A DNA stretch of 64,000 nucleotides from a virus: IMG/VR virus record IMGVR_UViG_3300027996_002186, positions 124,001 through 188,000 of that record. One strand, given 5' to 3'. Positions 1 through 64,000 of this stretch are shown here, piece by piece. Position numbers and translations under genes: made by a program. The notes beneath the pieces were generated by a model. It was not told where the DNA came from. It saw only the letters and a list, made by a program, of their open reading frames with translations, and searched no databases. Position 1 is the first letter of the stretch. Every line of letters begins with the position of its first letter.

Positions 1-639
1 AGTGAAGTAGATACGTTCAAGTGTAGTCAGGCAATAATGGATACTTTATGGTTATATAAATTTATGTATTTTGAGCATAACTTTATGAATATAGATGCTG
101 TTATATTAATGCCAGATGGTAATTCAATAGAAATGGCACGTGAAAAAAATATGTCTTCTGATAATAATATTAAGATGAAGGTCTCATTTGAGGTACAAAC
201 ATATTATCCAGCTTTTAGAAAAGATAGATATAATGGTGTGGGTTATCCTAGGAATTATGGTGATGGTATGACTGATTTAAATGGTCATACAATAGTAGAT
301 GGGTTTTCGGAGGGATTTGGTACTGATAACCCATCGAATTCTCCTGGACCGTTCGCGCCCGGAGGTGGTACTAATAACGTACCGAATTCTCCTTATGATT
401 ATATTGGTGGTCTAGATCCTAATATTAATACTGGTACTACACCATATGGTGCTACTGGTAATTATACATACATTCAAAATCCTAATGGTTCCGGTGATCC
501 TGATTATTATATCACACCTAAAAGAACTAGATGGTTTAATAATATACTAAGAGCTAGACAAAAATCTAGTATACCAATAAATAACCCAAATTCACAAGAT
601 CCTAATAATGGATCATCAGGAAATCCTTACACTCCGTAA
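1..639 (+). CDS. C-terminal part of an unrecognised virion-like protein (cut by left edge)
   Basis: The frame is open from base 1 and the first ATG is at 37, so this is probably the C-terminal part of a gene that starts outside the window. The first 70 residues look like a folded domain (VSFEVQTYYPAFR near residue 50). The rest is low-complexity Gly/Pro/Asn/Ser sequence with repeated NSP and GG motifs, then a basic stretch (KRTRWFNNILRARQK). The composition suggests a tail or neck structural protein, but I do not recognise the family. It lies upstream of a late-gene-like cluster on the same strand. Confidence 0.6.
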   Translation, partial: SEVDTFKCSQAIMDTLWLYKFMYFEHNFMNIDAVILMPDGNSIEMAREKNMSSDNNIKMKVSFEVQTYYPAFRKDRYNGVGYPRNYGDGMTDLNGHTIVDGFSEGFGTDNPSNSPGPFAPGGGTNNVPNSPYDYIGGLDPNINTGTTPYGATGNYTYIQNPNGSGDPDYYITPKRTRWFNNILRARQKSSIPINNPNSQDPNNGSSGNPYTP

Positions 640-696
640 ATATTTTACGATCTGTTAAAGGAATATATAAAAATGGTAAAAAATGACTTTTTACTA

Positions 697-710
697 TTAA
701 TATATAATAA
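697..710 (+). promoter_or_regulatory. TATATA-type late promoter box
   Basis: TTAATATATAATAA lies 31 bases before the start of the 741 gene. The same A/T box (TTAATATATA or TTTATATATAC) recurs upstream of many genes here and resembles the T4 late -10 box TATAAATA, which gp55 recognises. Confidence 0.4.
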
Positions 711-740
711 TAAGTAGAAAAAAAAATAATATTTTAAAGT

Positions 741-2024
741 ATGAAGAATCTTAAACTCGAGTTGTTTAACTTCAAGAAAAATCTTTCACTTGATCAAGAA
801 GACGTTGCACTTATTGTAGAGGGGCATATGAATGCTTGTAATGAGCATGCCGAGAAAGCAATAATTAATTCTCTTAATGAGAAATTAAGATCTTTCACGT
901 ATGATAGCGCTGTGAAGGGTCTATTGGAGAGTTTAAACGATGATATGTCAAATCACGAACTAATATATGAATTAAAAAGTTTATATAATGTTCTTAATAC
1001 CCAAAACCAAGGAGAGCTTTATAGACAACCAATTAATGTTCTTTTACAAACAATCAATTTAGAATCTGATGAAGATAGAATGTCTAAGGTTTTGAATGAA
1101 TTAGCTATTTATGACTGGGTTCCAGAAATTAAAGTATTTGTTCATAACTTAACAAAGTCTCCGGAGAAAAGAAATAACCTATTGAGTGGTGGTTCTGGTG
1201 AGTCAGTATTCACTATTGTTGAATCTGTTGAAGATGGTCACATCGCTTTAATTAAAGATTCTTGGTTCTTACTTACAGAAAATGTTATTGAAAAAACACT
1301 TTTAGAAAACCATGTTAAAAATGAAGAAGACTTAAAAAGTCTTAGAATGATTGAATCAGCTATGAAATATGCTACTATCAGTGAAGATAGAGTTAATTTC
1401 AGAATATCTGAATATCTAACAATTGGTCTTTCTGTTAGTAAAAAAGGTGGTATCTTTATTAATGAAGATGAATTAAATGAAGAAACTACATTAGAAAGTC
1501 TTTTCTCATCTCCAATTGTTCCTATTGTTAACAAAAACTTTTACCCTATTTTACTTGAGGTATCTCATAATATGGATAAATTTGTTGAATTGGATGTTGT
1601 TAAAAAGATTAATAACTTAATCAACCCTTATTTAGAGTGTTTTGCATTCAATTATAAAAACACTACTTTCTTATATAGATGTGATGAGAGATATGGTAAT
1701 TCATTCTTTAAGTATGAATCAGCTATCGAACTTGTTAATGAAGTAAGAAATGAACTTAATTATGATTTGACATATTTTTATGAAAATAAATTAGATGGTG
1801 AGTTAATCATTAAGAGAAAGCTTGAAGATAAAGAAAGAGAAATCACTCTTAAATTAGAGGATGTCAATTTCAATATTGAAAAGGTTAAAGGTTCTATACA
1901 AATGATTGGTGAATCGGAAGTTTTATCAACAGCTCTTAATAACCTAGAGAAAAGAAAAGTAAATCTTGATGGTGAATTATTGGGTATTAAAGAAGTACAA
2001 TTCAAAGAAGTAACTAAACTTTAA
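741..2024 (+). CDS. Hypothetical 427-residue protein, probable virion component
   Basis: No family recognised. The protein is acidic and largely alpha/beta, without membrane segments or signal peptide. Residues about 360-425 are a charged predicted coiled coil (KRKLEDKEREITLKLEDVNF and following). It has its own late-type box upstream and a strong hairpin terminator immediately downstream, so it may be a single-gene transcription unit. Its position between a structural-looking protein and the gp55 gene fits a virion or assembly role, but that is context only. Confidence 0.6.
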   Translation: MKNLKLELFNFKKNLSLDQEDVALIVEGHMNACNEHAEKAIINSLNEKLRSFTYDSAVKGLLESLNDDMSNHELIYELKSLYNVLNTQNQGELYRQPINVLLQTINLESDEDRMSKVLNELAIYDWVPEIKVFVHNLTKSPEKRNNLLSGGSGESVFTIVESVEDGHIALIKDSWFLLTENVIEKTLLENHVKNEEDLKSLRMIESAMKYATISEDRVNFRISEYLTIGLSVSKKGGIFINEDELNEETTLESLFSSPIVPIVNKNFYPILLEVSHNMDKFVELDVVKKINNLINPYLECFAFNYKNTTFLYRCDERYGNSFFKYESAIELVNEVRNELNYDLTYFYENKLDGELIIKRKLEDKEREITLKLEDVNFNIEKVKGSIQMIGESEVLSTALNNLEKRKVNLDGELLGIKEVQFKEVTKL

Positions 2025-2046
2025 TTATAAAAAATAAATATTAAAA

Positions 2047-2075
2047 AATCCTCAAAGAAATTTGAGGATTTTTTG
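2047..2075 (+). terminator. Rho-independent terminator after the 741 gene
   Basis: AATCCTCAAA, GAAA loop, TTTGAGGATT, followed by a T run: a perfect 10-bp stem with U tract, 22 bases after the stop codon. Confidence 0.85.
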
Positions 2076-2162
2076 TTTATATAAACTTTTCATGATTTAG
2101 TCCTATAACATGAAAGCATGAAAGAACAAATAGAGTTCTATAAAAAAATAAATGCTAATTAA

Positions 2163-2528
2163 ATGTACTTAAATAATAAAGATTTATATGTAGAGATTAT
2201 CGTATCAAAAGCCCAAGGAAGATTAACCAGATCGGCTGAAAAAATGTTAGAACTTCTAGCTAAAAAAACAATCAAAAAAATGAGATACTACTCAAATGAC
2301 GACAAAATGGATTGTTATCAAAGTGGGTTGTTGGATATGTTCCAAAACTGGTTCAACTTCAATGAGGAAAAATCGGTTAATGCCTTCGCATACTTTACAG
2401 AAGTCTTCAAGAGAGGTATTGCCAAGGGTTATAATGAACTTTATAAGAAAAAAGGTGATAACGAACACAAAATAAAATTAATCTCAATAGAGGGTTCTAA
2501 TGATGGTCAAGGTATTCACTCTTTGTAA
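2163..2528 (+). CDS. gp55: Late-transcription sigma factor, T4 gp55-like
   Basis: Phage-encoded sigma-70-family factor that would redirect host RNA polymerase to late promoters. The 121-residue sequence has the gp55 signature: an N-terminal KAQGRLTRSAEKMLELLA segment, a YSNDDKMDCYQSGLLDMFQN block like sigma region 2, and EKSVNAFAYFTEVFKRGIAKG, matching the gp55 motif P-E-K-S-x-N-x-F-A-Y-F-T-x-x. It is shorter than T4 gp55 (about 185 residues). The C-terminal clamp-binding tail is not obvious, and a 27-codon frame follows at once. Its presence agrees with the many TATATA boxes in the window. Family call is confident; the promoter link is inference. Confidence 0.8.
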   Translation: MYLNNKDLYVEIIVSKAQGRLTRSAEKMLELLAKKTIKKMRYYSNDDKMDCYQSGLLDMFQNWFNFNEEKSVNAFAYFTEVFKRGIAKGYNELYKKKGDNEHKIKLISIEGSNDGQGIHSL

Positions 2529-2549
2529 TAAGTCATCAAAGGTATTCAC

Positions 2550-2633
2550 ATGTTTGGTCGGATCTCCGAATTTGAGAGAAACCAAATAAGAAAACAGAAA
2601 ATAAATAAGATACTAAAAAACCCACTCAAATAA
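2550..2633 (+). CDS. Possible 27-residue ORF after gp55
   Basis: ATG at 2550 opens a short basic frame (MFGRISEFERNQIRKQKINK and seven more residues) whose stop falls in the 5' arm of the following terminator. It begins 21 bases after the gp55 stop. It could be a tiny co-transcribed gene or a displaced gp55 tail. Only its length and composition support it. Confidence 0.25.
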   Translation: MFGRISEFERNQIRKQKINKILKNPLK

Positions 2634-2650
2634 ATGAGTGGGTTTTTTTA
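2621..2650. terminator. Bidirectional terminator between gp55 and glutamine synthetase
   Basis: CCCACTCA, AATAAA loop, TGAGTGGG, flanked by A6 on the left and T7 on the right. It can end both the rightward gp55 transcript and the leftward glutamine synthetase transcript. Confidence 0.85.
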
Positions 2651-2667
2651 TTTAATATAAATTATAT

Positions 2668-3750
2668 TTATACTGAAACTGGTACTTCACTAAATATCGT
2701 CTCTAACATTCTTTCAGTAACTTGGTATGGGTCACAATTAGAAGCTGGTCTTCTATCTTCAAAATACCCTTTCTTATCAACAATTGATTGTGCTGGTATT
2801 CTAATACTTGTGTCTCTCGTACTGTAACCGTGTGTAAATTCGTGTATAGTTGAAGTTTCATGTTCTCCTGTCATTCTCTTATCATTCTCTAATCCATATA
2901 CTGCCATGTGCTCTTTGTGAGTTTCTTTTAATTTCATAACAGCTTCATCTATTAAAGATAATCCACCTTCTTCTCTCATTTCCTTTGTTGAGAAGTTAAC
3001 GTGACACCCTGATCCATTCCAATCACCAGTCATTGGCTTTGGGTGTAATGATACAATAACATTGTATTTTTCAGCTACCCTTTCTAATAAGTATCTAGAT
3101 ACCCACATTTGGTCACATCCATTTAGTGGTTTCACTGGTCCAATTTGATATTCCCATTGGCCTAACATAACTTCCGCATTTACTCCTGAGATGTCTAAAT
3201 CAATTTCTATACACATATTCATATGATCTTCAACTATACCTCTACCAACAACACTATCAGATCCTATACCACAATAATAATCTCCTTGTTGTCTTGGTTC
3301 ACCTTTTTCGAATCCTAATGGTAGTGCTCCATTCGTTCCAAATGGATTTCTATCTTTCTTCGTTAAAGTGTATTCTTGTTCCCATCCAAACCAAGGTAAT
3401 TCATCCTTTTCGATTGTTTCGTCTATACCTAGTTCTTCGATTTTTTCTTGTAGTTTGTTTCTGTGATTACTTTCGTGTTGTGTACCATCTGGGTTTAATA
3501 CCTCACAAAAAACTAATTTGTTTTGGTCACCTCTAAATGGGTCCTTAGTTATGAAAACTGGATTTAGTAAACAATCTGTATTCTTCCCCTTTCCCGCTTC
3601 TGCTTGTTTTGTTGAACTTCCATCAAATGACCACATTGAGTAGTCTTCCACTTTTAAGGAATCCTTTGTTTTAATTACTTTTGTTTTACTTCTTAGTTGT
3701 TGTGGATTTGACCCATCCAACCATATATACTCTAATTTAATATTTTGCAT
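2668..3750 (-). CDS. Type II glutamine synthetase
   Basis: ATP-dependent condensation of glutamate and ammonia to glutamine. The 360-residue length and motifs are those of GSII, the eukaryote-like class also found in some bacteria including Bacteroidota: N-terminal EYIWLDG and MWSFDGSST, Mg/Glu site WFGWEQEYTL, GQWEYQIGP, ATP-site region HPKPMTGDWNGSGCHVNFST, glutamate flap region NDKRMTGEHETS, RDTSIRIP, and C-terminal GYFEDRRPASNCDPY. All catalytic blocks look intact, so it is probably active. It is the only leftward gene here, between divergent and convergent neighbours, with an A-rich leader. It is an auxiliary metabolic gene that is rare in phages and could raise glutamine for nucleotide synthesis during infection. 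Confidence 0.93.
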   Translation of the reverse strand: MQNIKLEYIWLDGSNPQQLRSKTKVIKTKDSLKVEDYSMWSFDGSSTKQAEAGKGKNTDCLLNPVFITKDPFRGDQNKLVFCEVLNPDGTQHESNHRNKLQEKIEELGIDETIEKDELPWFGWEQEYTLTKKDRNPFGTNGALPLGFEKGEPRQQGDYYCGIGSDSVVGRGIVEDHMNMCIEIDLDISGVNAEVMLGQWEYQIGPVKPLNGCDQMWVSRYLLERVAEKYNVIVSLHPKPMTGDWNGSGCHVNFSTKEMREEGGLSLIDEAVMKLKETHKEHMAVYGLENDKRMTGEHETSTIHEFTHGYSTRDTSIRIPAQSIVDKKGYFEDRRPASNCDPYQVTERMLETIFSEVPVSV

Positions 3751-3757
3751 AAAAATA

Positions 3758-3799
3758 GTTTTTGTTTTTGTTTTTATTTTTATTTTTACTTTTTTTTTA
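3758..3799. promoter_or_regulatory. Homopolymeric pyrimidine tract in the divergent intergenic region
   Basis: The 96 bases between the divergent glutamine synthetase and the 3847 gene hold repeated TTTTTG and TTTTTA units and a T9 run. Read leftward this is an A-rich untranslated leader, which in Bacteroidota can replace a Shine-Dalgarno sequence. Rightward promoters are likely in TTTAATATAAAA near 3815. The regulatory role is inferred. Confidence 0.35.
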
Positions 3800-3846
3800 A
3801 ACTTTGTTTACTTTTTAATATAAAAAAACATATATAAAATATAATT

Positions 3847-4143
3847 ATGAATAAAGTTATTTTACAAATATGGGAAGAATCAGAGAGGGGTCAAGGATCA
3901 CGGCCTGATGGTTGCTCTTTACACATTGATTTAAATAATCAAAAAAAATATGTAAAGGATTCTTATGAAGATAGAAGTGGTGATGTTCCTGATACCTATG
4001 AAAGAATTGTTGGTGATCCAATAGAGGCTTTTATTGATGATGGTTTATTTGATATTATCAATGAAGATAAAAATGTTAGATTATTTGAAAATGAGTTAAA
4101 TAATCTAATAAAAATGGAAGAAATTATAATAAATCATGATTAA
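3847..4143 (+). CDS. Hypothetical 98-residue acidic protein
   Basis: Not recognised. A small acidic soluble protein with several Trp/Tyr residues in the first half and a Glu/Asn-rich C-terminal helix. Its stop overlaps the start of the downstream membrane-protein gene by a few bases, so the two are probably translationally coupled. Confidence 0.6.
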   Translation: MNKVILQIWEESERGQGSRPDGCSLHIDLNNQKKYVKDSYEDRSGDVPDTYERIVGDPIEAFIDDGLFDIINEDKNVRLFENELNNLIKMEEIIINHD

Positions 4144-4477
4144 TGTATTTTACATATTACCTATTTTATTCATTTTTATGAATGTTTATCATATGCTTAA
4201 GAATAAGCAATTAGATAAGAGATTTAGAGAAAGAGATATAATTGGTATGTCAAGATTGGATATTATATATTATTTTACTAAAATTTCATATTGGATATGG
4301 GTACCAATTGGTTTCTTTACTAATCAACCAGAACTATTCTATGTATTATTTGTTTTGGGATTTTTGAAATTTCCCACTTACCATTTTAATAAAAATATTT
4401 TCAGGATCTATAATGATATATACCCAATTTTTTCTATATCCACACTAATTACAATTTTTTTTCATTGGTTGTTTTGA
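4136..4477 (+). CDS. Small membrane protein, four predicted helices
   Basis: The 113-residue protein has hydrophobic segments at about residues 3-21, 48-62, 67-82 and 95-113, with a basic cytoplasmic-type loop (KNKQLDKRFRERD) after the first. No family recognised. It overlaps the upstream 98-residue gene by 8 bases, and its 3' end overlaps the converging GluRS-like gene by 16 bases. It could act on the host envelope, for example in lysis timing or exclusion, but nothing specific supports that. Confidence 0.6.
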   Translation: MINVFYILPILFIFMNVYHMLKNKQLDKRFRERDIIGMSRLDIIYYFTKISYWIWVPIGFFTNQPELFYVLFVLGFLKFPTYHFNKNIFRIYNDIYPIFSISTLITIFFHWLF

Positions 4478-5310
4478 AATTCGTACCATTTTTCAATATT
4501 AATAGATTCTGATACATCAAAGTTTTTAAAATTCTTAATTCTTGGTAATCTACCTTTCCATTTTTTATTTAAAAATAATAGTTTGTTTTTATCAATTTTA
4601 CAATTTTTATTCGAAATACTACCCTCATTAAAAAGGTTTATCATTTCATCCATACTTAATGTTTTATGTTTTTTGTCAAAATTTGGATCCGGATGCGACC
4701 ATCCAAATTTTACTAACCAATTTAATAAAACTTCTTTACTATATTCTTTGTAATCCTCTGTTGTTCCATTACCAGTTCTTTTCGATAGTTTTTTATTACC
4801 TTCGAATAAAAGACCAGCATGTGTTATTTCTGGAAATTGTTTATCAGACTCAACCTCACAAATTTTATTCCATATTATTCTTTGTTTTATTTCATTAGAA
4901 ATATGATCTACACCTCTTACTATATTTGTTACGTCATAATCATAATCATCTAATATAGAAGAGAAGTTATAGGTTGGGAATCCATTATTTCTAAGTATAA
5001 CCATTTCATAACCACCCATATCTAACACATAACCCTTTTCAGTTTTCGTTCCGATTTTCTCAGCAACTTCTTTATATCTGTCTAATCTTTCTGATTGTCT
5101 AAATGTTATATCACTATCCAAACCAAATTTATTCATTTGATCATAGATATAATCTATCCATTCTGGTTTATTTCTTTCTTGATCGGTGTCATCAATACGT
5201 AGTATGAAAGTACCATTGTTAGCTTTAGCCATTAAATAGTTTAGCAATGCTGTTCTTAAAGTTCCTAAGTGGAATTGTCCTGTTGGTGACGGAGCTACTC
5301 TTGTTATCAT
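4462..5310 (-). CDS. Truncated glutamyl-tRNA synthetase core (GluRS/Glu-Q-RS-like)
   Basis: Class I aminoacyl-tRNA synthetase catalytic domain. The HIGH-type signature APSPTGQFHLGTLRTA is at residues 6-21, LRIDDTDQER at 37-46 and the KMSKS-type loop KKLSKRTG at 173-180. At 282 residues it is far shorter than full GluRS (about 470) and lacks the C-terminal anticodon-binding cage. That is the architecture of Glu-Q-RS, which glutamylates queuosine in tRNA-Asp, but the Cys zinc cluster of many Glu-Q-RS proteins is not evident. It may activate glutamate for a tRNA or another acceptor. A TATATA box lies just upstream. Glutamine synthetase is nearby, so two glutamate-using enzymes sit within 2 kb. 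Confidence 0.85.
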   Translation of the reverse strand: MITRVAPSPTGQFHLGTLRTALLNYLMAKANNGTFILRIDDTDQERNKPEWIDYIYDQMNKFGLDSDITFRQSERLDRYKEVAEKIGTKTEKGYVLDMGGYEMVILRNNGFPTYNFSSILDDYDYDVTNIVRGVDHISNEIKQRIIWNKICEVESDKQFPEITHAGLLFEGNKKLSKRTGNGTTEDYKEYSKEVLLNWLVKFGWSHPDPNFDKKHKTLSMDEMINLFNEGSISNKNCKIDKNKLLFLNKKWKGRLPRIKNFKNFDVSESINIEKWYEFQNNQ

Positions 5311-5330
5311 AATAATATTATTTTTACTTA

Positions 5331-5347
5331 TTAAGTATATATTAAAA
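5331..5347 (-). promoter_or_regulatory. TATATA-type promoter box for the GluRS-like gene
   Basis: On the minus strand this reads TTTTAATATATACTTAA, 21 bases before the GluRS-like start codon. It belongs to the recurrent late-type A/T box. Confidence 0.4.
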
Positions 5348-5365
5348 ATAATATGAGTAAATTTT

Positions 5366-5887
5366 TTAACTAAACATTTTCAAATGATCTTCTGTTATTA
5401 TAATAAATTCATAACCCTTTTTATTACACCAATTTATCATAGTTTCCCATTTATTCTTGTTCTTATATGCCATTTTTAAGTCATACTCGAAGTTTTTCAA
5501 CTTTTTAGTTCCTTTTTCAGGAACACTAAGTTTACCAGCATTAAGAGCGATTACCATATTATATTCCTTTTTAGGTTTTACTTCAACAACTACTTGTTTT
5601 AGTACACCATTTACCCTCATTTCATAATAGAAATCTACATAATACGTATGTTTTTTAACTTTAGCATCTCCATTTTCAAAATGTGTCATTTGGTAAGGTA
5701 TATTTAAACATTCGGCTCCCCACATTGTTACTTGATCATTATTATCTAACCAAAACATTATTTTCTTTTCCCAAGAACTCCTATAATAAAGTCCACGTTC
5801 AGCATTTAACTTTATCACTTTATCTTTATTTTTTGGTATATAATTACCACCATGATATTTAGAATTATTTGGTTTCGAGTTTAACAT
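5366..5887 (-). CDS. gp4: Head-completion nuclease, T4 gp4 (gp50)-like
   Basis: In T4, gp4/gp50 completes the DNA-filled head before tail joining and belongs to the PD-(D/E)XK nuclease-like proteins. Diagnostic features are YRSSWEKKIMFWLDNND (about residues 35-51), the buried MWGAECLNIPY block, the TYYVDFYYEM strand carrying the catalytic Asp, and VVVEVKPKKEY carrying the E-x-K motif. The length of 173 residues fits the family (about 150). It lies back to back with the gp2-like gene, consistent with the T4 cluster 2-4-53. Confidence 0.85.
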   Translation of the reverse strand: MLNSKPNNSKYHGGNYIPKNKDKVIKLNAERGLYYRSSWEKKIMFWLDNNDQVTMWGAECLNIPYQMTHFENGDAKVKKHTYYVDFYYEMRVNGVLKQVVVEVKPKKEYNMVIALNAGKLSVPEKGTKKLKNFEYDLKMAYKNKNKWETMINWCNKKGYEFIIITEDHLKMFS

Positions 5888-5904
5888 TATGATTATAATT
5901 TTTT

Positions 5905-5914
5905 TTATATATAA
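5905..5914 (+). promoter_or_regulatory. TATATA-type promoter box
   Basis: TTATATATAA lies 15 bases before the ATG of the 5930 gene, in the 42-base gap between divergent head genes. Confidence 0.35.
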
Positions 5915-5929
5915 AAGAAAAATGTCTTG

Positions 5930-6643
5930 ATGGGTGAATTAGCAGAAAGAGTTAAAATAAATTTATTGGTTAATGGTAATGGCATTCCGGATAACTTCAA
6001 AAATAATTCTTTATTTTTTTATAATAAATATCAAGAATCTACTAAGGAGGTTCTAGGAGTTTCTGTTACTGATATACAACCTGGAGGGTTTTATTTTATA
6101 CACTATTTAGATACCTCTAGTTGGATGCAATTTTCTCCAGTTTTTGTATCTGATTATAAGAAATTCTCAAATAAAATTATTATATTTGCTATCAACTTTA
6201 ACTTTATACCTATTGAGGTTAGAACATTGTTATTTGATCAGTATGTTAGTGAACAAGACTTTGAGAATGATGCTTTATTAAAAGTTGATTATAAAGGTGT
6301 TTATGATAAATTAAGAGATTTGGGTTTTGAATATGCTATGGTGGAGTATGATGCTTCAAGAGTTAAATTAGTACATAAAATAGAATTAGACCTATTACCA
6401 AGATTTTTATATTCACAACATCCTAAAAATATTTATGACCCTAAGAAGTTAATACAAATATGGGATGCTAAGATAGCTAATAGGGATGAGAGACATAAAG
6501 AAATGATGATGGCTAGTATAGATGAATTCTTTGATATAAATAATGATATATCGGAGAAGTATGGTGTTCTTAGAAACCACGTTTCTAGAATACGAAATAA
6601 TATGAAGAAGTATGGACCGGGAGGTTCTAACACATGGACTTAA
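5930..6643 (+). CDS. Possible gp2-like DNA-end protector / head-tail protein
   Basis: A 237-residue protein counting from ATG 5930; a TTG three bases upstream is in frame but less likely. The segment PGGFYFIHYLDTS, then a run ending NFNFIPIEVRTLLFDQYV, resembles the T4-like gp2 family pattern (short beta region, then N-L-H/F-x-x-P-x-x-x-R). Gp2 protects packaged DNA ends from host nucleases. Its place beside gp4 and upstream of the portal agrees, because T4 genes 2 and 4 are neighbours. Similarity is weak by eye, so treat this as tentative. The C-terminus is basic and Gly/Asn-rich. Confidence 0.45.
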   Translation: MGELAERVKINLLVNGNGIPDNFKNNSLFFYNKYQESTKEVLGVSVTDIQPGGFYFIHYLDTSSWMQFSPVFVSDYKKFSNKIIIFAINFNFIPIEVRTLLFDQYVSEQDFENDALLKVDYKGVYDKLRDLGFEYAMVEYDASRVKLVHKIELDLLPRFLYSQHPKNIYDPKKLIQIWDAKIANRDERHKEMMMASIDEFFDINNDISEKYGVLRNHVSRIRNNMKKYGPGGSNTWT

Positions 6644-6655
6644 AAAATAATAATA

Positions 6656-7006
6656 ATGAGAATTTTCAGAAAAAGTAAAAAAGAACTTAGTGGTGATGTA
6701 AAACCTATGGGTATTAAATATACAATAGAAAGACCAAGTGAGTCTGATATTGCTAACTTACAGAGGCAAAGAGAAAATATGAAAAAGCCAATTACTAATA
6801 AGGTTGATAAGATGATTTTACAGGATATTTCGGATAGATTATATGGTCCTGATTCTGATGATTATATTAAATCGTTGAATAAATTGAATAAATTATTTAA
6901 ACCTAGAGCTGGAAAATCATGTAATGATTTCTTTGATCCAGATATAGTGGAGAATGTCAAGAAAAACCAGAAAAAAATAAATGAAATAATAAAACACGAG
7001 TCTTAG
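6656..7006 (+). CDS. Hypothetical small basic protein upstream of portal
   Basis: A 116-residue Lys/Asn-rich protein, not recognised. Predicted mostly helical, with charged C-terminal KKNQKKINEIIKHES. It starts 12 bases after the gp2-like gene, so they are probably co-transcribed. The stop codon lies in the loop of the terminator that follows. Position next to the portal suggests a prohead or packaging accessory. Confidence 0.6.
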   Translation: MRIFRKSKKELSGDVKPMGIKYTIERPSESDIANLQRQRENMKKPITNKVDKMILQDISDRLYGPDSDDYIKSLNKLNKLFKPRAGKSCNDFFDPDIVENVKKNQKKINEIIKHES

Positions 7007-7019
7007 CTCGTGTTTTTTT
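6991..7019 (+). terminator. Terminator overlapping the 6656 gene stop codon
   Basis: AAACACGAG, loop TCTTAG, CTCGTGTTT plus T run. The TAG stop is in the loop, so translation termination and hairpin formation overlap. Confidence 0.85.
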
Positions 7020-7042
7020 GTTACAGGAGGTAGGTGTTAAAA

Positions 7043-7052
7043 TTAATATATA
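7043..7052 (+). promoter_or_regulatory. TATATA-type late promoter box for the portal gene
   Basis: TTAATATATA, 27 bases before the portal ATG. An AGGAGG at 7025-7030 is too far upstream to act as a ribosome-binding site. Confidence 0.4.
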
Positions 7053-7079
7053 ACTTAAATTTTTAAATTATTTTAATAT

Positions 7080-8777
7080 ATGCCATCATATAATAACTTT
7101 AACGGAGCAGCAGGAGCAGATTCTAACTTCGCTGCTAGTAATTCAGCAGTTGAGAATAAAGGACTATTTAGTCGTATTCTAAGAAACCTTTCAAATTATG
7201 GTATGAACTATGATGATATGATCATCAGAAATCAAGTTGGTATCGGTATAAATGAGGATCCATATTCAGCTAGAGGTAATTCGATGTATGATTTCTTTAG
7301 TCAGAGAGCTGTGGCTTCTGTTTTGAATAGAAAGTCAATACCTTATCTAGATAAAGCATATGGTGATAAGAGAAGAATACTTAGAGAGTATTCTATTAAG
7401 GATGAAATAAGAGATTTTGTGAGTACTATATCGGATGAGTCTATTGTTTTTAATGATGATGTTGCCTTTTGCTCACCTAAATCACTATCAAATGAATATC
7501 CACAAGAAGTAAGAGATAAGTATCAAGAATATTTCGAAAAAATATACAATAAGTATGGATTTTCTGATGGTATTAGTGCTTGGGATATGATGAGAGATTT
7601 CCTTATTGATGGTTATATAGCTATTGAGATTATATATGATGATAAGAAAAAGAATATTGTTGGTTTCAATAGAATGAGACCAGAAACTTTAGTACCTGCT
7701 TATGAACCAGCTATTGGACACTTATGGATACAATTTCCAGAGGATCCACAATTAAGGAGAATATTTTTAGATTCACAAATAGTTTATATATCATATTCAA
7801 CACAGAATGATTATTCAGAAACTTCTTATGTTGAAGGTTTGATAAAACCATATAATCAATTAAAAATATTAGAACAAACTAGAATAATGTTCAATGTTAT
7901 AAACGCTACTCTTTATCAAAAATTTACAATTCCTATTAAAGGATTGTCTAGACAAAGAGCAGAAGAACAAATAGGTCAGTTAATACATGATTATTCAGAA
8001 GAAGTTGAGTGGGATGATAGTCTAGGAACACTTACTATCAATGGTGCTAAGCACTTACCTTACAATAAACAAATATGGTTTCCTGAGGGAGATGCTGGTA
8101 CTCCTAATATGGAGATGGTTTCACCAGAAGGTCATGATTTGAATGATGAAACTATGTTATCTTGGTTTTATAAGTCTCTTAAAAGAGCTTCTAAGATACC
8201 TATATCTAGATTCGAAGGTGAAAATGGTGGTGGTAACCTTTTTGGTGACGCTTCTGAGATGACTAGAGATGAGATTAAATTTCACAATTTTATTAGTAGA
8301 TTAAGAGCTAACTTTAAAGAACTTATTGTTAAGCCACTTAAATTACAAATGTTAATTGAGTTTCCTGAATTAACAGAGGATGAGGTATTTACTAATAGAG
8401 TTGATATTGACTTCTATACTAATCAAATATTTGAAGATTGGAAGAAGATAAATAACTTAGCTAAGAAATCAGAAATAGTTGGAACTTTATTAGGTGTTAT
8501 GAGAACAGATGAAAAACCTTATTTTCACATTGAGTGGATAATGGATAATATATTCAAGCTTACTCCAGAGGAGAAAGCTGAGAATGACAGGTATTGGGCT
8601 CGTGATGCTGGTGAAGGTGTTGGTTCTGGTGAAGAAGGCGCTGAAGGCGGAGATGATGGAGGCGACTTTGGTGAATCTGGTGATGTTGGTGGTGTAGATG
8701 ATGCTGGTGGTGGAGATGATGGTGGAGATGCTGGTGGAGATGCTGGTGGAGATGACGGTGGAGAATTTGAATTCTAA
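7080..8777 (+). CDS. gp20: Portal protein, T4 gp20-like
   Basis: Forms the dodecameric portal vertex through which DNA enters and leaves the head and on which the prohead assembles. The 565 residues contain gp20-type blocks: YLDKAYGDKRRILREYSIKD, FCSPKSLSNEYP, the YGFSDGISAWDMMRDFLIDG helix, RMRPETLVPAYEP, and a conserved KRASKIPISRFEG region before the C-terminal helices. Length matches gp20 (about 520-560). An unusual feature is the last 50 or so residues: an acidic Gly/Asp/Glu tail with repeated GGDDGG and GGDAGG, rare in gp20. It lies upstream of the RNase R and protease-scaffold region, with its own promoter box and a terminator directly after it. Confidence 0.9.
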   Translation: MPSYNNFNGAAGADSNFAASNSAVENKGLFSRILRNLSNYGMNYDDMIIRNQVGIGINEDPYSARGNSMYDFFSQRAVASVLNRKSIPYLDKAYGDKRRILREYSIKDEIRDFVSTISDESIVFNDDVAFCSPKSLSNEYPQEVRDKYQEYFEKIYNKYGFSDGISAWDMMRDFLIDGYIAIEIIYDDKKKNIVGFNRMRPETLVPAYEPAIGHLWIQFPEDPQLRRIFLDSQIVYISYSTQNDYSETSYVEGLIKPYNQLKILEQTRIMFNVINATLYQKFTIPIKGLSRQRAEEQIGQLIHDYSEEVEWDDSLGTLTINGAKHLPYNKQIWFPEGDAGTPNMEMVSPEGHDLNDETMLSWFYKSLKRASKIPISRFEGENGGGNLFGDASEMTRDEIKFHNFISRLRANFKELIVKPLKLQMLIEFPELTEDEVFTNRVDIDFYTNQIFEDWKKINNLAKKSEIVGTLLGVMRTDEKPYFHIEWIMDNIFKLTPEEKAENDRYWARDAGEGVGSGEEGAEGGDDGGDFGESGDVGGVDDAGGGDDGGDAGGDAGGDDGGEFEF

Positions 8778-8794
8778 AAGATATTTAAAAAAGG

Positions 8795-8827
8795 AAACCT
8801 CTTAAAATTAATTAAGAGGTTTTTTTA
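8795..8827. terminator. Bidirectional terminator after portal
   Basis: AAACCTCTTAA, 5-base loop, TTAAGAGGTTT with T7 on the right and A-rich left flank. It separates the portal gene from the leftward 8825 gene. Confidence 0.85.
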
Positions 8828-9280
8828 TGCCGCAGTTTTTGGGTCGGGTATATCAAAGTAAAATTGTGTTACGCTATTACAACTTGGAAGTTTCATTTGT
8901 TTAACTTCTAGTAAACACCCCGATTCTAATATGTTTTTTAATTCTTTACCTTTTGGTGTATCTAGAACTTTTAATACTATTTTTAACTCATCCACTTTAT
9001 TATTCGTTATGATAAAAGACATTGACCTAACAAAAAATGATATACTTTTTAATAATATATCAGAATATTCTGGTTTTCCTAAACTACCATATACCGGACT
9101 ATTTATTTTTGATATTTCGGTTACGTCAAATCCAATCCTTTTACCTTCGTTTAATAAAACATTAAGTTTTATCTCACGTTTATATTGTATCCATTGTGGA
9201 AATTTAGTTAGTAATCGATCATAGTTATTTAACTCAACATCATTTCCTAAAACAACATTATATTCTAGTAAATCATCCAT
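8825..9280 (-). CDS. Hypothetical 151-residue protein downstream of RNase R
   Basis: Not recognised. A soluble alpha/beta protein with an N-terminal acidic region (MDDLLEYNVVLGNDVELNNY). Its start overlaps the RNase R stop by one base, so the two are almost certainly translated from one message. It may work with RNase R, but no motif supports a specific role. Confidence 0.6.
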   Translation of the reverse strand: MDDLLEYNVVLGNDVELNNYDRLLTKFPQWIQYKREIKLNVLLNEGKRIGFDVTEISKINSPVYGSLGKPEYSDILLKSISFFVRSMSFIITNNKVDELKIVLKVLDTPKGKELKNILESGCLLEVKQMKLPSCNSVTQFYFDIPDPKTAA

Positions 9281-11184
9281 TACATTTTTATGAAATCTAT
9301 TTGTTTCTTTTCTAAATCAACACCATTAACTATGATAGTTATCTCATCACCTAATCTGATTCTATCCCCAACATCATTAAAGATTTGATAGTTTTGTGTG
9401 TCTATATTATAATTACCTTCTAAAGATTGGTATCTTATCATACCCTCACATTTACTTTCTGTTAATTCAACATATAATCCCCAATCAGTTACACCAGAAA
9501 CTATCCCAGTGAATACTTTCCCAATTTTATCTAAAAGATATTCGGCTTGTTTGTATTTTATAGAATCTCTTTGGGCTCTGGATGCTATCAATTCTCTACT
9601 TGAACACCATTTAGCCTCATCTTCAACTTTAGTAGGGTTTCCTTGTTTCTTATTATGTAAGAAATCAAGTAACATTCTATGTGTCATTAAATCCGGATAC
9701 CTACGTATTGGACTTGTGAAGTGTGAATAGTGTGTGAATCCTAATCCATAATGTCCTATGTTTTGTATTGTGTATGTTGCTTTAGACATACATCTAGTTA
9801 CAACCGTACTTAACATATTTTCTTCTGGTGTTCCTTTAACATCTTGTAATAACTTGTTTATAGATTTTTTAAGATCTTCAGATTCGCCTTCTATTTTGAA
9901 TTCGTGACCAAAAGTCTTACACACATTTGATAATGCTGTTAACTTCTCCATATTAGGAGTATCATGTACTCTAAATACATTAGTTCTCGAATTACTTGAT
10001 AATAGTTTAGCAACAGATTTATTAGCTAGTAACATAAATTCTTCAATTAATTTATTAGCTTCTTTCTGTTCTTTGAAATAAACACCAATTGGTTTCTTAT
10101 TATCCTCTGCTAATTCGAATCGAACTTCCACACCACCCATCTCTAATGAACCGTCTTTAATTCTTTTCTTTCTTATTTTCTTAGCTAATGTGTTTAGATG
10201 ATTAATCATCAATGGATAAACACTACCATCACCTGTGTATTTTTCATCATTACCCTCGATTATCTCTTGAGCATCCTCATAAGCAAATCTCATATCAGAA
10301 TGTATGACTGTTTTACCGTGCCATTCTTTAACAATTTTACCATCCGAGTCTAGTGTAAATACAACTGAAAATGCTAACCTATCTTCATTAGGTTTTAATG
10401 AACATATTCCATTACTAAGTCTTTCTGGTAACATAGATACACATCTATCAACTAGATACACAGATGTTGCTCTTTCATAAGCTTCATCATCTAATTTAGT
10501 ACCAGGTTTAACATAGTGTCCAACATCAGCAATATGTACTCCTACTTCAAATCTATTATCATTCATTACTTTAAGTGATAATGCGTCATCAAAATCACGA
10601 GCATCTACTGGGTCGATTGTTATTGTTGTTGTATCTCTCATATCTCTACGAGATTTTATTTCCTTTTCGGTTATTACTTCTGGTGTGAGTTCTGATTCGT
10701 TTATAACATCTTGTGGAAAATCAACTGGTAATCCATATTCATACATTATCGAATTCATCTCAGCGTTATTATCACCAACATCTCCTAATATCTTAGTTAT
10801 CTTAGCTTGTGGGGATTTACTATCTACCCACTTTGTGAGTTCGACTATAACCTTTTGGTTATCTTCCGATTTTAATCCACCCTTGATATAGAAATCAACT
10901 GGTATTCTTTTATTATCTGCTATAACAAATGTTGATTTACCATTAATATGTACCTTACCAACGAATTCTTTCTTATTCCTTGATATTGTGTTAATTACTT
11001 TAGCTTCTAATTTCCTATCACCCCTAAATACTTCTACAATTACTTTATCTAAGTGTAAAGCATTTTTAGTATTCTTCTTATAAATGAAAATTGATTTATC
11101 GTTTATTGTGATTGTTGCGTGTCTGTTTGTTGAGAACTCTATTTGACCTTCGTAACGTTCTCCTTCTTTTATATTATTATTCAT
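9280..11184 (-). CDS. rnr: RNase R / RNase II-family 3'-5' exoribonuclease
   Basis: Processive 3'-5' exoribonuclease. N-terminal cold-shock-type RNA-binding modules are followed by the RNB catalytic domain with the metal-binding motif DPVDARDFDDA. Next come VGVHIADVGHYVKPGTKLDDEA, YLVDRCVSMLPERLSNGICS and the HYSHFTSPIRRYPDLM block, then a C-terminal S1 domain (VFTGIVSGVTDWGLYVELTE). This order is complete RNase R, though shorter than bacterial enzymes (about 634 residues from this start, against 700-810). I chose ATG 11184: it follows AAAAGGAAT and avoids overlap with the upstream gene. An in-frame ATG at 11244 is the alternative. Host RNase R degrades structured RNA and works with tmRNA in non-stop mRNA decay; this phage also encodes a tmRNA. 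Confidence 0.92.
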   Translation of the reverse strand: MNNNIKEGERYEGQIEFSTNRHATITINDKSIFIYKKNTKNALHLDKVIVEVFRGDRKLEAKVINTISRNKKEFVGKVHINGKSTFVIADNKRIPVDFYIKGGLKSEDNQKVIVELTKWVDSKSPQAKITKILGDVGDNNAEMNSIMYEYGLPVDFPQDVINESELTPEVITEKEIKSRRDMRDTTTITIDPVDARDFDDALSLKVMNDNRFEVGVHIADVGHYVKPGTKLDDEAYERATSVYLVDRCVSMLPERLSNGICSLKPNEDRLAFSVVFTLDSDGKIVKEWHGKTVIHSDMRFAYEDAQEIIEGNDEKYTGDGSVYPLMINHLNTLAKKIRKKRIKDGSLEMGGVEVRFELAEDNKKPIGVYFKEQKEANKLIEEFMLLANKSVAKLLSSNSRTNVFRVHDTPNMEKLTALSNVCKTFGHEFKIEGESEDLKKSINKLLQDVKGTPEENMLSTVVTRCMSKATYTIQNIGHYGLGFTHYSHFTSPIRRYPDLMTHRMLLDFLHNKKQGNPTKVEDEAKWCSSRELIASRAQRDSIKYKQAEYLLDKIGKVFTGIVSGVTDWGLYVELTESKCEGMIRYQSLEGNYNIDTQNYQIFNDVGDRIRLGDEITIIVNGVDLEKKQIDFIKM

Positions 11185-11194
11185 ATTCCTTTTA

Positions 11195-11596
11195 TTAGGA
11201 AATATCGTTTTGTTTATTATCGCGTTTGGATATGTTGTCAACACCGTACTTATCTATAAGTGTTTTTTTCATTTTTTTCAATATTTTATTGTTTTGTATT
11301 GGATAGTCAACACCGTAATTTTCTCTTAATGATTTTTTCCTTTTTGATTCTGAGCATTTTCTACAAGAGTATTCACCCCAGTTATTATCATATTTAATAT
11401 AGTTCTTGAATATTACATCCTTTTCGATTCCACATTTATCACACTTACACTTTATTTTATAGTGGGATCCTTTGGATAGTAATTCAACTGGTATTATTAA
11501 TAATTCACCAATTGTAACATCACTATATCCTAGATTTTCATAGTATGAATAGTTTGCTTCGCTTATTTTAACTTTTATCTCTCTAGTTATTATCAT
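11195..11596 (-). pseudogene. N-terminal remnant of a phage homing-endonuclease-type protein
   Basis: The 133 residues from ATG 11596 hold a zinc-finger-like pair (CKCDKCG and CRKC, C-x2-C twice) and two copies of the repeat pattern around YGVDYPIQN and KYGVDNISK. Such repeats are typical of the DNA-binding half of phage endonucleases, which normally continue with more repeats and a nuclease domain. Here the frame ends immediately before RNase R with no nuclease domain. It is probably a truncated remnant, possibly fused onto the RNase R leader. It may still be translated, with a stop 10 bases before the RNase R start I prefer. Confidence 0.55.
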
Positions 11597-11688
11597 AAAA
11601 AACCTCAAAATTTTAATTATTTATTAAATATGTGTTGTCCTCTTCCCGTACTCACCAAACCTTCTTTAATAAAAGATTATAGAGCCTC

Positions 11689-11740
11689 TGTAAAGAATCC
11701 ACCTTTGTTATTTTTAGAATTTACATTGTCAATATATACT
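11689..11740 (+). promoter_or_regulatory. Two-part promoter element, copy 1 (protease-scaffold)
   Basis: TGTAAAGAATCCACCTT, then CAATATATACT, with 43 bases from the first A of AATCCA to the C that ends the A/T box. The protease-scaffold ATG follows 27 bases later. Three other copies occur near 13912, 18078 and 58921 with the same spacing within one base. Confidence 0.65.
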
Positions 11741-11765
11741 AAGAAGCAAAAAATAATTATTTTAC

Positions 11766-13907
11766 ATGAAACCGGTTTTAATAGTAGAAAATTCACAAAA
11801 CCAACTTATTAGAGAGAGTAACTCTGCTAATAAGGGGTACACATTAGGTGGTACATTCACCGAATTCGGTGTCAAGAACAGAAATGAACGTATTTATTCG
11901 GCTGATAAATTTTTACCAGCATTGAATGAAATGAATGAACGTATAAGTGGCTTAGGTGCTGTTTATGGTGAATTCGATCATCCAGACGTTTTTGACACAT
12001 CACTCTCAAGAGCCTCGCATATTATCACAAAGGCAAGTTATATCCAAGAGAAAAATATCGTAGCGGGAGAGATTAAATTACTAAGTACTTACTGGGGTAA
12101 GGAAGCAAAAGCACTTGTCGATGACGGGTGTCCTGTATTCGTTTCTTCAAGAGCTGCTGGTATTACTGAATCTGATGGTTCAGTTTCCCTTAAAAAATTA
12201 TTTACTTATGACATTGTTGCTGACCCAGGATTTGCGTCAGCTAAAATGGATGTTAAGGTACTTAATGAGTCATTGGGATATAATGACGAAAAATCTAACT
12301 TTAGGATATATGAAATGTCCGATGAGTCAAAAATAAATGAGTTATTCAATATGAACAAAAATGAGTTTGTAACAAAAAAACAATTGACTGACTACTCTAA
12401 CTACTTAGTTAACGAATTAGCATCAACTAAGAAGACAGTTAATACAGCCATTACTAAAGGTAATGTAGCTCCAAAGAAATTGGAACAATTATTAGAGTAT
12501 TATGAAGAGTTAAACAACTCTAATTCAAAAGTAGCTAAGTATCTTGATTATTTATCAGAAAAGGTACAAATAGTAGTTAATGAGAATAAATCATTAAAGA
12601 AGACAACTGAGAAATTAGTTAAACATAATGATTATTTAGCAGAAAACTTAGAGAAATCTATTAATTACGCTGAGTATTTAGGTGAAAACTTAGATAAGAA
12701 CATTGATTATTCTGAGTATTTAGCTGAGAATTTAGACAAGAACATATCTTATGCTGAGTATTTAGCTGAGAATGTTGATAAAAACATTTCATATTCTGAG
12801 TATTTAGCTGAGAGTTTAGATAAGAACATTGCTTATTCTGAATATATCGCTGAGAATTTAGACAAAAACATCGCTTATTCTGAGTATATCGCTGAGAATT
12901 TAGACAAAAACATTGCTTACTCTGAGTATATCGCAGAAAACGTTGATAATAATATCGCTTATTCTGAATACTTATCTGAGCATGTTGAAGGTAACATTGC
13001 TTACTCTGAGTATATCGCAGAACATTTAGATGATAACATCGCTTATTCTGAGTATGTAGCAGAGAATCTTGACAAATCAATTAATTATCAAGGATTGATA
13101 GTTGAGAGATTAAACGGAGATAAATTATTTGAATCTGTTGAAGGATCTGAAAGCTTCCCATCTCTAGACGATGCTGGTTTTGAAGCTTTTGATGATGAAG
13201 AAAACAAAGATGAAGAAAATTGTAATCTTGAAGTATCATTAGATAATAATGATGAAGAAAATGGTGTTGAAGAATCTGTTGAGAATACAGATGATTACGC
13301 AACAGAAGAAAACAAAGATGAAGAAAATAAAGATGAAGAAAACAAAGAAGATAAAACTGAAAGCCATGATATGGTAAACGGTGATAGTGATTCTGAATTA
13401 TCTGAATCTATTGATAAACTAATTGAAGAAGCTAAAAAACGAAAAGTTTCTGAAACAACAGATGTGAATTTCTTGAAGTTCATGTCTAAATCACAAGTTG
13501 ACAGCTTTTACGCTTTGTCAAATGACGAACAAGAGTCAGTTAAAGTCCATATAAACGAAAGAGACTACTTTACTCAAAAAGATGTTTTGTTATTGATATC
13601 TGAAGCACTATCAACTAAGAACGAATCTCTTGAAGAGAGAATAATCAGATTGATGCCTGAAAACACAAAGCCAATCTGGGAACAATTAAACGACACTTCT
13701 AAGAAATCTATCTTGTCACAAGCTAGATTATATCCAGAAGACGTTTTAACTACTGAGGCACAAGTTGAACATTTTTGGTCAACTAGAAAGCTAAAGACAA
13801 ATGAGTCTGTAACAAAGAAACTTGTATCACATGAAAGCCTTATCCAAGAAGATAAACTTTCAGATAATGATGTTCAAGCGATAATGGAAAGATTCAAAAA
13901 TATTTAA
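11766..13907 (+). CDS. gp21: Prohead protease-scaffold fusion (gp21 + gp22-like)
   Basis: N-terminal residues 1-165 are a gp21-type serine protease: GEFDHP (catalytic His), SRASHIITKASY, VFVSSRAAG (catalytic Ser) and TYDIVADPGF (acid). Gp21 matures the prohead by cutting scaffold, capsid and internal proteins. The remaining 550 residues look like scaffold: long helices, about ten near-identical 14-residue repeats (consensus DKNIAYSEYIAENL, residues about 290-440), a Glu/Asp-rich linker (EENKDEENK) and a helical C-terminus. In T4 the protease and scaffold are separate genes. Possible self-cleavage points with the L/F-N-E pattern occur (for example VLNES after the protease domain). The two-part promoter lies just upstream and the major capsid gene just downstream. 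Confidence 0.88.
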   Translation: MKPVLIVENSQNQLIRESNSANKGYTLGGTFTEFGVKNRNERIYSADKFLPALNEMNERISGLGAVYGEFDHPDVFDTSLSRASHIITKASYIQEKNIVAGEIKLLSTYWGKEAKALVDDGCPVFVSSRAAGITESDGSVSLKKLFTYDIVADPGFASAKMDVKVLNESLGYNDEKSNFRIYEMSDESKINELFNMNKNEFVTKKQLTDYSNYLVNELASTKKTVNTAITKGNVAPKKLEQLLEYYEELNNSNSKVAKYLDYLSEKVQIVVNENKSLKKTTEKLVKHNDYLAENLEKSINYAEYLGENLDKNIDYSEYLAENLDKNISYAEYLAENVDKNISYSEYLAESLDKNIAYSEYIAENLDKNIAYSEYIAENLDKNIAYSEYIAENVDNNIAYSEYLSEHVEGNIAYSEYIAEHLDDNIAYSEYVAENLDKSINYQGLIVERLNGDKLFESVEGSESFPSLDDAGFEAFDDEENKDEENCNLEVSLDNNDEENGVEESVENTDDYATEENKDEENKDEENKEDKTESHDMVNGDSDSELSESIDKLIEEAKKRKVSETTDVNFLKFMSKSQVDSFYALSNDEQESVKVHINERDYFTQKDVLLLISEALSTKNESLEERIIRLMPENTKPIWEQLNDTSKKSILSQARLYPEDVLTTEAQVEHFWSTRKLKTNESVTKKLVSHESLIQEDKLSDNDVQAIMERFKNI
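12630..13095 (+). repeat. 42-bp coding tandem repeats in the scaffold region
   Basis: About ten to eleven degenerate 42-base units encode 14-residue repeats around NIAYSEYIAENL. The phase is kept throughout, so the array is a protein-level coiled-coil or solenoid repeat, not a CRISPR. Confidence 0.9.
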
Positions 13908-13911
13908 TGTC

Positions 13912-13963
13912 TGTAAAGAATCCACCTTGGTAAAAATCAAGAATTTGTGGGTTTATATATACA
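13912..13963 (+). promoter_or_regulatory. Two-part promoter element, copy 2 (major capsid)
   Basis: TGTAAAGAATCCACCTTGG, then GTTTATATATACA. The spacing from AATCCA to the final C of the A/T box is 43 bases, and the capsid ATG follows 31 bases after the box. It begins 5 bases after the protease-scaffold stop codon. Confidence 0.7.
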
Positions 13964-13992
13964 TTAATTAAAAAAAATAAAAAAAGAAAATT

Positions 13993-15723
13993 ATGTCACA
14001 CATTAGAATAGACAAACAAAAAGCTATGAAGAAATGGTCTCCAGTATTAGAGAACATGGGAGTTGCTGGTGAAGATAGATTGGATTGGATGTCAGAATAT
14101 GCTGAATTTCACTCAATCAATGAAAACGCTTACGCAAACGCTTCAAACGTATCGGGTATGGGAGCTGTAGTAGCTGCACAACCTAATTCATTAGCTGGTA
14201 ACACAATTGGCAATTACGCTGACTCAACTGGTTCAGGTGATGTTGGTCAAAACCTTTTACCGGTAGCGATGAAAATAGCAGCTCAAACAATCGGTTTAGA
14301 TTTAGTAGCTGTTAAACCTTCTCCAGGTCCAAAAATTGATTTATTATATATCGACTTTAGATATGATGATGCTCATTTAGGAGATTCAGACGAAAGACCA
14401 CAAGTCTTTAAGATTGCACCAAACGCTACATTTTTAACTACTGGTGCTGGTGGTATGACAGCAGTTATCGCTGGATTAAGAGCTCAATTAGCTACGAATA
14501 CAATCACTGAAACAGTTGGTGGTTTAACTGGTAGAATGTGGAATGATATCACAGATGGTTCAGATGTAGTTGTAGAACCAACACCTTCAAAAGAAGGAAA
14601 AGTTGAATTTTTAGGATTCTCTAGAATTGATGGTTATCCAATGTTCAGAGCTTACAGACAGATGAATACATCTCACACAGATGTTGGTTCAGCTCAAGCA
14701 AACTGGGGATTTGACCCGACTAGAAACACATTTAGTCCTACAATGTCAATGGCTTCTCAAATTACTGATTTAGGAGATGTTACTTTAACTGATGAGCCTA
14801 CTATTGAATTAGTATCAGCTCTTGAAGATCACATTCCTGGTTTCTCTGCAAACTGGATGTCGGATGCTACTGGCCCTGCTGGTAACTATCCAATGGATAG
14901 AGAAATGGACGATAAAAGATACTCTGGTATCATCGGACCAAAAATTAGTTCTAAAACAGTTGCCGTAGGTACTATTGAAGTATCTTCAGCTCTTAGAAGA
15001 ACTGAAATTGAAGATATCAAAGCTAACACTGGTATGGATATCGTTCAAAAAATGGAGTCAATTCTTGTTAATGAATTATCTCAAACAATCTCTAAGCAAA
15101 TTGTTGCTAAGATATTTGAAATGGGTTCACTTAACAGATTATCTGCACCAGCTTATGTTGGAACAGCACCGGCACCATTAGCGGGACAAACAATCTTTGA
15201 CTTAAACACAGCTTATGCAACTGTTGCTGCTGGTAATGGAAACGTTGGTGGTGAAACTACACACGCTGTTCAAAGAAAGCTTGTAACTAAGATAGCTCAC
15301 GCTTCTAACTACATCGCTACAGAGGGACGTGTTGGTCCAGCTCAATACCTTATTACAAATGGGGGATTAGCAGCAGCACTTTCTGATATCTCTGGTTATA
15401 CAATTAACCCAGTGAAATCAAAAATCAATGGTCAAGGTCAATTATACCCAGTAGGTTCAATTGGAGATATTTCAATATATGTTGATCCATATATGAGATA
15501 TAACGACAATAGAATTGCTCTTGGTAGAAAGAACAATCCAGATCAACCAGGTATTATTTTTGTACCTTACTTAATGGCTCAGTCTATATCTGTAATTTCT
15601 GAAGCGACTTTCGCTCCTAGAATGTTACTAAGATCTAGATACGCTGTAACAGAAGTTGGTTGGTTCCCACAAAAACAATTTATGACTATCGAAGTTACAG
15701 ATGTGAATACACTTCTTAACTAA
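13993..15723 (+). CDS. gp23: Major capsid protein, T4 gp23-like
   Basis: HK97-fold capsid subunit of T4-like phages, 576 residues (T4 gp23 is 521). The N-terminus MKKWSPVLENMGVAG matches the gp23 delta region (K-W-x-P-L-L-E). A probable prohead cleavage site follows at SINE/NAYANASNV (residue 44), where T4 cuts after a comparable Glu. DLVAVKPSPGPKIDLLYIDFRY is the usual block after the cleavage site. The C-terminal domain has VGSIGDISIYVDPYMRYNDN and ISEATFAPRMLLRSRYAV. It has its own two-part promoter and a terminator after the stop, fitting very high expression. Confidence 0.95.
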   Translation: MSHIRIDKQKAMKKWSPVLENMGVAGEDRLDWMSEYAEFHSINENAYANASNVSGMGAVVAAQPNSLAGNTIGNYADSTGSGDVGQNLLPVAMKIAAQTIGLDLVAVKPSPGPKIDLLYIDFRYDDAHLGDSDERPQVFKIAPNATFLTTGAGGMTAVIAGLRAQLATNTITETVGGLTGRMWNDITDGSDVVVEPTPSKEGKVEFLGFSRIDGYPMFRAYRQMNTSHTDVGSAQANWGFDPTRNTFSPTMSMASQITDLGDVTLTDEPTIELVSALEDHIPGFSANWMSDATGPAGNYPMDREMDDKRYSGIIGPKISSKTVAVGTIEVSSALRRTEIEDIKANTGMDIVQKMESILVNELSQTISKQIVAKIFEMGSLNRLSAPAYVGTAPAPLAGQTIFDLNTAYATVAAGNGNVGGETTHAVQRKLVTKIAHASNYIATEGRVGPAQYLITNGGLAAALSDISGYTINPVKSKINGQGQLYPVGSIGDISIYVDPYMRYNDNRIALGRKNNPDQPGIIFVPYLMAQSISVISEATFAPRMLLRSRYAVTEVGWFPQKQFMTIEVTDVNTLLN

Positions 15724-15744
15724 ATAGTTAAATTGAAAATACCG

Positions 15745-15772
15745 AAAAAAGACTCCTTGTGGGTCTTTTTTC
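15745..15772 (+). terminator. Terminator after the major capsid gene
   Basis: AAAAAAGAC, short internal pairing, GTCTTTTTT plus T/C tract, 21 bases after the capsid stop. Confidence 0.8.
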
Positions 15773-15783
15773 TTTTTAAATAA

Positions 15784-15794
15784 TTTATATATAC
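15784..15794 (+). promoter_or_regulatory. TATATA-type promoter box for the NFACT-R gene
   Basis: TTTATATATAC directly upstream of the ATG at 15798. The very short distance would give an almost leaderless message. Confidence 0.4.
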
Positions 15795-15797
15795 ACT

Positions 15798-16187
15798 ATG
15801 ATTAAAAAGTATAATTATTTCTTTGAGTCTAAGAAGACTAAGTTCCCTAATATTAAGAAAGTTGAAGTAGAAGGATTCTTTATTCATATAGGTAGAGACT
15901 CCAAATCTAACGACCACTTAACATTTAACGTTGCTGATGATAAAGACATCTGGATGCACGCTAAGGGTGTTCCTGGGAGTCATGTTATTATAAGAGTTAG
16001 AGAAAACTTACCAACTCAAGAAATACTAAGATATGTTGCTGAATTAGCTAAAAAGAATAGTAAAGCTAGTAAAGAAGATAATGTAACTGTTGTTTATTGC
16101 CAAAGAAAATTTGTTAAGAAAGAAAGTGGTATGAATGAGGGTCAAGTAAGAGTTGATTATATCAATGCCTACGAAATCGTAGTTTGA
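15798..16187 (+). CDS. Free-standing NFACT-R domain protein (RqcH/NEMF-type) with capsid-targeting-like leader
   Basis: The 129 residues match the NFACT-R (DUF814) domain of RqcH/FbpA/NEMF. Key blocks are FFIHIGRDSKSNDHLTFNVA, DIWMHAKGVPGSHVIIRVRE, then a helix with AELAKKNSKASKEDNVTVVY and RKFVKKESGMNEGQVRV. In RqcH the domain is part of a protein that binds obstructed 50S subunits and directs alanine tailing; the NFACT-N and coiled-coil parts are absent here. Short NFACT-R proteins occur in bacteria but are poorly known. The first 11 residues, MIKKYNYFFES, match the leader shared by many small proteins in this genome and resemble the T4 capsid-targeting peptide, so the protein may be packaged. 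It lies between the capsid and metallopeptidase genes. Confidence 0.85.
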   Translation: MIKKYNYFFESKKTKFPNIKKVEVEGFFIHIGRDSKSNDHLTFNVADDKDIWMHAKGVPGSHVIIRVRENLPTQEILRYVAELAKKNSKASKEDNVTVVYCQRKFVKKESGMNEGQVRVDYINAYEIVV

Positions 16188-16190
16188 TAT

Positions 16191-16200
16191 TTAATATATA
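16191..16200 (+). promoter_or_regulatory. TATATA-type promoter box
   Basis: TTAATATATA, 24 bases before the ATG of the 16225 peptidase gene. Confidence 0.4.
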
Positions 16201-16224
16201 AGATTAATAAAATAAATTTTTATA

Positions 16225-17580
16225 ATGGCAGGAGAAACTAAAAGAGTAAAATTTTCGGATAAATTACTAAAGATACTTAAAAGTATGGAGGATAATAATA
16301 GTTATCTAGCTTTTGAACTTCTTTGGATGAATGATCCAACTGCAAAATATCATAATGGCCTTAATATAACAAATGTTGATTGTGGTACAGATAAATCATC
16401 AGATTTTAATTTCACTGTTGTTATTGGTGGTAAGAAAAATATAATGAAAATTGGTAAATTCATTAGATATTACTTTTCTAATCTATTTAGTAGTGATGAG
16501 ATAACAAAATTTGCTCATGCTTTCAATAGAGTGAAGAATGGTGGTAAGGCTGAACAATCTGGTAAAAAAGTTGAAATACCTGAGTTTAGTTATAATCCAA
16601 AAGACCCTAGGTCTACATTCTTATCACTTGTTACAGAAACATACCCACACCCACATGAGGAGAAAGTTATGAAATACTTACCAAAAGACTTAGATAAAGA
16701 TGAATTTGGTAATTATTATAAAGTGATTCCTGGTGATGATACTACAATGTTTAGTTCTCACCTTGATACGGCTGATAGAAGTCCAGTTCCTACTAACCTA
16801 TTCACTAAAGAGGTAGATGGGGATGAGATAATCTATACTGATGGTAGTACAATATTAGGGGCTGATGATAAGTCTGGAGTTACTGTTATGATGTATATGA
16901 TGGTTCATAATATCCCAGGTATTTATTATTTCTTTATTGGTGAAGAAAGAGGTGGTATTGGTTCTAATCAATTAGCTGATGTTTATGATAAATTTGATTT
17001 CCTAAAAAATGTTAAGAAATGTATTTCTTTTGATAGAAGAAGAACAATTTCTGTTATAACACATCAAATGGGTGGTCGTTGTTGTTCTGATGCTTTTGGT
17101 ACAGGACTTTGTAAAGAGTACAATAAACAAGGACTTAACCTTTCATTGGATAATGGTGGCGTTTATACTGATTCTGCTTCATTTATGGATATTATTCCTG
17201 AGTGTACTAATTTATCTGTTGGTTATTTAAATGAACACACAGGTAGAGAAGAACAAAACATGACATTTTTAATACAGTTGTGTAAAACTTCTATTAATGT
17301 TGATTGGGCTGGATTACCAGTTGCTAGAAAAGTAGGTTTGAACCTTGATTTAGTGCAGAAGCACAAATCTTTAATTGATGTTATAAAAAATGCAGTATTT
17401 GAATTAGAGGTGAAGATGGTTGGGTTTGAGGATAAAATATATATAAGAATAGATTTAGATGATACTAATCTAGTAACTGTTTATGATACTTTGAATATTG
17501 TACAAAACTTACTTGATAAACATAAAGTAGATAGTATGTGTATTTTTACTGAAACATATCTTAAAATAGAATTAACATAA
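16225..17580 (+). CDS. M20/M28-type zinc metallopeptidase with extra N-terminal domain
   Basis: The 451-residue protein has a co-catalytic zinc peptidase domain from about residue 125: SSHLDTAD (His179, Asp181), ILGADDKSG (Asp214/215), FFIGEERGGIGSN (Glu240, Glu241), SFDRR (Asp270) and NEHTG (His338). These are the ligand positions of M20/M28 aminopeptidases and carboxypeptidases. Residues 10-110 form a separate small domain with MKIGKFIRYYF, a pattern I have seen in other phage proteins but cannot name. A paralogue without this domain lies at 42000. It may recycle peptides or trim virion or host proteins; the substrate cannot be read from sequence. Confidence 0.8.
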   Translation: MAGETKRVKFSDKLLKILKSMEDNNSYLAFELLWMNDPTAKYHNGLNITNVDCGTDKSSDFNFTVVIGGKKNIMKIGKFIRYYFSNLFSSDEITKFAHAFNRVKNGGKAEQSGKKVEIPEFSYNPKDPRSTFLSLVTETYPHPHEEKVMKYLPKDLDKDEFGNYYKVIPGDDTTMFSSHLDTADRSPVPTNLFTKEVDGDEIIYTDGSTILGADDKSGVTVMMYMMVHNIPGIYYFFIGEERGGIGSNQLADVYDKFDFLKNVKKCISFDRRRTISVITHQMGGRCCSDAFGTGLCKEYNKQGLNLSLDNGGVYTDSASFMDIIPECTNLSVGYLNEHTGREEQNMTFLIQLCKTSINVDWAGLPVARKVGLNLDLVQKHKSLIDVIKNAVFELEVKMVGFEDKIYIRIDLDDTNLVTVYDTLNIVQNLLDKHKVDSMCIFTETYLKIELT

Positions 17581-17581
17581 T

Positions 17582-18076
17582 ATGAAGAATATTAAGAATT
17601 ATAAGAAGTTCCTAGAAAAGGAAAATATAAGAGAGGATGAGAACTCATATCTTAATGATGATATTAACGATCCTTGGGGTGATCCAAGTGATAGATGGTC
17701 TGATCGGTCGGATTATGATGATGAGGGTTACCAGTATCTTAATGGTGGTGAGTCTAGATCTAGTGAGGATGATAATGATGATAGAGATGATGTTCAACAT
17801 TTACTTTACTTGTTAAGAACAATGTTTAAGAACAATGGTATTGAGGTTGAAATAGAACATAAGAACTTAGATATTATGATATATTGTGTTATGAATAGAA
17901 AGGAAAGATTAAAAGATGTTATTAATGTTTTAGATGTGGCTAATAAATTGAAGAAGGATGTATTACCACAATATGATTGTGAGTTTGAGATGTGGGAAAC
18001 TAGAAAAGGTAAACCAATGTTAACCTTTAACTTCTTTTATGATGAAGGTTTGAACGATGATCGTGTTCCATTTTAA
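17582..18076 (+). CDS. Hypothetical acidic protein with capsid-targeting-like leader
   Basis: Begins MKNIKNYKKFLEKEN, a variant of the shared leader. An Asp/Ser/Arg-rich disordered region follows (DDINDPWGDPSDRWSDRSDY), then a compact alpha/beta domain. It starts one base after the metallopeptidase stop, so the pair is probably one operon. The family is not recognised. If the leader is functional, it would be an internal head protein. Confidence 0.6.
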   Translation: MKNIKNYKKFLEKENIREDENSYLNDDINDPWGDPSDRWSDRSDYDDEGYQYLNGGESRSSEDDNDDRDDVQHLLYLLRTMFKNNGIEVEIEHKNLDIMIYCVMNRKERLKDVINVLDVANKLKKDVLPQYDCEFEMWETRKGKPMLTFNFFYDEGLNDDRVPF

Positions 18077-18077
18077 C

Positions 18078-18130
18078 TATAAACAATCCATTTTAACAAC
18101 TTTTAAATATTTTAGTATATTATATATACA
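18078..18130 (+). promoter_or_regulatory. Two-part promoter element, copy 3 (tmRNA)
   Basis: TATAAACAATCCATTTT, then TATATTATATATACA, with 44 bases from AATCCA to the final C. The tmRNA 5' end lies 18 bases after the box, leaving a short precursor leader. Confidence 0.7.
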
Positions 18131-18146
18131 TTAATTACAAACACTT

Positions 18147-18523
18147 GGGGGTGTCATAGAATAGATTCGCAGAGTAAAGGTAGTTATGCAGGTATCGGAT
18201 TGTTAAATACCCGATTAATAAATTAAATAACAAAACAGTAAACGGAAACGTAACAGAAGTAGCAAGCAAAGAAGATTTAGTATTTGCTCTACAAAACAAC
18301 CTACTTAACGTAGGGGAGTTAGTTGAAGCTTAATAGAGGAAACTCTTGAAAATTTAACAACTGATTTACACAGTTAAAAAGGTAAGACCGTTATTTGATA
18401 ATTTTTAGAAGTCTTTTCAAAAAAATTATCTAGTTTGAAAGTTTAGAAAAACTTTCTAAGCCTGTAAATGAATAATTATTGTTAACTGAGGAAGACACGA
18501 TGGGCAGTACATCGTCATCTCCA
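18147..18523 (+). ncRNA. ssrA: Transfer-messenger RNA (tmRNA)
   Basis: The ends pair as an alanine tRNA-like acceptor stem: GGGGGTG (18147-18153) with CATCTCC (18516-18522), including the G3-U wobble read by alanyl-tRNA synthetase. Discriminator A is at 18523, followed by CA in the genome. GATTCGCAGAG matches the tmRNA D-loop region. Pseudoknot PK1 is clear: ATCGG/CCGAT (18194-18198, 18211-18215) and TTGTTA/TAACAA (18200-18205, 18228-18233). Helix P2 is CAGG/CCTG. Ten bases after PK1 the likely resume codon GGA (18244) opens a 29-codon tag starting GNVTEVASKE and ending GELVEA, then TAATAG. Tags usually end LAA-like, so this end is unusual. The T-arm (ACGAT/ATCGT) has a non-canonical loop. 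It rescues stalled ribosomes with SmpB, presumably from the host. Confidence 0.88.
18244..18333 (+). other. tmRNA tag reading frame (29 codons plus stop)
   Basis: The frame runs from GGA 18244 to GCT 18330, with TAA at 18331 and an in-frame TAG directly after. The resume codon is inferred from its distance to PK1 and the Gly start common in Bacteroidota tags. The predicted tag is long and ends in Leu-Val-Glu-Ala, not Leu-Ala-Ala. Confidence 0.65.
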
Positions 18524-18529
18524 CAAGAG

Positions 18530-18558
18530 CCGATTGAATACTTTCAATTGGATTTTTT
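18530..18558 (+). terminator. First terminator after tmRNA
   Basis: CCGATTGAA, loop TACT, TTCAATTGG (one G-U pair), then ATTTTTT, starting 7 bases after the tmRNA end. Confidence 0.75.
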
Positions 18559-18560
18559 AA

Positions 18561-18592
18561 CCTCACTTCCTACATGGGAGTGAGGTTTTTTA
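18561..18592 (+). terminator. Second tandem terminator after tmRNA
   Basis: CCTCACTTCC, loop TACAT, GGGAGTGAGG, then T6. It immediately follows the first hairpin. Confidence 0.85.
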
Positions 18593-18655
18593 ATGCTATA
18601 GAACTATGACGTATTGTTTTTGATAAACTAATCTATTATTTTAAATATAATAGTT

Positions 18656-19132
18656 ATGATTAATAAATTCGAAGGTCGCTGGAGATTTCTATCAAACTTC
18701 TATCCGTGTGTGGTAGAACACCAAGGTATATCATATCCATCAAATGAACATTATTATGTTGCTATGAAAGTGACGGATGAACAATTTATTAATGGTAGAT
18801 ATTATACCGCTGGTGATTTCAGAGAAATGATAGCGACAATACCAAGTGCTGCTATTGCTAAAAAGTTAGGACAGAAAATAAAGGTTCGTAAAGATTGGGA
18901 AGTTAAGAAGATTGAATTTATGAACTGGGGTGTTAGAGAAAAATTTAATAACAACTCAACTCTTCGAGAATTATTATTATCAACTGGTGACGATGAACTA
19001 ATCGAGGGTAATTTTCATAAAGATACTTTTTGGGGAGTTTGTAATGGAAAGGGTAAAAACCATCTTGGTAAAATTCTTATGGAAGTAAGAAGAGAGTTGA
19101 GAGGTGAGAAGAGAGTTGGTCTGTTTATTTGA
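18656..19132 (+). CDS. NADAR-family (YbiA-like) protein
   Basis: The 158 residues show the NADAR pattern: RWRFLSNFYPCVVEHQGISY, PSNEHYYVAMK, then KDTFWGVCNGKGKNHLGKIL and MEVRREL. Reported activities of the superfamily include riboflavin-pathway N-glycosidase (YbiA) and removal of ADP-ribose from DNA guanine. The latter would oppose DarT-type anti-phage toxins. All conserved blocks appear intact and the length is normal. It sits between the tmRNA and an adenine methylase, a plausible counter-defence pair, though that role is inference. Confidence 0.88.
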   Translation: MINKFEGRWRFLSNFYPCVVEHQGISYPSNEHYYVAMKVTDEQFINGRYYTAGDFREMIATIPSAAIAKKLGQKIKVRKDWEVKKIEFMNWGVREKFNNNSTLRELLLSTGDDELIEGNFHKDTFWGVCNGKGKNHLGKILMEVRRELRGEKRVGLFI

Positions 19133-19226
19133 ATAAAAAAGGGAAACTTTTGATAAGATTGCTTCTATAACTAAAAGTAAGAAAAAATATAGAAAATAAT
19201 TTCTAAAAAATATAAAACCAATAAAA

Positions 19227-20198
19227 ATGTCTGTTATTAGCTATTTTGGTGGCAAGTCCTCAAAGGTCTTCCATCAGTTCATCAACACAAGAATACCAAA
19301 AGATGGTATCAAAACTTATGTAGAACCATTCTCAGGTGCAATGGGAACGTATATGGATGACCCAAATCTTAAATTCGATACAGTTGTTTATAATGATAAG
19401 AACCGCCACCAGGTGAACTTATATAAGTGTTGTCAAAATCCAACAGAAATGTTGATACATATAGATAATCTAAAGAGTGGTTTATTACACACAACAGAAA
19501 CGGATCCAATAAAAAATTGGGATTTTTATAAAGCTATTTATAAGACATTTCAAAAGAATGATTTCTTAGATGATATGGATTTTGAGATTGGGGATTATGA
19601 AAAAGCTGCTATGTATGCTTTCTTAATTACATCAGCTCATAATTCAGTTTATCCAAGAGGAGCAGGGTTTAATGGTTATAAGAAGAATAATGGCAAACTT
19701 AAAATAGAAGCACTTGTTAATAAACTAAAGAAGGGTAAGTACACAGAGAAATTGGAATCAATTACTGAGTTCTATAATATTGATTTTGAGGAATTGATAA
19801 ACAAATATGATTCAGTAGATACATTTCTTTACTTAGACCCACCTTACGCTAGATTTGACGAGGCTAAAGGAATGGATGATGCTAGGAGACTATTCTGGTA
19901 TGGATGTGATGATGAAGGTGTCTTTGGACCCGAATCACATAGAAGGTTATTAGAAATGCTTAAAAAGACTGATTGTAGATGGTCATTATCTTATTATTAC
20001 TTTCCTTTATTAGAAGAATTATTACCAAGAGACCAATATAACTGGGTTGAGAAAGAAGTATTTAGAAGTTCTGCTCATGGTGGTAACAATTCGGATAATA
20101 AAAAGGTACAAGCTAAAGGTGTTGAGATGCTTATTATGAATTATAATCCAGAAACGGGAGAAAAAATCACTAATAAGGATGTCGAATGTGAACTTTAA
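19227..20198 (+). CDS. DNA adenine methyltransferase, D12 (Dam) class
   Basis: N6-adenine methylation of DNA. The SAM-binding motif SYFGGKSSKV is at the N-terminus, followed by YVEPFSGAMGTYM and YNDKNRHQVNLY, with the catalytic DPPY in FLYLDPPYARFDEA near residue 210. The order is that of Dam/D12 enzymes, and 323 residues is near normal for the class. It would protect phage DNA from restriction or mark it. Its end overlaps the start of the capsid-paralogue gene by 20 bases. Confidence 0.9.
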   Translation: MSVISYFGGKSSKVFHQFINTRIPKDGIKTYVEPFSGAMGTYMDDPNLKFDTVVYNDKNRHQVNLYKCCQNPTEMLIHIDNLKSGLLHTTETDPIKNWDFYKAIYKTFQKNDFLDDMDFEIGDYEKAAMYAFLITSAHNSVYPRGAGFNGYKKNNGKLKIEALVNKLKKGKYTEKLESITEFYNIDFEELINKYDSVDTFLYLDPPYARFDEAKGMDDARRLFWYGCDDEGVFGPESHRRLLEMLKKTDCRWSLSYYYFPLLEELLPRDQYNWVEKEVFRSSAHGGNNSDNKKVQAKGVEMLIMNYNPETGEKITNKDVECEL

Positions 20199-20931
20199 GA
20201 TTGTTGATATTTTCGAGAGTGTTAAGGATGATATTTTTTCAATTCAACCATATTTATCTATTAATAATAATCTAAAAAATTTCACTACTAATACATTTAG
20301 TTTATCAATTCCGATGGAATTGGATGGGTTTGGTGTTGATACTGATGCTGAGATGATAAGTCTTATTAGGATTGAGATGAATCAAAGTATTTATAAAACA
20401 ATTTTGAAAGAATTATTCAATACTTCAAAATTTGATTATATAGATATTTCTAAAACTGTTAATACTCACCAATCTGTTAATGATATTATTGATTTTTTAT
20501 CTATTGATTGTATAGATAAAAAATATAAGTATTTAGTTACGAATACTTCTATGGCTAATTCAATAGGTGATAGTTCATTATTTAACTTTAAACCAAGTGC
20601 ATCGGTTGTAGAATCTCAAGGTTTACCATATTTATTTGGGTCTTTGATTAAATATGATGTTTATATAGATCCTTTTATGAAATTTGATGATAATAGAATT
20701 TGCTTATTTGATTCTTGTGAGATTAATATAGAGAATATAAATCAAACTGTTACATCAGCGGCCACATTTGCACCTAAGATGATGATAAGTTATGATGTGG
20801 CTTTTAAAATAGCAGACTCTAAGGTTATATTTGTTTTAGATGGTAATGAATCAAGTAGTTCTTATAAGCAATATAAACAATTACAGCGTGATATAAAAAT
20901 AAATTCTTTATTAGATGGCTCAACAGATTAA
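20179..20931 (+). CDS. Short paralogue of the major capsid protein C-terminal domain
   Basis: The 250 residues align by eye with the C-terminal half of gp23 at 13993. YLVTNTSMANSI parallels YLITNGGLAAAL, LIKYDVYIDPFMKFDDNRICL parallels the capsid ISIYVDPYMRYNDNRIAL block, and AATFAPKMMISYDVAFK parallels SEATFAPRMLLRSRYAV. The N-terminal half of the capsid fold is missing, including the delta region and cleavage site. In T4 the gp23 paralogue gp24 makes the vertices but is full length. This could be a minor capsid component or a decaying copy. It overlaps its neighbours on both sides, so expression is probably coupled. Confidence 0.7.
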   Translation: MSNVNFKIVDIFESVKDDIFSIQPYLSINNNLKNFTTNTFSLSIPMELDGFGVDTDAEMISLIRIEMNQSIYKTILKELFNTSKFDYIDISKTVNTHQSVNDIIDFLSIDCIDKKYKYLVTNTSMANSIGDSSLFNFKPSASVVESQGLPYLFGSLIKYDVYIDPFMKFDDNRICLFDSCEINIENINQTVTSAATFAPKMMISYDVAFKIADSKVIFVLDGNESSSSYKQYKQLQRDIKINSLLDGSTD

Positions 20932-21136
20932 TAATACATTCCAGGTGAATTCGGCTTCTAATAAAAATGCTATTGTGGTTGATCCAGATGGATACACAAC
21001 TATTGATAAATTAATACTTGTTGATCAAAAAGATGGAACTAAGTGGGATTTTTCAATTTATGATGGTGAGGTATTAGTTGAGCCACATGGTAAATCAGAA
21101 AAAAGAGAATATAGAATCAATAAGGTTATTTCTTAA
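20915..21136 (+). CDS. Hypothetical 73-residue beta-rich protein
   Basis: Overlaps the capsid paralogue by 17 bases and is predicted mostly beta (repeated short strands such as TIDKLILVDQKDG). A small head-decoration or fibre-tip protein is possible from size and neighbours; no family recognised. Confidence 0.5.
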   Translation: MAQQINNTFQVNSASNKNAIVVDPDGYTTIDKLILVDQKDGTKWDFSIYDGEVLVEPHGKSEKREYRINKVIS

Positions 21137-21584
21137 TTAATTTAATCTTTAAGTTACCATTTCCTTTTATTAGTCTATGATAAACACCCATAGGTATTTC
21201 TACAATACCCTCAATTACTTTTGGAAGTTGATTATCGATTTGAATCATCCAATCAGTTTCATTTATAGACTCTATAATTCTATCTTCTCTATCACGATGC
21301 CAAATAAATTCACCTGAATCAGTTTCTTGTTTAAATTCTCTGATAAATGTATTCTCTGATAACTGTTCTTCAATAAATGGTAATACAACGTCTGGGTTTT
21401 CATTTTGCCATTCTTTCAAAGCTTTCATATCAAATTCTTTTAATTCATTATCATATCCACATTGGTGACATAAATATTTTCTATCATCATTTATTTCAAT
21501 TTCCCAATTCCAATCACAGTTATCACAAGTAATTTCTTTGATTTTAGCGATTTCGAATATTTTATATGTTTCTAAGTGTTTCAT
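21126..21584 (-). CDS. Zinc-ribbon plus cupin-like protein with capsid-targeting-like leader
   Basis: Starts MKHLETYKIFEIAK, a variant of the shared leader. A zinc ribbon follows (CDNCDWNWE and CHQCGYD, two C-x2-C pairs). The C-terminal 65 residues, with WHRDREDRIIESI, DWMIQIDNQLPK and EIPMGVYHRLIKGNG, match a cupin-like phage domain I have seen attached to various phage leaders. The ligand of that domain is unknown to me. It is last in a leftward run of five small genes, four or five of which have leader-type N-termini. Confidence 0.65.
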   Translation of the reverse strand: MKHLETYKIFEIAKIKEITCDNCDWNWEIEINDDRKYLCHQCGYDNELKEFDMKALKEWQNENPDVVLPFIEEQLSENTFIREFKQETDSGEFIWHRDREDRIIESINETDWMIQIDNQLPKVIEGIVEIPMGVYHRLIKGNGNLKIKLIKK

Positions 21585-21604
21585 TTATTATAAATACTAA
21601 TATT

Positions 21605-22174
21605 TTACCAATACCCAGGGTAGGTTCGCCCATTCCAAAGATGTCCGTATTTCGTGAGACGACAAGCCCAATATCCAGCAGTTGTTCTATCCTTTTTGGT
21701 TGAGCATTTATGTCTAGCCGCGAAGCTCTTTCTAGCATCTGGGTTACTAACTTTAGCTGTTAGTCCACCATGTACATCTCCAAAGGCAAGTTTTTTAACA
21801 TTACCAGTCTTTGGGTTTTTAACATAAACGTGATATTTCTTAGTCCCGCCTCTTTTAGGATAATTTAATTTAACTTCTTTACCCTTATACTCTGCTTCAT
21901 TTAATTCTTGAATATTTTCTATTGGTAAATCAAGTGGTACTAATTCATTATTAAACACTCCGAACCTACCAATATCTGTTGATTCGAATAATTCATTATC
22001 TATATCACACAATTCAACAGTATTAGAATCGAATAACTTTCTAGCTTCTTTTATTACTTCATAAAAAGCATCTGAACCAGGTCTAAAAACATTTTCAGTT
22101 ATAGGTTTAGAACTATCTAAATGGTATTTTAGATTCTCTGATATTTCTTTATATTGATTAAATTTGTGTATCAT
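21605..22174 (-). CDS. DUF5872-like basic protein with capsid-targeting-like leader
   Basis: N-terminus MIHKFNQYKEISENL resembles the shared leader. Residues 95-189 are basic, with VKKLAFGD, NPDARKSFAARHKC and TTAGYWACRL. This combination recurs in phage and cyanophage proteins (DUF5872-type) of unknown biochemical function. The conserved Cys/Arg/Trp pattern suggests nucleic-acid or metal binding. Start and stop overlap the neighbouring gene by four bases (ATGA). Confidence 0.65.
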   Translation of the reverse strand: MIHKFNQYKEISENLKYHLDSSKPITENVFRPGSDAFYEVIKEARKLFDSNTVELCDIDNELFESTDIGRFGVFNNELVPLDLPIENIQELNEAEYKGKEVKLNYPKRGGTKKYHVYVKNPKTGNVKKLAFGDVHGGLTAKVSNPDARKSFAARHKCSTKKDRTTAGYWACRLTKYGHLWNGRTYPGYW

Positions 22175-22590
22175 TCTTCTACTTCATTTTCACCATCACT
22201 TGTAAATTCAGAGAAGTTAATAACACCAACACCATCACTCTCAACACATTCGCATCCGGGGCATCCACATTCACAGCCAGCTTCTCCGGTGCAATTATCA
22301 CAACAAGCACAATCTCCTGATAAAGTTTCATCACTTTCTTCTTCTAATTCATTCTCCATATCAATATTCTCAATATTCTCAATATTATCGATGTTAATCG
22401 TTATGAAGTTTTCAAACTTAACAATCTTATCCATTTCTTTTTTAAATGCCTTATCAACCTTTTCTTGGTCCTCAACAGATGTTGTGAATCCAGGTTCAAC
22501 ATCTTTATCAACTAGTTCTTTAGCATCAAATGTAATTTCTTGTGTTTCTTCTTCTTTTTTGGCTTCATTAAACCTTTTAATCTTTTTCAT
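22171..22590 (-). CDS. Acidic protein with a metallothionein-like Cys cluster
   Basis: Begins MKKIKRFNEAKKEE, an exact FNE-type leader. The middle is acidic, with an IENIENI repeat. Residues about 95-120 hold nine cysteines within 22 residues (CACC, CTGEAGCECGCPGCEC), a density typical of metallothionein-like metal clusters. No known family is evident. If the leader functions, this is a metal-binding internal head protein. Confidence 0.65.
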   Translation of the reverse strand: MKKIKRFNEAKKEEETQEITFDAKELVDKDVEPGFTTSVEDQEKVDKAFKKEMDKIVKFENFITINIDNIENIENIDMENELEEESDETLSGDCACCDNCTGEAGCECGCPGCECVESDGVGVINFSEFTSDGENEVEE

Positions 22591-22598
22591 AGTTTTAA

Positions 22599-22805
22599 TT
22601 ATTTCTTTTGGTACATTCCTTCCAGTACTTGGTACATAGCATCAACAACTCCATAAGAGTCAACTCCGAAGTCACCTTCATATTTTTCAGCAATTGAGAT
22701 TATATCCTTTTCAAGTTCTTCCCATTTATCTCCAGATCTTTGTTTTTTTAGAACATCATCCCAATTAAACTCTTCACTTTCGTTAAATTTCTTTAAGTGT
22801 TTCAT
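22599..22805 (-). CDS. Small protein with capsid-targeting-like leader
   Basis: 68 residues beginning MKHLKKFNESEEF, one of the clearest examples of the shared leader with the FNE/S candidate cleavage site. The rest is helical and acidic, with no known domain. It overlaps the upstream gene by one base. Confidence 0.65.
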   Translation of the reverse strand: MKHLKKFNESEEFNWDDVLKKQRSGDKWEELEKDIISIAEKYEGDFGVDSYGVVDAMYQVLEGMYQKK

Positions 22806-23179
22806 TATTTACTACTTATTTTTTTAATTATCTGAGCACATTTTTCATACTCTTCTTTATCTTCATATTCAGTTAGAAACTCTCTTAATTGTTGAGTATC
22901 TGCCAATTCTAATTTTATTAGAAATTTAATTTCCTTTAATTCATCGAAGTTTTTTATTTCATGGTCAATTATTTTATCAACAATTTCTCTATCAAATTGT
23001 GACATTCCCATAAAATCATTCCAATCATTAATATCATTATCTTTTAAGAATTCTAAAATGTTAAATAAACAAGTATCTAATCTTGATTTTTTAGATGACT
23101 TATTTGTTTTTTTCTTATTAAATATCTTTCTAAAGAATTCTTCGTTTATAAATTCCATATAGCTATCGATTCTTATCAT
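22805..23179 (-). CDS. Hypothetical helical protein with capsid-targeting-like leader
   Basis: I use the ATG at 23179, giving MIRIDSYMEFINEEFF, which fits the shared leader and resembles T4 MKTYQEFIAE. The longer frame needs a TTG at 23206. The remaining 110 residues are charged helices with no recognised domain. First gene of the leftward run, with TTAATATATA upstream on its strand. Confidence 0.6.
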   Translation of the reverse strand: MIRIDSYMEFINEEFFRKIFNKKKTNKSSKKSRLDTCLFNILEFLKDNDINDWNDFMGMSQFDREIVDKIIDHEIKNFDELKEIKFLIKLELADTQQLREFLTEYEDKEEYEKCAQIIKKISSK

Positions 23180-23217
23180 TACATATATATTAATTTTCTC
23201 TATCAAGAAATGTAAAA

Positions 23218-23230
23218 TTAATATATAAAC
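23218..23230 (+). promoter_or_regulatory. TATATA-type promoter box for the giant tail protein
   Basis: TTAATATATAAAC, 20 bases before the ATG at 23250. Confidence 0.4.
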
Positions 23231-23249
23231 AAAACCGGAATGTAAATAG

Positions 23250-26200
23250 ATGTCAAATCATAAGAATCTTGTATTTTTCAATAAAGAAGGAGACTACTTA
23301 AACTTTAATTATAGTGAATCTAATGATAGATTCGAAGGAGATATGCTCTTTCACGAAAATTCAACAGATACGTTTAAGACTTATGGTCTTTATACTATGG
23401 AAAATATACCATCTTTTGAGTTTGAATTACCTGGTGAATTAACAACTAAAAAGTTTCAATTATTTAATGAATATGGTTTAAACCTATATGGTGCTAAGTA
23501 TGATGACCAAGATATAATAAATATCGAACCGGTTAATAACGATCCCTCTTTCTACTCTAAATGGATATATGGTATTGACTTTGAATCAAAATTCCCAACA
23601 GGAACACTTATCAAGTTTAATAGTCCTTTATTTGAGTTTAATAATATTAACCAAACATATGCTGTTGTTAGTAGTAAGAAAAATGCTATTATGATTATTG
23701 GGCAGATGGATAATGCTACATTTGAAAGTACTTACTATTCATCATATATTGATGTGAATAGTTATGATAATAAAACGATAACGGGAATTAATGCTGTTGG
23801 TGTTTATAATTATATAGATTCTTCTTATGATAATAATTTATCTGATTGGTCAGAGCCGGATTTTTATGATGAATATTATGTTGGTAAGAAATTAAATTTA
23901 GTTAATACTGAATTTAATGATTCGGTAGTCTCTGTTGAGAATATAGATGTTACAGATCAAGTTCATTTTGAATTCTCAACAAACAATTCTAATTTACCCG
24001 ATGATTCAAATTTTATAATAGAAGTTATAACAAAAACTGATATACCTAAGGTGTATGAAGGAGGGTTAAGTATAACTACTGATAGTAGAATCTATATAAA
24101 TAACGTTTTTAATTACCCACATATACTAAAATCTGGTACGGAATTCAAAATTATAGGATCTGTTGATAATCAAAATTTTTTAAGAGTTTCTAATATACCA
24201 ACATTTGCTGGTAACACACAATTAACATATTATGCTACACAGTCTCAAGTTTTATTCAATAATAGAATATATGAATGTGTAAAAGGTTATACACAAAGCT
24301 TTGCATCACAAACAACATCCTTTGTAACACCTTTAAATACTAATTATTGGTCTAACCCAACTTATGTTAAAGTTGAACAGTCCACGGTTGCAGAATCTTT
24401 ATTATCTGCTCAGATATATTTAACAACAGATAGATATTATTTTTATACTGGTTGGACTAGTTCAGCTGCTGTTACATTAGCGTCTGCTGCTGATAAATAT
24501 AAAGAAGATCTTAAAATATTTAATATTGATTTATTTTATAAAAATAATACATTAAAATCTGATTTAATTTATCCTAGTGATTATGCTAAAGTTAACTTTT
24601 ATCATAGTGAAATAGGTGCTACCTATTCCATCGGCTCTGAATTAAAAACTTCTGAGAGATTGGTTGAGGTTGAAGAAGAATTAAATTATGAATTAAATTA
24701 TGATATATCTGAGAATTTCAAATATAATATTGTTTTTACTGATATTGATGAATTTGGTATACTGGTCGAGGTCAATAAAATGATATATGATGAAGAAGTT
24801 GCCTTTATTTATACCGGATCAATCATTGATATGGAAAGAACAATAGATAGAACTTTAAGATCTTGGTTATCACGGTGGTATTTAAGATTATTATCATTAG
24901 GTATAATAGCTGAATTAAAATATGTAGGTAATTATACTTCTGTATTTTATAATTCAATTGTTTTGAGAACAGAATATCCTAATGTTCCACTTGATATAAA
25001 TAATGTTGAGGTTGGTATAACAGCAAATTATCATATAGAACACTCTAGAGTTTTGTTCGATGACATGGGACCATTTTTAAATATCATAATAAATGATGAA
25101 TCATATTCACAACAAACAATTTATAGTGGATTACTTCCGGATATCCCATCTACTTTATCAGCTTGGATGGAAAAACATTCTGAGATATTAGTCAGCTTCG
25201 AGATTTTCGTAACAAATATTAATAATTTATTGAAATTTGATATTAAGCATTTGGGTAGAAGACTAGATTATACAATAACTACTGGTAAATTAAATATACC
25301 GGGTTTACAAGATTATATAATAACAGAAAAGATATTAGGTAATCATGGTATGTTAATAGCTTCTAATGAGGTTTTACTACCTGATACATCATTAACATCA
25401 TTTGAGGATTCTGGGTTCGCTACGGGTATGGTATTTGCTATAAACAATACATACCATCCATATGTTAATCAAGATTTTAATATACAATTTTTAGACCCAC
25501 AGGTGCTGAATTTGAGTTATCAAGGACCTTTTTGGGGATTAACCGATAGTATTTGTAATTCATCAGCTTTTGTTACATTAGCATTTGATTATGGTTTTGG
25601 CCAAACTGGTTGCCAGCCAATAATTGTACCAACTCAATCTGAGGGTGGTGCGTTTGGCGGAGGTGATGATGGTGCTTCTCCAGGATTACCAATGAGCTCC
25701 TTCGATTTGAATATGTTCTCTTTATCATATAATCTGAATGAATATGTGGTTAATGAATATGATTTAAATTCTTTCTCTGGGACTACCGGATTAGTTGATA
25801 TTAAATATGTTCAGTTATCTAATTCTATGTATGCTTATGGAGATGAATTAGTTGTTATAGATGCTTATATAGGACAATATATAACAACAGTTGCTTTACC
25901 AGGTAATACACAAAGTATAGAGGTTGAATTTAACCCTATAAATAATTATCTTTACTGTTTATCTAAAAACAGTATTTATGTTGTTGATCCTCTTATTAAT
26001 ACCTTGATTAACACAATTTCTTTATCTAATGACGCTTTTGATATCGGGATGAATCCAATAAATGGTGATGTTTATGTTACATATGATAATATACCATATA
26101 TTGATATTTGGGAATATAATAATTTAACTAATATACCAAATCATAATCTGACAACACCATCACCATTAGATACTAAGACGGGAAAAATGGTATTTAATGA

Positions 26201-29117
26201 TTTTGAAGGTGATATGTATATTACAACTAATGCTGATTTGGTAGTTAGAATAGATGGTTTAACAAGAACATTTCAGACGAGTTATGGTGTTACTGGATTA
26301 ACACATTCGATTTTTTATGAACCGGTTAATGAGGGTATATATGTTTATGGATCTGCTAGTTTATGGAAAATAGATAATGGCGCTACACAATCGATTGCTT
26401 TACCATCACAAGCATTCAATGATGTTATATTTAATAATATAACTGGTGAGATGAACGTATCCGATTCATCTACAAATTTTACTAGAATGAATTTAGATAC
26501 TGATTTTTATTTACAAACCGGTGTTTCTAATTATGGGTATTTAATGATAAATCAATTTGATGGTGATGTTTATTTATCATCACAAACATATGATAATATA
26601 CTGGTTTTGGATGGTGTTGATGGTACTGTTAAATATACCGCTCCTGTGAGCGCACAGACGACAAAATTAGTTTATAATCCTGAAAGAAAATCTATATGGG
26701 CAATACAGCCATCTATAAACTCAGTCGTTGAGCTTGATGTTGAGCTTGGTGGTGTTATAAATTTATTACCACCAACATATGATACAATTGAGGATAATCA
26801 ATACGGTACTTTGGATCCAGATTATGAACAAAGAGAAAGTATTTGGTTAAAAACCAGAGATTATATGAGAAGACCGAGAGAAAATTTTGAGGGTGATGTC
26901 TCTGTTAAGTATTATTGGAGGTGGCTTTCTGATAATGTTCCTCAATTCTTCTTATATGATTTTAGTGGTATTCAATTAGATAGAACCACAACTGGATCAT
27001 ATTCTTATATTGGTGAAAGACCTTTAACAGAAGTAGTTCTTAATAAATATCCAAATAGTGATATTAGTAAGGTATCTTTGTCACAATACCAACAAACTAT
27101 ATTCGATAAGGTCGAACAAACATTAAGTTATGTTGATGATGAGGATGATATTTCAACTGATGTAGAACCTTTGCAATTATTTTTGGGATTCAAATCTGAA
27201 AATCCAGGTGCTTTAAGATCTGTATTGCAATTGTATAAGAAAGAAGAAATTTATTTCGATATTATATCGGATACTGTGAATAGTATTACACTTGAAACTT
27301 TGGATATTAATAATGAGAATAAAAGAGGTCAATTAACAATATTAGAATCATCAATTGAAACATTTACTAAAAAGGGATTAAAACCTGGTCAACATATTGT
27401 TGTTTATTTAAAGGATACTATGAATGATGAAAATCAGTATATATCTGGTAATAATGGTATTCTTTTGAAGGTTAGGGAGGTTTATACCAAGACGTTAGTT
27501 GTGGATTTCTTTAATCTATCTTATGACTTCATAGAGTATGAAAATACTGTTATATCGGATTATCCATTTGTCGGTACTAATACTTATTTAGATTTAAGTA
27601 TAAAGGTTGTTGATAGAGAAATAGGTAGGTTCACAACCTATGCTGAGACAGAGGAGGAAGATATTCGATTTAAAGTAGAATTGGGTAATGTTGGTAAATT
27701 AATTGGTCCAAATGAAGTTTTTATATTCAAGGAGTATGATATATTAGAGGGTGGTATAGACTGGCCTTATCTCAATAAGAAGAGAAAGGAGATGTTGATG
27801 ATGAAACATTTGATATATCCTTATATCGGAGCTTATAAGTCTATTATAAATGCGATTAATTACTTTGGTTATAATGATTTACAATTGAATGAATATTATA
27901 AAAATGTTGATCCAGCTTCCGAGAATTTCTCTAAGTTGTTTAAGGTTGAAATACCTGATATATTTGATAATAGTGTTGATGGTTGGGAAGAAAATGACTT
28001 CATAAAACACACAATGCCGAATAATAAATTTGATGGTACAAATTTATTTAATTTAACATATTTTATAACAGATAAAGAGGGTAATAATGTACTCAGTTAT
28101 AGTATTGATGAAATTATTATAAAATTACAAGGATTGAAATTTTGGCTTAAGAATAATATTATCCCATTGACACATAAGATAATGGATATAACAGGTAAAT
28201 CTTATATAAATAATGGTACTTATATAGTACACAAGGTACATGATGTTAGAATATTTAATATAAATCAAGAAATGACACCGATAACATTTAAATTAAATGA
28301 GTCTTATTTATCTCCTGTTAATAGTGGATCTACTGTTTATGATTGTGTTCTTGATTTTTATTCAATAATACCTGGAGTTGGTGCTGAGATTACACCATCG
28401 GAGACATTATTAGAAAAGCCTAAAACTTTTAATGGTTCTAATTTGGTTCTTCCTGATTATTTTAATATTAAAATAAGAACTTATAAAACTTATAAAGAAT
28501 GGGCTCCTTTTAAAACTTATATTACCGGTGATAAGGTTACTTATTATGATAAATTATATGAGTCTGTTATTGATAACAATAAGGTTAAAAATCCTAGAAA
28601 ATATGAAAATGCTACTGAGTGGAATGCTACTGATGGTTACCAATTAACTAATATAGTTCAATATAGAAGAGATTTTTATGTTTATAGTGGTTTAGGTAAT
28701 ACACAATCAATCATCAGTCCTAATTTAGATCCAGGAAATTGGTTAGATGTTACTGAGTGGAGGCAACTTGATTATGATCCTGTACAGACTATAAATGAAT
28801 TTAGATCTGGTGATGATTTGTTACCATTTAATTTCATTATTGATTCAAATATTGACCCGTTTATAGTCATTGAAGTTACATCAGATAATGGATATGGTAG
28901 TGTTTATAGTGATAAAAAAAATTATGAAATTAGAGGATTGAAAGATTTAACAGAACCATATAATCCTATTGATCCAATTGGTCCTTTTGAGCCAATACCA
29001 CCAGTTTATGGAGAACAACCAGCAATTCCTTTCCATGGTGGGCATGGAAACCCACATGGTGAGCCACCAGTACTACCACCACCCGGCCGTGGAGGAATTC
29101 CAAATATTTCGCCGTAG
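23250..29117 (+). CDS. Giant tail/baseplate-type virion protein with beta-propeller and carbohydrate-binding-like modules
   Basis: 1955 residues, the largest gene here. The N-terminal 800 residues are beta-rich and unrecognised. Residues about 850-1180 contain repeated NGDVYV/NYLYCL/GDMYIT strands with VVID and VLDG, the pattern of YVTN/NHL-type beta-propellers. Residues 1480-1600 (YLNKKRKEMLMMKHLIYPYIGAYKSI and on) look like a helical core of a baseplate protein. Near 1750-1850 two modules of W-x4-Y-x2-GD-x-V-x-Y and W-N-A-T-x-W type resemble CBM5/12 carbohydrate-binding modules. The C-terminus is Pro/Gly-rich. Size and position suggest a gp7/gp10-type baseplate wedge or a host-recognition fibre. 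The propeller inside such a protein is unusual. Confidence 0.6.
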   Translation: MSNHKNLVFFNKEGDYLNFNYSESNDRFEGDMLFHENSTDTFKTYGLYTMENIPSFEFELPGELTTKKFQLFNEYGLNLYGAKYDDQDIINIEPVNNDPSFYSKWIYGIDFESKFPTGTLIKFNSPLFEFNNINQTYAVVSSKKNAIMIIGQMDNATFESTYYSSYIDVNSYDNKTITGINAVGVYNYIDSSYDNNLSDWSEPDFYDEYYVGKKLNLVNTEFNDSVVSVENIDVTDQVHFEFSTNNSNLPDDSNFIIEVITKTDIPKVYEGGLSITTDSRIYINNVFNYPHILKSGTEFKIIGSVDNQNFLRVSNIPTFAGNTQLTYYATQSQVLFNNRIYECVKGYTQSFASQTTSFVTPLNTNYWSNPTYVKVEQSTVAESLLSAQIYLTTDRYYFYTGWTSSAAVTLASAADKYKEDLKIFNIDLFYKNNTLKSDLIYPSDYAKVNFYHSEIGATYSIGSELKTSERLVEVEEELNYELNYDISENFKYNIVFTDIDEFGILVEVNKMIYDEEVAFIYTGSIIDMERTIDRTLRSWLSRWYLRLLSLGIIAELKYVGNYTSVFYNSIVLRTEYPNVPLDINNVEVGITANYHIEHSRVLFDDMGPFLNIIINDESYSQQTIYSGLLPDIPSTLSAWMEKHSEILVSFEIFVTNINNLLKFDIKHLGRRLDYTITTGKLNIPGLQDYIITEKILGNHGMLIASNEVLLPDTSLTSFEDSGFATGMVFAINNTYHPYVNQDFNIQFLDPQVLNLSYQGPFWGLTDSICNSSAFVTLAFDYGFGQTGCQPIIVPTQSEGGAFGGGDDGASPGLPMSSFDLNMFSLSYNLNEYVVNEYDLNSFSGTTGLVDIKYVQLSNSMYAYGDELVVIDAYIGQYITTVALPGNTQSIEVEFNPINNYLYCLSKNSIYVVDPLINTLINTISLSNDAFDIGMNPINGDVYVTYDNIPYIDIWEYNNLTNIPNHNLTTPSPLDTKTGKMVFNDFEGDMYITTNADLVVRIDGLTRTFQTSYGVTGLTHSIFYEPVNEGIYVYGSASLWKIDNGATQSIALPSQAFNDVIFNNITGEMNVSDSSTNFTRMNLDTDFYLQTGVSNYGYLMINQFDGDVYLSSQTYDNILVLDGVDGTVKYTAPVSAQTTKLVYNPERKSIWAIQPSINSVVELDVELGGVINLLPPTYDTIEDNQYGTLDPDYEQRESIWLKTRDYMRRPRENFEGDVSVKYYWRWLSDNVPQFFLYDFSGIQLDRTTTGSYSYIGERPLTEVVLNKYPNSDISKVSLSQYQQTIFDKVEQTLSYVDDEDDISTDVEPLQLFLGFKSENPGALRSVLQLYKKEEIYFDIISDTVNSITLETLDINNENKRGQLTILESSIETFTKKGLKPGQHIVVYLKDTMNDENQYISGNNGILLKVREVYTKTLVVDFFNLSYDFIEYENTVISDYPFVGTNTYLDLSIKVVDREIGRFTTYAETEEEDIRFKVELGNVGKLIGPNEVFIFKEYDILEGGIDWPYLNKKRKEMLMMKHLIYPYIGAYKSIINAINYFGYNDLQLNEYYKNVDPASENFSKLFKVEIPDIFDNSVDGWEENDFIKHTMPNNKFDGTNLFNLTYFITDKEGNNVLSYSIDEIIIKLQGLKFWLKNNIIPLTHKIMDITGKSYINNGTYIVHKVHDVRIFNINQEMTPITFKLNESYLSPVNSGSTVYDCVLDFYSIIPGVGAEITPSETLLEKPKTFNGSNLVLPDYFNIKIRTYKTYKEWAPFKTYITGDKVTYYDKLYESVIDNNKVKNPRKYENATEWNATDGYQLTNIVQYRRDFYVYSGLGNTQSIISPNLDPGNWLDVTEWRQLDYDPVQTINEFRSGDDLLPFNFIIDSNIDPFIVIEVTSDNGYGSVYSDKKNYEIRGLKDLTEPYNPIDPIGPFEPIPPVYGEQPAIPFHGGHGNPHGEPPVLPPPGRGGIPNISP

Positions 29118-29234
29118 TGTTTCGAATCCAAAATAATAGCTCATCAAAAGTTGAATATTTTACCTAACGCTCGATTAATTTAATGGTACACGTTTCCAGA
29201 CATATACGGTTTTTAGTAAAACTAAACATCATAA

Positions 29235-29266
29235 AAAAACCCCATCATAAAAATGATGGGGTTTTT
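29235..29266. terminator. Bidirectional terminator after the giant protein
   Basis: AAAAACCCCATCAT, loop AAAA, ATGATGGGGTTTTT. It separates the rightward giant gene from the leftward cluster. The 170 bases before the next gene show nothing else. Confidence 0.85.
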
Positions 29267-29287
29267 ATTTATTGTTTATTCTATTAT

Positions 29288-29968
29288 TTAGTTGTTTGGT
29301 TCAACAACGTTTGCTTCAACAACTTCCGATTCAACCTCTTTAGCTACTGGTGGTGCGATATTAACACCCTCTTCAAAAGAAAGTACCCAGTCTTGTATTT
29401 GAGTTGAAAGATTCTTAGCTGTAGCATCATAGTAATTAAATACTTTACTGATTGCTCCAATTCTACGTAGAACTTGTGCGAAGTAATAAGCTGCGTTTGT
29501 AAGTCCTTTTACTTTATGCTCTGATATTAAGTGATAGATATATGTTATCTCAGTTGCGTTTACAGGAAAAGATACTAGGTCTGTATCATTTGTGTATTTA
29601 GCTTCTTTCATACCACCTAATAATTCTGTTAGTTCGATAGCAAAGAATACAGTATTTGTATCATATTCTAAATGCTTAAGAATTAAATCAGTTAAGAATT
29701 TATATTGTTTTCTGTTTAGGTGAAAATTATATTTCGCATTTGTCATAACAACCGACAATTCTTTCCAAAGCATTTGTGAATTTTTATAAAGTTCATCTTT
29801 TTCTTCAGCGGATTTACCTTCACCATGATTATTTATCATATAATCATTGATTTCTTCTATTTTAGAATCAAGAGCTGATTCATTTTCAGGTGTTAATAAC
29901 AGTTGTTCTATTTCATTTTCCATGAAAGTAACATCTGGTTTGATAACATTTGTTTCGATTTGTGTCAT
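29288..29968 (-). CDS. Hypothetical 226-residue protein in the tape-measure operon
   Basis: Mostly helical with an acidic, Val/Glu-rich C-terminal tail (VESEVVEANVVEPN). No recognised family. Last gene of the leftward run that begins with the tape-measure-like protein, so a baseplate hub or tail chaperone role is plausible by position only. Confidence 0.6.
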   Translation of the reverse strand: MTQIETNVIKPDVTFMENEIEQLLLTPENESALDSKIEEINDYMINNHGEGKSAEEKDELYKNSQMLWKELSVVMTNAKYNFHLNRKQYKFLTDLILKHLEYDTNTVFFAIELTELLGGMKEAKYTNDTDLVSFPVNATEITYIYHLISEHKVKGLTNAAYYFAQVLRRIGAISKVFNYYDATAKNLSTQIQDWVLSFEEGVNIAPPVAKEVESEVVEANVVEPNN

Positions 29969-29998
29969 ATTAATTAATTTATTTTTTATCTATATTTA

Positions 29999-30253
29999 TT
30001 ATACTCTTTCTGTGTAAATTGTTTCGTCAAATATTGAATTTAATGATTCTAATTTATCTTTTGAGTTTGTATATTTTTCAATCCATTTATCATGTTCATC
30101 CATTAAATCAGAATGTTCACCTATAGCTACTAAGTTGTTTACATATAGTGAAAGGTTAGCTCTTGCTTCTTCCATTTCTGCTTCATACTTTTTTCTTAAA
30201 GCTTTGATGTAGTTATATCCTAGGTTTTCACCTTGTTTTATCTTGTTTTCCAT
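29999..30253 (-). CDS. Small coiled-coil protein
   Basis: 84 residues, Glu/Lys/Asn-rich and predicted helical throughout. It follows the 30255 gene with one base between stop and start. No family recognised. Confidence 0.55.
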   Translation of the reverse strand: MENKIKQGENLGYNYIKALRKKYEAEMEEARANLSLYVNNLVAIGEHSDLMDEHDKWIEKYTNSKDKLESLNSIFDETIYTERV

Positions 30254-30254
30254 A

Positions 30255-30686
30255 TTAAACTATAAATTCTTCGTCACTTTTAGCATCCTTTTGTTGCTCT
30301 TGATACAATTCCTCAACTTTATTAGCTCTTGCTACTTTTTCCACACCATATTTGTTTACTAATCCAGAGAATGTATTAAGGTCTGTTCTAACTAATTTAA
30401 TTTTACCAGAATCGATGTTAATATTAATTTTATCAATTTCTTGTTCGAATAAAATTGTTATTGATTCATCATCATAAGCAGTTAATAAATCTTCATTGAT
30501 TGAAATCAATAATTCCTTATCCATGATTGCTACATACTTATCTGGTATTTTACTCACGTTGATGATTGCTTTTTGTTTCTGGTCTCCTTGAAATTGAAAT
30601 TTCATTGATACAGGGAATGACTTTTTATTGAAAATCTCATAAAAGTCGCTTATTGTGTCTTCCGACAGTTCGTAAAATCTATCCAT
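30255..30686 (-). CDS. Conserved-looking phage protein of unknown function
   Basis: 143 residues, alpha/beta, with FPVSMKFQFQGD, YVAIMDKELLISINEDL and ININIDSGKIKL. The pattern is familiar from other large phages, but I cannot assign a function. It sits between the membrane-anchored 30741 protein and the coiled-coil protein in the tape-measure operon. Confidence 0.55.
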   Translation of the reverse strand: MDRFYELSEDTISDFYEIFNKKSFPVSMKFQFQGDQKQKAIINVSKIPDKYVAIMDKELLISINEDLLTAYDDESITILFEQEIDKININIDSGKIKLVRTDLNTFSGLVNKYGVEKVARANKVEELYQEQQKDAKSDEEFIV

Positions 30687-30740
30687 TGTTTAATGTTTTT
30701 GTTTTTATATTATAAGGTGTATATATGAAAAGTTTACTAT

Positions 30741-31214
30741 TTATATAAATAAAAATAGTAATATCGTTGATAAAACGACAGCAGTTGGTATTACTTTATA
30801 ATATAAGTTATTGTAATACTTATCTGACTTAAAAATTGAAAATCCAACAACAATTAAGTATGAGTATTTATCAACTTTATCAATCTTATAAACATCATAA
30901 AGTTCTAGTAGTCCTTTTGAAGATAAATACTTTGATAATTCTGATGTATATTCTTTTATGTAGGTTTCTGATATTTTATCTATATCTGCCTTTTTAAGTG
31001 AAAAATTTTCCCCTATTAAATCTTCTGGTACGTTAAGTACTGTGTAAATTCTCTTAGCACTATCAATTCTAACATTGAATTTTGGCTCTAGTTCAAATTG
31101 TATTTCCTTTAAAATCTTTTTATAAGATCTAAAGAGTTTGATCTTTTTAAAGAGTGATATATTCTTATTCATAAATGTTATATCATTAATAATGTTTTTG
31201 TTTATGTGAATCAT
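30741..31214 (-). CDS. C-terminally membrane-anchored protein
   Basis: 157 residues with a soluble charged N-terminal domain and one strong C-terminal transmembrane helix (IPTAVVLSTILLFLFI) that ends the protein, a tail-anchored layout. It starts 12 bases after the tape-measure-like gene stops. It could be a tail-tip protein that meets the host membrane, but the family is unknown. Confidence 0.55.
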   Translation of the reverse strand: MIHINKNIINDITFMNKNISLFKKIKLFRSYKKILKEIQFELEPKFNVRIDSAKRIYTVLNVPEDLIGENFSLKKADIDKISETYIKEYTSELSKYLSSKGLLELYDVYKIDKVDKYSYLIVVGFSIFKSDKYYNNLYYKVIPTAVVLSTILLFLFI

Positions 31215-31226
31215 TAATTTTAAAAA

Positions 31227-34200
31227 TTAGTTTAATTCCTCTACATTCTGAATCTTTCCATCACTCGCATCTTGTATAAATTCATCTATTGTGTTTGTTG
31301 ATTTGTCAATATTTGTCAATAATCCTATTAATAAATCCAGTTGTTGTGGTATTGATCTACCTTCTAAACCATACTTAGTTTTATCTGTAAGATTAGGTAA
31401 CTTAACATTCTTTTTACCAACTGATTCTGGTTTATCTTCTCCACCCCATAATCCGGTAAATTTACCGAGGTCATCCATTGGGTGCCATCCACCATCATTC
31501 TCACTTTTTATTTGACTTAAATCATTTGCTAATTGATCAGTTTGAAGAGATTTAACTTCCTTTAGCTTTTCCATGTTGATTGCTTCTAAAGCAATTCCAA
31601 ATTTCTCAAAAGAGGTGGTTAATATATCATATGAATCCGCTAATACAACCATACCACCTGCAATTCTCATTATTGGATCCTCTCCAAATCCAAATGCGCC
31701 AGCAACACTACCCAAGAAGGATCCTTCTTTTTCTTCGACTCTTGTTAAATACTCAGCTAATCTAGTATAGTCTATTATATTTCTGCTTAATTTCTTTATA
31801 AAGAGAGGGTCTATTTTAACATCAAAATATTTTTTATTTTTATAAAAAATATAAGCTGTGTTTGCCATAGCTTGTGCTACTCTATCAATAATACCCATAT
31901 CTTTTTCAGTTCTAACCACTTCCGTTTTCGTACTCGTCTTAGCACCGAAACCAGCAAATCCTCCTGATTTACTACTTGTAGTTTTTGTTGAAGTAGTTAC
32001 TAACATATCATCAAGCCATTTTCCCAACTTTGCGAATCCCATTACATTCGTAGCTATATTTGGTATAAATTTTGGATCTAGTTTAACTGCAAAATATCTT
32101 TTATTATCAAAAAGAATACGGGCTGTGTTTGCCATTGATTGAACACCACCCTCCAACATTGAGGAGTTCACAGAAAAACTGTATTCGCTGTATCCAGCCA
32201 TAGTTAAATCATAAAATATATCTAAAAAGGAATTTATCGCCTTTCGAATACCGATACCCCATGCTTCATCAGGATGATTTTGCCAATATTCTTTCCCAAC
32301 ACTCCCTAGTGTTTCTCCAGCACTCCTTATAGATCTAGCTATGATTCTTATCCCAGATCCTAGTGATTGTGCTACTTCCTCTTGGCTTGGTCCAGTCCAT
32401 CCACCACCATTTGTCATCATCAGATTAAAGACTTCCGAGAACGATCCAATTGCTTCTGCAACACCTTTACCCCAACCTTTACCAGGAACATTGTCCTTTT
32501 TCCATATTTCTGGGATAGTGTCATAAAATATCCAACCCGCATCAACTATCGCCCTTGAAACCGATCGAATTCCGTAACTCATTGCCTTTATTGTCGTAAC
32601 AGACGAAGAATACCAGCTCGTATTGTTCATAGCTTCAAATACTGGTGCAAATGAGTTAATTGCTGCTCCAACACCTTCTCCCCAACGTTTTTTTGGATAG
32701 TTTTTCTTAAATGCTGCTTTATTTTCTGCGAATATACCCGCTGCATCTATAATAGCATAAGATATAGATCGGATAGCTCTTTCCATATCAGCTACTGATG
32801 GTCCATTGGACCACCCTCCTTGATTGTTCAAAACCTCATATACTGGTGCGAATGCGCCAATTGCTGTTCCAACCCCTTCGGCCCAACGTTTTGATGGTCC
32901 ATCCTTGAATTGGTCACTCGCTCCGGAAAATTTATCAGCGGCTGATATAATACCATCAGAAACCGTTGTGATAGCATTCGTAAAATCATCAGGACCTACA
33001 CCACTACCACCAAGTATTGACATTATAGAATTCATCTGCATCATTTTATAAATAGGCATAAATGCTCCTAATGCTATCGATATTCCTTCTGCCCACTCTT
33101 TTGTTGGACCACCTTTATAATTTCCCTTATAAAGAGTATGTGATACGGCTACTATTGTATCTGCTATCGTCAACATCATACCCTGTGCTACTAAAAATGG
33201 ATCATCTCCTCCGAAGAATGAAATAATAGCACCCGCTACACTCATGACACCCAATGCCATTATAATTGGTGTAAATGTTAAATATAATAATGCTGTAGCT
33301 GTTGCCCATTCTAACATACCTGCATTATCATATTTACCCTTGGATAGAATATCTGATACTTTTGCTATAGTAGCAGCTACAACTAGTATAGCACCTAAAC
33401 CAGCTAAAAATATTAGTGCTTGTGGACCAAATACCATCAGACCCAAGAGTATAGCGGCGGTAGCCATAACTGTCATAGCTAAGGCCACTCCGGCTAACCA
33501 CTCTATACCTGGGTAGGTTTCATAAGTACCTAATGCTTGAATGTAATCCAATGCTACAATAGCAAGTGCTACAACTAGTATAGCAACTAAACCAGCTAAA
33601 AATACTAGTGCTTGTGGACCAAATACAAACGATCCTAAGAGTACAGCAGCGACACCCATCGCTACCATACTTAAACCTACTCCGATTATCCAATCTAAAC
33701 CTGGATATGTATCATAATTACCTAATGCTAAAATGTGTGATGTTACCATTACTGCTACCGCTATAATCAAAATTGCTAATCCACCTTTTAATAGATCAAC
33801 AACACCCATCTTACTTAATACCTTCATTGGTCCGACTAATGCAATAGTAAGACCGGCCATTAATACACCAATTGCTGCTATTTTAAGTATTAGTCCCCAA
33901 CTTATATCAGCGGTTAATGCTAAAATGTGTGATGATACCATAATCGCTATTGATATCAATGTAAAGAATATTGGTATTTTAGGGAGTGATGACCATTCCA
34001 TTTTATTCATTGCTTTAACTATTTTTACCATCCCAAATGATAAAACAACAAATAATATTGCTATAAGTACTGATGTAAACCATTGCATAAGACCCACTGG
34101 TTGTACTAAAGAGAGTGCGTATGATGCTCCTGCTATACCTAGTGCGATAGCTGGTAGAATTAATGGTAAGAAAATAGATGCTTGTATTAAATCTTTGGTA

Positions 34201-35051
34201 CCCATTCCCTTAAATGCTTGTAACATATTTCTAATACCATATGATACTACTGCGAATATTGCCGCTATGAATATAGATGCTATTACTTGTGAGAATCCTA
34301 TTGGTTGTACTAATCCTAATGCGTATGATGCGAGAGCAATACCTAATGCGATAGCTGGTAAAATCAATGGTAAGAAAAGAACAGATTTCACTATACTGGC
34401 CATTGATAGACCCTTAAATGCTCCTAATAATTTTCTAATACCAAATGCAATTACCGAAAATACACCAGCTACAAAAACAGCGGTTATTGCTTGCATAAAT
34501 GATATAGGCCTTATCATTGATAATGCGTAAGATGAAAGAGCTACTGCTATTGACATAAATACCATAGCTAAAGAAGCCAGAGCTATATCTTTTAATGAGG
34601 ATCCTTTGGTCGCTTCCGCCACTTGAGCAAACGCGAATCCTATTGCTACCATAGCTAATCCTAAACCAATAGCTGATAAAACATCAACCGGTCCGACTAA
34701 TTTCAACGCTAATCCTATTGCTAAAACAGCTACTGCTATTAGTAATATAGTACCAACACCTTTTTTAATACTACTTTCTTTCTTCTTATCAGTACCACTT
34801 TCCTCAATAACATCCTTAGATTTCTCTTTGGAAAGAGCTATTATTGTTTTCTGATTGGTTAAAATTTCTTGAGTATCAGTTTTAATTGATTGTATACCTA
34901 CGTTTATGGCTTCTAATTTCTTACCAAAATCACCTCCTTTTAATGCAGCGCCTGTTGCAGAAGCACCATCTTTCTTACTATCGAGAGCTGCCGCTATCAT
35001 TTCTAATGAAACTGATAAATTGTCTAATGCTTTTAATAATTGCTTATCCAT
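31227..35051 (-). CDS. Tape-measure-like tail protein
   Basis: 1274 residues. An N-terminal helical region with a Lys-rich stretch (about 80-100) is followed by about 500 residues of repeated hydrophobic helices (LPLILPAIALGIA twice, FGPQALVFLAGL and FGPQALIFLAGL). Next come repeated domains with W-A-E-G-I/V-G-x-A-I (residues about 690-950), then helical C-terminal repeats (IARSIRSAG, MANTARILFDNKRYF, MANTAYIFYKNKKYF). Long length, internal repeats and hydrophobic blocks are typical of tape-measure proteins, which set tail length and enter the host membrane on infection. T4 gp29 has the same job but no visible similarity. A TATATA box lies upstream. Confidence 0.7.
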   Translation of the reverse strand: MDKQLLKALDNLSVSLEMIAAALDSKKDGASATGAALKGGDFGKKLEAINVGIQSIKTDTQEILTNQKTIIALSKEKSKDVIEESGTDKKKESSIKKGVGTILLIAVAVLAIGLALKLVGPVDVLSAIGLGLAMVAIGFAFAQVAEATKGSSLKDIALASLAMVFMSIAVALSSYALSMIRPISFMQAITAVFVAGVFSVIAFGIRKLLGAFKGLSMASIVKSVLFLPLILPAIALGIALASYALGLVQPIGFSQVIASIFIAAIFAVVSYGIRNMLQAFKGMGTKDLIQASIFLPLILPAIALGIAGASYALSLVQPVGLMQWFTSVLIAILFVVLSFGMVKIVKAMNKMEWSSLPKIPIFFTLISIAIMVSSHILALTADISWGLILKIAAIGVLMAGLTIALVGPMKVLSKMGVVDLLKGGLAILIIAVAVMVTSHILALGNYDTYPGLDWIIGVGLSMVAMGVAAVLLGSFVFGPQALVFLAGLVAILVVALAIVALDYIQALGTYETYPGIEWLAGVALAMTVMATAAILLGLMVFGPQALIFLAGLGAILVVAATIAKVSDILSKGKYDNAGMLEWATATALLYLTFTPIIMALGVMSVAGAIISFFGGDDPFLVAQGMMLTIADTIVAVSHTLYKGNYKGGPTKEWAEGISIALGAFMPIYKMMQMNSIMSILGGSGVGPDDFTNAITTVSDGIISAADKFSGASDQFKDGPSKRWAEGVGTAIGAFAPVYEVLNNQGGWSNGPSVADMERAIRSISYAIIDAAGIFAENKAAFKKNYPKKRWGEGVGAAINSFAPVFEAMNNTSWYSSSVTTIKAMSYGIRSVSRAIVDAGWIFYDTIPEIWKKDNVPGKGWGKGVAEAIGSFSEVFNLMMTNGGGWTGPSQEEVAQSLGSGIRIIARSIRSAGETLGSVGKEYWQNHPDEAWGIGIRKAINSFLDIFYDLTMAGYSEYSFSVNSSMLEGGVQSMANTARILFDNKRYFAVKLDPKFIPNIATNVMGFAKLGKWLDDMLVTTSTKTTSSKSGGFAGFGAKTSTKTEVVRTEKDMGIIDRVAQAMANTAYIFYKNKKYFDVKIDPLFIKKLSRNIIDYTRLAEYLTRVEEKEGSFLGSVAGAFGFGEDPIMRIAGGMVVLADSYDILTTSFEKFGIALEAINMEKLKEVKSLQTDQLANDLSQIKSENDGGWHPMDDLGKFTGLWGGEDKPESVGKKNVKLPNLTDKTKYGLEGRSIPQQLDLLIGLLTNIDKSTNTIDEFIQDASDGKIQNVEELN

Positions 35052-35071
35052 AAAAAACTTTTATTTCCAAA

Positions 35072-35084
35072 GTATATATAAAAA
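35072..35084 (-). promoter_or_regulatory. TATATA-type promoter box for the tape-measure operon
   Basis: On the minus strand it reads TTTTTATATATAC, about 20 bases upstream of the tape-measure ATG. Confidence 0.4.
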
Positions 35085-35130
35085 CTGGATACGTCTTCTT
35101 AATATATACATGTACAAATAATACATTATT

Positions 35131-35580
35131 ATGGGATTTAAAAAGTTAGTTAATTACTACGTATTACGCAAATCTTTAAAAGAAATCGAGATGAATAGAA
35201 TTTTAGAAAAAATATACAAGAAAATAAAAATTTCTACTAAAGAAAAGAAATTTTTGGATTTATATAATCGTACTACCGAAGAGGTTGCTAAGGATTTGAT
35301 GTTCTTGTCTAAAAATGCAACTTCTAGAAAGGTTAAAGAAATATTAGAAAGAGGTAAGAAAGTCATTTGTGATTTACATGATAGGGATGGTAAAATTGGA
35401 CTTGAGATACTTAGTATTGAGAATAATGTCGATTCTGTTACATGTGATGTTATTATGAGAAATGAGACACATCAATTACATGATAGATTTTTATATAATA
35501 TTATTTATAATAATATAAAAAAAGAGTATTCATTACAAGAACAAGACGAATATTATGAAAAAATAGAAGCTACGAAATGA
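35131..35580 (+). CDS. Hypothetical 149-residue helical protein
   Basis: Lys-rich N-terminal helices (KKLVNYYVLRKSLKEIEMN) and a beta-rich C-terminal half. Not recognised. Its stop overlaps the start of the next gene (ATGA), so they are translationally coupled. Confidence 0.6.
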   Translation: MGFKKLVNYYVLRKSLKEIEMNRILEKIYKKIKISTKEKKFLDLYNRTTEEVAKDLMFLSKNATSRKVKEILERGKKVICDLHDRDGKIGLEILSIENNVDSVTCDVIMRNETHQLHDRFLYNIIYNNIKKEYSLQEQDEYYEKIEATK

Positions 35581-35849
35581 TAAAGAAATTTAAACAATTT
35601 AATGAAGAAATATCTGGTACTGAATTGGTTGGTCCTATTGGTCCTGCTTATGGTGAGACGGGGTTACAGAATAAAACCATAAATTCACATGACACAAATG
35701 TTATTTATTCAGAGATGGATTCTAAGATATATACAATAGATGAATATAATGATATTTATGGTGAGTACCTTAAATTTGGTGGATCTCCGTTAGATGGATT
35801 TACAAAAGAAAATATAGATATAATATTGGATTTTTTACAAACTAATTAA
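35577..35849 (+). CDS. Small protein with capsid-targeting-like leader
   Basis: 90 residues starting MIKKFKQFNEEISG, a clear match to the shared leader with FNE/E. The remainder has a short Gly/Pro segment (GPIGPAYGETG) and an acidic helix. Candidate internal head protein. Confidence 0.65.
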   Translation: MIKKFKQFNEEISGTELVGPIGPAYGETGLQNKTINSHDTNVIYSEMDSKIYTIDEYNDIYGEYLKFGGSPLDGFTKENIDIILDFLQTN

Positions 35850-35854
35850 TTTAA

Positions 35855-35866
35855 TTTATATATACA
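35855..35866 (+). promoter_or_regulatory. TATATA-type promoter box
   Basis: TTTATATATACA, 28 bases before the ATG at 35895. Confidence 0.4.
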
Positions 35867-35894
35867 TTTTGATAAAAAACAGAAATCAAAATTT

Positions 35895-37223
35895 ATGAGC
35901 AAGTTAGTAACATTAAACGGGTTAAATGATGAAGAAATATTAAATGATATATTCATCGATGAGATAATTGTCCTTGAAGATATACAGGGAAGTAAAATAT
36001 GGGTTAATTGGGATGGTAAGCATTTTAATATCAAACCTAAATCTATATCAAATGAGTCAATAAATCTAATTGACTTAGCAATGCAAAATTATTATAATCC
36101 GGCTATCAATTATTTAAATTCATTAGATGATAGAACAAAAAGCCTTTTAAATAAAAAATGGTGGTTTTGTTTCGAGTATTTTCCTGATGAGCAACCTGCT
36201 AATATAGAGTATAATAGAGTTCCTAAGAATAATCTTGTTCTTACAGCTATTTCTAAGTCTAGAAAATATGAATTTACTATTGAAGAGTTAGATGAGTATT
36301 CTAGATTATTTAATGTTGATGTGGTGCCGGTTATATATCAAGGTACTTTGACCGAAAGTATGAAAGAAGCGATAAAGTATTTTATTAATACTAGTGAGGA
36401 TGATTTAGAGTATATTTTTGGTGAAAAGTCATTTGCATTCTTCTTTTATGGAATATTAAACCCATCAGTTAATAACTCTTTCTTAATGGATAATGAATTC
36501 CAAAATAATGTTGAGAAACTTATTATTAAGAGTAAAACAAAGGATATTTCATTTCAGTTATTAAATCCTTTATATAAAAGGTTGAGTGATGATAATCATA
36601 CAGACTTTGTTGAGATTTATACATTAATATTAATTAATTTCTTGAATTTTTCTCAATCTATTAATTTAGAAGATATTAAATTGAAAGGTGATAGAAAAGA
36701 TGAAGTTTACATATATTTAGTTTCTAAAATATTCAATGTTTATATATCGGAGGTCAAACAAGATTTACTTGACTTTGACTTTGTTGTTCCTGAATTCTTT
36801 GATAAGGATAAATTTAAGATAAATATTGAATTGATTAGTAATAAATTAACAAAGGATTATATAAAAGAGAGTGATAAATTAGAATATATTTTTAAGGTTA
36901 TTCTTGGATCTTTCAACAAGAAAAGAAAGAAACCAATTGGTATATTCACTGAGAATACAGTTAAGTTATTTAATAAATTTGTAGTTGATATCGATGATTA
37001 TATCGATACTTATTTAGGAAAACTACATGAAATTGAATTAGGTAGATCTGGTCTACTAGATTTCGGTGACTTCTTTGATATTCAATATGATACTGATGGA
37101 GAGGGTGAAGTTTATCCAGATGTTTACTCAGAGTTTTCTAAGACTGGTGGTCAGAACAAGAAGAAGAAAAAAGGTAAGGGTGGTAAATTCCCAATTGATC
37201 CAGGTAAAATTCCATTTAAATAA
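35895..37223 (+). CDS. Possible nucleic-acid-ligase-like protein lacking the usual catalytic Lys
   Basis: Residues 25-160 resemble the nucleotidyltransferase domain of phage RNA/DNA ligases: KIWVNWDGKHFNI at the place of the K-x-D-G motif, WWFCFEYFPDEQP, EYNRVPKNNLVLTAI and a VVPVIYQG block. The nucleophile position two residues before the Asp is Asn (N-W-D-G), so catalysis by the standard mechanism is doubtful. The C-terminal 250 residues are helical and unrecognised, ending in a basic tail (KKKKKGKGGKF). It precedes two overlapping genes including a polymerase-like protein. Confidence 0.4.
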   Translation: MSKLVTLNGLNDEEILNDIFIDEIIVLEDIQGSKIWVNWDGKHFNIKPKSISNESINLIDLAMQNYYNPAINYLNSLDDRTKSLLNKKWWFCFEYFPDEQPANIEYNRVPKNNLVLTAISKSRKYEFTIEELDEYSRLFNVDVVPVIYQGTLTESMKEAIKYFINTSEDDLEYIFGEKSFAFFFYGILNPSVNNSFLMDNEFQNNVEKLIIKSKTKDISFQLLNPLYKRLSDDNHTDFVEIYTLILINFLNFSQSINLEDIKLKGDRKDEVYIYLVSKIFNVYISEVKQDLLDFDFVVPEFFDKDKFKINIELISNKLTKDYIKESDKLEYIFKVILGSFNKKRKKPIGIFTENTVKLFNKFVVDIDDYIDTYLGKLHEIELGRSGLLDFGDFFDIQYDTDGEGEVYPDVYSEFSKTGGQNKKKKKGKGGKFPIDPGKIPFK

Positions 37224-37414
37224 TGATTGATATTAAAATGACCTCTGTCGAGGTAAAGGCCGAAGTACGCGAACTAAAATGTAAATATACTCGTGAAATG
37301 GCTAAGGATATACACTATTATAGTGGTTTAGATCCTTTTAGTATGGATAATAGAAGAACAACAAGAAAAGATTCGATTAATAATATTTTTAATATAACAA
37401 AACATGATAAATAA
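37223..37414 (+). CDS. Hypothetical 63-residue basic protein
   Basis: Starts at the last base of the upstream stop codon and overlaps the next gene by 11 bases, which favours a real coupled gene. Basic, no recognised motif. Confidence 0.5.
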   Translation: MIDIKMTSVEVKAEVRELKCKYTREMAKDIHYYSGLDPFSMDNRRTTRKDSINNIFNITKHDK

Positions 37415-38666
37415 TCCGCCTATAAAGAATATGAAGGTATCAAAAAAATTATCCAGTACGGATTCTTCCAAAAATATAGTTGAAAAGCTAAACAAGAAAA
37501 CTTTCCTATTACAATACTTACCATCCGTTTTAGAATACTTAGAATCAGAAAAATACATAAATTATAAAAATGAAAAGTTAAAAACAGCTTACTTGATCGA
37601 TATCATACATAATATGGTATTAAAATATTATTTCAAGAAAGAGAATAAATTTGTTATAAATGCAACTATATTGAAAGATAAGTATGGATATCTTTATAAT
37701 TATTATATCAATTATCTAATTGAGACCAAGATAATAAGTATGGTTTCTAATTATAGGAAAGGTGTATCTTCTCGTAAATATTCACTAAATGCTAAAATCA
37801 TCAAATCAAAGATTCAAAGAAGATATAGAAACAAAGATAAAGTCTTATTGAAGAAATATAAAAAGAAAGTAATGGATAGCATTGACTTCTCTGATAATGA
37901 TGATTATTTGATAGGTAAAGATATCCGAGAGAAATTAATATCTGACCTTTTTTCCGTTGAGATTCAATTCGATAGAGCTATATTTTTCCTGGATGCATTA
38001 AAAGATGAAAAATATGATGTCTATAATAGAAATGTTTATTCTGTTGAGTGTGTTAATGATAAGCATATATTTTATCACTTTGATAGCTATGGTAGAATGC
38101 ACACCAATTTCACAATACTTAGATCATTCATTAGAAAGAATTGTTTATTGATAGATGGTGAGGAAACTTGTGAGATAGATATTAAAAATAGCCAACCATT
38201 ATTCCTATCTAAATTAATAAAAGATAGTGATACTAAGTGGGTCAAGGAGGAAGAGTTTGAATTATTTAGAGAACTAACACTTAGTGGTAATTACTACCAA
38301 TACATGATGAATGTATTGGGTATTAAAAATAGAAACGATGCTAAGGAATTAACATACAAAGTTCTTTTTGGTAGAAACATTACTAGTAAGGCTGATATTG
38401 GATTTAGAAAGGCTTTCCCGACTATACACAATTTTATAAAATTATATAAAAAGGATAATGGTAATTATAAAACGATGGCTTATGATTTACAAAAAGCAGA
38501 GTCGAATCTTATATTCAATCGAATAATAAGACGTATAATTGTATTATACCCAGAAATAAAAATGATAACGGTACATGATAGTATTGTTTTTCCTAAAAAA
38601 TATAAAGACATTATTGATGATATCTTTGAACAAGAACTTGAAAATGAATTCAATTTAACAAAATAA
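37404..38666 (+). CDS. Family-A-like polymerase palm protein
   Basis: The 420-residue protein has an N-terminal winged-helix-like region (YNYYINYLIETKII, then RKGVSSRKYSL). A C-terminal part with polymerase-type motifs follows: YGRMHTNFTILRSFIRKN, EIDIKNSQPLFLSKLI (motif A-like Asp with SQP), TYKVLFGRN (motif B-like) and MITVHDSIVFP (motif C HDS). This resembles a group of small family-A-like polymerases annotated as hypothetical in Bacteroidota plasmids and phages. There is no exonuclease domain. It coexists with a family-B polymerase at 47954. Assignment rests on motif reading only. Confidence 0.5.
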   Translation: MINNPPIKNMKVSKKLSSTDSSKNIVEKLNKKTFLLQYLPSVLEYLESEKYINYKNEKLKTAYLIDIIHNMVLKYYFKKENKFVINATILKDKYGYLYNYYINYLIETKIISMVSNYRKGVSSRKYSLNAKIIKSKIQRRYRNKDKVLLKKYKKKVMDSIDFSDNDDYLIGKDIREKLISDLFSVEIQFDRAIFFLDALKDEKYDVYNRNVYSVECVNDKHIFYHFDSYGRMHTNFTILRSFIRKNCLLIDGEETCEIDIKNSQPLFLSKLIKDSDTKWVKEEEFELFRELTLSGNYYQYMMNVLGIKNRNDAKELTYKVLFGRNITSKADIGFRKAFPTIHNFIKLYKKDNGNYKTMAYDLQKAESNLIFNRIIRRIIVLYPEIKMITVHDSIVFPKKYKDIIDDIFEQELENEFNLTK

Positions 38667-38676
38667 TATATACAAT

Positions 38677-38838
38677 ATGAAAACTTACTATTTAAAATCA
38701 AAATTATCAAAAGAGGTTATAAGTAAATCAGTTTTTGAATCATTATCAATAGCTATTGAGTATTTTTCTGAAGTTAAGAGATTAAACCCTGAAGAACTTC
38801 TTAAAATATACATAGTCAATGATAGTGAACTAAAATAG
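38677..38838 (+). CDS. Hypothetical 53-residue protein
   Basis: ATG at 38677 opens a 54-codon frame (MKTYYLKSKLSKEVISKS at its start, ending in NDSELK and TAG). It fills the gap after the polymerase-like gene and is preceded by AATATATACA. Coding-like composition, no known family. Confidence 0.5.
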   Translation: MKTYYLKSKLSKEVISKSVFESLSIAIEYFSEVKRLNPEELLKIYIVNDSELK

Positions 38839-38853
38839 TTAATATATACCTTT

Positions 38854-39393
38854 GTGATTGATTTAACTAACCCCAAAATATCATATATTGTGATATCATC
38901 TGAAAAGATTGATGATATTATGTCAATTTTGTATGCTAAAAATTATCAAATTATACCGATAAAGGGTTATTATCAAGGTCAATATGAGGATTCATTGATG
39001 GCTTTTGGTGTTGATAATGATGAGTTAAGAAAAGATTTGATTTTTTTACTTAACCATTTTAGAGAGGATTGTGGTATAGTTAAATACTTTGGTGAGACCG
39101 GTGCTAAGAAAGTGTTCAAAGACGGCTCAGAGAAGCCCTTAGGTATCGTATTGTATAATACAGACTCAGATAACATTTCATATTTATATGATGGTATATC
39201 GTTCTCTTTTGTTGAACAAGTTAGATATTGGAAACCTAAGAATAAAGAAGATTTTTCTGTTGGTATGTTAGTTGAATATATGAATAATAATAAGTGGTAT
39301 GAAAAGGAAGTTATTAATCCATCAGAAGAATACCATAAGCTATATAAGCTTATGATAAAGTATGATAAGATTAGAGTAGCTACTACTAACTAA
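38854..39393 (+). CDS. Hypothetical 179-residue phage protein
   Basis: GTG start at 38854; the next in-frame ATG is about 22 codons downstream. TTAATATATACC lies almost directly upstream, so either the message is nearly leaderless or a later start is used. The region GMLVEYMNNNKWYEKEVINPS looks like a conserved phage module, but its function is unknown to me. Its end overlaps the convergent 39386 gene by 8 bases. Confidence 0.55.
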   Translation: MIDLTNPKISYIVISSEKIDDIMSILYAKNYQIIPIKGYYQGQYEDSLMAFGVDNDELRKDLIFLLNHFREDCGIVKYFGETGAKKVFKDGSEKPLGIVLYNTDSDNISYLYDGISFSFVEQVRYWKPKNKEDFSVGMLVEYMNNNKWYEKEVINPSEEYHKLYKLMIKYDKIRVATTN

Positions 39394-40189
39394 TCTCAAA
39401 CCAAACAATTCGATTCTCGAATGTTGGTGTTTCTTTTATAAAATAAGTTTGATAATTATCTCCGTTATTAACATTGTTAACAACATTTAATCCTGTACAT
39501 CTCTCACCTTTTGGTCTTACTCCGATTACTTTACTTGGATTTATTTTACTTGAGTGTATTACTTGAGCCCCATTTATATTACCTATGATGTCATCATAAT
39601 TATTTGATAAATTAAAATTATATGATGTTGATAATAAGTATTCTACTATATTATCTCCTATAATAAATGCGGTAGCGGGACCTAAGTTACTTTTCATAGA
39701 TAAAACATTACTAATAAATGTCATCTTTGTGATTATTCTTCTGGAATCAGCATCTGATTGTTCATTTGTTGTTAAAAATTTATCATTTTTTAATTTAAGA
39801 GTTACGTCTGTGTAAAATTTACATTTTTTCATTGGTTTACTTGTTAAAGTATCCAATGTTGATATAATATCATTATATAATAATGCTTCACTTATGAATT
39901 TTTTAGCAGTTACATTTTGCGACATCATTCTTGTTGAGAATGTTCCAATTGTATCCAACCCATCATAAATACCTTGCGGTAACCAATCCATATCATCATA
40001 TTCTTCTTGTTTTTCAGCAAGAACAGAATTTATAGATGATTGTCTATGTCTTCTTTTGAGTTCATTCATTATCCACTCATCATCAGATGATAAAGTATCC
40101 GTATAATAAATAACACCCTTGGGTAAAGAGGGTTTATTATTTTCTGTGTAATTACATATCAATTTTATATTAGACAGCAAGGTGCTCAT
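39386..40189 (-). CDS. Possible distant capsid-domain protein
   Basis: 267 residues. The C-terminal half has a layout like the gp23 C-terminal domain: a GPATAFIIGDNIVEYLL strand-helix, then GNINGAQVIHSSKINPSKVIGV and a final TPTFENRIVWFEI strand, comparable to GPAQYLITNGGL, then GDISIYVDPYMRY and ATFAPRML. Identity is low, so this is a fold-level suggestion. The N-terminal half (MDWLPQGIYDGL and following) is unrecognised. It overlaps the glycosyltransferase gene by 20 bases, which suggests coupled expression. Confidence 0.35.
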   Translation of the reverse strand: MSTLLSNIKLICNYTENNKPSLPKGVIYYTDTLSSDDEWIMNELKRRHRQSSINSVLAEKQEEYDDMDWLPQGIYDGLDTIGTFSTRMMSQNVTAKKFISEALLYNDIISTLDTLTSKPMKKCKFYTDVTLKLKNDKFLTTNEQSDADSRRIITKMTFISNVLSMKSNLGPATAFIIGDNIVEYLLSTSYNFNLSNNYDDIIGNINGAQVIHSSKINPSKVIGVRPKGERCTGLNVVNNVNNGDNYQTYFIKETPTFENRIVWFEIS

Positions 40190-40937
40190 ATTTGTTTTTC
40201 ATTCCTATTTTTGGTATAGATGCGTTTGTTATCTTTTGTATTTCTTCTTTACTCATCTTGGAAGTTTTTTCTAATAATTGTAAAGTTCTTTGGTAATATC
40301 TATTATCAGGAGCCACTCTTTCATGGTATAGGTGATAACATCTAGCTTTTAATTCGGTGTGTTTCAAGAAGTGTTTAACTTTCATTGTTTGATAATCATC
40401 TTCACCACCCCAGCCTATAAAGTCTTCGTTCCACCCACCAATTCTTAATAAAGAATCTCGTCTGAAAATTGCTATACCTCCTGAAATATTTATTTTTTGG
40501 TTATCTGTCTCACCTCTACCAGGTCTATTAATATTAACAACCTGTTCCAAAGGTAGATTGGACTCCTGTGGATTTAGATCAACCACGGAATGATATGGAC
40601 TAACCATATCATATTCTGTTAATGCCTGGAGACCCTTTATGAAATCTTTTGGATTCATAACTAAATCAGAATCACCACAAACAATTATGTTTGAGTTGGA
40701 GTGTTTTAATCCTATATTAAATGCCCAAGACCTATTATAAGGCATTTTTGATTTTATGAAAATATGCTTACATCTTAAATTTAAGTGTGATATTTTTGAG
40801 TGTTTATCTTGTTCTACAAGAATAATTTCTGATCCTGAAAAGGAGTTAGCCCAATCCAGTGTTCTTCTTAGGTTGTTTAACCTATCTATTGTGTGTCTAT
40901 ATCCTATTATAAACGTGAATTTGTATGATTGTTGCAT
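40170..40937 (-). CDS. Family 2-like glycosyltransferase
   Basis: The 255-residue GT-A fold enzyme has FTFIIGYRHTIDRLNNLRRT at the N-terminus, the DxD-type VCGDSDLVMNP near residue 90, and GGWNEDFIGWGGEDD near 165, the acceptor-side block of galactosyltransferase/GT2-GT27-type enzymes. It may glycosylate a virion protein, phage DNA or a host surface sugar. No base-modification genes appear nearby to decide. It is upstream of the possible capsid-domain gene on the minus strand. Confidence 0.82.
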   Translation of the reverse strand: MQQSYKFTFIIGYRHTIDRLNNLRRTLDWANSFSGSEIILVEQDKHSKISHLNLRCKHIFIKSKMPYNRSWAFNIGLKHSNSNIIVCGDSDLVMNPKDFIKGLQALTEYDMVSPYHSVVDLNPQESNLPLEQVVNINRPGRGETDNQKINISGGIAIFRRDSLLRIGGWNEDFIGWGGEDDYQTMKVKHFLKHTELKARCYHLYHERVAPDNRYYQRTLQLLEKTSKMSKEEIQKITNASIPKIGMKNKYEHLAV

Positions 40938-41042
40938 TAAAAAAGTTATTTTTTATTTATATAAACACTTATAGCTTTTGTTTTATAGTTCTTAACTAAA
41001 CATTATATAAATATTATTCTATAATACTTTAAATCTTATATT

Positions 41043-41447
41043 ATGGATAAAAAAGTAGGAAGATTTGAAAAAATATTTTTTCCTGAACTAAATATAAAAG
41101 TGGATTCTAAAATAGACACTGGTGCTTATAGCGTTTCTTTACACGTTGAGGATATCAACGAAGTGGATGGTAAATTATACTTCTGGGTTGGTGATGAATC
41201 TAATAAATTCATATATGATGATTTTAATATTATTAGTGTTAAGAGTTCTTTTGGTAAAAATCAAAAAAGATATTCTATAAAATTGAAGATGCATCTGGGT
41301 AAACTTACCTATGATGTTTTCGTATCACTGAGTGATAGAAAAAAAATGAAGTTTCCTTGTTTGATAGGTAGAAAATTTCTACATAAACACGGATTTTTGG
41401 TAGATGTGAGAAAAAAGAATTTACATGATAGAAATAAAAAAATGTAA
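41043..41447 (+). CDS. Retropepsin-like aspartic protease (RimB / putative ATP-dependent zinc protease family)
   Basis: 134 residues with the aspartyl protease motif SKIDTGAYSVSLH (D-T-G-A) and the C-terminal block FPCLIGRKFLHKHGFLVDV, matching the PF05618-type family whose bacterial members are often linked to RimK. RimK adds glutamates to ribosomal protein S6 and RimB is proposed to act with it. No ATP-grasp RimK gene is visible here. The size is typical of the single-domain members. It overlaps the next gene by 23 bases. Confidence 0.7.
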   Translation: MDKKVGRFEKIFFPELNIKVDSKIDTGAYSVSLHVEDINEVDGKLYFWVGDESNKFIYDDFNIISVKSSFGKNQKRYSIKLKMHLGKLTYDVFVSLSDRKKMKFPCLIGRKFLHKHGFLVDVRKKNLHDRNKKM

Positions 41448-41964
41448 TTATTTTACTGGTGATAATAGCATCTCTGATGGTATTAAAGATATTGTTAATT
41501 TTTTAGAATTATCAGGCAGAAATTATTTGCTATTAACTCCACCTAAAAATAGTGACATTGATAAATCAACACAAACAAATACAATAAAATATTATTTGGA
41601 TAATCAATTACACTTTAATAACTTTGTTGAGTTTGTTGATATTATAGAAAATGAAGGCAATTTATTTAGGGTTGATTTGTTGGTTTTGGATTTTTGGCAT
41701 TTAACACCTATTGAGATATCTATTTGGAAAAAAGAAATTGATAAATTGGGATTAGACCATTTGATAATAGCTAAAGAATATCACTATAAATCTACTGATG
41801 ATGTTACAGACTATCATCTTAGAAGAGAGTATAAAACGGTTGGTAAAAATGAATTATTTATAACTGATAATATAAATAAATGGACATCAACTTTAGAATC
41901 TTTAATAAAATCTTATAGAAGAGATAAGAAAATCAATGATATATTTGGTGGAACTGATAATTAG
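41425..41964 (+). CDS. Hypothetical 179-residue protein
   Basis: An alpha/beta protein with a Walker-B-like strand (RVDLLVLDFWHL) but no clear P-loop. It may be a degenerate RecA-like or AAA fold. No family recognised. It overlaps the retropepsin gene by 23 bases. Confidence 0.55.
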   Translation: MIEIKKCNYFTGDNSISDGIKDIVNFLELSGRNYLLLTPPKNSDIDKSTQTNTIKYYLDNQLHFNNFVEFVDIIENEGNLFRVDLLVLDFWHLTPIEISIWKKEIDKLGLDHLIIAKEYHYKSTDDVTDYHLRREYKTVGKNELFITDNINKWTSTLESLIKSYRRDKKINDIFGGTDN

Positions 41965-41999
41965 CCCTATATTTGTTATTAAATATAAACTAAATATAT

Positions 42000-43082
42000 A
42001 TGAGAACTAGACGAAAATTTATTAAACTAACAAAGTTTACATATCCATATGGAACCGAAAATCAATTAAAAAAATTCTTACCGAAGGGATATACAGAAGA
42101 TGAGCATGGTAATTTCTATTTGAAGATTGGTGATAAACCATCTACTATGTTTACTTGTCACCTTGATACGGCTTGTGCTGAACAAGAAAGAGTTAATCAT
42201 GTATTTCGTGGTAAGTTTGTTGGTACTGATGGGACTACAATTTTAGGAGCTGATGATAAAGCCGGAATGGTTATTATCTTATCACTTATCGAAAAAAAAG
42301 TACCTGGACTTTATTACTTCTTTATTGGAGAGGAAGTTGGGTGTATTGGTTCAAACGCACTTTCCGGAACTTGGTTAAAAACTGAATTCTCTGAATACAT
42401 TACAAAATGTGTATCTTTTGATAGAAGAGGTACTACTTCTGTTATTACAGAACAATTGTATGGTAGATGTGCGTCTGATGAATTCGCAACTGAACTTTCA
42501 CTTAGATTAAATAATGTTGGTAAATTTAATTTCTCACCTGATGATACTGGAGTTCTAACAGACTCAATTAACTTTATGGATTTTGTACCGGAGTGTACTA
42601 ATATATCTGTTGGTTATTATAATGAACATGGTGGTGATGAAATCCAAGATTTGGATTTCTTGAAGAAATTAAGTAAAGCTGTTTGTGAAATTGATTGGGA
42701 AACACTTCCAATTAAAAGAGATCCAATATCTGATTTTGATGATGATGATGATGATTTACATGAGTATGAAGAAGATGGTAAATTCTCAACAGAGTTCTAT
42801 TCATACTTTAAGAGTAAAGAAGATGTGAAGAAAATGTATATATCTATTAATCATATAGAATCCGAAAAAGCTGAAATACGCAATTGGTTATATGTGAGTG
42901 GTTCTTATCCTGGATTTACTGATATTTTATGGAATGGCCATAAATTAAGAGTTAAAATTAATGATGATATAGAAGTTGTTGGTGATAGAATTGAGTTAAT
43001 TGATTTGATGCCGGAATTAGGATCTGTTCCTAAAAGTCAATTAAGTGCTAGTGTTAAAAAATATAGAAGTATTGTGATGTAA
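42000..43082 (+). CDS. M20/M28-type zinc metallopeptidase, second paralogue
   Basis: The 360-residue paralogue of the 16225 protein keeps every ligand motif: TCHLDTAC, ILGADDKAGM, FFIGEEVGCIGSN, SFDRRG and NEHGG. It lacks the extra N-terminal domain of the other copy but has an acidic linker (DFDDDDDDLHEYEED) and a different C-terminal domain of about 100 residues. Both have the same order of conserved blocks, so duplication within a phage lineage is likely. Two such peptidases in one phage genome is unusual. The substrate is unknown. Confidence 0.8.
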   Translation: MRTRRKFIKLTKFTYPYGTENQLKKFLPKGYTEDEHGNFYLKIGDKPSTMFTCHLDTACAEQERVNHVFRGKFVGTDGTTILGADDKAGMVIILSLIEKKVPGLYYFFIGEEVGCIGSNALSGTWLKTEFSEYITKCVSFDRRGTTSVITEQLYGRCASDEFATELSLRLNNVGKFNFSPDDTGVLTDSINFMDFVPECTNISVGYYNEHGGDEIQDLDFLKKLSKAVCEIDWETLPIKRDPISDFDDDDDDLHEYEEDGKFSTEFYSYFKSKEDVKKMYISINHIESEKAEIRNWLYVSGSYPGFTDILWNGHKLRVKINDDIEVVGDRIELIDLMPELGSVPKSQLSASVKKYRSIVM

Positions 43083-43607
43083 TCAGATTCTTTTATCTGG
43101 ACTTACAAAATCATTATAGGTGTCTGCCTTTACAACGAGGTAGGCATCTTCTAGTTCATACCAATTTCCTTCATCCACATCATCACCTCCTAATCCTCTA
43201 TTAGCAACATCATCAGTAAAAACTTTGAACTTATAAATTGAATAACCACCATCAAAATAAACAGCGATAACTTCATCACCGTCCTTAACAGAATCTCTTT
43301 CATCAGAAAGTTCTTTTAATTCATTAACATCAATTTCACTTGATCTTATTTTTTTGAAATCTTTTCCTAGATTTTGATGAACTTGTTTAGATATTAACTT
43401 AGCCATTTTCTCTTGAAGGTCACCCAATTCAAATGATTGTCCTGGTGTTATATCTCCTGATACTGTATCAAATTCTCCGTGTATATCAAAAAATAAATCA
43501 TTAATTTTATCTTCTAATAAATCTAATGTATATTTATAAATATCATCCTCTGTATGAGAAACCTTTTCAAAAGACTCAGTTATATATTCTGACCATTTTT
43601 TAATCAT
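43083..43607 (-). CDS. Protein with capsid-targeting-like leader
   Basis: 174 residues beginning MIKKWSEYITESFEK; leader with I-T-E/S. The rest is acidic with a beta-rich C-terminal half (EVIAVYFDGGYSIYKFKVF), no known family. Its ATG overlaps the TGA of the upstream 50-residue gene. Confidence 0.6.
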   Translation of the reverse strand: MIKKWSEYITESFEKVSHTEDDIYKYTLDLLEDKINDLFFDIHGEFDTVSGDITPGQSFELGDLQEKMAKLISKQVHQNLGKDFKKIRSSEIDVNELKELSDERDSVKDGDEVIAVYFDGGYSIYKFKVFTDDVANRGLGGDDVDEGNWYELEDAYLVVKADTYNDFVSPDKRI

Positions 43608-43756
43608 AATTTAGGGGTTTTATATTCTGGTTTATTTGCTATTATTAACATCTGTCCAGTTGTTAACTCATTATAATTCCAACCATTCTTTTTACAAAAG
43701 CCTATTATAAACCTCTCTCTTAGTATCGATTTTCCTTTATTTGCTTTCTTTTTCAT
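43604..43756 (-). CDS. Hypothetical 50-residue basic protein
   Basis: ATG at 43756; sequence begins MKKKANKGKSILRERFI and contains KKNGWNYNELTTGQMLII. The TGA overlaps the next ATG (ATGA), supporting translation. The helical layout could be DNA-binding but no family is assigned. Confidence 0.5.
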   Translation of the reverse strand: MKKKANKGKSILRERFIIGFCKKNGWNYNELTTGQMLIIANKPEYKTPKL

Positions 43757-43758
43757 AA

Positions 43759-44166
43759 TTAAATTAAAAATATATATATGAACACTTGTAAAGAAACACC
43801 AAATAAAACCATTGGTGTTTTCTTTTTATCTTGTTCTGAAGGTGGTAAATGCACATGTGTCTCTGTTATTGAATTTTTATCCAATTTTTTAATTGTTTGT
43901 TCAAATATTATTCTATGAAAATACTTGAACATAAAAATTTGTGCTATTATAAATGGTATTGATACCCATCCAATTGTATATGTTAATAATGTCCCAGTCG
44001 TTAATAACACTAAAAATCTTTGAATATTGAATATTTTTTTAGCACAAAATTCAGAACTCCTTTTATTTTTACTCTTGATATGTTCAAAAAAACCTTCCCG
44101 TAAACCTTCCGACATAGAATAAAGTATCCAGATTAAGTTTGTTATTGTTATTGCTATAAAATCCAT
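43759..44166 (-). CDS. Small membrane protein
   Basis: 135 residues with hydrophobic segments at about residues 3-18, 50-66, 68-83 and 119-135 and a charged loop between. No recognised family. It lies just upstream of the 50-residue gene on the same strand. Confidence 0.5.
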   Translation of the reverse strand: MDFIAITITNLIWILYSMSEGLREGFFEHIKSKNKRSSEFCAKKIFNIQRFLVLLTTGTLLTYTIGWVSIPFIIAQIFMFKYFHRIIFEQTIKKLDKNSITETHVHLPPSEQDKKKTPMVLFGVSLQVFIYIFLI

Positions 44167-44221
44167 ACTTATAAACTTCTGCTTTTTTGTATATATTAAA
44201 TATAATAACTATATTTGTTGT

Positions 44222-44680
44222 ATGTTTGAAATAAAAGGTAAAATAGTATTCGATCCAATCGATAAAACTAAGAAGCACTCTAAGCAGTCTTCCTGGAAGA
44301 AAGTCGTTATGATCGAGTTCAAGGATGATACTTGGTCTTACTATTCTTGGTTTTTAAAAAAAAGATTTGGACTAGTCTTGAATAAACCACTTCGAGGAAC
44401 CCACTTTACTATTATTAACGATATTGTTGATGATGTAATATACAAACAAGCTAAGAAAATGTTTGATGGTACTGAAATAACAATTCAATACGATCCAACA
44501 AATATACGTTCTAATGATAAAGGTCACTGGTGGATAAAGGCTTATTCTGATGATGCTATAAATATAAGAAGTGTTATGGGATTGGGTGATCCTTATTTCG
44601 GTTTCCACATTACTATGGGATTAGCTACTAACACACAATTAGAACACTCTAAATATATTAAACAATATTTGAGATTGTAA
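44222..44680 (+). CDS. 2H phosphoesterase, Acb1 (T4 57B)-like anti-CBASS candidate
   Basis: 152 residues, the same length as T4 57B/Acb1. It carries the two H-x-T motifs of 2H phosphoesterases: HFT at 61-63 (in KPLRGTHFTIIND) and HIT at 129-131 (in DPYFGFHITMG). The conserved blocks SSWKKVVMIEF, GHWWIKA and EHSKYI also fit this family as I recall it. Acb1 cleaves cyclic di- and trinucleotides that activate CBASS defence. Both catalytic motifs are intact. The alternative is another 2H enzyme such as a 2',5'-phosphodiesterase or RNA-repair cyclic phosphodiesterase. Confidence 0.7.
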   Translation: MFEIKGKIVFDPIDKTKKHSKQSSWKKVVMIEFKDDTWSYYSWFLKKRFGLVLNKPLRGTHFTIINDIVDDVIYKQAKKMFDGTEITIQYDPTNIRSNDKGHWWIKAYSDDAINIRSVMGLGDPYFGFHITMGLATNTQLEHSKYIKQYLRL

Positions 44681-44709
44681 ACTAAAATAATAATACCACT
44701 ATAATCTAT

Positions 44710-45186
44710 GTGGTTAATAATCTAAGAAATATAATTATTGGTGATACCAATGTAGGAAAATCTACTTATTTGTATCAAATAGCAAACACATTAAATAAAT
44801 GTGGGTATTCGGTATGCCTTATTGATGGTGATGGGTCTGGTATATCAAACCCTATTGATAATGATGTTATAAACCTTGTGAATAAGAATGATGTTAGGTT
44901 ATTTAAGATGGTAAATAATATTGATGATATTGATGTTATTTTAATTGATGATATTGGATATTTATCTTCTGAGTGTATATCTGAGGTTTCTGATAGTAAA
45001 AAGGTTATTATATCAATTTGTTTCAAGGACTGGGGATCCAAACTGAATAAGTTTGTTGAAAAAAGTGAAATATTTAAATTGACTAAGACAACAATTGAGT
45101 ATAATAATTCTATTATAGATAGAAATGGATATTTATTACAATCAATAAGAGAAACAAAACTAAAATACTTATTAAATGAAAAATAG
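44710..45186 (+). CDS. P-loop NTPase of unknown role
   Basis: The 158-residue protein (GTG start) has a Walker A GDTNVGKST at residues 11-19, a Walker-B-like VILIDDIGYLSS and a short RecA-like core. Function is not assignable. It overlaps thymidylate synthase by 11 bases, so expression is coupled, and a nucleotide-metabolism role is possible but unproven. Confidence 0.6.
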   Translation: MVNNLRNIIIGDTNVGKSTYLYQIANTLNKCGYSVCLIDGDGSGISNPIDNDVINLVNKNDVRLFKMVNNIDDIDVILIDDIGYLSSECISEVSDSKKVIISICFKDWGSKLNKFVEKSEIFKLTKTTIEYNNSIIDRNGYLLQSIRETKLKYLLNEK

Positions 45187-46234
45187 TGTGGATAAACAGT
45201 ATATAGATTTTCTAAAATATATACTTGAAAATGGTGAATTAAAAGAAGATAGAACCGGAACCGGAACCATTTCAATATTTGATTATTCAATGACATTTGA
45301 TATGTCAGAGGGTTTTCCGTTATTAACTTCTAAGAAAGTTTTTACAAAAGCTGTAATACACGAGCTAATATGGTTTTTGAGAGGTGATACAAATATAAAA
45401 TATCTTGTCGATAATGGTGTTAATATTTGGAATGGTGATGCCTTTAAGAATTATATGAAGAATTCTAGTGAATTTAAGGGTGATTGGCCAGATACTATGA
45501 TTGATTTTATTGATAGGGTTAAATCTGATGGTGAATTTGCTAAGAAATGGGGAGATTTAGGCCCTGTTTATGGTAAACAATGGAGAAACTGGAAAGGTTA
45601 TAAGAAAGTTGTTAATGGTTGGGAACATAATTCTCCTTCTAGTTGGAAGGACGTTCCTCAGGTAGACCAAATAGCCGATTTAATAAGAGACCTTAAAAAT
45701 AATCCAGATTCTAGAAGGCTTATGGTCAGTGCTTGGAATCCTGGAGAGCTTGATAAGATGGTTTTACCACCTTGTCATTATGGGTTTCAGTGTTATACTA
45801 ATAAAATGACACACGATGAAAGAAGGGAATGGTGGTGTTCGTCAATAAATAAGTCTTTAATATATTCACAGGATATGACTGATGATATGTTAGATGATAG
45901 AGAAGTACCTAGAAAAAAATTGAGTCTTAAATGGAATCAAAGATCAGTGGATTCATTTTTAGGATTACCATTTAATATAGCATCATATGGTATATTATTA
46001 CACCTTTTAGCTAGAGAGGTTAATATGGTTCCAAATCAATTAAAGTTTTCTGGTGGTGATTGTCATATATATACTAACCATGTTGATCAAGTAAAACAAC
46101 AATTAACAAGAGAAACATTTGGTTTGTGTAAAATAGAATTAAATAACATTTCGATAGATAATTTATATTTTGATAATATCAAGATTATTAATTATGAATC
46201 ATCTGGTGTTATAAAAGCACCTTTATCAAACTAA
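45176..46234 (+). CDS. thyA: Thymidylate synthase (ThyA type)
   Basis: Converts dUMP to dTMP with methylene-tetrahydrofolate. Motifs: EDRTGTGTISIFDYSMTFDM, LLTSKKVF, ELIWFLRGDTN, PVYGKQWRNW, RRLMVSAWNPGEL, catalytic Cys in LPPCHYGFQCY, FLGLPFNIASYG with the Asn that marks dUMP rather than dCMP use, and HIYTNHVDQVK. At 352 residues it is longer than E. coli ThyA (264). The extra length lies mostly between LVDNGVNIWNGDAF and GPVYG and between FQCY and LSLKWNQRS. It belongs with NrdA and gp41 as part of the DNA-synthesis set. Confidence 0.95.
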   Translation: MKNSVDKQYIDFLKYILENGELKEDRTGTGTISIFDYSMTFDMSEGFPLLTSKKVFTKAVIHELIWFLRGDTNIKYLVDNGVNIWNGDAFKNYMKNSSEFKGDWPDTMIDFIDRVKSDGEFAKKWGDLGPVYGKQWRNWKGYKKVVNGWEHNSPSSWKDVPQVDQIADLIRDLKNNPDSRRLMVSAWNPGELDKMVLPPCHYGFQCYTNKMTHDERREWWCSSINKSLIYSQDMTDDMLDDREVPRKKLSLKWNQRSVDSFLGLPFNIASYGILLHLLAREVNMVPNQLKFSGGDCHIYTNHVDQVKQQLTRETFGLCKIELNNISIDNLYFDNIKIINYESSGVIKAPLSN

Positions 46235-46279
46235 TTTATTATTAATAGATGGGTTTAAAAATTAAAATTAAAAATATAA

Positions 46280-46774
46280 ATGAGTAATTTAGCAAAACAA
46301 TATGAATATTTAGAAAAACTTGTTGAACAGGTTAAAGATATGGATACTGATGAATTATCAGATGAGGTGGATAATGAATCTTCTACTAAGGTAATTGAAG
46401 AACAAAAGATATTTTTTTGGATTAGACTTTATTTAAGTGAGGAAGATCCTAATGTTAAAGTTGGTGATGATATCACAATAGAATGGGTACATACGGGTGA
46501 GAAGTTAAAAACTAAATTTGCTGCTTATGGTAAAGAAGGTGTTAATAAAGACCAAGGTGATGAAATGACAAATTATAACCCAGAAGATGATAAAAGAATA
46601 CTTTGTTTGATGATAGATACTAAAATGATTAACTTCAATGATGATTTACCTTTTATAAGAACATTATTTAAGACTGGTTATCATTATGAGTATCAATTAG
46701 TGAAAAGAAATGATTTAACATTTACTAATGATAGAAGTGGTATTATGTTGGATTATTTTGATTGTGATTTTTAA
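46280..46774 (+). CDS. Hypothetical 164-residue protein
   Basis: An N-terminal acidic helix (LVEQVKDMDTDELSDEVD) followed by a beta-rich domain with FFWIRLYLSEEDPNVKVGDD. No recognised family. It lies in a rightward stretch between thymidylate synthase and a leader-bearing small gene. Confidence 0.55.
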   Translation: MSNLAKQYEYLEKLVEQVKDMDTDELSDEVDNESSTKVIEEQKIFFWIRLYLSEEDPNVKVGDDITIEWVHTGEKLKTKFAAYGKEGVNKDQGDEMTNYNPEDDKRILCLMIDTKMINFNDDLPFIRTLFKTGYHYEYQLVKRNDLTFTNDRSGIMLDYFDCDF

Positions 46775-46849
46775 TAAAAGTGTATTTCATACTTTATATA
46801 TACTTTAATTAATTATATCCCGAAATATCAAGGAAACGAGTTTTTGGAT

Positions 46850-46860
46850 ATAATATATAC
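46850..46860 (+). promoter_or_regulatory. TATATA-type promoter box
   Basis: ATAATATATAC, 23 bases before the ATG at 46884. Confidence 0.4.
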
Positions 46861-46883
46861 AGTATAAAAAATTATATTTTAAT

Positions 46884-47279
46884 ATGAAATATTTAAAGAC
46901 GTTTGAAAATTACTCTCCAGTAAATGAAGAGGAAGAAGGAATAAGAAAGTTCTTTACTGGTCATGACAGTAGTGATGATAGAGATAAGGCTATGGTAGCT
47001 TTCAATAAAGCTTTAGATGATGCTGAAGAAGCTGCAAATAAAAATCCAAAGGGTTATTCGTTTAACAGAGAACGTTTAGAAAAAGAAGCTAGTGAAAATA
47101 ACTATAAAGGTGGATTAAGAATCCAAAGAGGTGGTAGAAAAGACAGATCACCCGGTCAAGCATCCGCTAATTCGAGTAGAATGTACGTTGTTTATGACGA
47201 TGGTGTTACTGGATTTGTAGATGTGTTTGTAAAACCAGCAGCTGCTAATAGAAAAGATAGTGGATTTAATAGACCATAA
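46884..47279 (+). CDS. Protein with capsid-targeting-like leader
   Basis: 131 residues beginning MKYLKTFENYSPVNEEE, leader variant with F-E-N and a nearby VNE. The remainder is charged, with RNA/DNA-binding-like basic patches (RIQRGGRKDRSPG) and a C-terminal YVVYDDGVTGFVDVFV strand pair. No known family. A strong bidirectional terminator follows. Confidence 0.6.
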   Translation: MKYLKTFENYSPVNEEEEGIRKFFTGHDSSDDRDKAMVAFNKALDDAEEAANKNPKGYSFNRERLEKEASENNYKGGLRIQRGGRKDRSPGQASANSSRMYVVYDDGVTGFVDVFVKPAAANRKDSGFNRP

Positions 47280-47300
47280 TTCATAAGGAGTTAAATAAAT

Positions 47301-47330
47301 AAAAAAAGGGACTTTTGAGTCCCTTTTTTT
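47301..47330. terminator. Bidirectional terminator
   Basis: AAAAAAAGGGAC, loop TTTTGA, GTCCCTTTTTTT; a perfect symmetric hairpin between converging genes. Confidence 0.9.
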
Positions 47331-47339
47331 ATGCCTTTT

Positions 47340-47756
47340 TTATGATGCTGTTGATGATAAAATATTTTTATCAATTTTATCTAGTGAGTCCATACCAGTT
47401 TCATTAATCTTATCAAGTATATCATCAATCGAAGTCGTTTCTACTCGAAAATCTTCAAATAGGTAAGGTGTTAATTTCTCTACTTCTGGATATTTTTTTT
47501 GTGTCTTACCCTTAATAACCGAATCAGTTACATCAAGAACATCAAATTCAAATCCGTATTTTGTGAAAATATTAGCAAATGTATCAACTTTATAATCATT
47601 TAGTCTAATAAAGACATCATCATTTTCTGTGAATCCTACATATTTTACATCCTCAGGATTTAAACAATTAGTAAAGTCATTATATATTGGGTGTTTTACA
47701 TCCTCAATATCGACAAGTTTCGTGAATTTTAGTAAGTAAATTTTGTTAGCTTTCAT
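47340..47756 (-). CDS. Hypothetical 138-residue protein
   Basis: Soluble alpha/beta protein starting MKANKIYLLKF. No recognised motif. The 197 bases upstream, before the DNA polymerase gene, are AT-rich with several TATATA-like boxes and no gene. Confidence 0.55.
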   Translation of the reverse strand: MKANKIYLLKFTKLVDIEDVKHPIYNDFTNCLNPEDVKYVGFTENDDVFIRLNDYKVDTFANIFTKYGFEFDVLDVTDSVIKGKTQKKYPEVEKLTPYLFEDFRVETTSIDDILDKINETGMDSLDKIDKNILSSTAS

Positions 47757-47953
47757 AATAGTGGTTTTAATGAATATCTTAATTGATATACTACAATATA
47801 CGAATAATATATCAATTAACCTAATTTTTAGTAAGTTATTTTTAATATAATTACTTTATATATTGTCTAATAAATATACACATATTATTTCGATAAACAA
47901 AACATTTCATAACTTTTCTCTATAAATTATCTATAATAAATTAAAATAAGAAT

Positions 47954-49492
47954 ATGTTAGTCGAAACTCAATATTTAACACATAGTAAAAAATTAGTAGT
48001 AAGTTACGTTGATAAGACGGGCGATATAAAATTAAAATATTATAATTGGGATAATCCAATGAAATATGTTTCTTGTGAAGATACTGATAAGCAAAAGCAT
48101 CCAAAGTTTAAATCTTGGGATGGTAAGAATGTTAAGCAAATAGAGGTTAATCACCCAGATAGATATGCTGTTTATGAATTCTTAGATGGTTTACCAGAGA
48201 GTGAGAGAGAAGAAATATTCGAATTTAATTTACCTAAAATATACTTTATTGATATTGAGACAGAAATTGTTGATGGCTTTCCAGAAGCTGCTGATATTTA
48301 TAAGGAGGATGCTGATGGTAATAATATCCTTATAAAGGAGGGAGCTTGTACTAGAGTATTATCTATATCGATAGTTTATGATGATAAAATCATTCTATTG
48401 GGATTAAAGGATATGCCGGAAGATATGCAGGAAAGAATAATAACAAATACCAATGAATATTTCAAAGATGTTGGTGGTGTAGAGTATAAATTTAAGTATG
48501 TCAAATATGAAGATGAGTTTGATATGTTATATGCTTTCTTTCATAAGATGGTTCCTAAGATGCCACTACTAACTGGTTGGAATTTCCTTAAATATGATTG
48601 GTTGTATTTAGTTAACCGTTGTAAAAAGATATCAAAATGGGTAAATGGTAAAGAATATACCATAAATCCAAATGTTTCATCTTTAACAAAAAGATTAAAT
48701 AAGAAATGGGGTACTGAATATGAAGTTCCTGCTCATAGGATGATTTTTGATTATATGCAGTTGTATGAGATATGTGATACATCTATTAAAGTAAAGGAAT
48801 CATCATCTTTAGATTTCGTTTCGAGTAAATTAGTTGGTGTTGAAAAGATTAAATACACTGGGTCGTTACAGAAGCTATATGAGGATGACTTTGAAACATT
48901 TATGTATTATAATGCTGTCGATTCTGTATTGGTACAAAAAATACATGATTCAAGAAATTATATCTCTATTATTTATGCGATTTCTTCATTGTCTAAAATC
49001 AGAATAGTTGATGTTGTTTCTCAAATGAATAATGCTCTTGGTTCATTAGCTATTACAGAAGGCGTTTTGAGAAACAGATTTCGTGAAATGGATAACATAG
49101 TATTATTCAAAGAAGAAAAGGGTGATGCTGAATCCACAATCGCCGGCGGATGGGTTAAGGATCCTGTCGTGGGTATGAATGAGTGGGTTGTGTGTTACGA
49201 TTTTGCTTCCTTGTATCCAACTACACAAAGGCAATTTTATATATCACCAGAGAACTTTGTGGGTATCCAAGATAAAGAGGATAAGGCTAAGTGTGCTAAT
49301 GGTAGACCGATTGAAGATAATATGGTCGTCTGTGTAAACGGTAGTGTTTTTGAAAAAAGATTATCACCTACACTTAGGATGTTGGAGGATGTTTATGGTG
49401 ATAGAAAGAAGAATAAGAAAATAATGATGGTTAAGAAAGAAGAACGTAAAGATATTCTTGATCAAATAGCTGAATTAGAAGGAGAGATATAA
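47954..49492 (+). CDS. gp43: N-terminal part of a split family-B DNA polymerase (gp43-like)
   Basis: Replicative polymerase of the T4 gp43 type, ending prematurely. The 512 residues hold the exonuclease domain (FIDIETEIVDGF near 95 with Exo I D-x-E, GWNFLKYDWLYLVNR for Exo II, YNAVDSVLV for Exo III) and palm motif A (YDFASLYPT at about 415). Motif B (K-x-x-x-N-x-x-Y-G) and motif C (Y-G-D-T-D) are absent; the frame stops after a Lys-rich fingers-type helix. The next gene, 4 bases away, is on the other strand. The rest of the polymerase is therefore encoded elsewhere, outside this window, as in some T4-like phages with separate gp43A and gp43B, or the gene is broken. Confidence 0.85.
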   Translation: MLVETQYLTHSKKLVVSYVDKTGDIKLKYYNWDNPMKYVSCEDTDKQKHPKFKSWDGKNVKQIEVNHPDRYAVYEFLDGLPESEREEIFEFNLPKIYFIDIETEIVDGFPEAADIYKEDADGNNILIKEGACTRVLSISIVYDDKIILLGLKDMPEDMQERIITNTNEYFKDVGGVEYKFKYVKYEDEFDMLYAFFHKMVPKMPLLTGWNFLKYDWLYLVNRCKKISKWVNGKEYTINPNVSSLTKRLNKKWGTEYEVPAHRMIFDYMQLYEICDTSIKVKESSSLDFVSSKLVGVEKIKYTGSLQKLYEDDFETFMYYNAVDSVLVQKIHDSRNYISIIYAISSLSKIRIVDVVSQMNNALGSLAITEGVLRNRFREMDNIVLFKEEKGDAESTIAGGWVKDPVVGMNEWVVCYDFASLYPTTQRQFYISPENFVGIQDKEDKAKCANGRPIEDNMVVCVNGSVFEKRLSPTLRMLEDVYGDRKKNKKIMMVKKEERKDILDQIAELEGEI

Positions 49493-49496
49493 TTAA

Positions 49497-50135
49497 TTAC
49501 TTGACCTTAATAGGTTCCCAATTTAAATTTGGAAGTCTTTCTTTTATAACCTTAGTTGCTTTTCTTAAAAATTTTGAATTATCATCATAGAATATAACTT
49601 TATTAACACCAGTTTCTTTAACAAGTTCAACTATTTTGTGACCTTTCCACTCACCCGCATTTTTTATTCTGGTTGGTAACATATGTAATCCATATTTTGG
49701 ATATTCAATTCCTAACTTTGATAAAACGGATATTAACTTTTCTTTTATTACTTCTGGTCTAGCTGTTACTATACATTTATTATCCACCTTATTATATAGG
49801 TCAATTAGTGGTTTTAATTCTGTTGGTAAACTCTCATCTGTTTGTGAAAATATATTTGGAGTTACTAGATATAATCTAGATTTTTTTCTAACCCAGTTTC
49901 CAAATTCTTTATATCTATATGTTGGGTCGTCAAGATATATGCGACCATTTTCCCATTTTAAATCTTCGATTTTACAACCTGATCTTCTAATAGAAATATC
50001 TAATAGGTCTTTGACTGAATAACTCTCCTTTAAGTATTTTAGAGCTAGTTCCTCAAAACTAGGAGTCTCTACTAATGTATCATCAAAATCAAATACATAT
50101 AAGGTATCATATTCTTCAAATCTGTTAATCCTCAT
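49497..50135 (-). CDS. HAD-superfamily phosphatase-like protein with leader-like N-terminus
   Basis: 212 residues. HAD motif I is LYVFDFDDTLVETP at residues 12-25 (D-x-D-x-T), motif II CIVTARP near 140 and motif IV-like KVIFYDDNSKF near 185. It is like phage HAD proteins proposed for nucleotide or RNA-end repair. The sequence before motif I, MRINRFEEYD, resembles the shared capsid-targeting-like leader. The substrate is not predictable. It converges on the gp43 fragment with only 4 bases between stops. Confidence 0.75.
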   Translation of the reverse strand: MRINRFEEYDTLYVFDFDDTLVETPSFEELALKYLKESYSVKDLLDISIRRSGCKIEDLKWENGRIYLDDPTYRYKEFGNWVRKKSRLYLVTPNIFSQTDESLPTELKPLIDLYNKVDNKCIVTARPEVIKEKLISVLSKLGIEYPKYGLHMLPTRIKNAGEWKGHKIVELVKETGVNKVIFYDDNSKFLRKATKVIKERLPNLNWEPIKVK

Positions 50136-50304
50136 AAAGAACTTCGTTAATTATATCCGAAAGCATATCACCAAACATAAATATACATTTATTATAAACG
50201 ATTTTATCATCAGTCTCTCCTAGACCAATCAAATTTTCGATATATATTTCAATGTCTTCTTTTGTTGTGTAAGTTCCGAATTCGTCATAAAAGTGCGGTA
50301 TCAT
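50125..50304 (-). CDS. Hypothetical 59-residue acidic protein
   Basis: ATG at 50304 begins MIPHFYDEFGTYTTKED; the TAA overlaps the start of the HAD gene. The length is just below common cut-offs but composition and coupling favour a real gene. No family recognised. Confidence 0.5.
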   Translation of the reverse strand: MIPHFYDEFGTYTTKEDIEIYIENLIGLGETDDKIVYNKCIFMFGDMLSDIINEVLYED

Positions 50305-50409
50305 AAAATATTTAGGTGTTTTCTTATATATTTATATTACTTCTTAAAAAAGTACATTTTACAACTAAAGTCTAAAAAAAGATATAATTTTTATAAAATA
50401 AATTATTCT

Positions 50410-52077
50410 ATGTCTCTAAAAAAAGATTTATCCAAATACAAACCTAGAAAAGAACAACAAGAAGCTTTAGAATTTATTGATGGTCAATTCAATGCTGATC
50501 CTCTAAAGAAATTCTTTCTACTTAATTTACCAGTTGGGACCGGTAAAAGTCACTTAGCTTTGATGATATCAGAATGGTATCGAAAAAATGTTAACCGAAC
50601 AGCTAGAGTTGATATTATAACTAACAGTAAAATATTACAAGATCAATATGCTGATACTTATAAATCAATATCCGATTTAAAGGGTAAAGATAATTATGAG
50701 TGTGAGCAATACTCTTGTTCTTGTGCTCAAGGTGCTGAGTTTAATAAACTTAATAAGACTACTTGTGATTCTTGTCCATATTCAAATTCTAGAGAATCTT
50801 ATATGGCTGGGGGTATTTCATTGACAAATTTCTATCTTTATATATTATACGCTATGTATAATCCTAAGATGATGGAGAATAGAGGGGCTAGGGTATTGGT
50901 GGTCGATGAAGCTCATGATTTTGATGATGTTATGTCTGATTTTGTTTCTATTAGAATGACAGAGGGTATAATTAAGAAATTTATGTTTAGTGACGAAAAG
51001 AATCTTATTAAGAAATTAAAAGCTGTTCGTAACATAGAACAGTATGTTTCATATCTTAGAATATTAAATAGTGAGATACTATCAACTGTTGAGAGTATGG
51101 AAAAGGGAATTGGTTCTAAGAGTAGAAATGTTCGAGAAGATAAGAGAGATCTTAAATTAAGTAAGTTATTTAAATCTAAAAATTCGGATGTTAAGGTAAT
51201 GCAATTAGTTAATGATTTGAGACAGTATCAAGTCAAGATAGAACTTTTCTTAAAAGAGTTCAAGGAGAATCCAAATAACTGGGTGCTTGAATCTAGATAT
51301 AATGAAAAGTTAAGGCAAAAAGAGTTATCATTAGAGCCTATTTGGGCTTATGACTACTTAGATAAGTATGTATTTAGTAATTATGATATGGTTTTTCTTA
51401 TGTCTGGTACTATTTTGGATAAGAATTTATTCTGTCAGTTGAATGGTTTAGATATTAAGAAAGCAGCTTATTACTCAATTGAGTCTCCATTTCCATTAAA
51501 GAATAGACCACTATATTATATGCCTCTTGGTAAGATGTCATATAAGAGTAAAGAGGAAACATTCAAAAGATATATTCCATATATTAAGAAGTTATTGAGT
51601 AAGTATGAGGGTAAGAAAGGTATTATACACACCAATTCATTTGAATTAGCTAATTGGATACAGAAATCAATAAAGGATCCAAGATTGGTTTACCATGATT
51701 CATCCAATAAAGATGAAGTTCTAAAGATGCATTTTGAGAGTGATGAACCAACAGTTATTGTTAGTCCAAGTATGGGTACTGGTGTTTCGTTTGATGATGA
51801 AAGAGCTAGATTTCAAATAATCGCTAAGGTTCCTTATCCTAGTTTAGCTTCTCAGAAGAATAAATTGAGACAAAGTAATAACCCGGATTGGTATGCTTGG
51901 AAGACGGTTTCTGGTATAATACAGATGAGTGGTAGAGCAGTTAGGTCAAATACTGACTACTGTGATACGATTATAATCGATGGTTCTTTTGGTGATGTTA
52001 TTAAACATAGTTCACACTTCTTACCACAATGGGTACAAAGTGCGGTCAAACGTATTAATATAAAAATAGAAGCCTAA
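50410..52077 (+). CDS. DinG/XPD-type superfamily 2 helicase with FeS-like cysteines
   Basis: The ATG at 50410 (MSLKKDLSKYKPRKEQQEAL) is preferred over the frame opening at 50293, whose first 39 residues look untranslated. Motifs: LPVGTGKSHLA (Walker A), a Cys group CEQYSCSC then CDSCPY at the place of the XPD/DinG iron-sulphur cluster, VLVVDEAHDF (DEAH), SGTILD (motif III), SMGTGVSFD and QMSGRAVRS (motif VI). The 5'-3' polarity is inferred from the family. It probably acts in phage replication or recombination. T4 itself has no DinG-type helicase, so this is accessory relative to T4. Confidence 0.88.
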   Translation: MSLKKDLSKYKPRKEQQEALEFIDGQFNADPLKKFFLLNLPVGTGKSHLALMISEWYRKNVNRTARVDIITNSKILQDQYADTYKSISDLKGKDNYECEQYSCSCAQGAEFNKLNKTTCDSCPYSNSRESYMAGGISLTNFYLYILYAMYNPKMMENRGARVLVVDEAHDFDDVMSDFVSIRMTEGIIKKFMFSDEKNLIKKLKAVRNIEQYVSYLRILNSEILSTVESMEKGIGSKSRNVREDKRDLKLSKLFKSKNSDVKVMQLVNDLRQYQVKIELFLKEFKENPNNWVLESRYNEKLRQKELSLEPIWAYDYLDKYVFSNYDMVFLMSGTILDKNLFCQLNGLDIKKAAYYSIESPFPLKNRPLYYMPLGKMSYKSKEETFKRYIPYIKKLLSKYEGKKGIIHTNSFELANWIQKSIKDPRLVYHDSSNKDEVLKMHFESDEPTVIVSPSMGTGVSFDDERARFQIIAKVPYPSLASQKNKLRQSNNPDWYAWKTVSGIIQMSGRAVRSNTDYCDTIIIDGSFGDVIKHSSHFLPQWVQSAVKRINIKIEA

Positions 52078-52106
52078 AAAAAGAGACTCGATTGAGTCTC
52101 TTTTTT
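52076..52106. terminator. Bidirectional terminator after the helicase
   Basis: AAAAAAAGAGACTC, loop GATT, GAGTCTCTTTTTT; its left A run overlaps the helicase stop codon region. Confidence 0.88.
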
Positions 52107-52124
52107 GTTTTATATATCTGTTAA

Positions 52125-52466
52125 TTATTTCTTTTCTATTGTTACTTCATAATAAGTACCATTTCTACCACCTACACTAAGTACTGGAAATTTCTCTTTC
52201 ATTTCTTTGAGAATTTCCTCATCAAAAGGCATATATACATAAAAAGCTTCTTTACCATCATTTTTCCATCCATCTCCATTCCAAATGAATGCTGTTTTAT
52301 CTGACCCAGGATCACTTACACCCTTGAACTTTTTACCTAAATCATGACCCTCATTACCTGAGTTGATATCTTTAACTTCTAAATCATTGTTTTGTAAGAA
52401 GGATTTAGCCATGTCAATTTCTTTAGATTCTACACTTTCGTTAAATTTTAACCAATTCTTAATCAT
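52125..52466 (-). CDS. Small protein with capsid-targeting-like leader
   Basis: 113 residues starting MIKNWLKFNESVESKE, a clear leader with FNE/S. A compact alpha/beta domain follows (AFIWNGDGWKNDG, YVYMPFDEEI). The family is unknown. It overlaps the upstream gene by one base. Confidence 0.65.
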   Translation of the reverse strand: MIKNWLKFNESVESKEIDMAKSFLQNNDLEVKDINSGNEGHDLGKKFKGVSDPGSDKTAFIWNGDGWKNDGKEAFYVYMPFDEEILKEMKEKFPVLSVGGRNGTYYEVTIEKK

Positions 52467-52939
52467 TATTTCTTTTTCTTTTTAGCTAAGATTGCTTTTT
52501 GTAATCCAGCTGGAAGTTTCTTTTGACCCGCAGTTAATCCTTTGGTATCTACTTTATCTTCCTTCTTATCTTCCTTCTTATCTTTAGTATCTTTCTTACC
52601 TTTAACATCTTTCTTATCATCCTTATCAACATCTTTACCTTCTTTTTTCTTACCTTTTTGTTTATCTAAGTAAGCTTTTAACCCAGCGTTCATGCCTTTT
52701 TTCTCAACTACTTGTGATTCTTCGTCACCCCAGAGTCTTATTTTTCTTTGGTTTTCTTTTTCTTCTAAATCTTCTTCTTCTTCATCTGATACGGAACCTA
52801 ACTGTCCTTCAAAATCTTCAATACCTTCAACATCATCGATTAAATCTGTATTTTCTTCTTCCGGATTGATATCATCTTCATTATTAAATCTACCAAGATC
52901 TCTAGGATCGTAGTTTTCAAATTTCTTTAGGTATTTCAT
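52466..52939 (-). CDS. Highly charged histone-like protein with capsid-targeting-like leader
   Basis: 157 residues beginning MKYLKKFENYDPRD. The N-terminal half is strongly acidic (DEEEEDLEEKEN). The C-terminal 75 residues are Lys/Asp-rich (KDDKKDVKGKKDTKDKKEDK), ending KAILAKKKKK. The charge pattern recalls DNA-condensing internal proteins such as T4 IPs. Coupled to the next gene by a one-base overlap. Confidence 0.65.
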   Translation of the reverse strand: MKYLKKFENYDPRDLGRFNNEDDINPEEENTDLIDDVEGIEDFEGQLGSVSDEEEEDLEEKENQRKIRLWGDEESQVVEKKGMNAGLKAYLDKQKGKKKEGKDVDKDDKKDVKGKKDTKDKKEDKKEDKVDTKGLTAGQKKLPAGLQKAILAKKKKK

Positions 52940-53058
52940 ATATGTTAATATTTTTTATAACTTATATATTAAATTATATAATGTAATTTCTTGATTTATC
53001 TTCTTTTGTTAATGTTTTTAAAAAAAAACATTTTATTTCACCTTTTTTCTAGGTGGTT

Positions 53059-53070
53059 TTTAATATATAT
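53059..53070 (+). promoter_or_regulatory. TATATA-type promoter box
   Basis: TTTAATATATAT just upstream of the chosen ATG at 53075; its position supports that start over the frame opening at 52991. Confidence 0.4.
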
Positions 53071-53074
53071 TAAT

Positions 53075-53887
53075 ATGAATAGTATAAAGAGATATGGTGA
53101 ATATGTGAGTTTCGATGACATGGCCTTTGAGTTTGTTGACTCATTCCAAACGATGATAAAAGAGAATGATGAGTTGGATGATGATGGTGATTGGAAAACA
53201 CATTGGAAAAAATTTAAAAACGATTTAAAATTACACGGTGGTCTTATCGGTACATTTGGTGCTGGTATCGGTGCTTTCATACCCGTTGTTCAATCAATGA
53301 TGGGTAATATGAATATATCAACCGAGGTCACTCTTGAAATTTCTGTATTACTCACTATATGTTCATTGACTATAATTTATTTAGAAGAAAAGAAATTTAA
53401 AAATTATGAGGAAGAAGCTTTATTAACAAAAGATTCTAAATCTATGTTAGAAGAATTGAAGATGAGAGGTATTGGAAACGGCCTTGTTAAATTGGTTATC
53501 AAATCTTTTGAATCTGTGACTAATATATTTTCGGTTATTGGAAAACATTTAGGAGCTCTTGTTGGAGGTGTTATTGATATGTTTACTTATACAGCTTTAA
53601 TGATTCCTGTTATGAATGGTATATTGTATTTAATTGGTAAGTATGAACTTACTCCTGAAACAGTTATTCAAAATCTTATAGGCCTTGCTGCTGGTATAGG
53701 TACATTAGTTGCTAAACATGGCATAAATTATATAATTAATAAGATTAAAGGAAAATTCAAAATAGAAAAAGGTGATGTCCTTGATGAACTCGACACACCA
53801 AAAATCCAAAAATTTAATCTTTATGGATCCGATATCGATGATATGTTTGATGATATTGAACCTATAAACGATGAGAACTTAATTTAA
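53075..53887 (+). CDS. Membrane protein with leader-like N-terminus
   Basis: ATG 53075 gives 270 residues starting MNSIKRYGEYVSFDD, similar to the shared leader. Hydrophobic helices lie at about residues 53-70, 83-105, 160-205 and 215-235, and the C-terminus is charged and acidic. A leader on a membrane protein is odd for a packaged protein unless it is delivered to the host inner membrane on injection. No family recognised. Confidence 0.6.
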   Translation: MNSIKRYGEYVSFDDMAFEFVDSFQTMIKENDELDDDGDWKTHWKKFKNDLKLHGGLIGTFGAGIGAFIPVVQSMMGNMNISTEVTLEISVLLTICSLTIIYLEEKKFKNYEEEALLTKDSKSMLEELKMRGIGNGLVKLVIKSFESVTNIFSVIGKHLGALVGGVIDMFTYTALMIPVMNGILYLIGKYELTPETVIQNLIGLAAGIGTLVAKHGINYIINKIKGKFKIEKGDVLDELDTPKIQKFNLYGSDIDDMFDDIEPINDENLI

Positions 53888-53950
53888 GATACTGGATTAT
53901 TATAAACTTAGTTAGTTCATTTAATATAATATTAAAATAAAAGATATTTA

Positions 53951-55285
53951 ATGACTACACCTCAATTAGAGAAAGTATATTTTAATTACGTTGTAAGCAA
54001 CAAGAAGTTTTTCGAGATCGTAAAACCGTTCTTCTTTAGGAATTCAGAAATCCAATTTGTTTATGGGGTAATTAGAAATTATATGTTAAGTGGTAAAGAC
54101 CCTGACATTCCAAGCCCAAGACAAATATTAGATATGGTTTCTTTAGAAGATAAAGAAGGTAATATCACGAAAGATATTTTAAAATCAATACTAAAAGTAG
54201 ATCTTAAAGAATATGATGAGAAGAATTTCATCGAACCTAATTTTAATGGTTGGGTACTTTCTAATAGGTTGAAAACTGGTACTGTTGATATAATAGATGA
54301 GACAAGAGGTCTTGATAATATATCTGATTTTGATAAAGCGATTGAAGCAGCAAATAGAATAAAATGTATAGTTGATGATATGTCAAGTTTAAATTTTATT
54401 CAAGATGATGATTTAGGATCCGATTTTGATGATGCTGAAAATCACATACAAGATTCTTCCAAATTTAAAGTTAAATGTGGATTTGAGACAATTGATCATA
54501 TGCTTGGTGGTGGATGGGACATTCAAACACTAAATGTGATAATGGCTGAAACTAATGGTGGTAAATCACTATGGATGCAAAATTTTGCTGTTCATTCCGC
54601 TAATATGGGTTCTAACGTCCTATATATAACTATGGAAATGAGTGAGCGAAAAGTTATGAAGAGACTTGGTGCTATGAGATTGAAGATTCCTATCAATGAT
54701 TATGATAATGTATCAAAGGATACTGATTTAATTAAAAAGAAAATAGCGGCTTTGAGTCAAACTGAGGGGGTTGGTGATATTTTTGAAAAGAGTGTCGGTA
54801 AAATTTATACTAAATTTTGGGCTGCTGGTACCGCGAACATTTCAGACTTTGATAACTATATTCAAAGATTGAAAGAAAAGAAAGGTATTAAGATAGACAT
54901 GATAGTTGTTGATTATATAACATTAATTGCTCCTATTAAAGGAATCGGATCTGATAACTTATACTCTAAAGGTAAACAATTAGCCGAGGGTCTGAGAGCA
55001 CTGGGAGCTAAATATATGTGTCCTGTTATCACCGGTGTTCAAGTAGCTAAAGATGCTTGGGGATCATCTGATATAACATTAGAGAGTGTTCCTGAGTCTA
55101 AGGCGATAGCCGAAACTGCTGATACATTCTTCGCTATTATCAGAACGGAAGAAATGAAAAGACAAAACCTTTATAGGTTTAAGTTATTAAAACAAAGAGA
55201 TGGTGATTTCTTAAAATCACAGATAAGGTTGAATTTGAATTCGACATATTTGACTCTTGAAAATGATCAATTTATCGATCAATAA
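53951..55285 (+). CDS. gp41: Replicative DNA helicase, T4 gp41 / DnaB-type
   Basis: The 444-residue RecA-fold helicase carries Walker A ETNGGKSLWMQNFA near residue 203, TMEMSERKVMKRLGAMRL, Walker B MIVVDYITLIAP near 318, KGKQLAEGLRALGAKY, and the arginine-finger-type C-terminus FKLLKQRDGDFLKSQIRL. The N-terminal domain is gp41-like. It would unwind the lagging strand with a primase (gp61) not in this window. It precedes the repeat-bearing 55301 gene by 15 bases. Confidence 0.93.
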   Translation: MTTPQLEKVYFNYVVSNKKFFEIVKPFFFRNSEIQFVYGVIRNYMLSGKDPDIPSPRQILDMVSLEDKEGNITKDILKSILKVDLKEYDEKNFIEPNFNGWVLSNRLKTGTVDIIDETRGLDNISDFDKAIEAANRIKCIVDDMSSLNFIQDDDLGSDFDDAENHIQDSSKFKVKCGFETIDHMLGGGWDIQTLNVIMAETNGGKSLWMQNFAVHSANMGSNVLYITMEMSERKVMKRLGAMRLKIPINDYDNVSKDTDLIKKKIAALSQTEGVGDIFEKSVGKIYTKFWAAGTANISDFDNYIQRLKEKKGIKIDMIVVDYITLIAPIKGIGSDNLYSKGKQLAEGLRALGAKYMCPVITGVQVAKDAWGSSDITLESVPESKAIAETADTFFAIIRTEEMKRQNLYRFKLLKQRDGDFLKSQIRLNLNSTYLTLENDQFIDQ

Positions 55286-55300
55286 AAATGAAAAAAATCT

Positions 55301-56203
55301 ATGATTAAAAAGAAAGATGAAGAATTCGATGATGAGTTGAATGATGAAATAAATGATGATGATAAATTAGACATCGTTGAAGAGTCGGGTGATGCTGAAG
55401 AGTCGGGTGATGCTGAAGAGTCGGGTGATGCTGAAGAGTCGGGTGATGCTGAAGAGTCGGGTGATGCTGATAAGAAGAAAGAGGGAGATGTTCTTTTATC
55501 TAAACATAAAGAGGAAGGTAAACACGCATTGAAATATGACTCTATATTTAAGGGTAGTAAAAAAGAACCTTTAGCTGATGATGACTTTGATAGTTTTTCT
55601 GGATACTATCCAGATAGTATTGAGGTTGATAAATCATCACAATATCATTTTGAATCTATTGATAACGAGCAGTATGTTAGACAGAAGCAAGTTAAAGAAA
55701 GTGTTTATGATATTTTAAATGAACATACTAGTATAAATTTTTTGAATAATAGAAGAAAACCCTCTAAAGTTGATTTCAATAATTACTACGCTTTATTGAA
55801 ATCACATCTTAAAGAAGAGAGTTTTACCAATATTGAATTGTTCAATGAGTTGTCTGTTTATTTTTCAGATAATATATTTAATATGTTTAAGCTTTTAGAT
55901 AACGAATGGAGAAATTTGATATTAAAAGAACTTGAAGACCATATTGGCAAAAACAAAAAATCAAAAGATGTCATAAATCGTAATATTTATGAAGGAACTG
56001 AAATTGAATTCATGTGGGAAGATGAATTTGGTGATGATAAAGTAATAACAGGAGTTGTGTTGGAAACAGATTATGAAAATTCATGTTACAAGATAGATTC
56101 TTATGAAAATATTTTCACGATTGAGCTAGATCAGATAACACAAATTTTAAATAATAAATTCAAGTATAACTTAAATAAGTTAAACAACATAGACTTTTTG
56201 TAA
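55301..56203 (+). CDS. Acidic repeat protein downstream of gp41
   Basis: 300 residues. The N-terminus is acidic with five perfect EESGDA repeats (18-base DNA units). A folded domain from about residue 130 has SVYDILNEH and a helical region, and a C-terminal beta region has EFMWEDEFGDDKVITGVVLE. No family recognised. The position after gp41 hints at a helicase accessory, but gp59 features are not apparent. Confidence 0.6.
   Translation: MIKKKDEEFDDELNDEINDDDKLDIVEESGDAEESGDAEESGDAEESGDAEESGDADKKKEGDVLLSKHKEEGKHALKYDSIFKGSKKEPLADDDFDSFSGYYPDSIEVDKSSQYHFESIDNEQYVRQKQVKESVYDILNEHTSINFLNNRRKPSKVDFNNYYALLKSHLKEESFTNIELFNELSVYFSDNIFNMFKLLDNEWRNLILKELEDHIGKNKKSKDVINRNIYEGTEIEFMWEDEFGDDKVITGVVLETDYENSCYKIDSYENIFTIELDQITQILNNKFKYNLNKLNNIDFL
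55379..55468 (+). repeat. Five identical 18-bp coding repeats
   Basis: GAAGAGTCGGGTGATGCT is repeated five times in a row without change, encoding EESGDA. Perfect identity in an otherwise divergent AT-rich gene points to recent slippage or recombination. Confidence 0.95.
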
Positions 56204-56325
56204 AAATTTTTATAAAAAAAGATAAAAACTTTAATATAAAAAACCTTATAAAAATGAAATGTTGTACTTTTTAATGTAAGTAAAACATCAATATATAAAA
56301 AACAAAAAATAATTAATAAAAAGCA

Positions 56326-58869
56326 ATGATAAAAGTAATAAAAAGAAATGGGAAGAAAGAGCCGGTAATGTTAGATAAGATTGTTGATAGAATAACTCAA
56401 CAAACTTACAAACTAGACCAGAAGTGGGTAATTCCTTTTGACGTAGCTCAAAAAGTAATTGCTGGAGTGGCTCCTAATATTAAAACTTCCGTACTTGATA
56501 GATTAGCTATGGAAACTGCAGCGTCTTTGGCGACTAAACATCCAGATTATTCTATACTAGCAGCTAGGTTGGCTATAACAACCTTACACAAAGAAACTAA
56601 GAAGAGTTTTTCGGAGACAGTTTCAGACTTATATAATTATATTGATCCAAGAACAAATAGATTATCTCCTATTGTTTCTGATTCTTTTCAGAATATTGTA
56701 AATGAGCATAAGGGTAGATTAGATTCTGCTATTGTTCACTCTCGTGATCATAATTTTGATTATTTTGGATTTAAGACACTTGAGAAATCATATCTATTGA
56801 AATTAAATGGTGTTGTAGCTGAAAGACCTCAGTATATGTATATGAGAACAGCAATACAAATTTGGGGTAATAATATTGATAAGGTTATTGAAACATATAA
56901 CTACCTATCAGAAGGATATTATACACACGCTACACCAACATTATTTAATTCCGGTACAGGTAGACCACAATTATCTTCTTGTTTTCTATTAGATACCGAA
57001 GATGATTCAATTGAGGGAATATTTAATACTCTTAAAGAATCAGCTCAAATATCAAAGAACGCCGGAGGTATTGGTATATCTTTTAATAAAGTAAGAGGTA
57101 AAGGAACATATATCGCTGGTACTAATGGTACTTCAAATGGTATTATTCCATTCTTGAAGATTTTTAATGAGACTGCAAGAGCTGTTGATCAAGGTGGGGG
57201 AAAACGTAAAGGTTCTATTGCTATTTATATGGAACCTTGGCACTCTGATATTATGGAGTTCTTAGACCTTCGTAAGAATCAAGGTAAAGATGAGATTAGA
57301 GCTAGAGATTTATTCTTGGCTATGTGGATGAATGACTTATTTATGGAAAGAGTTGATTTAGATGAGGATTGGTCTTTGATGTGTCCACATGAATGTACTG
57401 GTTTGAATGAAACTTATGGTGAAGAATTCCGTGAATTGTATTTGAAATATGAAAAGGAAGGAAGATATAAGAAAGTTATTAAGGCTAGAGAAGTTTGGAA
57501 TAAAATACTTGAATCGCAAATAGAAACTGGTACACCATATATCTTATATAAAGATGCTATTAATGAGAAATCAAATCAATCAAATATTGGTATTGTTAGA
57601 TCTTCTAACTTATGTGCTGAGATTGTTGAAGCTACTGGTATTACTAAGATTCAAAAGGAAGTATTGAAGAATAAAGAATTACTTGAGAGTTTAGATTTGG
57701 GTGAGTTTTATGGTAGAGAATATGTTAATGAAACTGCTGTATGTAACTTAGCGTCTATTGCTCTTCCAAAGTTTGTGAATAAGAATAAAACTTATAACCA
57801 TAAGAAGTTATATGATGTGGCTTACAATGCTACTATTAACCTTAATAATGTTATTGATGTTAATTTTTATCCATCAGAGGGTGCTAAATTTTCTAACCTA
57901 TTACATAGACCAATTGGTTTGGGTGTTCAGGGATTGGCTGATGTTTTCTTTATGACAAACTTAGCATATGATTCAGATGAGGCTAAAGAATTAAACAGAG
58001 AGATATTTGAAACGATTCACTTCGCGGCAATGAAAGCTTCTTGTGACTTAGCTAAAGAACAAGGACCATACGCTACTTATAAAGGTTCTCCGATATCAGA
58101 GGGTAAATTTCAATTTGATTTGTGGGGTGTTGTTCCGACAAAGAGATGGGATTGGGATAAACTAAGATCTGAGATTTTAGAATTTGGTGTGAGAAACTCA
58201 TTAACTGGTTGTATAATGCCAACAGCATCAACGGCTAATATATTGGGTAACGAAGCATCTTGTGAGGGTCAAACTTCAAATATGTACACTAGAAGTGTTC
58301 TTTCTGGAACTTTCATTATGGTTAATAAATATTTAGTTAAAGAATTGGTTAAATTAGGAATTTGGGATGATTCGTTAAGAAGAAAGATAATTTCTGAGAA
58401 TGGTTCAGTTCAAAACATACCAGAAGTACCAACGAATATTAAAGAAATATTTAAAACTGTTTATGAGATTAAACAAAAAGATGTAATTGATATGGCGGCT
58501 GATAGAGGAGCCTTTATTGACCAAACACAATCAATGAATATCTTTATGGATTCTCCGAATTTTGCTAAATTAACAGCAATGCACTTCTACGGTTGGGGAA
58601 GAAGAAACTTTATGTTAGATGATAAAGGACAACCAATCTTACCAAAAGGTGAAGGTATCGAAATCGTTTATGATGAAGATGGGAAACCAAGATTCTTTAG
58701 AGATAAGAAGTACTCACTTAAAACTGGTATTTATTATTTGAGAAATAAATCAGCAACGGATGCTGTTAAATTCACTGTTCAAGAAGATAAGAAATCTATT
58801 GAGGAGCAAATGGATGAAATAGCTTGTTCGCTTGATAATCCAGATGATTGTTTGTCTTGTGGAGCATAA
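56326..58869 (+). CDS. nrdA: Ribonucleotide reductase large subunit, class Ia-type
   Basis: 847 residues. An N-terminal ATP cone starts at IKVIKRNGKKEPVMLDKI. The catalytic domain has QLSSCFLLDTED (active-site Cys), NAGGIGISFNKVRGKG, GKRKGSIAIYMEPWHSDI, NLCAEIVE (Cys of the N-L-C-x-E block) and PTASTANILGNEASCEGQTSN. A C-terminal redox Cys pair occurs in DCLSCGA. All active-site cysteines seen in class Ia NrdA are present. The small subunit NrdB is not in this window. It works with thymidylate synthase to supply dNTPs. A strong terminator follows. Confidence 0.95.
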   Translation: MIKVIKRNGKKEPVMLDKIVDRITQQTYKLDQKWVIPFDVAQKVIAGVAPNIKTSVLDRLAMETAASLATKHPDYSILAARLAITTLHKETKKSFSETVSDLYNYIDPRTNRLSPIVSDSFQNIVNEHKGRLDSAIVHSRDHNFDYFGFKTLEKSYLLKLNGVVAERPQYMYMRTAIQIWGNNIDKVIETYNYLSEGYYTHATPTLFNSGTGRPQLSSCFLLDTEDDSIEGIFNTLKESAQISKNAGGIGISFNKVRGKGTYIAGTNGTSNGIIPFLKIFNETARAVDQGGGKRKGSIAIYMEPWHSDIMEFLDLRKNQGKDEIRARDLFLAMWMNDLFMERVDLDEDWSLMCPHECTGLNETYGEEFRELYLKYEKEGRYKKVIKAREVWNKILESQIETGTPYILYKDAINEKSNQSNIGIVRSSNLCAEIVEATGITKIQKEVLKNKELLESLDLGEFYGREYVNETAVCNLASIALPKFVNKNKTYNHKKLYDVAYNATINLNNVIDVNFYPSEGAKFSNLLHRPIGLGVQGLADVFFMTNLAYDSDEAKELNREIFETIHFAAMKASCDLAKEQGPYATYKGSPISEGKFQFDLWGVVPTKRWDWDKLRSEILEFGVRNSLTGCIMPTASTANILGNEASCEGQTSNMYTRSVLSGTFIMVNKYLVKELVKLGIWDDSLRRKIISENGSVQNIPEVPTNIKEIFKTVYEIKQKDVIDMAADRGAFIDQTQSMNIFMDSPNFAKLTAMHFYGWGRRNFMLDDKGQPILPKGEGIEIVYDEDGKPRFFRDKKYSLKTGIYYLRNKSATDAVKFTVQEDKKSIEEQMDEIACSLDNPDDCLSCGA

Positions 58870-58881
58870 CATATATAATTA

Positions 58882-58918
58882 AAAAAAAGGAGAAGATTTT
58901 TAACTTCTCCCTTTTTTT
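58882..58918 (+). terminator. Terminator after nrdA
   Basis: GGAGAAG, loop, CTTCTCC flanked by A8 and T7, about 15 bases after the stop codon. Confidence 0.88.
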
Positions 58919-58920
58919 GC

Positions 58921-58972
58921 TATAAACAATCCACCTTCGAAAAAAATGAAATTTTAGAGGTTGATATATACA
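58921..58972 (+). promoter_or_regulatory. Two-part promoter element, copy 4 (non-coding RNA)
   Basis: TATAAACAATCCACCTTCG, then TTGATATATACAT with 43 bases from AATCCA to the C. The first helix of the non-coding RNA begins 27 bases downstream. Confidence 0.7.
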
Positions 58973-58977
58973 TATAG

Positions 58978-59350
58978 AAATTAGAAACGAATAAAAAACC
59001 AGTAGTGATTTAAAGAGTTACTTCGAAATATAAATTCTAAAAACACACTCTTTGATAACTTCCTCTGGTCTATTATTATAATAAGCAAACATAGCGATAG
59101 TTTGAGATACTTCGAGATCTAAATGATCAACTATGAAAAAAAGTGATTAGCGACAGCGAATCTACCAAAACACTATAAAGTAGTTGAGGTGAAAAAGTCC
59201 GAGTGACTACGTAAAGGTCAAAGTGAGATGGTCACTTAAACTATCGGCGAATATTCTCACGAATCTTCGTAGCGCTTCGGCTAAATTTTCTTGTTTGCAA
59301 ATATTATATAAAAGACCAGATTAACTACAAATGTAGAGAGTCTGGTCTTT
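58978..59350 (+). ncRNA. Structured non-coding RNA, candidate Y RNA for the adjacent Ro60 protein
   Basis: A 500-base gap between nrdA and the Ro60 gene has no credible ORF but strong pairing. A long imperfect helix joins 58998-59018 with 59047-59069 (ACCAG/CTGGT, AGTGATT/GATAACT, AAAGAGT/ACTCTTT) and carries GTAGTG on its 5' strand, as in Y RNA Ro-binding stems. A second helix pairs CGATAGTTTGAG (59095-59106) with CTTAAACTATCG (59235-59246), enclosing smaller hairpins. Bacterial Y RNAs are usually encoded next to rsr, so position supports the call. The RNA has its own two-part promoter and ends in a terminator. The start base is estimated from the promoter. Confidence 0.6.
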
Positions 59351-59355
59351 TTTTT
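59311..59355 (+). terminator. Terminator of the non-coding RNA
   Basis: AAAGACCAGA, inner CTAC/GTAG hairpin, TCTGGTCTTT plus T run. A second copy of TCTGGTCT at 59064-59071 could also pair with AGACCAGA, so two structures are possible. Confidence 0.85.
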
Positions 59356-59384
59356 GAATTAAAAATTAAATAAAAATAAAAATT

Positions 59385-60836
59385 ATGTCAAAATTTAACA
59401 CAACAATGCCAAAGGCAATAACAAAGACTTCCAATTTAGCTGGTGGGGAATCTTATTCACAATCTAATGAGTTAGTGTTGGTTTCGCTATTATTAACATC
59501 ATTTGTTAATACTCAATTTTATAGAGATGGTGGTAATTCTTTAGTAGATTTGAAAAATATTTCTGAGAAGGTTAAGGATAAAGAGTTTGTTGCGAAAGCT
59601 GCTATATTTGCTCGTGACCGTTTCGGGATGAGAAGTATTACTCACGCTTTAGCTGGTGAATTGACTTCACAACTTACTGGTCAAGAGTGGGCTAAGGATT
59701 TCTACGAGAAAGTGGTTGTTCGTGTTGATGATATGACAGAAATATTATCTTACTACTTAGAAAACAAAACATCTAAAGATAATCCAAAGTTTCCAAATGC
59801 TTTGAAGAAGGGATTTGCGAAGGCTTTTGATAAATTTGATGGATATAATCTATCTAAGTATAAAGGTGAGAATAAGGAAGTGAAGTTAGTTGATATTGTG
59901 AACTTAGTTCACCCTGTTCCGACTTCTAGAAATAAAGAAGCGCTTGAGTCACTTATCAGAGGTGAGTTGAAAAACACACAAACTTGGGAAGCTAAGTTAT
60001 CTGAAGCTGGTCAAAAGGCTGATTCTAAGGAAGATTTGGAAAAATTAAAATCAGATGCTTGGGGAGAGTTAATCTCAACTGGTAAGATTGGATATTTCGC
60101 TCTTTTGAGAAACTTGAGAAATATTATAACTCAATCACCTACTTCTATTAAGGAAGCTTGTGAGATGTTAGTTAATGAAAAGTTAATCAAGAAGTCAAGA
60201 ATTCTTCCATTCCGTTTCGCTACGGCTTATGAGGAAATCAATAAGATTGGTTCTTCTAAGGATGTCAGAGATGTACTTATTGCTCTTAATCAAGCACTTG
60301 ATATATCAGTAGCTAACGTTCCTAAGTTCGAAGGAGAAACACTTGTAGTTATGGACGTTTCAGCTTCTATGAGGGGTATAGCATCTGACACGGCTTCTTT
60401 ATTCGGTGCAATTCTATCAAAGGTTAATAACTGTGATGTTATGACATTTGCTAGAGAAGCTAACTATATGGCATATAATCCAATGGATTCTGTGTTAACT
60501 ATTAGAGATGGTTTTAGATTTGCTGGTGGTGGAACAAACTTTAAGTCAATTTTCACAACTGCTAACAAGAAGTATGATAGAATAATAATTCTTTCAGATA
60601 TGCAAGGATGGGTTGGTTATACTACACCATCTGATGAATTTAACCAATATAAGAATATGTTTGGTGCTACACCATTCGTTTATTCTTGGGATCTCGCTGG
60701 GTATGGTACATTGCAGTTCCCAGAAAATAATGTCTTTGCTTTAGCCGGATTTTCCGATAAAGTATTCGATATTATGAAGTTGATGGAGGTCGACAAAAAG
60801 GCTCTCTTCAATGAGATAAAGTCTATCCAGCTTTAA
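59385..60836 (+). CDS. rsr: Ro60/TROVE-domain RNA-binding protein (Rsr-like)
   Basis: The 483-residue protein has an N-terminal TROVE HEAT-repeat ring (VLVSLLLTSFVNTQFYRDGG, EFVAKAAIFARDRFGMRSITH, RVDDMTEILSYYLENK, YFALLRNLRNII, ILPFRFATAYEEI). A C-terminal von Willebrand A domain follows, with MIDAS motif MDVSASM near residue 325 and GGGTNF. This is the full Ro60 architecture, slightly short (Rsr about 530). Ro60 binds Y RNA and misfolded or structured RNA, and in bacteria assists exonucleases in rRNA maturation and decay. The candidate Y RNA lies directly upstream. RNase R is also phage-encoded, and Ro60 is very rare in phages. Confidence 0.92.
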   Translation: MSKFNTTMPKAITKTSNLAGGESYSQSNELVLVSLLLTSFVNTQFYRDGGNSLVDLKNISEKVKDKEFVAKAAIFARDRFGMRSITHALAGELTSQLTGQEWAKDFYEKVVVRVDDMTEILSYYLENKTSKDNPKFPNALKKGFAKAFDKFDGYNLSKYKGENKEVKLVDIVNLVHPVPTSRNKEALESLIRGELKNTQTWEAKLSEAGQKADSKEDLEKLKSDAWGELISTGKIGYFALLRNLRNIITQSPTSIKEACEMLVNEKLIKKSRILPFRFATAYEEINKIGSSKDVRDVLIALNQALDISVANVPKFEGETLVVMDVSASMRGIASDTASLFGAILSKVNNCDVMTFAREANYMAYNPMDSVLTIRDGFRFAGGGTNFKSIFTTANKKYDRIIILSDMQGWVGYTTPSDEFNQYKNMFGATPFVYSWDLAGYGTLQFPENNVFALAGFSDKVFDIMKLMEVDKKALFNEIKSIQL

Positions 60837-60837
60837 C

Positions 60838-60867
60838 AAAAACACACTTCTTTGAAGTGGGTTTTTT
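60838..60867 (+). terminator. Terminator after the Ro60 gene
   Basis: CACTTC, loop TTT, GAAGTG with flanking A and T runs, starting at the stop codon. Confidence 0.75.
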
Positions 60868-60870
60868 GTT

Positions 60871-60881
60871 TTAATATATAC
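60871..60881 (+). promoter_or_regulatory. TATATA-type promoter box for the six-gene small-protein array
   Basis: TTAATATATAC, 20 bases before the ATG at 60902. Confidence 0.4.
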
Positions 60882-60901
60882 AAAAAAGAAATATAAATAT
60901 T

Positions 60902-61201
60902 ATGGCTATTAAAAAATTTAATGAAGCTTGGGATGAGAATTCTGGTGAGTATGTTGATTACAATGGATATATAGATCAACACGGAGAATTTGGTGATATA
61001 CATGATTCTTTAGGATCGAGTAAATATGGTGTGGGTGAGTTTAATAATATGATGGCTGAGTTAAATGTTAATGAAAATGAATTACCACAAGAATTGATTG
61101 ATATGATAGAAGATATCAGAGGTGATTTAGGTGGAATCAAAGGTAAAATAGTAGATTTATTCTCGGCCTTAACAAAAGAAGATATGTCATATTTAAAATA
61201 A
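60902..61201 (+). CDS. Small protein with capsid-targeting-like leader (array 1)
   Basis: 99 residues starting MAIKKFNEAWDEN (FNE/A). An acidic Gly/Tyr/Asp region follows, then a helical C-terminus. Its stop overlaps the next ATG by one base. First of six tandem leader-bearing genes. Confidence 0.65.
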   Translation: MAIKKFNEAWDENSGEYVDYNGYIDQHGEFGDIHDSLGSSKYGVGEFNNMMAELNVNENELPQELIDMIEDIRGDLGGIKGKIVDLFSALTKEDMSYLK

Positions 61202-61524
61202 TGAAACATTTGAAAACATTTAATGAGGGAAATTTACCAGAAAGAGAGGTAGTTTTTACTAATAAGAGAAATAGACATATGGTTTTTTCTGTGTTTAAAA
61301 CTCCTGATGGTAAAATAACAAGAATCGAAAAATTACCAAATATTAGATTCCCTTTTCAAGTAGGTCAACTATTTAATAGAACTATTGAAGTATGGGCTTG
61401 TAATAATAATTACCTAATGGATGGTAAAGATACTTGTCCTGAGAAAAAGATTATGGGTATGAGAGCTTCTGATATACCAAAGGGTCATGAACTAAGACAC
61501 ATATTCCCACATAAATTCAAATAA
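61201..61524 (+). CDS. Small protein with capsid-targeting-like leader (array 2)
   Basis: 107 residues starting MKHLKTFNEGNLPER (FNE/G). The mature part is basic, with two cysteines (EVWACNNNY, DTCPEKK). No family recognised. Confidence 0.65.
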   Translation: MKHLKTFNEGNLPEREVVFTNKRNRHMVFSVFKTPDGKITRIEKLPNIRFPFQVGQLFNRTIEVWACNNNYLMDGKDTCPEKKIMGMRASDIPKGHELRHIFPHKFK

Positions 61525-61529
61525 TAAAA

Positions 61530-61540
61530 TTAATATATAG
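61530..61540 (+). promoter_or_regulatory. TATATA-type promoter box inside the array
   Basis: TTAATATATAG in the only larger gap of the array, just before the third gene. Confidence 0.35.
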
Positions 61541-61544
61541 AATA

Positions 61545-61829
61545 ATGAAACATTTAATAAAATTTAATGAGGGTGTTATAGGTAGAAGTGATGATGATTT
61601 TGATCCACCTAAATCTAAGTGTCCTAGTTACGAAGAAGCTTTAGAAAAAATGTGTAAATATATAGCAGATCAGATATACGGTGATTATATGGATGGATCT
61701 ATGAATCCTAGTTATGATGGTCAGTCAGGTTGTGAAGATACATTATCAATATTATATGGTGTTAGTAGGAAGAAGGTACGTAGGGATGTTGATACTATCA
61801 TCGAAGAATACAGAACAGGAAAAAGATAA
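61545..61829 (+). CDS. Small protein with capsid-targeting-like leader (array 3)
   Basis: 94 residues starting MKHLIKFNEGVIGR (FNE/G). The rest is helical, with a Cys pattern (KCPSYEEALEKMC, GCEDTLSILYG) that could form a disulphide or metal site. No family recognised. Confidence 0.65.
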   Translation: MKHLIKFNEGVIGRSDDDFDPPKSKCPSYEEALEKMCKYIADQIYGDYMDGSMNPSYDGQSGCEDTLSILYGVSRKKVRRDVDTIIEEYRTGKR

Positions 61830-61837
61830 TTATAATT

Positions 61838-62245
61838 ATGAAATATTTAAGAAAATTTAACGAAGAATTAGAGAGTGAGGGATTAGATACTATCAATGAT
61901 TTGAAAGAAATATTTGAAAATGGTATTAATGTTCCGGTATTCTTAGAAGATTTATTATCTGGTACAGGTATTATACTTGTAACAACAGAGGGTAAGGTAT
62001 TTGAAAAATCAAAATCAGGAGAATGGAAAGAATATGAATCACCAGAAGCATTTAAAAATGAGACAGGTGCTTCTTTGGACGAAGAATATGTAGGTAGTAA
62101 AAGTCAACAATTGTTGAATTTAATAACTGGTGCCGATGGTGAGTATGATGGTATTGATGATTATAGAGTAGGTTATATAGAATCAATTTATTTTGATGAT
62201 GAGCCAACTGATATGTTAAAAAAATTATTAAGAAATTATGATTAA
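61838..62245 (+). CDS. Small protein with capsid-targeting-like leader (array 4)
   Basis: 135 residues starting MKYLRKFNEELESEG (FNE/E). Acidic alpha/beta protein, unrecognised. The end overlaps the next gene by 8 bases. Confidence 0.65.
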   Translation: MKYLRKFNEELESEGLDTINDLKEIFENGINVPVFLEDLLSGTGIILVTTEGKVFEKSKSGEWKEYESPEAFKNETGASLDEEYVGSKSQQLLNLITGADGEYDGIDDYRVGYIESIYFDDEPTDMLKKLLRNYD

Positions 62246-62729
62246 AAAGTGGAAACAATTCGTTAATGAATCAAATAGTGATTATAGTTTATTGAACTTC
62301 TTTCAGGAGATGCAATCATTTCCAGCGGCGGGAGTAGATAAACAAGACATTGAAGAAGCGTCTAAACCTGTGAATAAAATGAAGACAGTTAGTAATGTTC
62401 CTGAACTTCAAGGATTGTTAGATGATTGGAGTGGTGGGAAGTATGATGAAGATCCTGGATATTTAGTAAATGAATTAAGAGGTTTACTTGAGAGTAATAA
62501 AATTGATGAGAATCTATCAGCAGAATTAGATAAAGAAACAATATTACATATTTTAAATTTGAAAGTTAAAGAAGGTCTAAATAAGAAAGTAAATTATGAA
62601 TTATGGGATTTTGATGATGCCTACAAAGGTGTCTCTGATGGTGGTACAGTAAATGCTTATAAATCTGGTAGAAAAAAAGCTTTTAAGGAAGTTTTGGATA
62701 TGATAAATGATTTTGATAAAAATAAATAA
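62238..62729 (+). CDS. Small protein with capsid-targeting-like leader (array 5)
   Basis: 163 residues starting MIKKWKQFVNESNSD (VNE/S). Mostly helical with a Gly/Trp loop (DDWSGGKYDEDPGY). No known domain. Confidence 0.65.
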   Translation: MIKKWKQFVNESNSDYSLLNFFQEMQSFPAAGVDKQDIEEASKPVNKMKTVSNVPELQGLLDDWSGGKYDEDPGYLVNELRGLLESNKIDENLSAELDKETILHILNLKVKEGLNKKVNYELWDFDDAYKGVSDGGTVNAYKSGRKKAFKEVLDMINDFDKNK

Positions 62730-62735
62730 AGAAAG

Positions 62736-63176
62736 ATGATTAAAAAGTGGAGTCAATTTAACGAAAGTAAAGCAGAGAAACCAGGTGAAAATATACCGGG
62801 TTCTGTTAAGGTAAATTTAACTGATGAGGATGTTAACGCATTTACAGATAACACATCTTTACAAAAATTAATTTCTGATGATAAAGTTGCATTACTTGAT
62901 GGAGAAGCTTGGTATTGGGAAGATGATATGACTACTAAAGGTATTTTAGATCAATATTTAGAAATACCTGGTACTGTTGAAGAAGAACCAACTGGAGATT
63001 TAGTTAGTGAGAATTTTCAATGGTCGGATGATGAAATCAATAAATTAGAAATAGATATTCATGATGAGATTGCTAAAGGTATGACTAAGGAAGAATTTTT
63101 AGAATATTCTTCTAGTTACTCTTTTGGTATGGGTGAGGTTTTTGAAGTATTGAAAAAGTGGGCTTTTAGACCTTAA
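62736..63176 (+). CDS. Small protein with capsid-targeting-like leader (array 6)
   Basis: 146 residues starting MIKKWSQFNESKAEK, the most typical leader in the window (FNE/S). The rest is acidic and alpha/beta. It ends one base before the convergent endonuclease stop, with no terminator visible. Confidence 0.65.
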   Translation: MIKKWSQFNESKAEKPGENIPGSVKVNLTDEDVNAFTDNTSLQKLISDDKVALLDGEAWYWEDDMTTKGILDQYLEIPGTVEEEPTGDLVSENFQWSDDEINKLEIDIHDEIAKGMTKEEFLEYSSSYSFGMGEVFEVLKKWAFRP

Positions 63177-64000
63177 TTATCTTTTAAGATTTTCCCAAAG
63201 TATTTGATAGATATCATCTATTTTATTATACTTTATTCTAATTAAATTAATATAATTATCTTCACAGTAATTCTTCTTAATTTTATCTATTTCCCTTATC
63301 CTATTTAGTGTTTTTAATCCCCCAAACTCATCTATTGGTTCAAAATGATGTCTACCATCAAATTCTATTATTGTTCTTGTTTTTGGTAGATAATAATTAA
63401 ATATTAAACCATCTATGTTGTGGTTTTTATAATACCTTATGTCATTTTCATCTAAGAAATGTGATATATAATTCATATACTTAAATTCATCACATTTTTT
63501 ACAACCTATTCCGTAATTTAAGTGTGTATATGCCCTTTGTATAAAGGAACCGTGTATAGGACACAAAACTTCTATATGTGAGTTTATATTTTTATATTCA
63601 TTTACATTTATAATGTATTTATATTTAAAATTGTGTGTTATTTGACACTTGGATATTAGTTCATTTATTTTATTTTCTCTTGTTTTCTTATAAACTTTAA
63701 CCTTTGGTTGCTTCGCCTTTTTTGCTTCTGTGAGAGAGTAATATTCTGCTAATATATTTTCTATGTTTTTATAATCGGTGAATTTTATCCTCAATAAATC
63801 TATTTTATTATCGGTACAAAACTTATTTTTAATATTATCTCTTATTTGTGTTTCCTTTAACTTTTTGATACCACCCCATGTTTCTATTATTTCCGAGTGT
63901 TGTGGTCCATCATATTCTATACAAGAATTGAATTTGGGTATATAAAAATCAAATTTTAAGTTTTTTTTATATTCACACCCCTCAAATTCCTTTTGTGATA
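63177..64000 (-). CDS. Endonuclease with two VSR-like nuclease domains (runs off right edge)
   Basis: The frame is open to the right edge and the apparent TTG start at 63794 is only internal. Near the edge a first nuclease block reads FDFYIPKFNSCIEYDGPQHS, then WGGIKKLKETQIRDNIKNKF. After a linker with a zinc-finger-like segment (CPIHGSFIQR, CKKCDEF) a second copy reads TRTIIEFDGRHHFEP, then FGGLKTLNRIREIDKIKKNY. Both show the E-Y/F-D-G-x-x-H signature of VSR/PD-(D/E)XK-type phage homing endonucleases. Two such domains in one protein is uncommon. The N-terminus is outside the window. Confidence 0.75.
   Translation of the reverse strand, partial: SQKEFEGCEYKKNLKFDFYIPKFNSCIEYDGPQHSEIIETWGGIKKLKETQIRDNIKNKFCTDNKIDLLRIKFTDYKNIENILAEYYSLTEAKKAKQPKVKVYKKTRENKINELISKCQITHNFKYKYIINVNEYKNINSHIEVLCPIHGSFIQRAYTHLNYGIGCKKCDEFKYMNYISHFLDENDIRYYKNHNIDGLIFNYYLPKTRTIIEFDGRHHFEPIDEFGGLKTLNRIREIDKIKKNYCEDNYINLIRIKYNKIDDIYQILWENLKR

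Follow-up and report, generated by a model that had tools for sequence, protein, structure and literature searches.

A 64,000-nt stretch of viral DNA (the window), part of a 483-kb record and kin of the 634- to 735-kb Mahaphages, carries a divergent tmRNA gene whose identity is proven by 45 relatives with covarying stems. On the strength of this tmRNA and of the SmpB, ClpP, Clp ATPase, and release factor genes found in the same genome or its relatives, the phage probably possesses a divergent, self-sufficient trans-translation system, a function deduced from gene content. Taking all of the evidence together, we consider it fairly likely that the best explanation is a phage-owned trans-translation system with an accessory NFACT-R protein and a separate Ro60 particle. 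The same set is retained in related giant phages, which suggests that these phages carry out ribosome rescue themselves and do not rely on the host for it.

A divergent tmRNA in the capsid gene block

The tmRNA gene occupies positions 18147 to 18523 of the plus strand, from the 5′ strand of the acceptor stem to the discriminator A73; CCA is not encoded. It was found neither by ARAGORN nor at the Rfam gathering threshold, and a low-threshold Rfam search returned a full-length match to RF00023 of only 8.8 bits. PyrR and the L10 leader outscored it in that search and were rejected, as both fell below their own cut-offs and matched mainly the terminator hairpin. Taken alone, the ARAGORN and Rfam misses would have led us to dismiss the tmRNA, a verdict reversed because of the homologs. 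In an alignment of 45 homologs, we counted 109 compensatory cells versus 29 in shuffles, and the covariation was matched in 0 of 500 shuffles. The acceptor, H2, hairpin, and T stems all covary, with 98.7% of the cells paired, so that the tmRNA named in the first-pass annotation was borne out despite its low score.

The 5′ strand of the acceptor stem (GGGGGUG, 18147–18153, plus strand) pairs with 18516–18522 in a covarying helix of 7 bp (helix 1). A G-U as the third acceptor pair is the alanine identity pair, and both G3-U70 and A73 are present in 45/45 homologs. The H2 helix, which links the tRNA-like to the mRNA-like part, is 100% paired and was lengthened by an independent structure prediction; this prediction, which covered nested helices, also showed conserved hairpins inside the RNA. 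Judging from the sequence and its conservation in L001, a hairpin followed by a T-run on the same strand (18560–18592), 3′ of the tmRNA, is likely a terminator.

The T arm (18497–18515, plus strand), defined by covariation and loop counts, consists of a 6-bp stem (ACGAUG/CAUCGU), covarying at five of its six pairs, and the loop GGCAGUA. The T-loop UUCRANU is typical of tmRNA and is used by search programs. Most homologs have GGCRGTR rather than TTCRANT; the loop is noncanonical in 44 of the 45, and one comes near UUCRANU. Given this mismatch to UUCRANU, we class the RNA as a divergent form of tmRNA and not as a standard one. U54 and U55 are lost, which could impair folding or the binding of SmpB or EF-Tu. 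The T-arm signature gave no match among the bacterial genomes scanned and matched 50 viral stretches, all from this clade. The altered loop, found in none of the bacterial genomes scanned, suggests a tRNA-like half that has adapted to the phage partner or escapes host handling.

The tag reading frame, predicted to encode VNGNVTEVASKEDLVFALQNNLLNVGELVEA* (18238–18333, plus strand; the resume codon that sets its start is approximate), is open, stop-ended, and conserved across the homologs, with synonymous changes at conserved residues. An RNA hairpin within the frame explains part of this conservation. The tag is as a rule 29 to 31 codons long in the homologs, and its C-terminal residue is A or V in all of them. 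An LAA ending never occurs, which makes degradation of the tagged protein uncertain.

The tmRNA was present in 53 of 55 suitable loci and lies in the capsid gene block, a conserved neighborhood anchored by the Gp23-like major capsid protein gene (13993–15723, plus strand; PF07068, E = 2.7e-26). On its 3′ side, a gene for a NADAR-domain protein (18656–19132, plus strand; PF08719, E = 5.1e-28) is a neighbor conserved in 52 of 55 loci. A Bacteroidota-type promoter was found upstream of the tmRNA in 20 of 45 loci (0.6 expected by chance); its copy in the window is imperfect, and it therefore serves only as supporting evidence on the host.

Protein partners and a freestanding NFACT-R domain

SmpB is absent from the window, as the first-pass annotation had noted, and is encoded in the same genome (G000:275875–276303, E = 3.5e-54; TIGR00086 above cut-off), about 134 kb beyond the tmRNA. 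The further claim that host SmpB would be needed thus falls. The phage protein matches SmpB structures over its full length, tail included, and SmpB was found in every clade record of at least 385 kb. Two copies of ClpP and a Clp ATPase of 710 amino acids are likewise encoded in the genome that carries the tmRNA. Neither SmpB nor the Clp genes adjoin the tmRNA. The complete relatives W01 to W04 also encode a GGQ-only release factor. Among records labeled as phage, many matches to SmpB, RNase R, and RqcH (in Listeria records and fecal fragments) resemble contaminating bacterial DNA, and we left them out of the phage gene counts.

The gene for the 3′-5′ exoribonuclease RNase R lies on the minus strand (9280–11184, ATG at 11184) and is complete, as had been annotated: the cold-shock, RNB (E = 1e-110), and S1 domains are all present, and the protein scores 643.7 bits against TIGR02063 (cut-off, 597.9). 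It is located upstream of the capsid gene in 62 of 72 loci, and RNB was found in 14 of 20 records. The K/R-rich C-terminal extension of Escherichia coli RNase R is required for recruitment of the enzyme to tmRNA-SmpB (PMC12320835); such a tail is absent in the phage protein, which stops after S1.

About 75 nt 3′ of the major capsid gene, between it and the tmRNA, lies a gene for a freestanding NFACT-R protein of 129 amino acids (15798–16187, plus strand; PF05670, E = 8.2e-16). Its AlphaFold model has a pLDDT of 88, and among solved structures 50S-bound RqcH matches it best (1.8e-10), an RqcH-like fold in keeping with the original call. The gene was found in 45 of 55 loci, with the tmRNA alongside in all 45. 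It shares with the RqcH/Rqc2 quality-control factors the NFACT-R domain, its fold, and the D-W-H...PGSH motif. The phage protein differs in consisting of the NFACT-R domain alone; NFACT-N, already reported missing from the window, was found neither in the whole record nor in its relatives (0 of 17 records), and the protein is therefore not an RqcH. From its family, it most likely binds RNA or the 50S subunit and plays an accessory part in rescue or in the handling of tRNA.

The complete set of tmRNA, SmpB, RNase R, NFACT-R, Ro60, ClpP, and Clp ATPase recurs in G000, G002, G003, and W01, which answers the co-occurrence check proposed in the first-pass annotation. The parts are real and the combination recurs, contrary to the outcome that would have refuted that proposal. 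Its reading as one phage-run system that would rescue ribosomes after host mRNA destruction and recycle host RNA is partly supported: the RNase R has no K/R-rich tail, the NFACT-R protein is no RqcH, and the supposed Y RNA matched no Y-RNA family. Ro60 is missing from W02, W03, and W04, and NFACT-R from W03 and W04 too; all three retain tmRNA and SmpB. We therefore regard Ro60 and NFACT-R as clade-specific additions and not as part of the core.

Proposed mechanism, alternatives, and known systems

In the mechanism we propose, the tmRNA would receive alanine by virtue of the G3-U70 pair in its acceptor, be bound by phage SmpB, and enter ribosomes stalled on truncated mRNA, where it would add a tag of 29 to 31 residues. 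The phage RNase R may then break down the released mRNA, and the phage ClpP with its Clp ATPase the tagged protein; the genes are present, and their coupling is predicted. Counting against this mechanism are the loss of U54 and U55 from the T-loop, tags that do not end in LAA, the tailless RNase R, SmpB and Clp genes that do not adjoin the tmRNA, and the relatives that retain tmRNA and SmpB but lack NFACT-R or Ro60. A stronger version, which we hold tentatively and think rather unlikely, is an orthogonal system in which the tmRNA with its phage-only T-loop, the phage SmpB, a long tag recognized by Clp, and NFACT-R allow rescue to continue after host quality control has been disabled.

The most serious competitor, to which we give somewhat less than an even chance, is that these genes were acquired independently of one another, as is typical of very large phages, and form no single pathway: tmRNA and SmpB would serve rescue, RNase R nucleotide recycling, Ro60 RNA repair, and NFACT-R tRNA or RNA binding. 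The scattering of the genes, the retention of tmRNA and SmpB in relatives that lack Ro60 or NFACT-R, and the frequency of RNA-repair genes in jumbo phages all favor it. However, NFACT-R never occurs without the tmRNA (45 loci) and sits between it and the capsid gene, and tmRNA-SmpB is known to have RNase R as a partner. The tag itself could instead be a stabilizing or sorting tail, tagged phage proteins being kept or packaged rather than destroyed. Its length (29–31 residues versus the usual 10), the lack of an LAA ending, and the position of the tmRNA within the capsid gene block fit such a role, which we nevertheless find unlikely: every tag ends in a small nonpolar residue, like degrons, the phage owns ClpP and a Clp ATPase, and the hairpin inside the frame accounts for part of the conservation.

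Less probable still is that the tmRNA is a decoy, its changed tRNA-like domain serving to sequester SmpB of the host or to obstruct trans-translation there. The prevalence of the noncanonical T-loop is in line with this idea, and a precedent exists in a short tmRNA, as a molecule resembling the TLD-only tmRNA of phage DS6A inhibits host tmRNA (PMC4131195, PMC11915505). But a decoy needs no tag frame, alanine pair, discriminator, or SmpB of its own, and the phage RNA is full-length, conserves its tag frame and stop codon, retains the alanine identity pair and discriminator, and is accompanied by a phage SmpB; these features count against it.

The phage-owned trans-translation system that we prefer resembles bacterial tmRNA-SmpB (RF00023, PF01668) in the G3-U70/A73 acceptor, H2, the stop-ended tag frame, and the C-terminal tail of SmpB. 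It differs in the T-loop GGCRGTR, in the long tag without an LAA end, in being phage-encoded throughout, and in a tmRNA that neither ARAGORN nor the Rfam cut-off picks up. Al-Shayeb et al. 2020 (PMC7162821) reported tmRNA together with SmpB in huge phages; our work has in common with theirs the Mahaphage group (634–735 kb) and the idea of phage-encoded ribosome rescue. The tmRNAs there were found with ARAGORN, which misses the present class, and the main text does not mention NFACT, TROVE, or RNase R. The combination had been flagged as undescribed; tmRNA/SmpB in huge phages and Ro60 in phages are in fact already known, and what appears new is this variant form of tmRNA, its association with NFACT-R, and the RNA linked to Ro60. 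To our knowledge, this is the first freestanding NFACT-R domain to be tied to tmRNA. The largest known phages maintain a tmRNA class overlooked by ARAGORN and the Rfam release used here, and they also carry SmpB, a protease, and an exonuclease. This raises the testable question of whether ribosome rescue and protein disposal in giant phages are independent of the host, and the variant offers a natural test of the sequence requirements for T-loop and tag.

Ro60 and its adjoining RNA

Toward the end of the window, a gene on the plus strand (59385–60836) encodes a Ro60-type protein with a HEAT-repeat TROVE domain (E = 2.4e-18), weaker vWA matches, and a MIDAS-like DVSAS motif, confirming the original assignment. 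It is preceded by an RNA that is conserved in the clade and structured (folding z-score, −5.5). Domain I (58999–59068, plus strand), seen in the alignment as helices 1 and 2, is a hairpin closed by CCAG...CUGG with a UACUUCG motif; domain II (59085–59298, plus strand) is closed by GCAAACA/UGUUUGC (helix 3) and holds a second UACUUCG. Helix 3 is 100% paired, with three doubly changed pairs. Sequence and consensus structure further indicate a terminator-like hairpin (59312–59355, plus strand) in the interval between the RNA and the Ro60 gene. All 14 real copies of the RNA lie just upstream of TROVE; a pattern match in L193 was discarded as chance, since it probably lies in a transposase gene and no TROVE is nearby.

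Bacterial Ro60 genes often have Y RNAs adjacent to them. Of the earlier proposal of a candidate Y RNA at 58978–59350, the conservation, structure, and link to Ro60 stand, whereas a match to the Y-RNA families of Rfam was not obtained. Instead of being a Y RNA bound by Ro60, the RNA might be a cis-acting leader controlling Ro60 expression, which we consider possible and somewhat doubtful. Its place directly upstream of the gene, the terminator-like hairpin at its end, and the missing Y-RNA match would suit a leader, but a terminator ahead of the gene would also fit a separate transcript, and adjacency is what Y RNAs in bacteria would lead one to expect. Judging from the protein family, Ro60 most likely assembles with the adjoining RNA into a particle of its own for RNA quality control. 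Like known Ro60-Y RNA particles, including that of Thermus phage phiLo (structure 9l5y), it would combine a TROVE and vWA protein with an adjoining structured RNA; the phage RNA differs in being larger and two-domained. The best fold matches of the phage protein are all Ro60, one of them from a Thermus phage, and its relatives were found in 26 IMG/VR contigs.

A divergent tmRNA with a long tag

The RNA at 18147-18523 (+) of the window is almost certainly a tmRNA, as the first-pass annotation had proposed. The Infernal check suggested there gave a divided answer: the match to RF00023 is full length, with a score of just 8.8 bits, below the Rfam gathering threshold, at which no tmRNA was detected in the window; ARAGORN detected none there either. 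The homologs bore the call out. Near-full-length copies were found in 60 phage loci, almost all of them IMG/VR contigs spanning the capsid gene (13993-15723, + in the window), with 82% and 76% identity to the window's tmRNA in two relatives. Across 45 distinct sequences, 98.7% of the cells in the acceptor, H2, an internal hairpin, and the T stem hold standard pairs, and doubly changed cells number 109 versus 29 in shuffles (0/500 shuffles). RNAalifold independently gave the same helices, with H2 extended, and folding of the single sequence recovers the acceptor and T arm. A G3-U70 pair and an A73 discriminator (positions counted from the ends), both known alanine identity features, are present in 45 of 45. 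In the homologs, an open tag frame runs for typically 29-31 codons, against the usual tmRNA tag length of 10, and codons for invariant residues, among them D, L, and N, change synonymously. The last tag residue is A or V in every homolog, and an LAA ending never occurs. An RNA hairpin overlaps part of this frame, and the conservation of the tag is therefore not wholly due to the peptide.

The T-loop reads GGCRGTR in most of the 45 tmRNAs, the UUCRA pattern being gone in 44, and the stem beneath it covaries at 5 of 6 pairs. This odd T-arm pattern matched 50 viral stretches, every one a tmRNA of this clade, and 0 contigs in a set of 84,980 species genomes from bacteria and archaea; a canonical T-arm control pattern, unlike the odd one, matched abundantly. 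W05, a more distant huge phage, has a standard tmRNA (ARAGORN-detected, tag GNNAEMRMAA), and SmpB was not found in it. The tmRNA of the largest relative, LR756501 (735 kb), is split directly at the T-loop by a group I intron (96 bits, E 7e-25; locus L190 1660-2232), a position already known in bacteria; by eye, its flanks rejoin into an acceptor with G3-U70. Phage tmRNAs are already known, as are tmRNA and SmpB together in huge phages (PMC7162821), and our search of the open-access literature found no description of the GGCRGTR variant or the long tag.

Putative protein partners of the tmRNA

The first-pass annotation had noted that SmpB is not in the window, so that a host protein would be needed. 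SmpB is in fact encoded in the same record, outside the window (275875-276303 of the record, E 3.5e-54); residues 3-143 match solved SmpB structures, and the protein was found in all clade records of at least 385 kb. The tmRNA is present in clade records, some fragments excepted. The window covers bases 124001-188000 of the source record (483,262 bases); with the nearest complete relatives at ~635 kb, that record is probably incomplete. The window's capsid protein shares 73-78% identity with its counterparts in LR745206 (634,780 bases) and LR756502 (642,428), and ~52% with those in LR756504 (636,363) and LR756501 (735,411). Mahaphage genomes of 634, 636, 642, and 735 kb have Bacteroidetes as predicted hosts (PMC7162821). 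Lak phages of Prevotella (MK250015-MK250029, phage collection) encode an SmpB that is 44-45% identical. At L169 6914-7519, a phage sigma factor (regions 2 and 4) lies ~2.4 kb upstream of SmpB.

RNase R (9280-11184, -) is, as first called, a complete family member; it lies upstream of the capsid gene in 62 of 72 loci, and the RNB domain occurs in 14 of 20 records. The phage enzyme terminates after S1 and therefore lacks the K/R-rich tail by which E. coli RNase R joins tmRNA-SmpB (PMC12320835). ClpP was found in 14 of 20 records, with two copies in the source record. A Clp ATPase of ~710 aa (9/20 records) scores closest to ClpB, though under the ClpB cut-off, and its D2 domain has a VGF-like loop; in ClpC, a loop of this type contacts ClpP. 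Records W01-W04 of the comparison huge phages encode a GGQ-domain-only protein of ~137 aa, nearest to RF1 and resembling PrfH and C12orf65 too; in complete relatives, such proteins lie at L173 6065-6478 and L165 1441-1851. They are candidate codon-independent ribosome rescue factors. None was found in the source record, and positions suggest that the W01 gene sits in a region this record would not cover. The full set minus the release factor is present in the source record, G002, G003, and W01.

We directly examined the presence, conservation, structure, and co-occurrence of the parts. That trans-translation works is probable. From what is known of these families, the tmRNA would be alanylated, enter the ribosome, and direct tagging; the tagged protein would then pass to Clp degradation and the mRNA to decay.

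NFACT-R and Ro60

The proposed free NFACT-R domain (15798-16187, +; 129 aa) was confirmed: it retains the D-W-H...PGSH motif, and its predicted fold is that of the NFACT-R domain in 50S-bound RqcH. Among 55 loci with sufficient downstream sequence, tmRNA is present in 53 and NFACT-R in 45, all 45 also having tmRNA; because some of the loci derive from near-identical contigs, the counts do not represent independent events. NFACT-N, and hence RqcH itself, was found in 0 of 17 records. The remaining NFACT-R matches from the phage collection appear to be bacterial RqcH in contaminated records.

Both sequence and fold matches uphold the Ro60/TROVE call (59385-60836, +). Relatives occur in 26 viral contigs, 9 of which also yielded capsid-region loci with tmRNA or NFACT-R; TROVE proteins are already known in jumbo phages. 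Of the upstream candidate Y RNA (58999-59298, +), the structured RNA stood: a UACUUCG motif occurs in each of its two domains, its helices covary, and it folds better than every shuffle. No Rfam family matches it, and "Y RNA" therefore remains a candidate label. All 14 genuine exact-motif copies lie ~275-630 nt upstream of the matched start of TROVE, and W01, the one phage-collection record with this RNA, also has Ro60. That NFACT-R and Ro60 belong to the same pathway as the tmRNA is possible but less likely than not. We found no description in the open-access literature of a freestanding NFACT-R beside tmRNA, or of the Ro60-linked RNA.

Other genes in the window

Two very large proteins, at 23250-29117 (1955 aa) and 31227-35051 (1274 aa), had no Pfam match at E 0.001. 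On the minus strand are a phage GlnII-type glutamine synthetase (2668-3750; 398 bits, under cut-off), a glutamyl-tRNA synthetase-like protein of just 282 aa (4462-5310; gltX 218 bits, under cut-off; GluQRS-like too), and a protein with a TnsA-like endonuclease N-terminal domain (5366-5887). A putative metallopeptidase (16225-17580; weak M28/PepT matches) lies between NFACT-R and tmRNA and is kept in most loci. After the tmRNA, in most relatives, come a NADAR-domain protein (18656-19132) and then a D12-class DNA adenine methyltransferase (19227-20198), a pair with a possible role in counter-defence.
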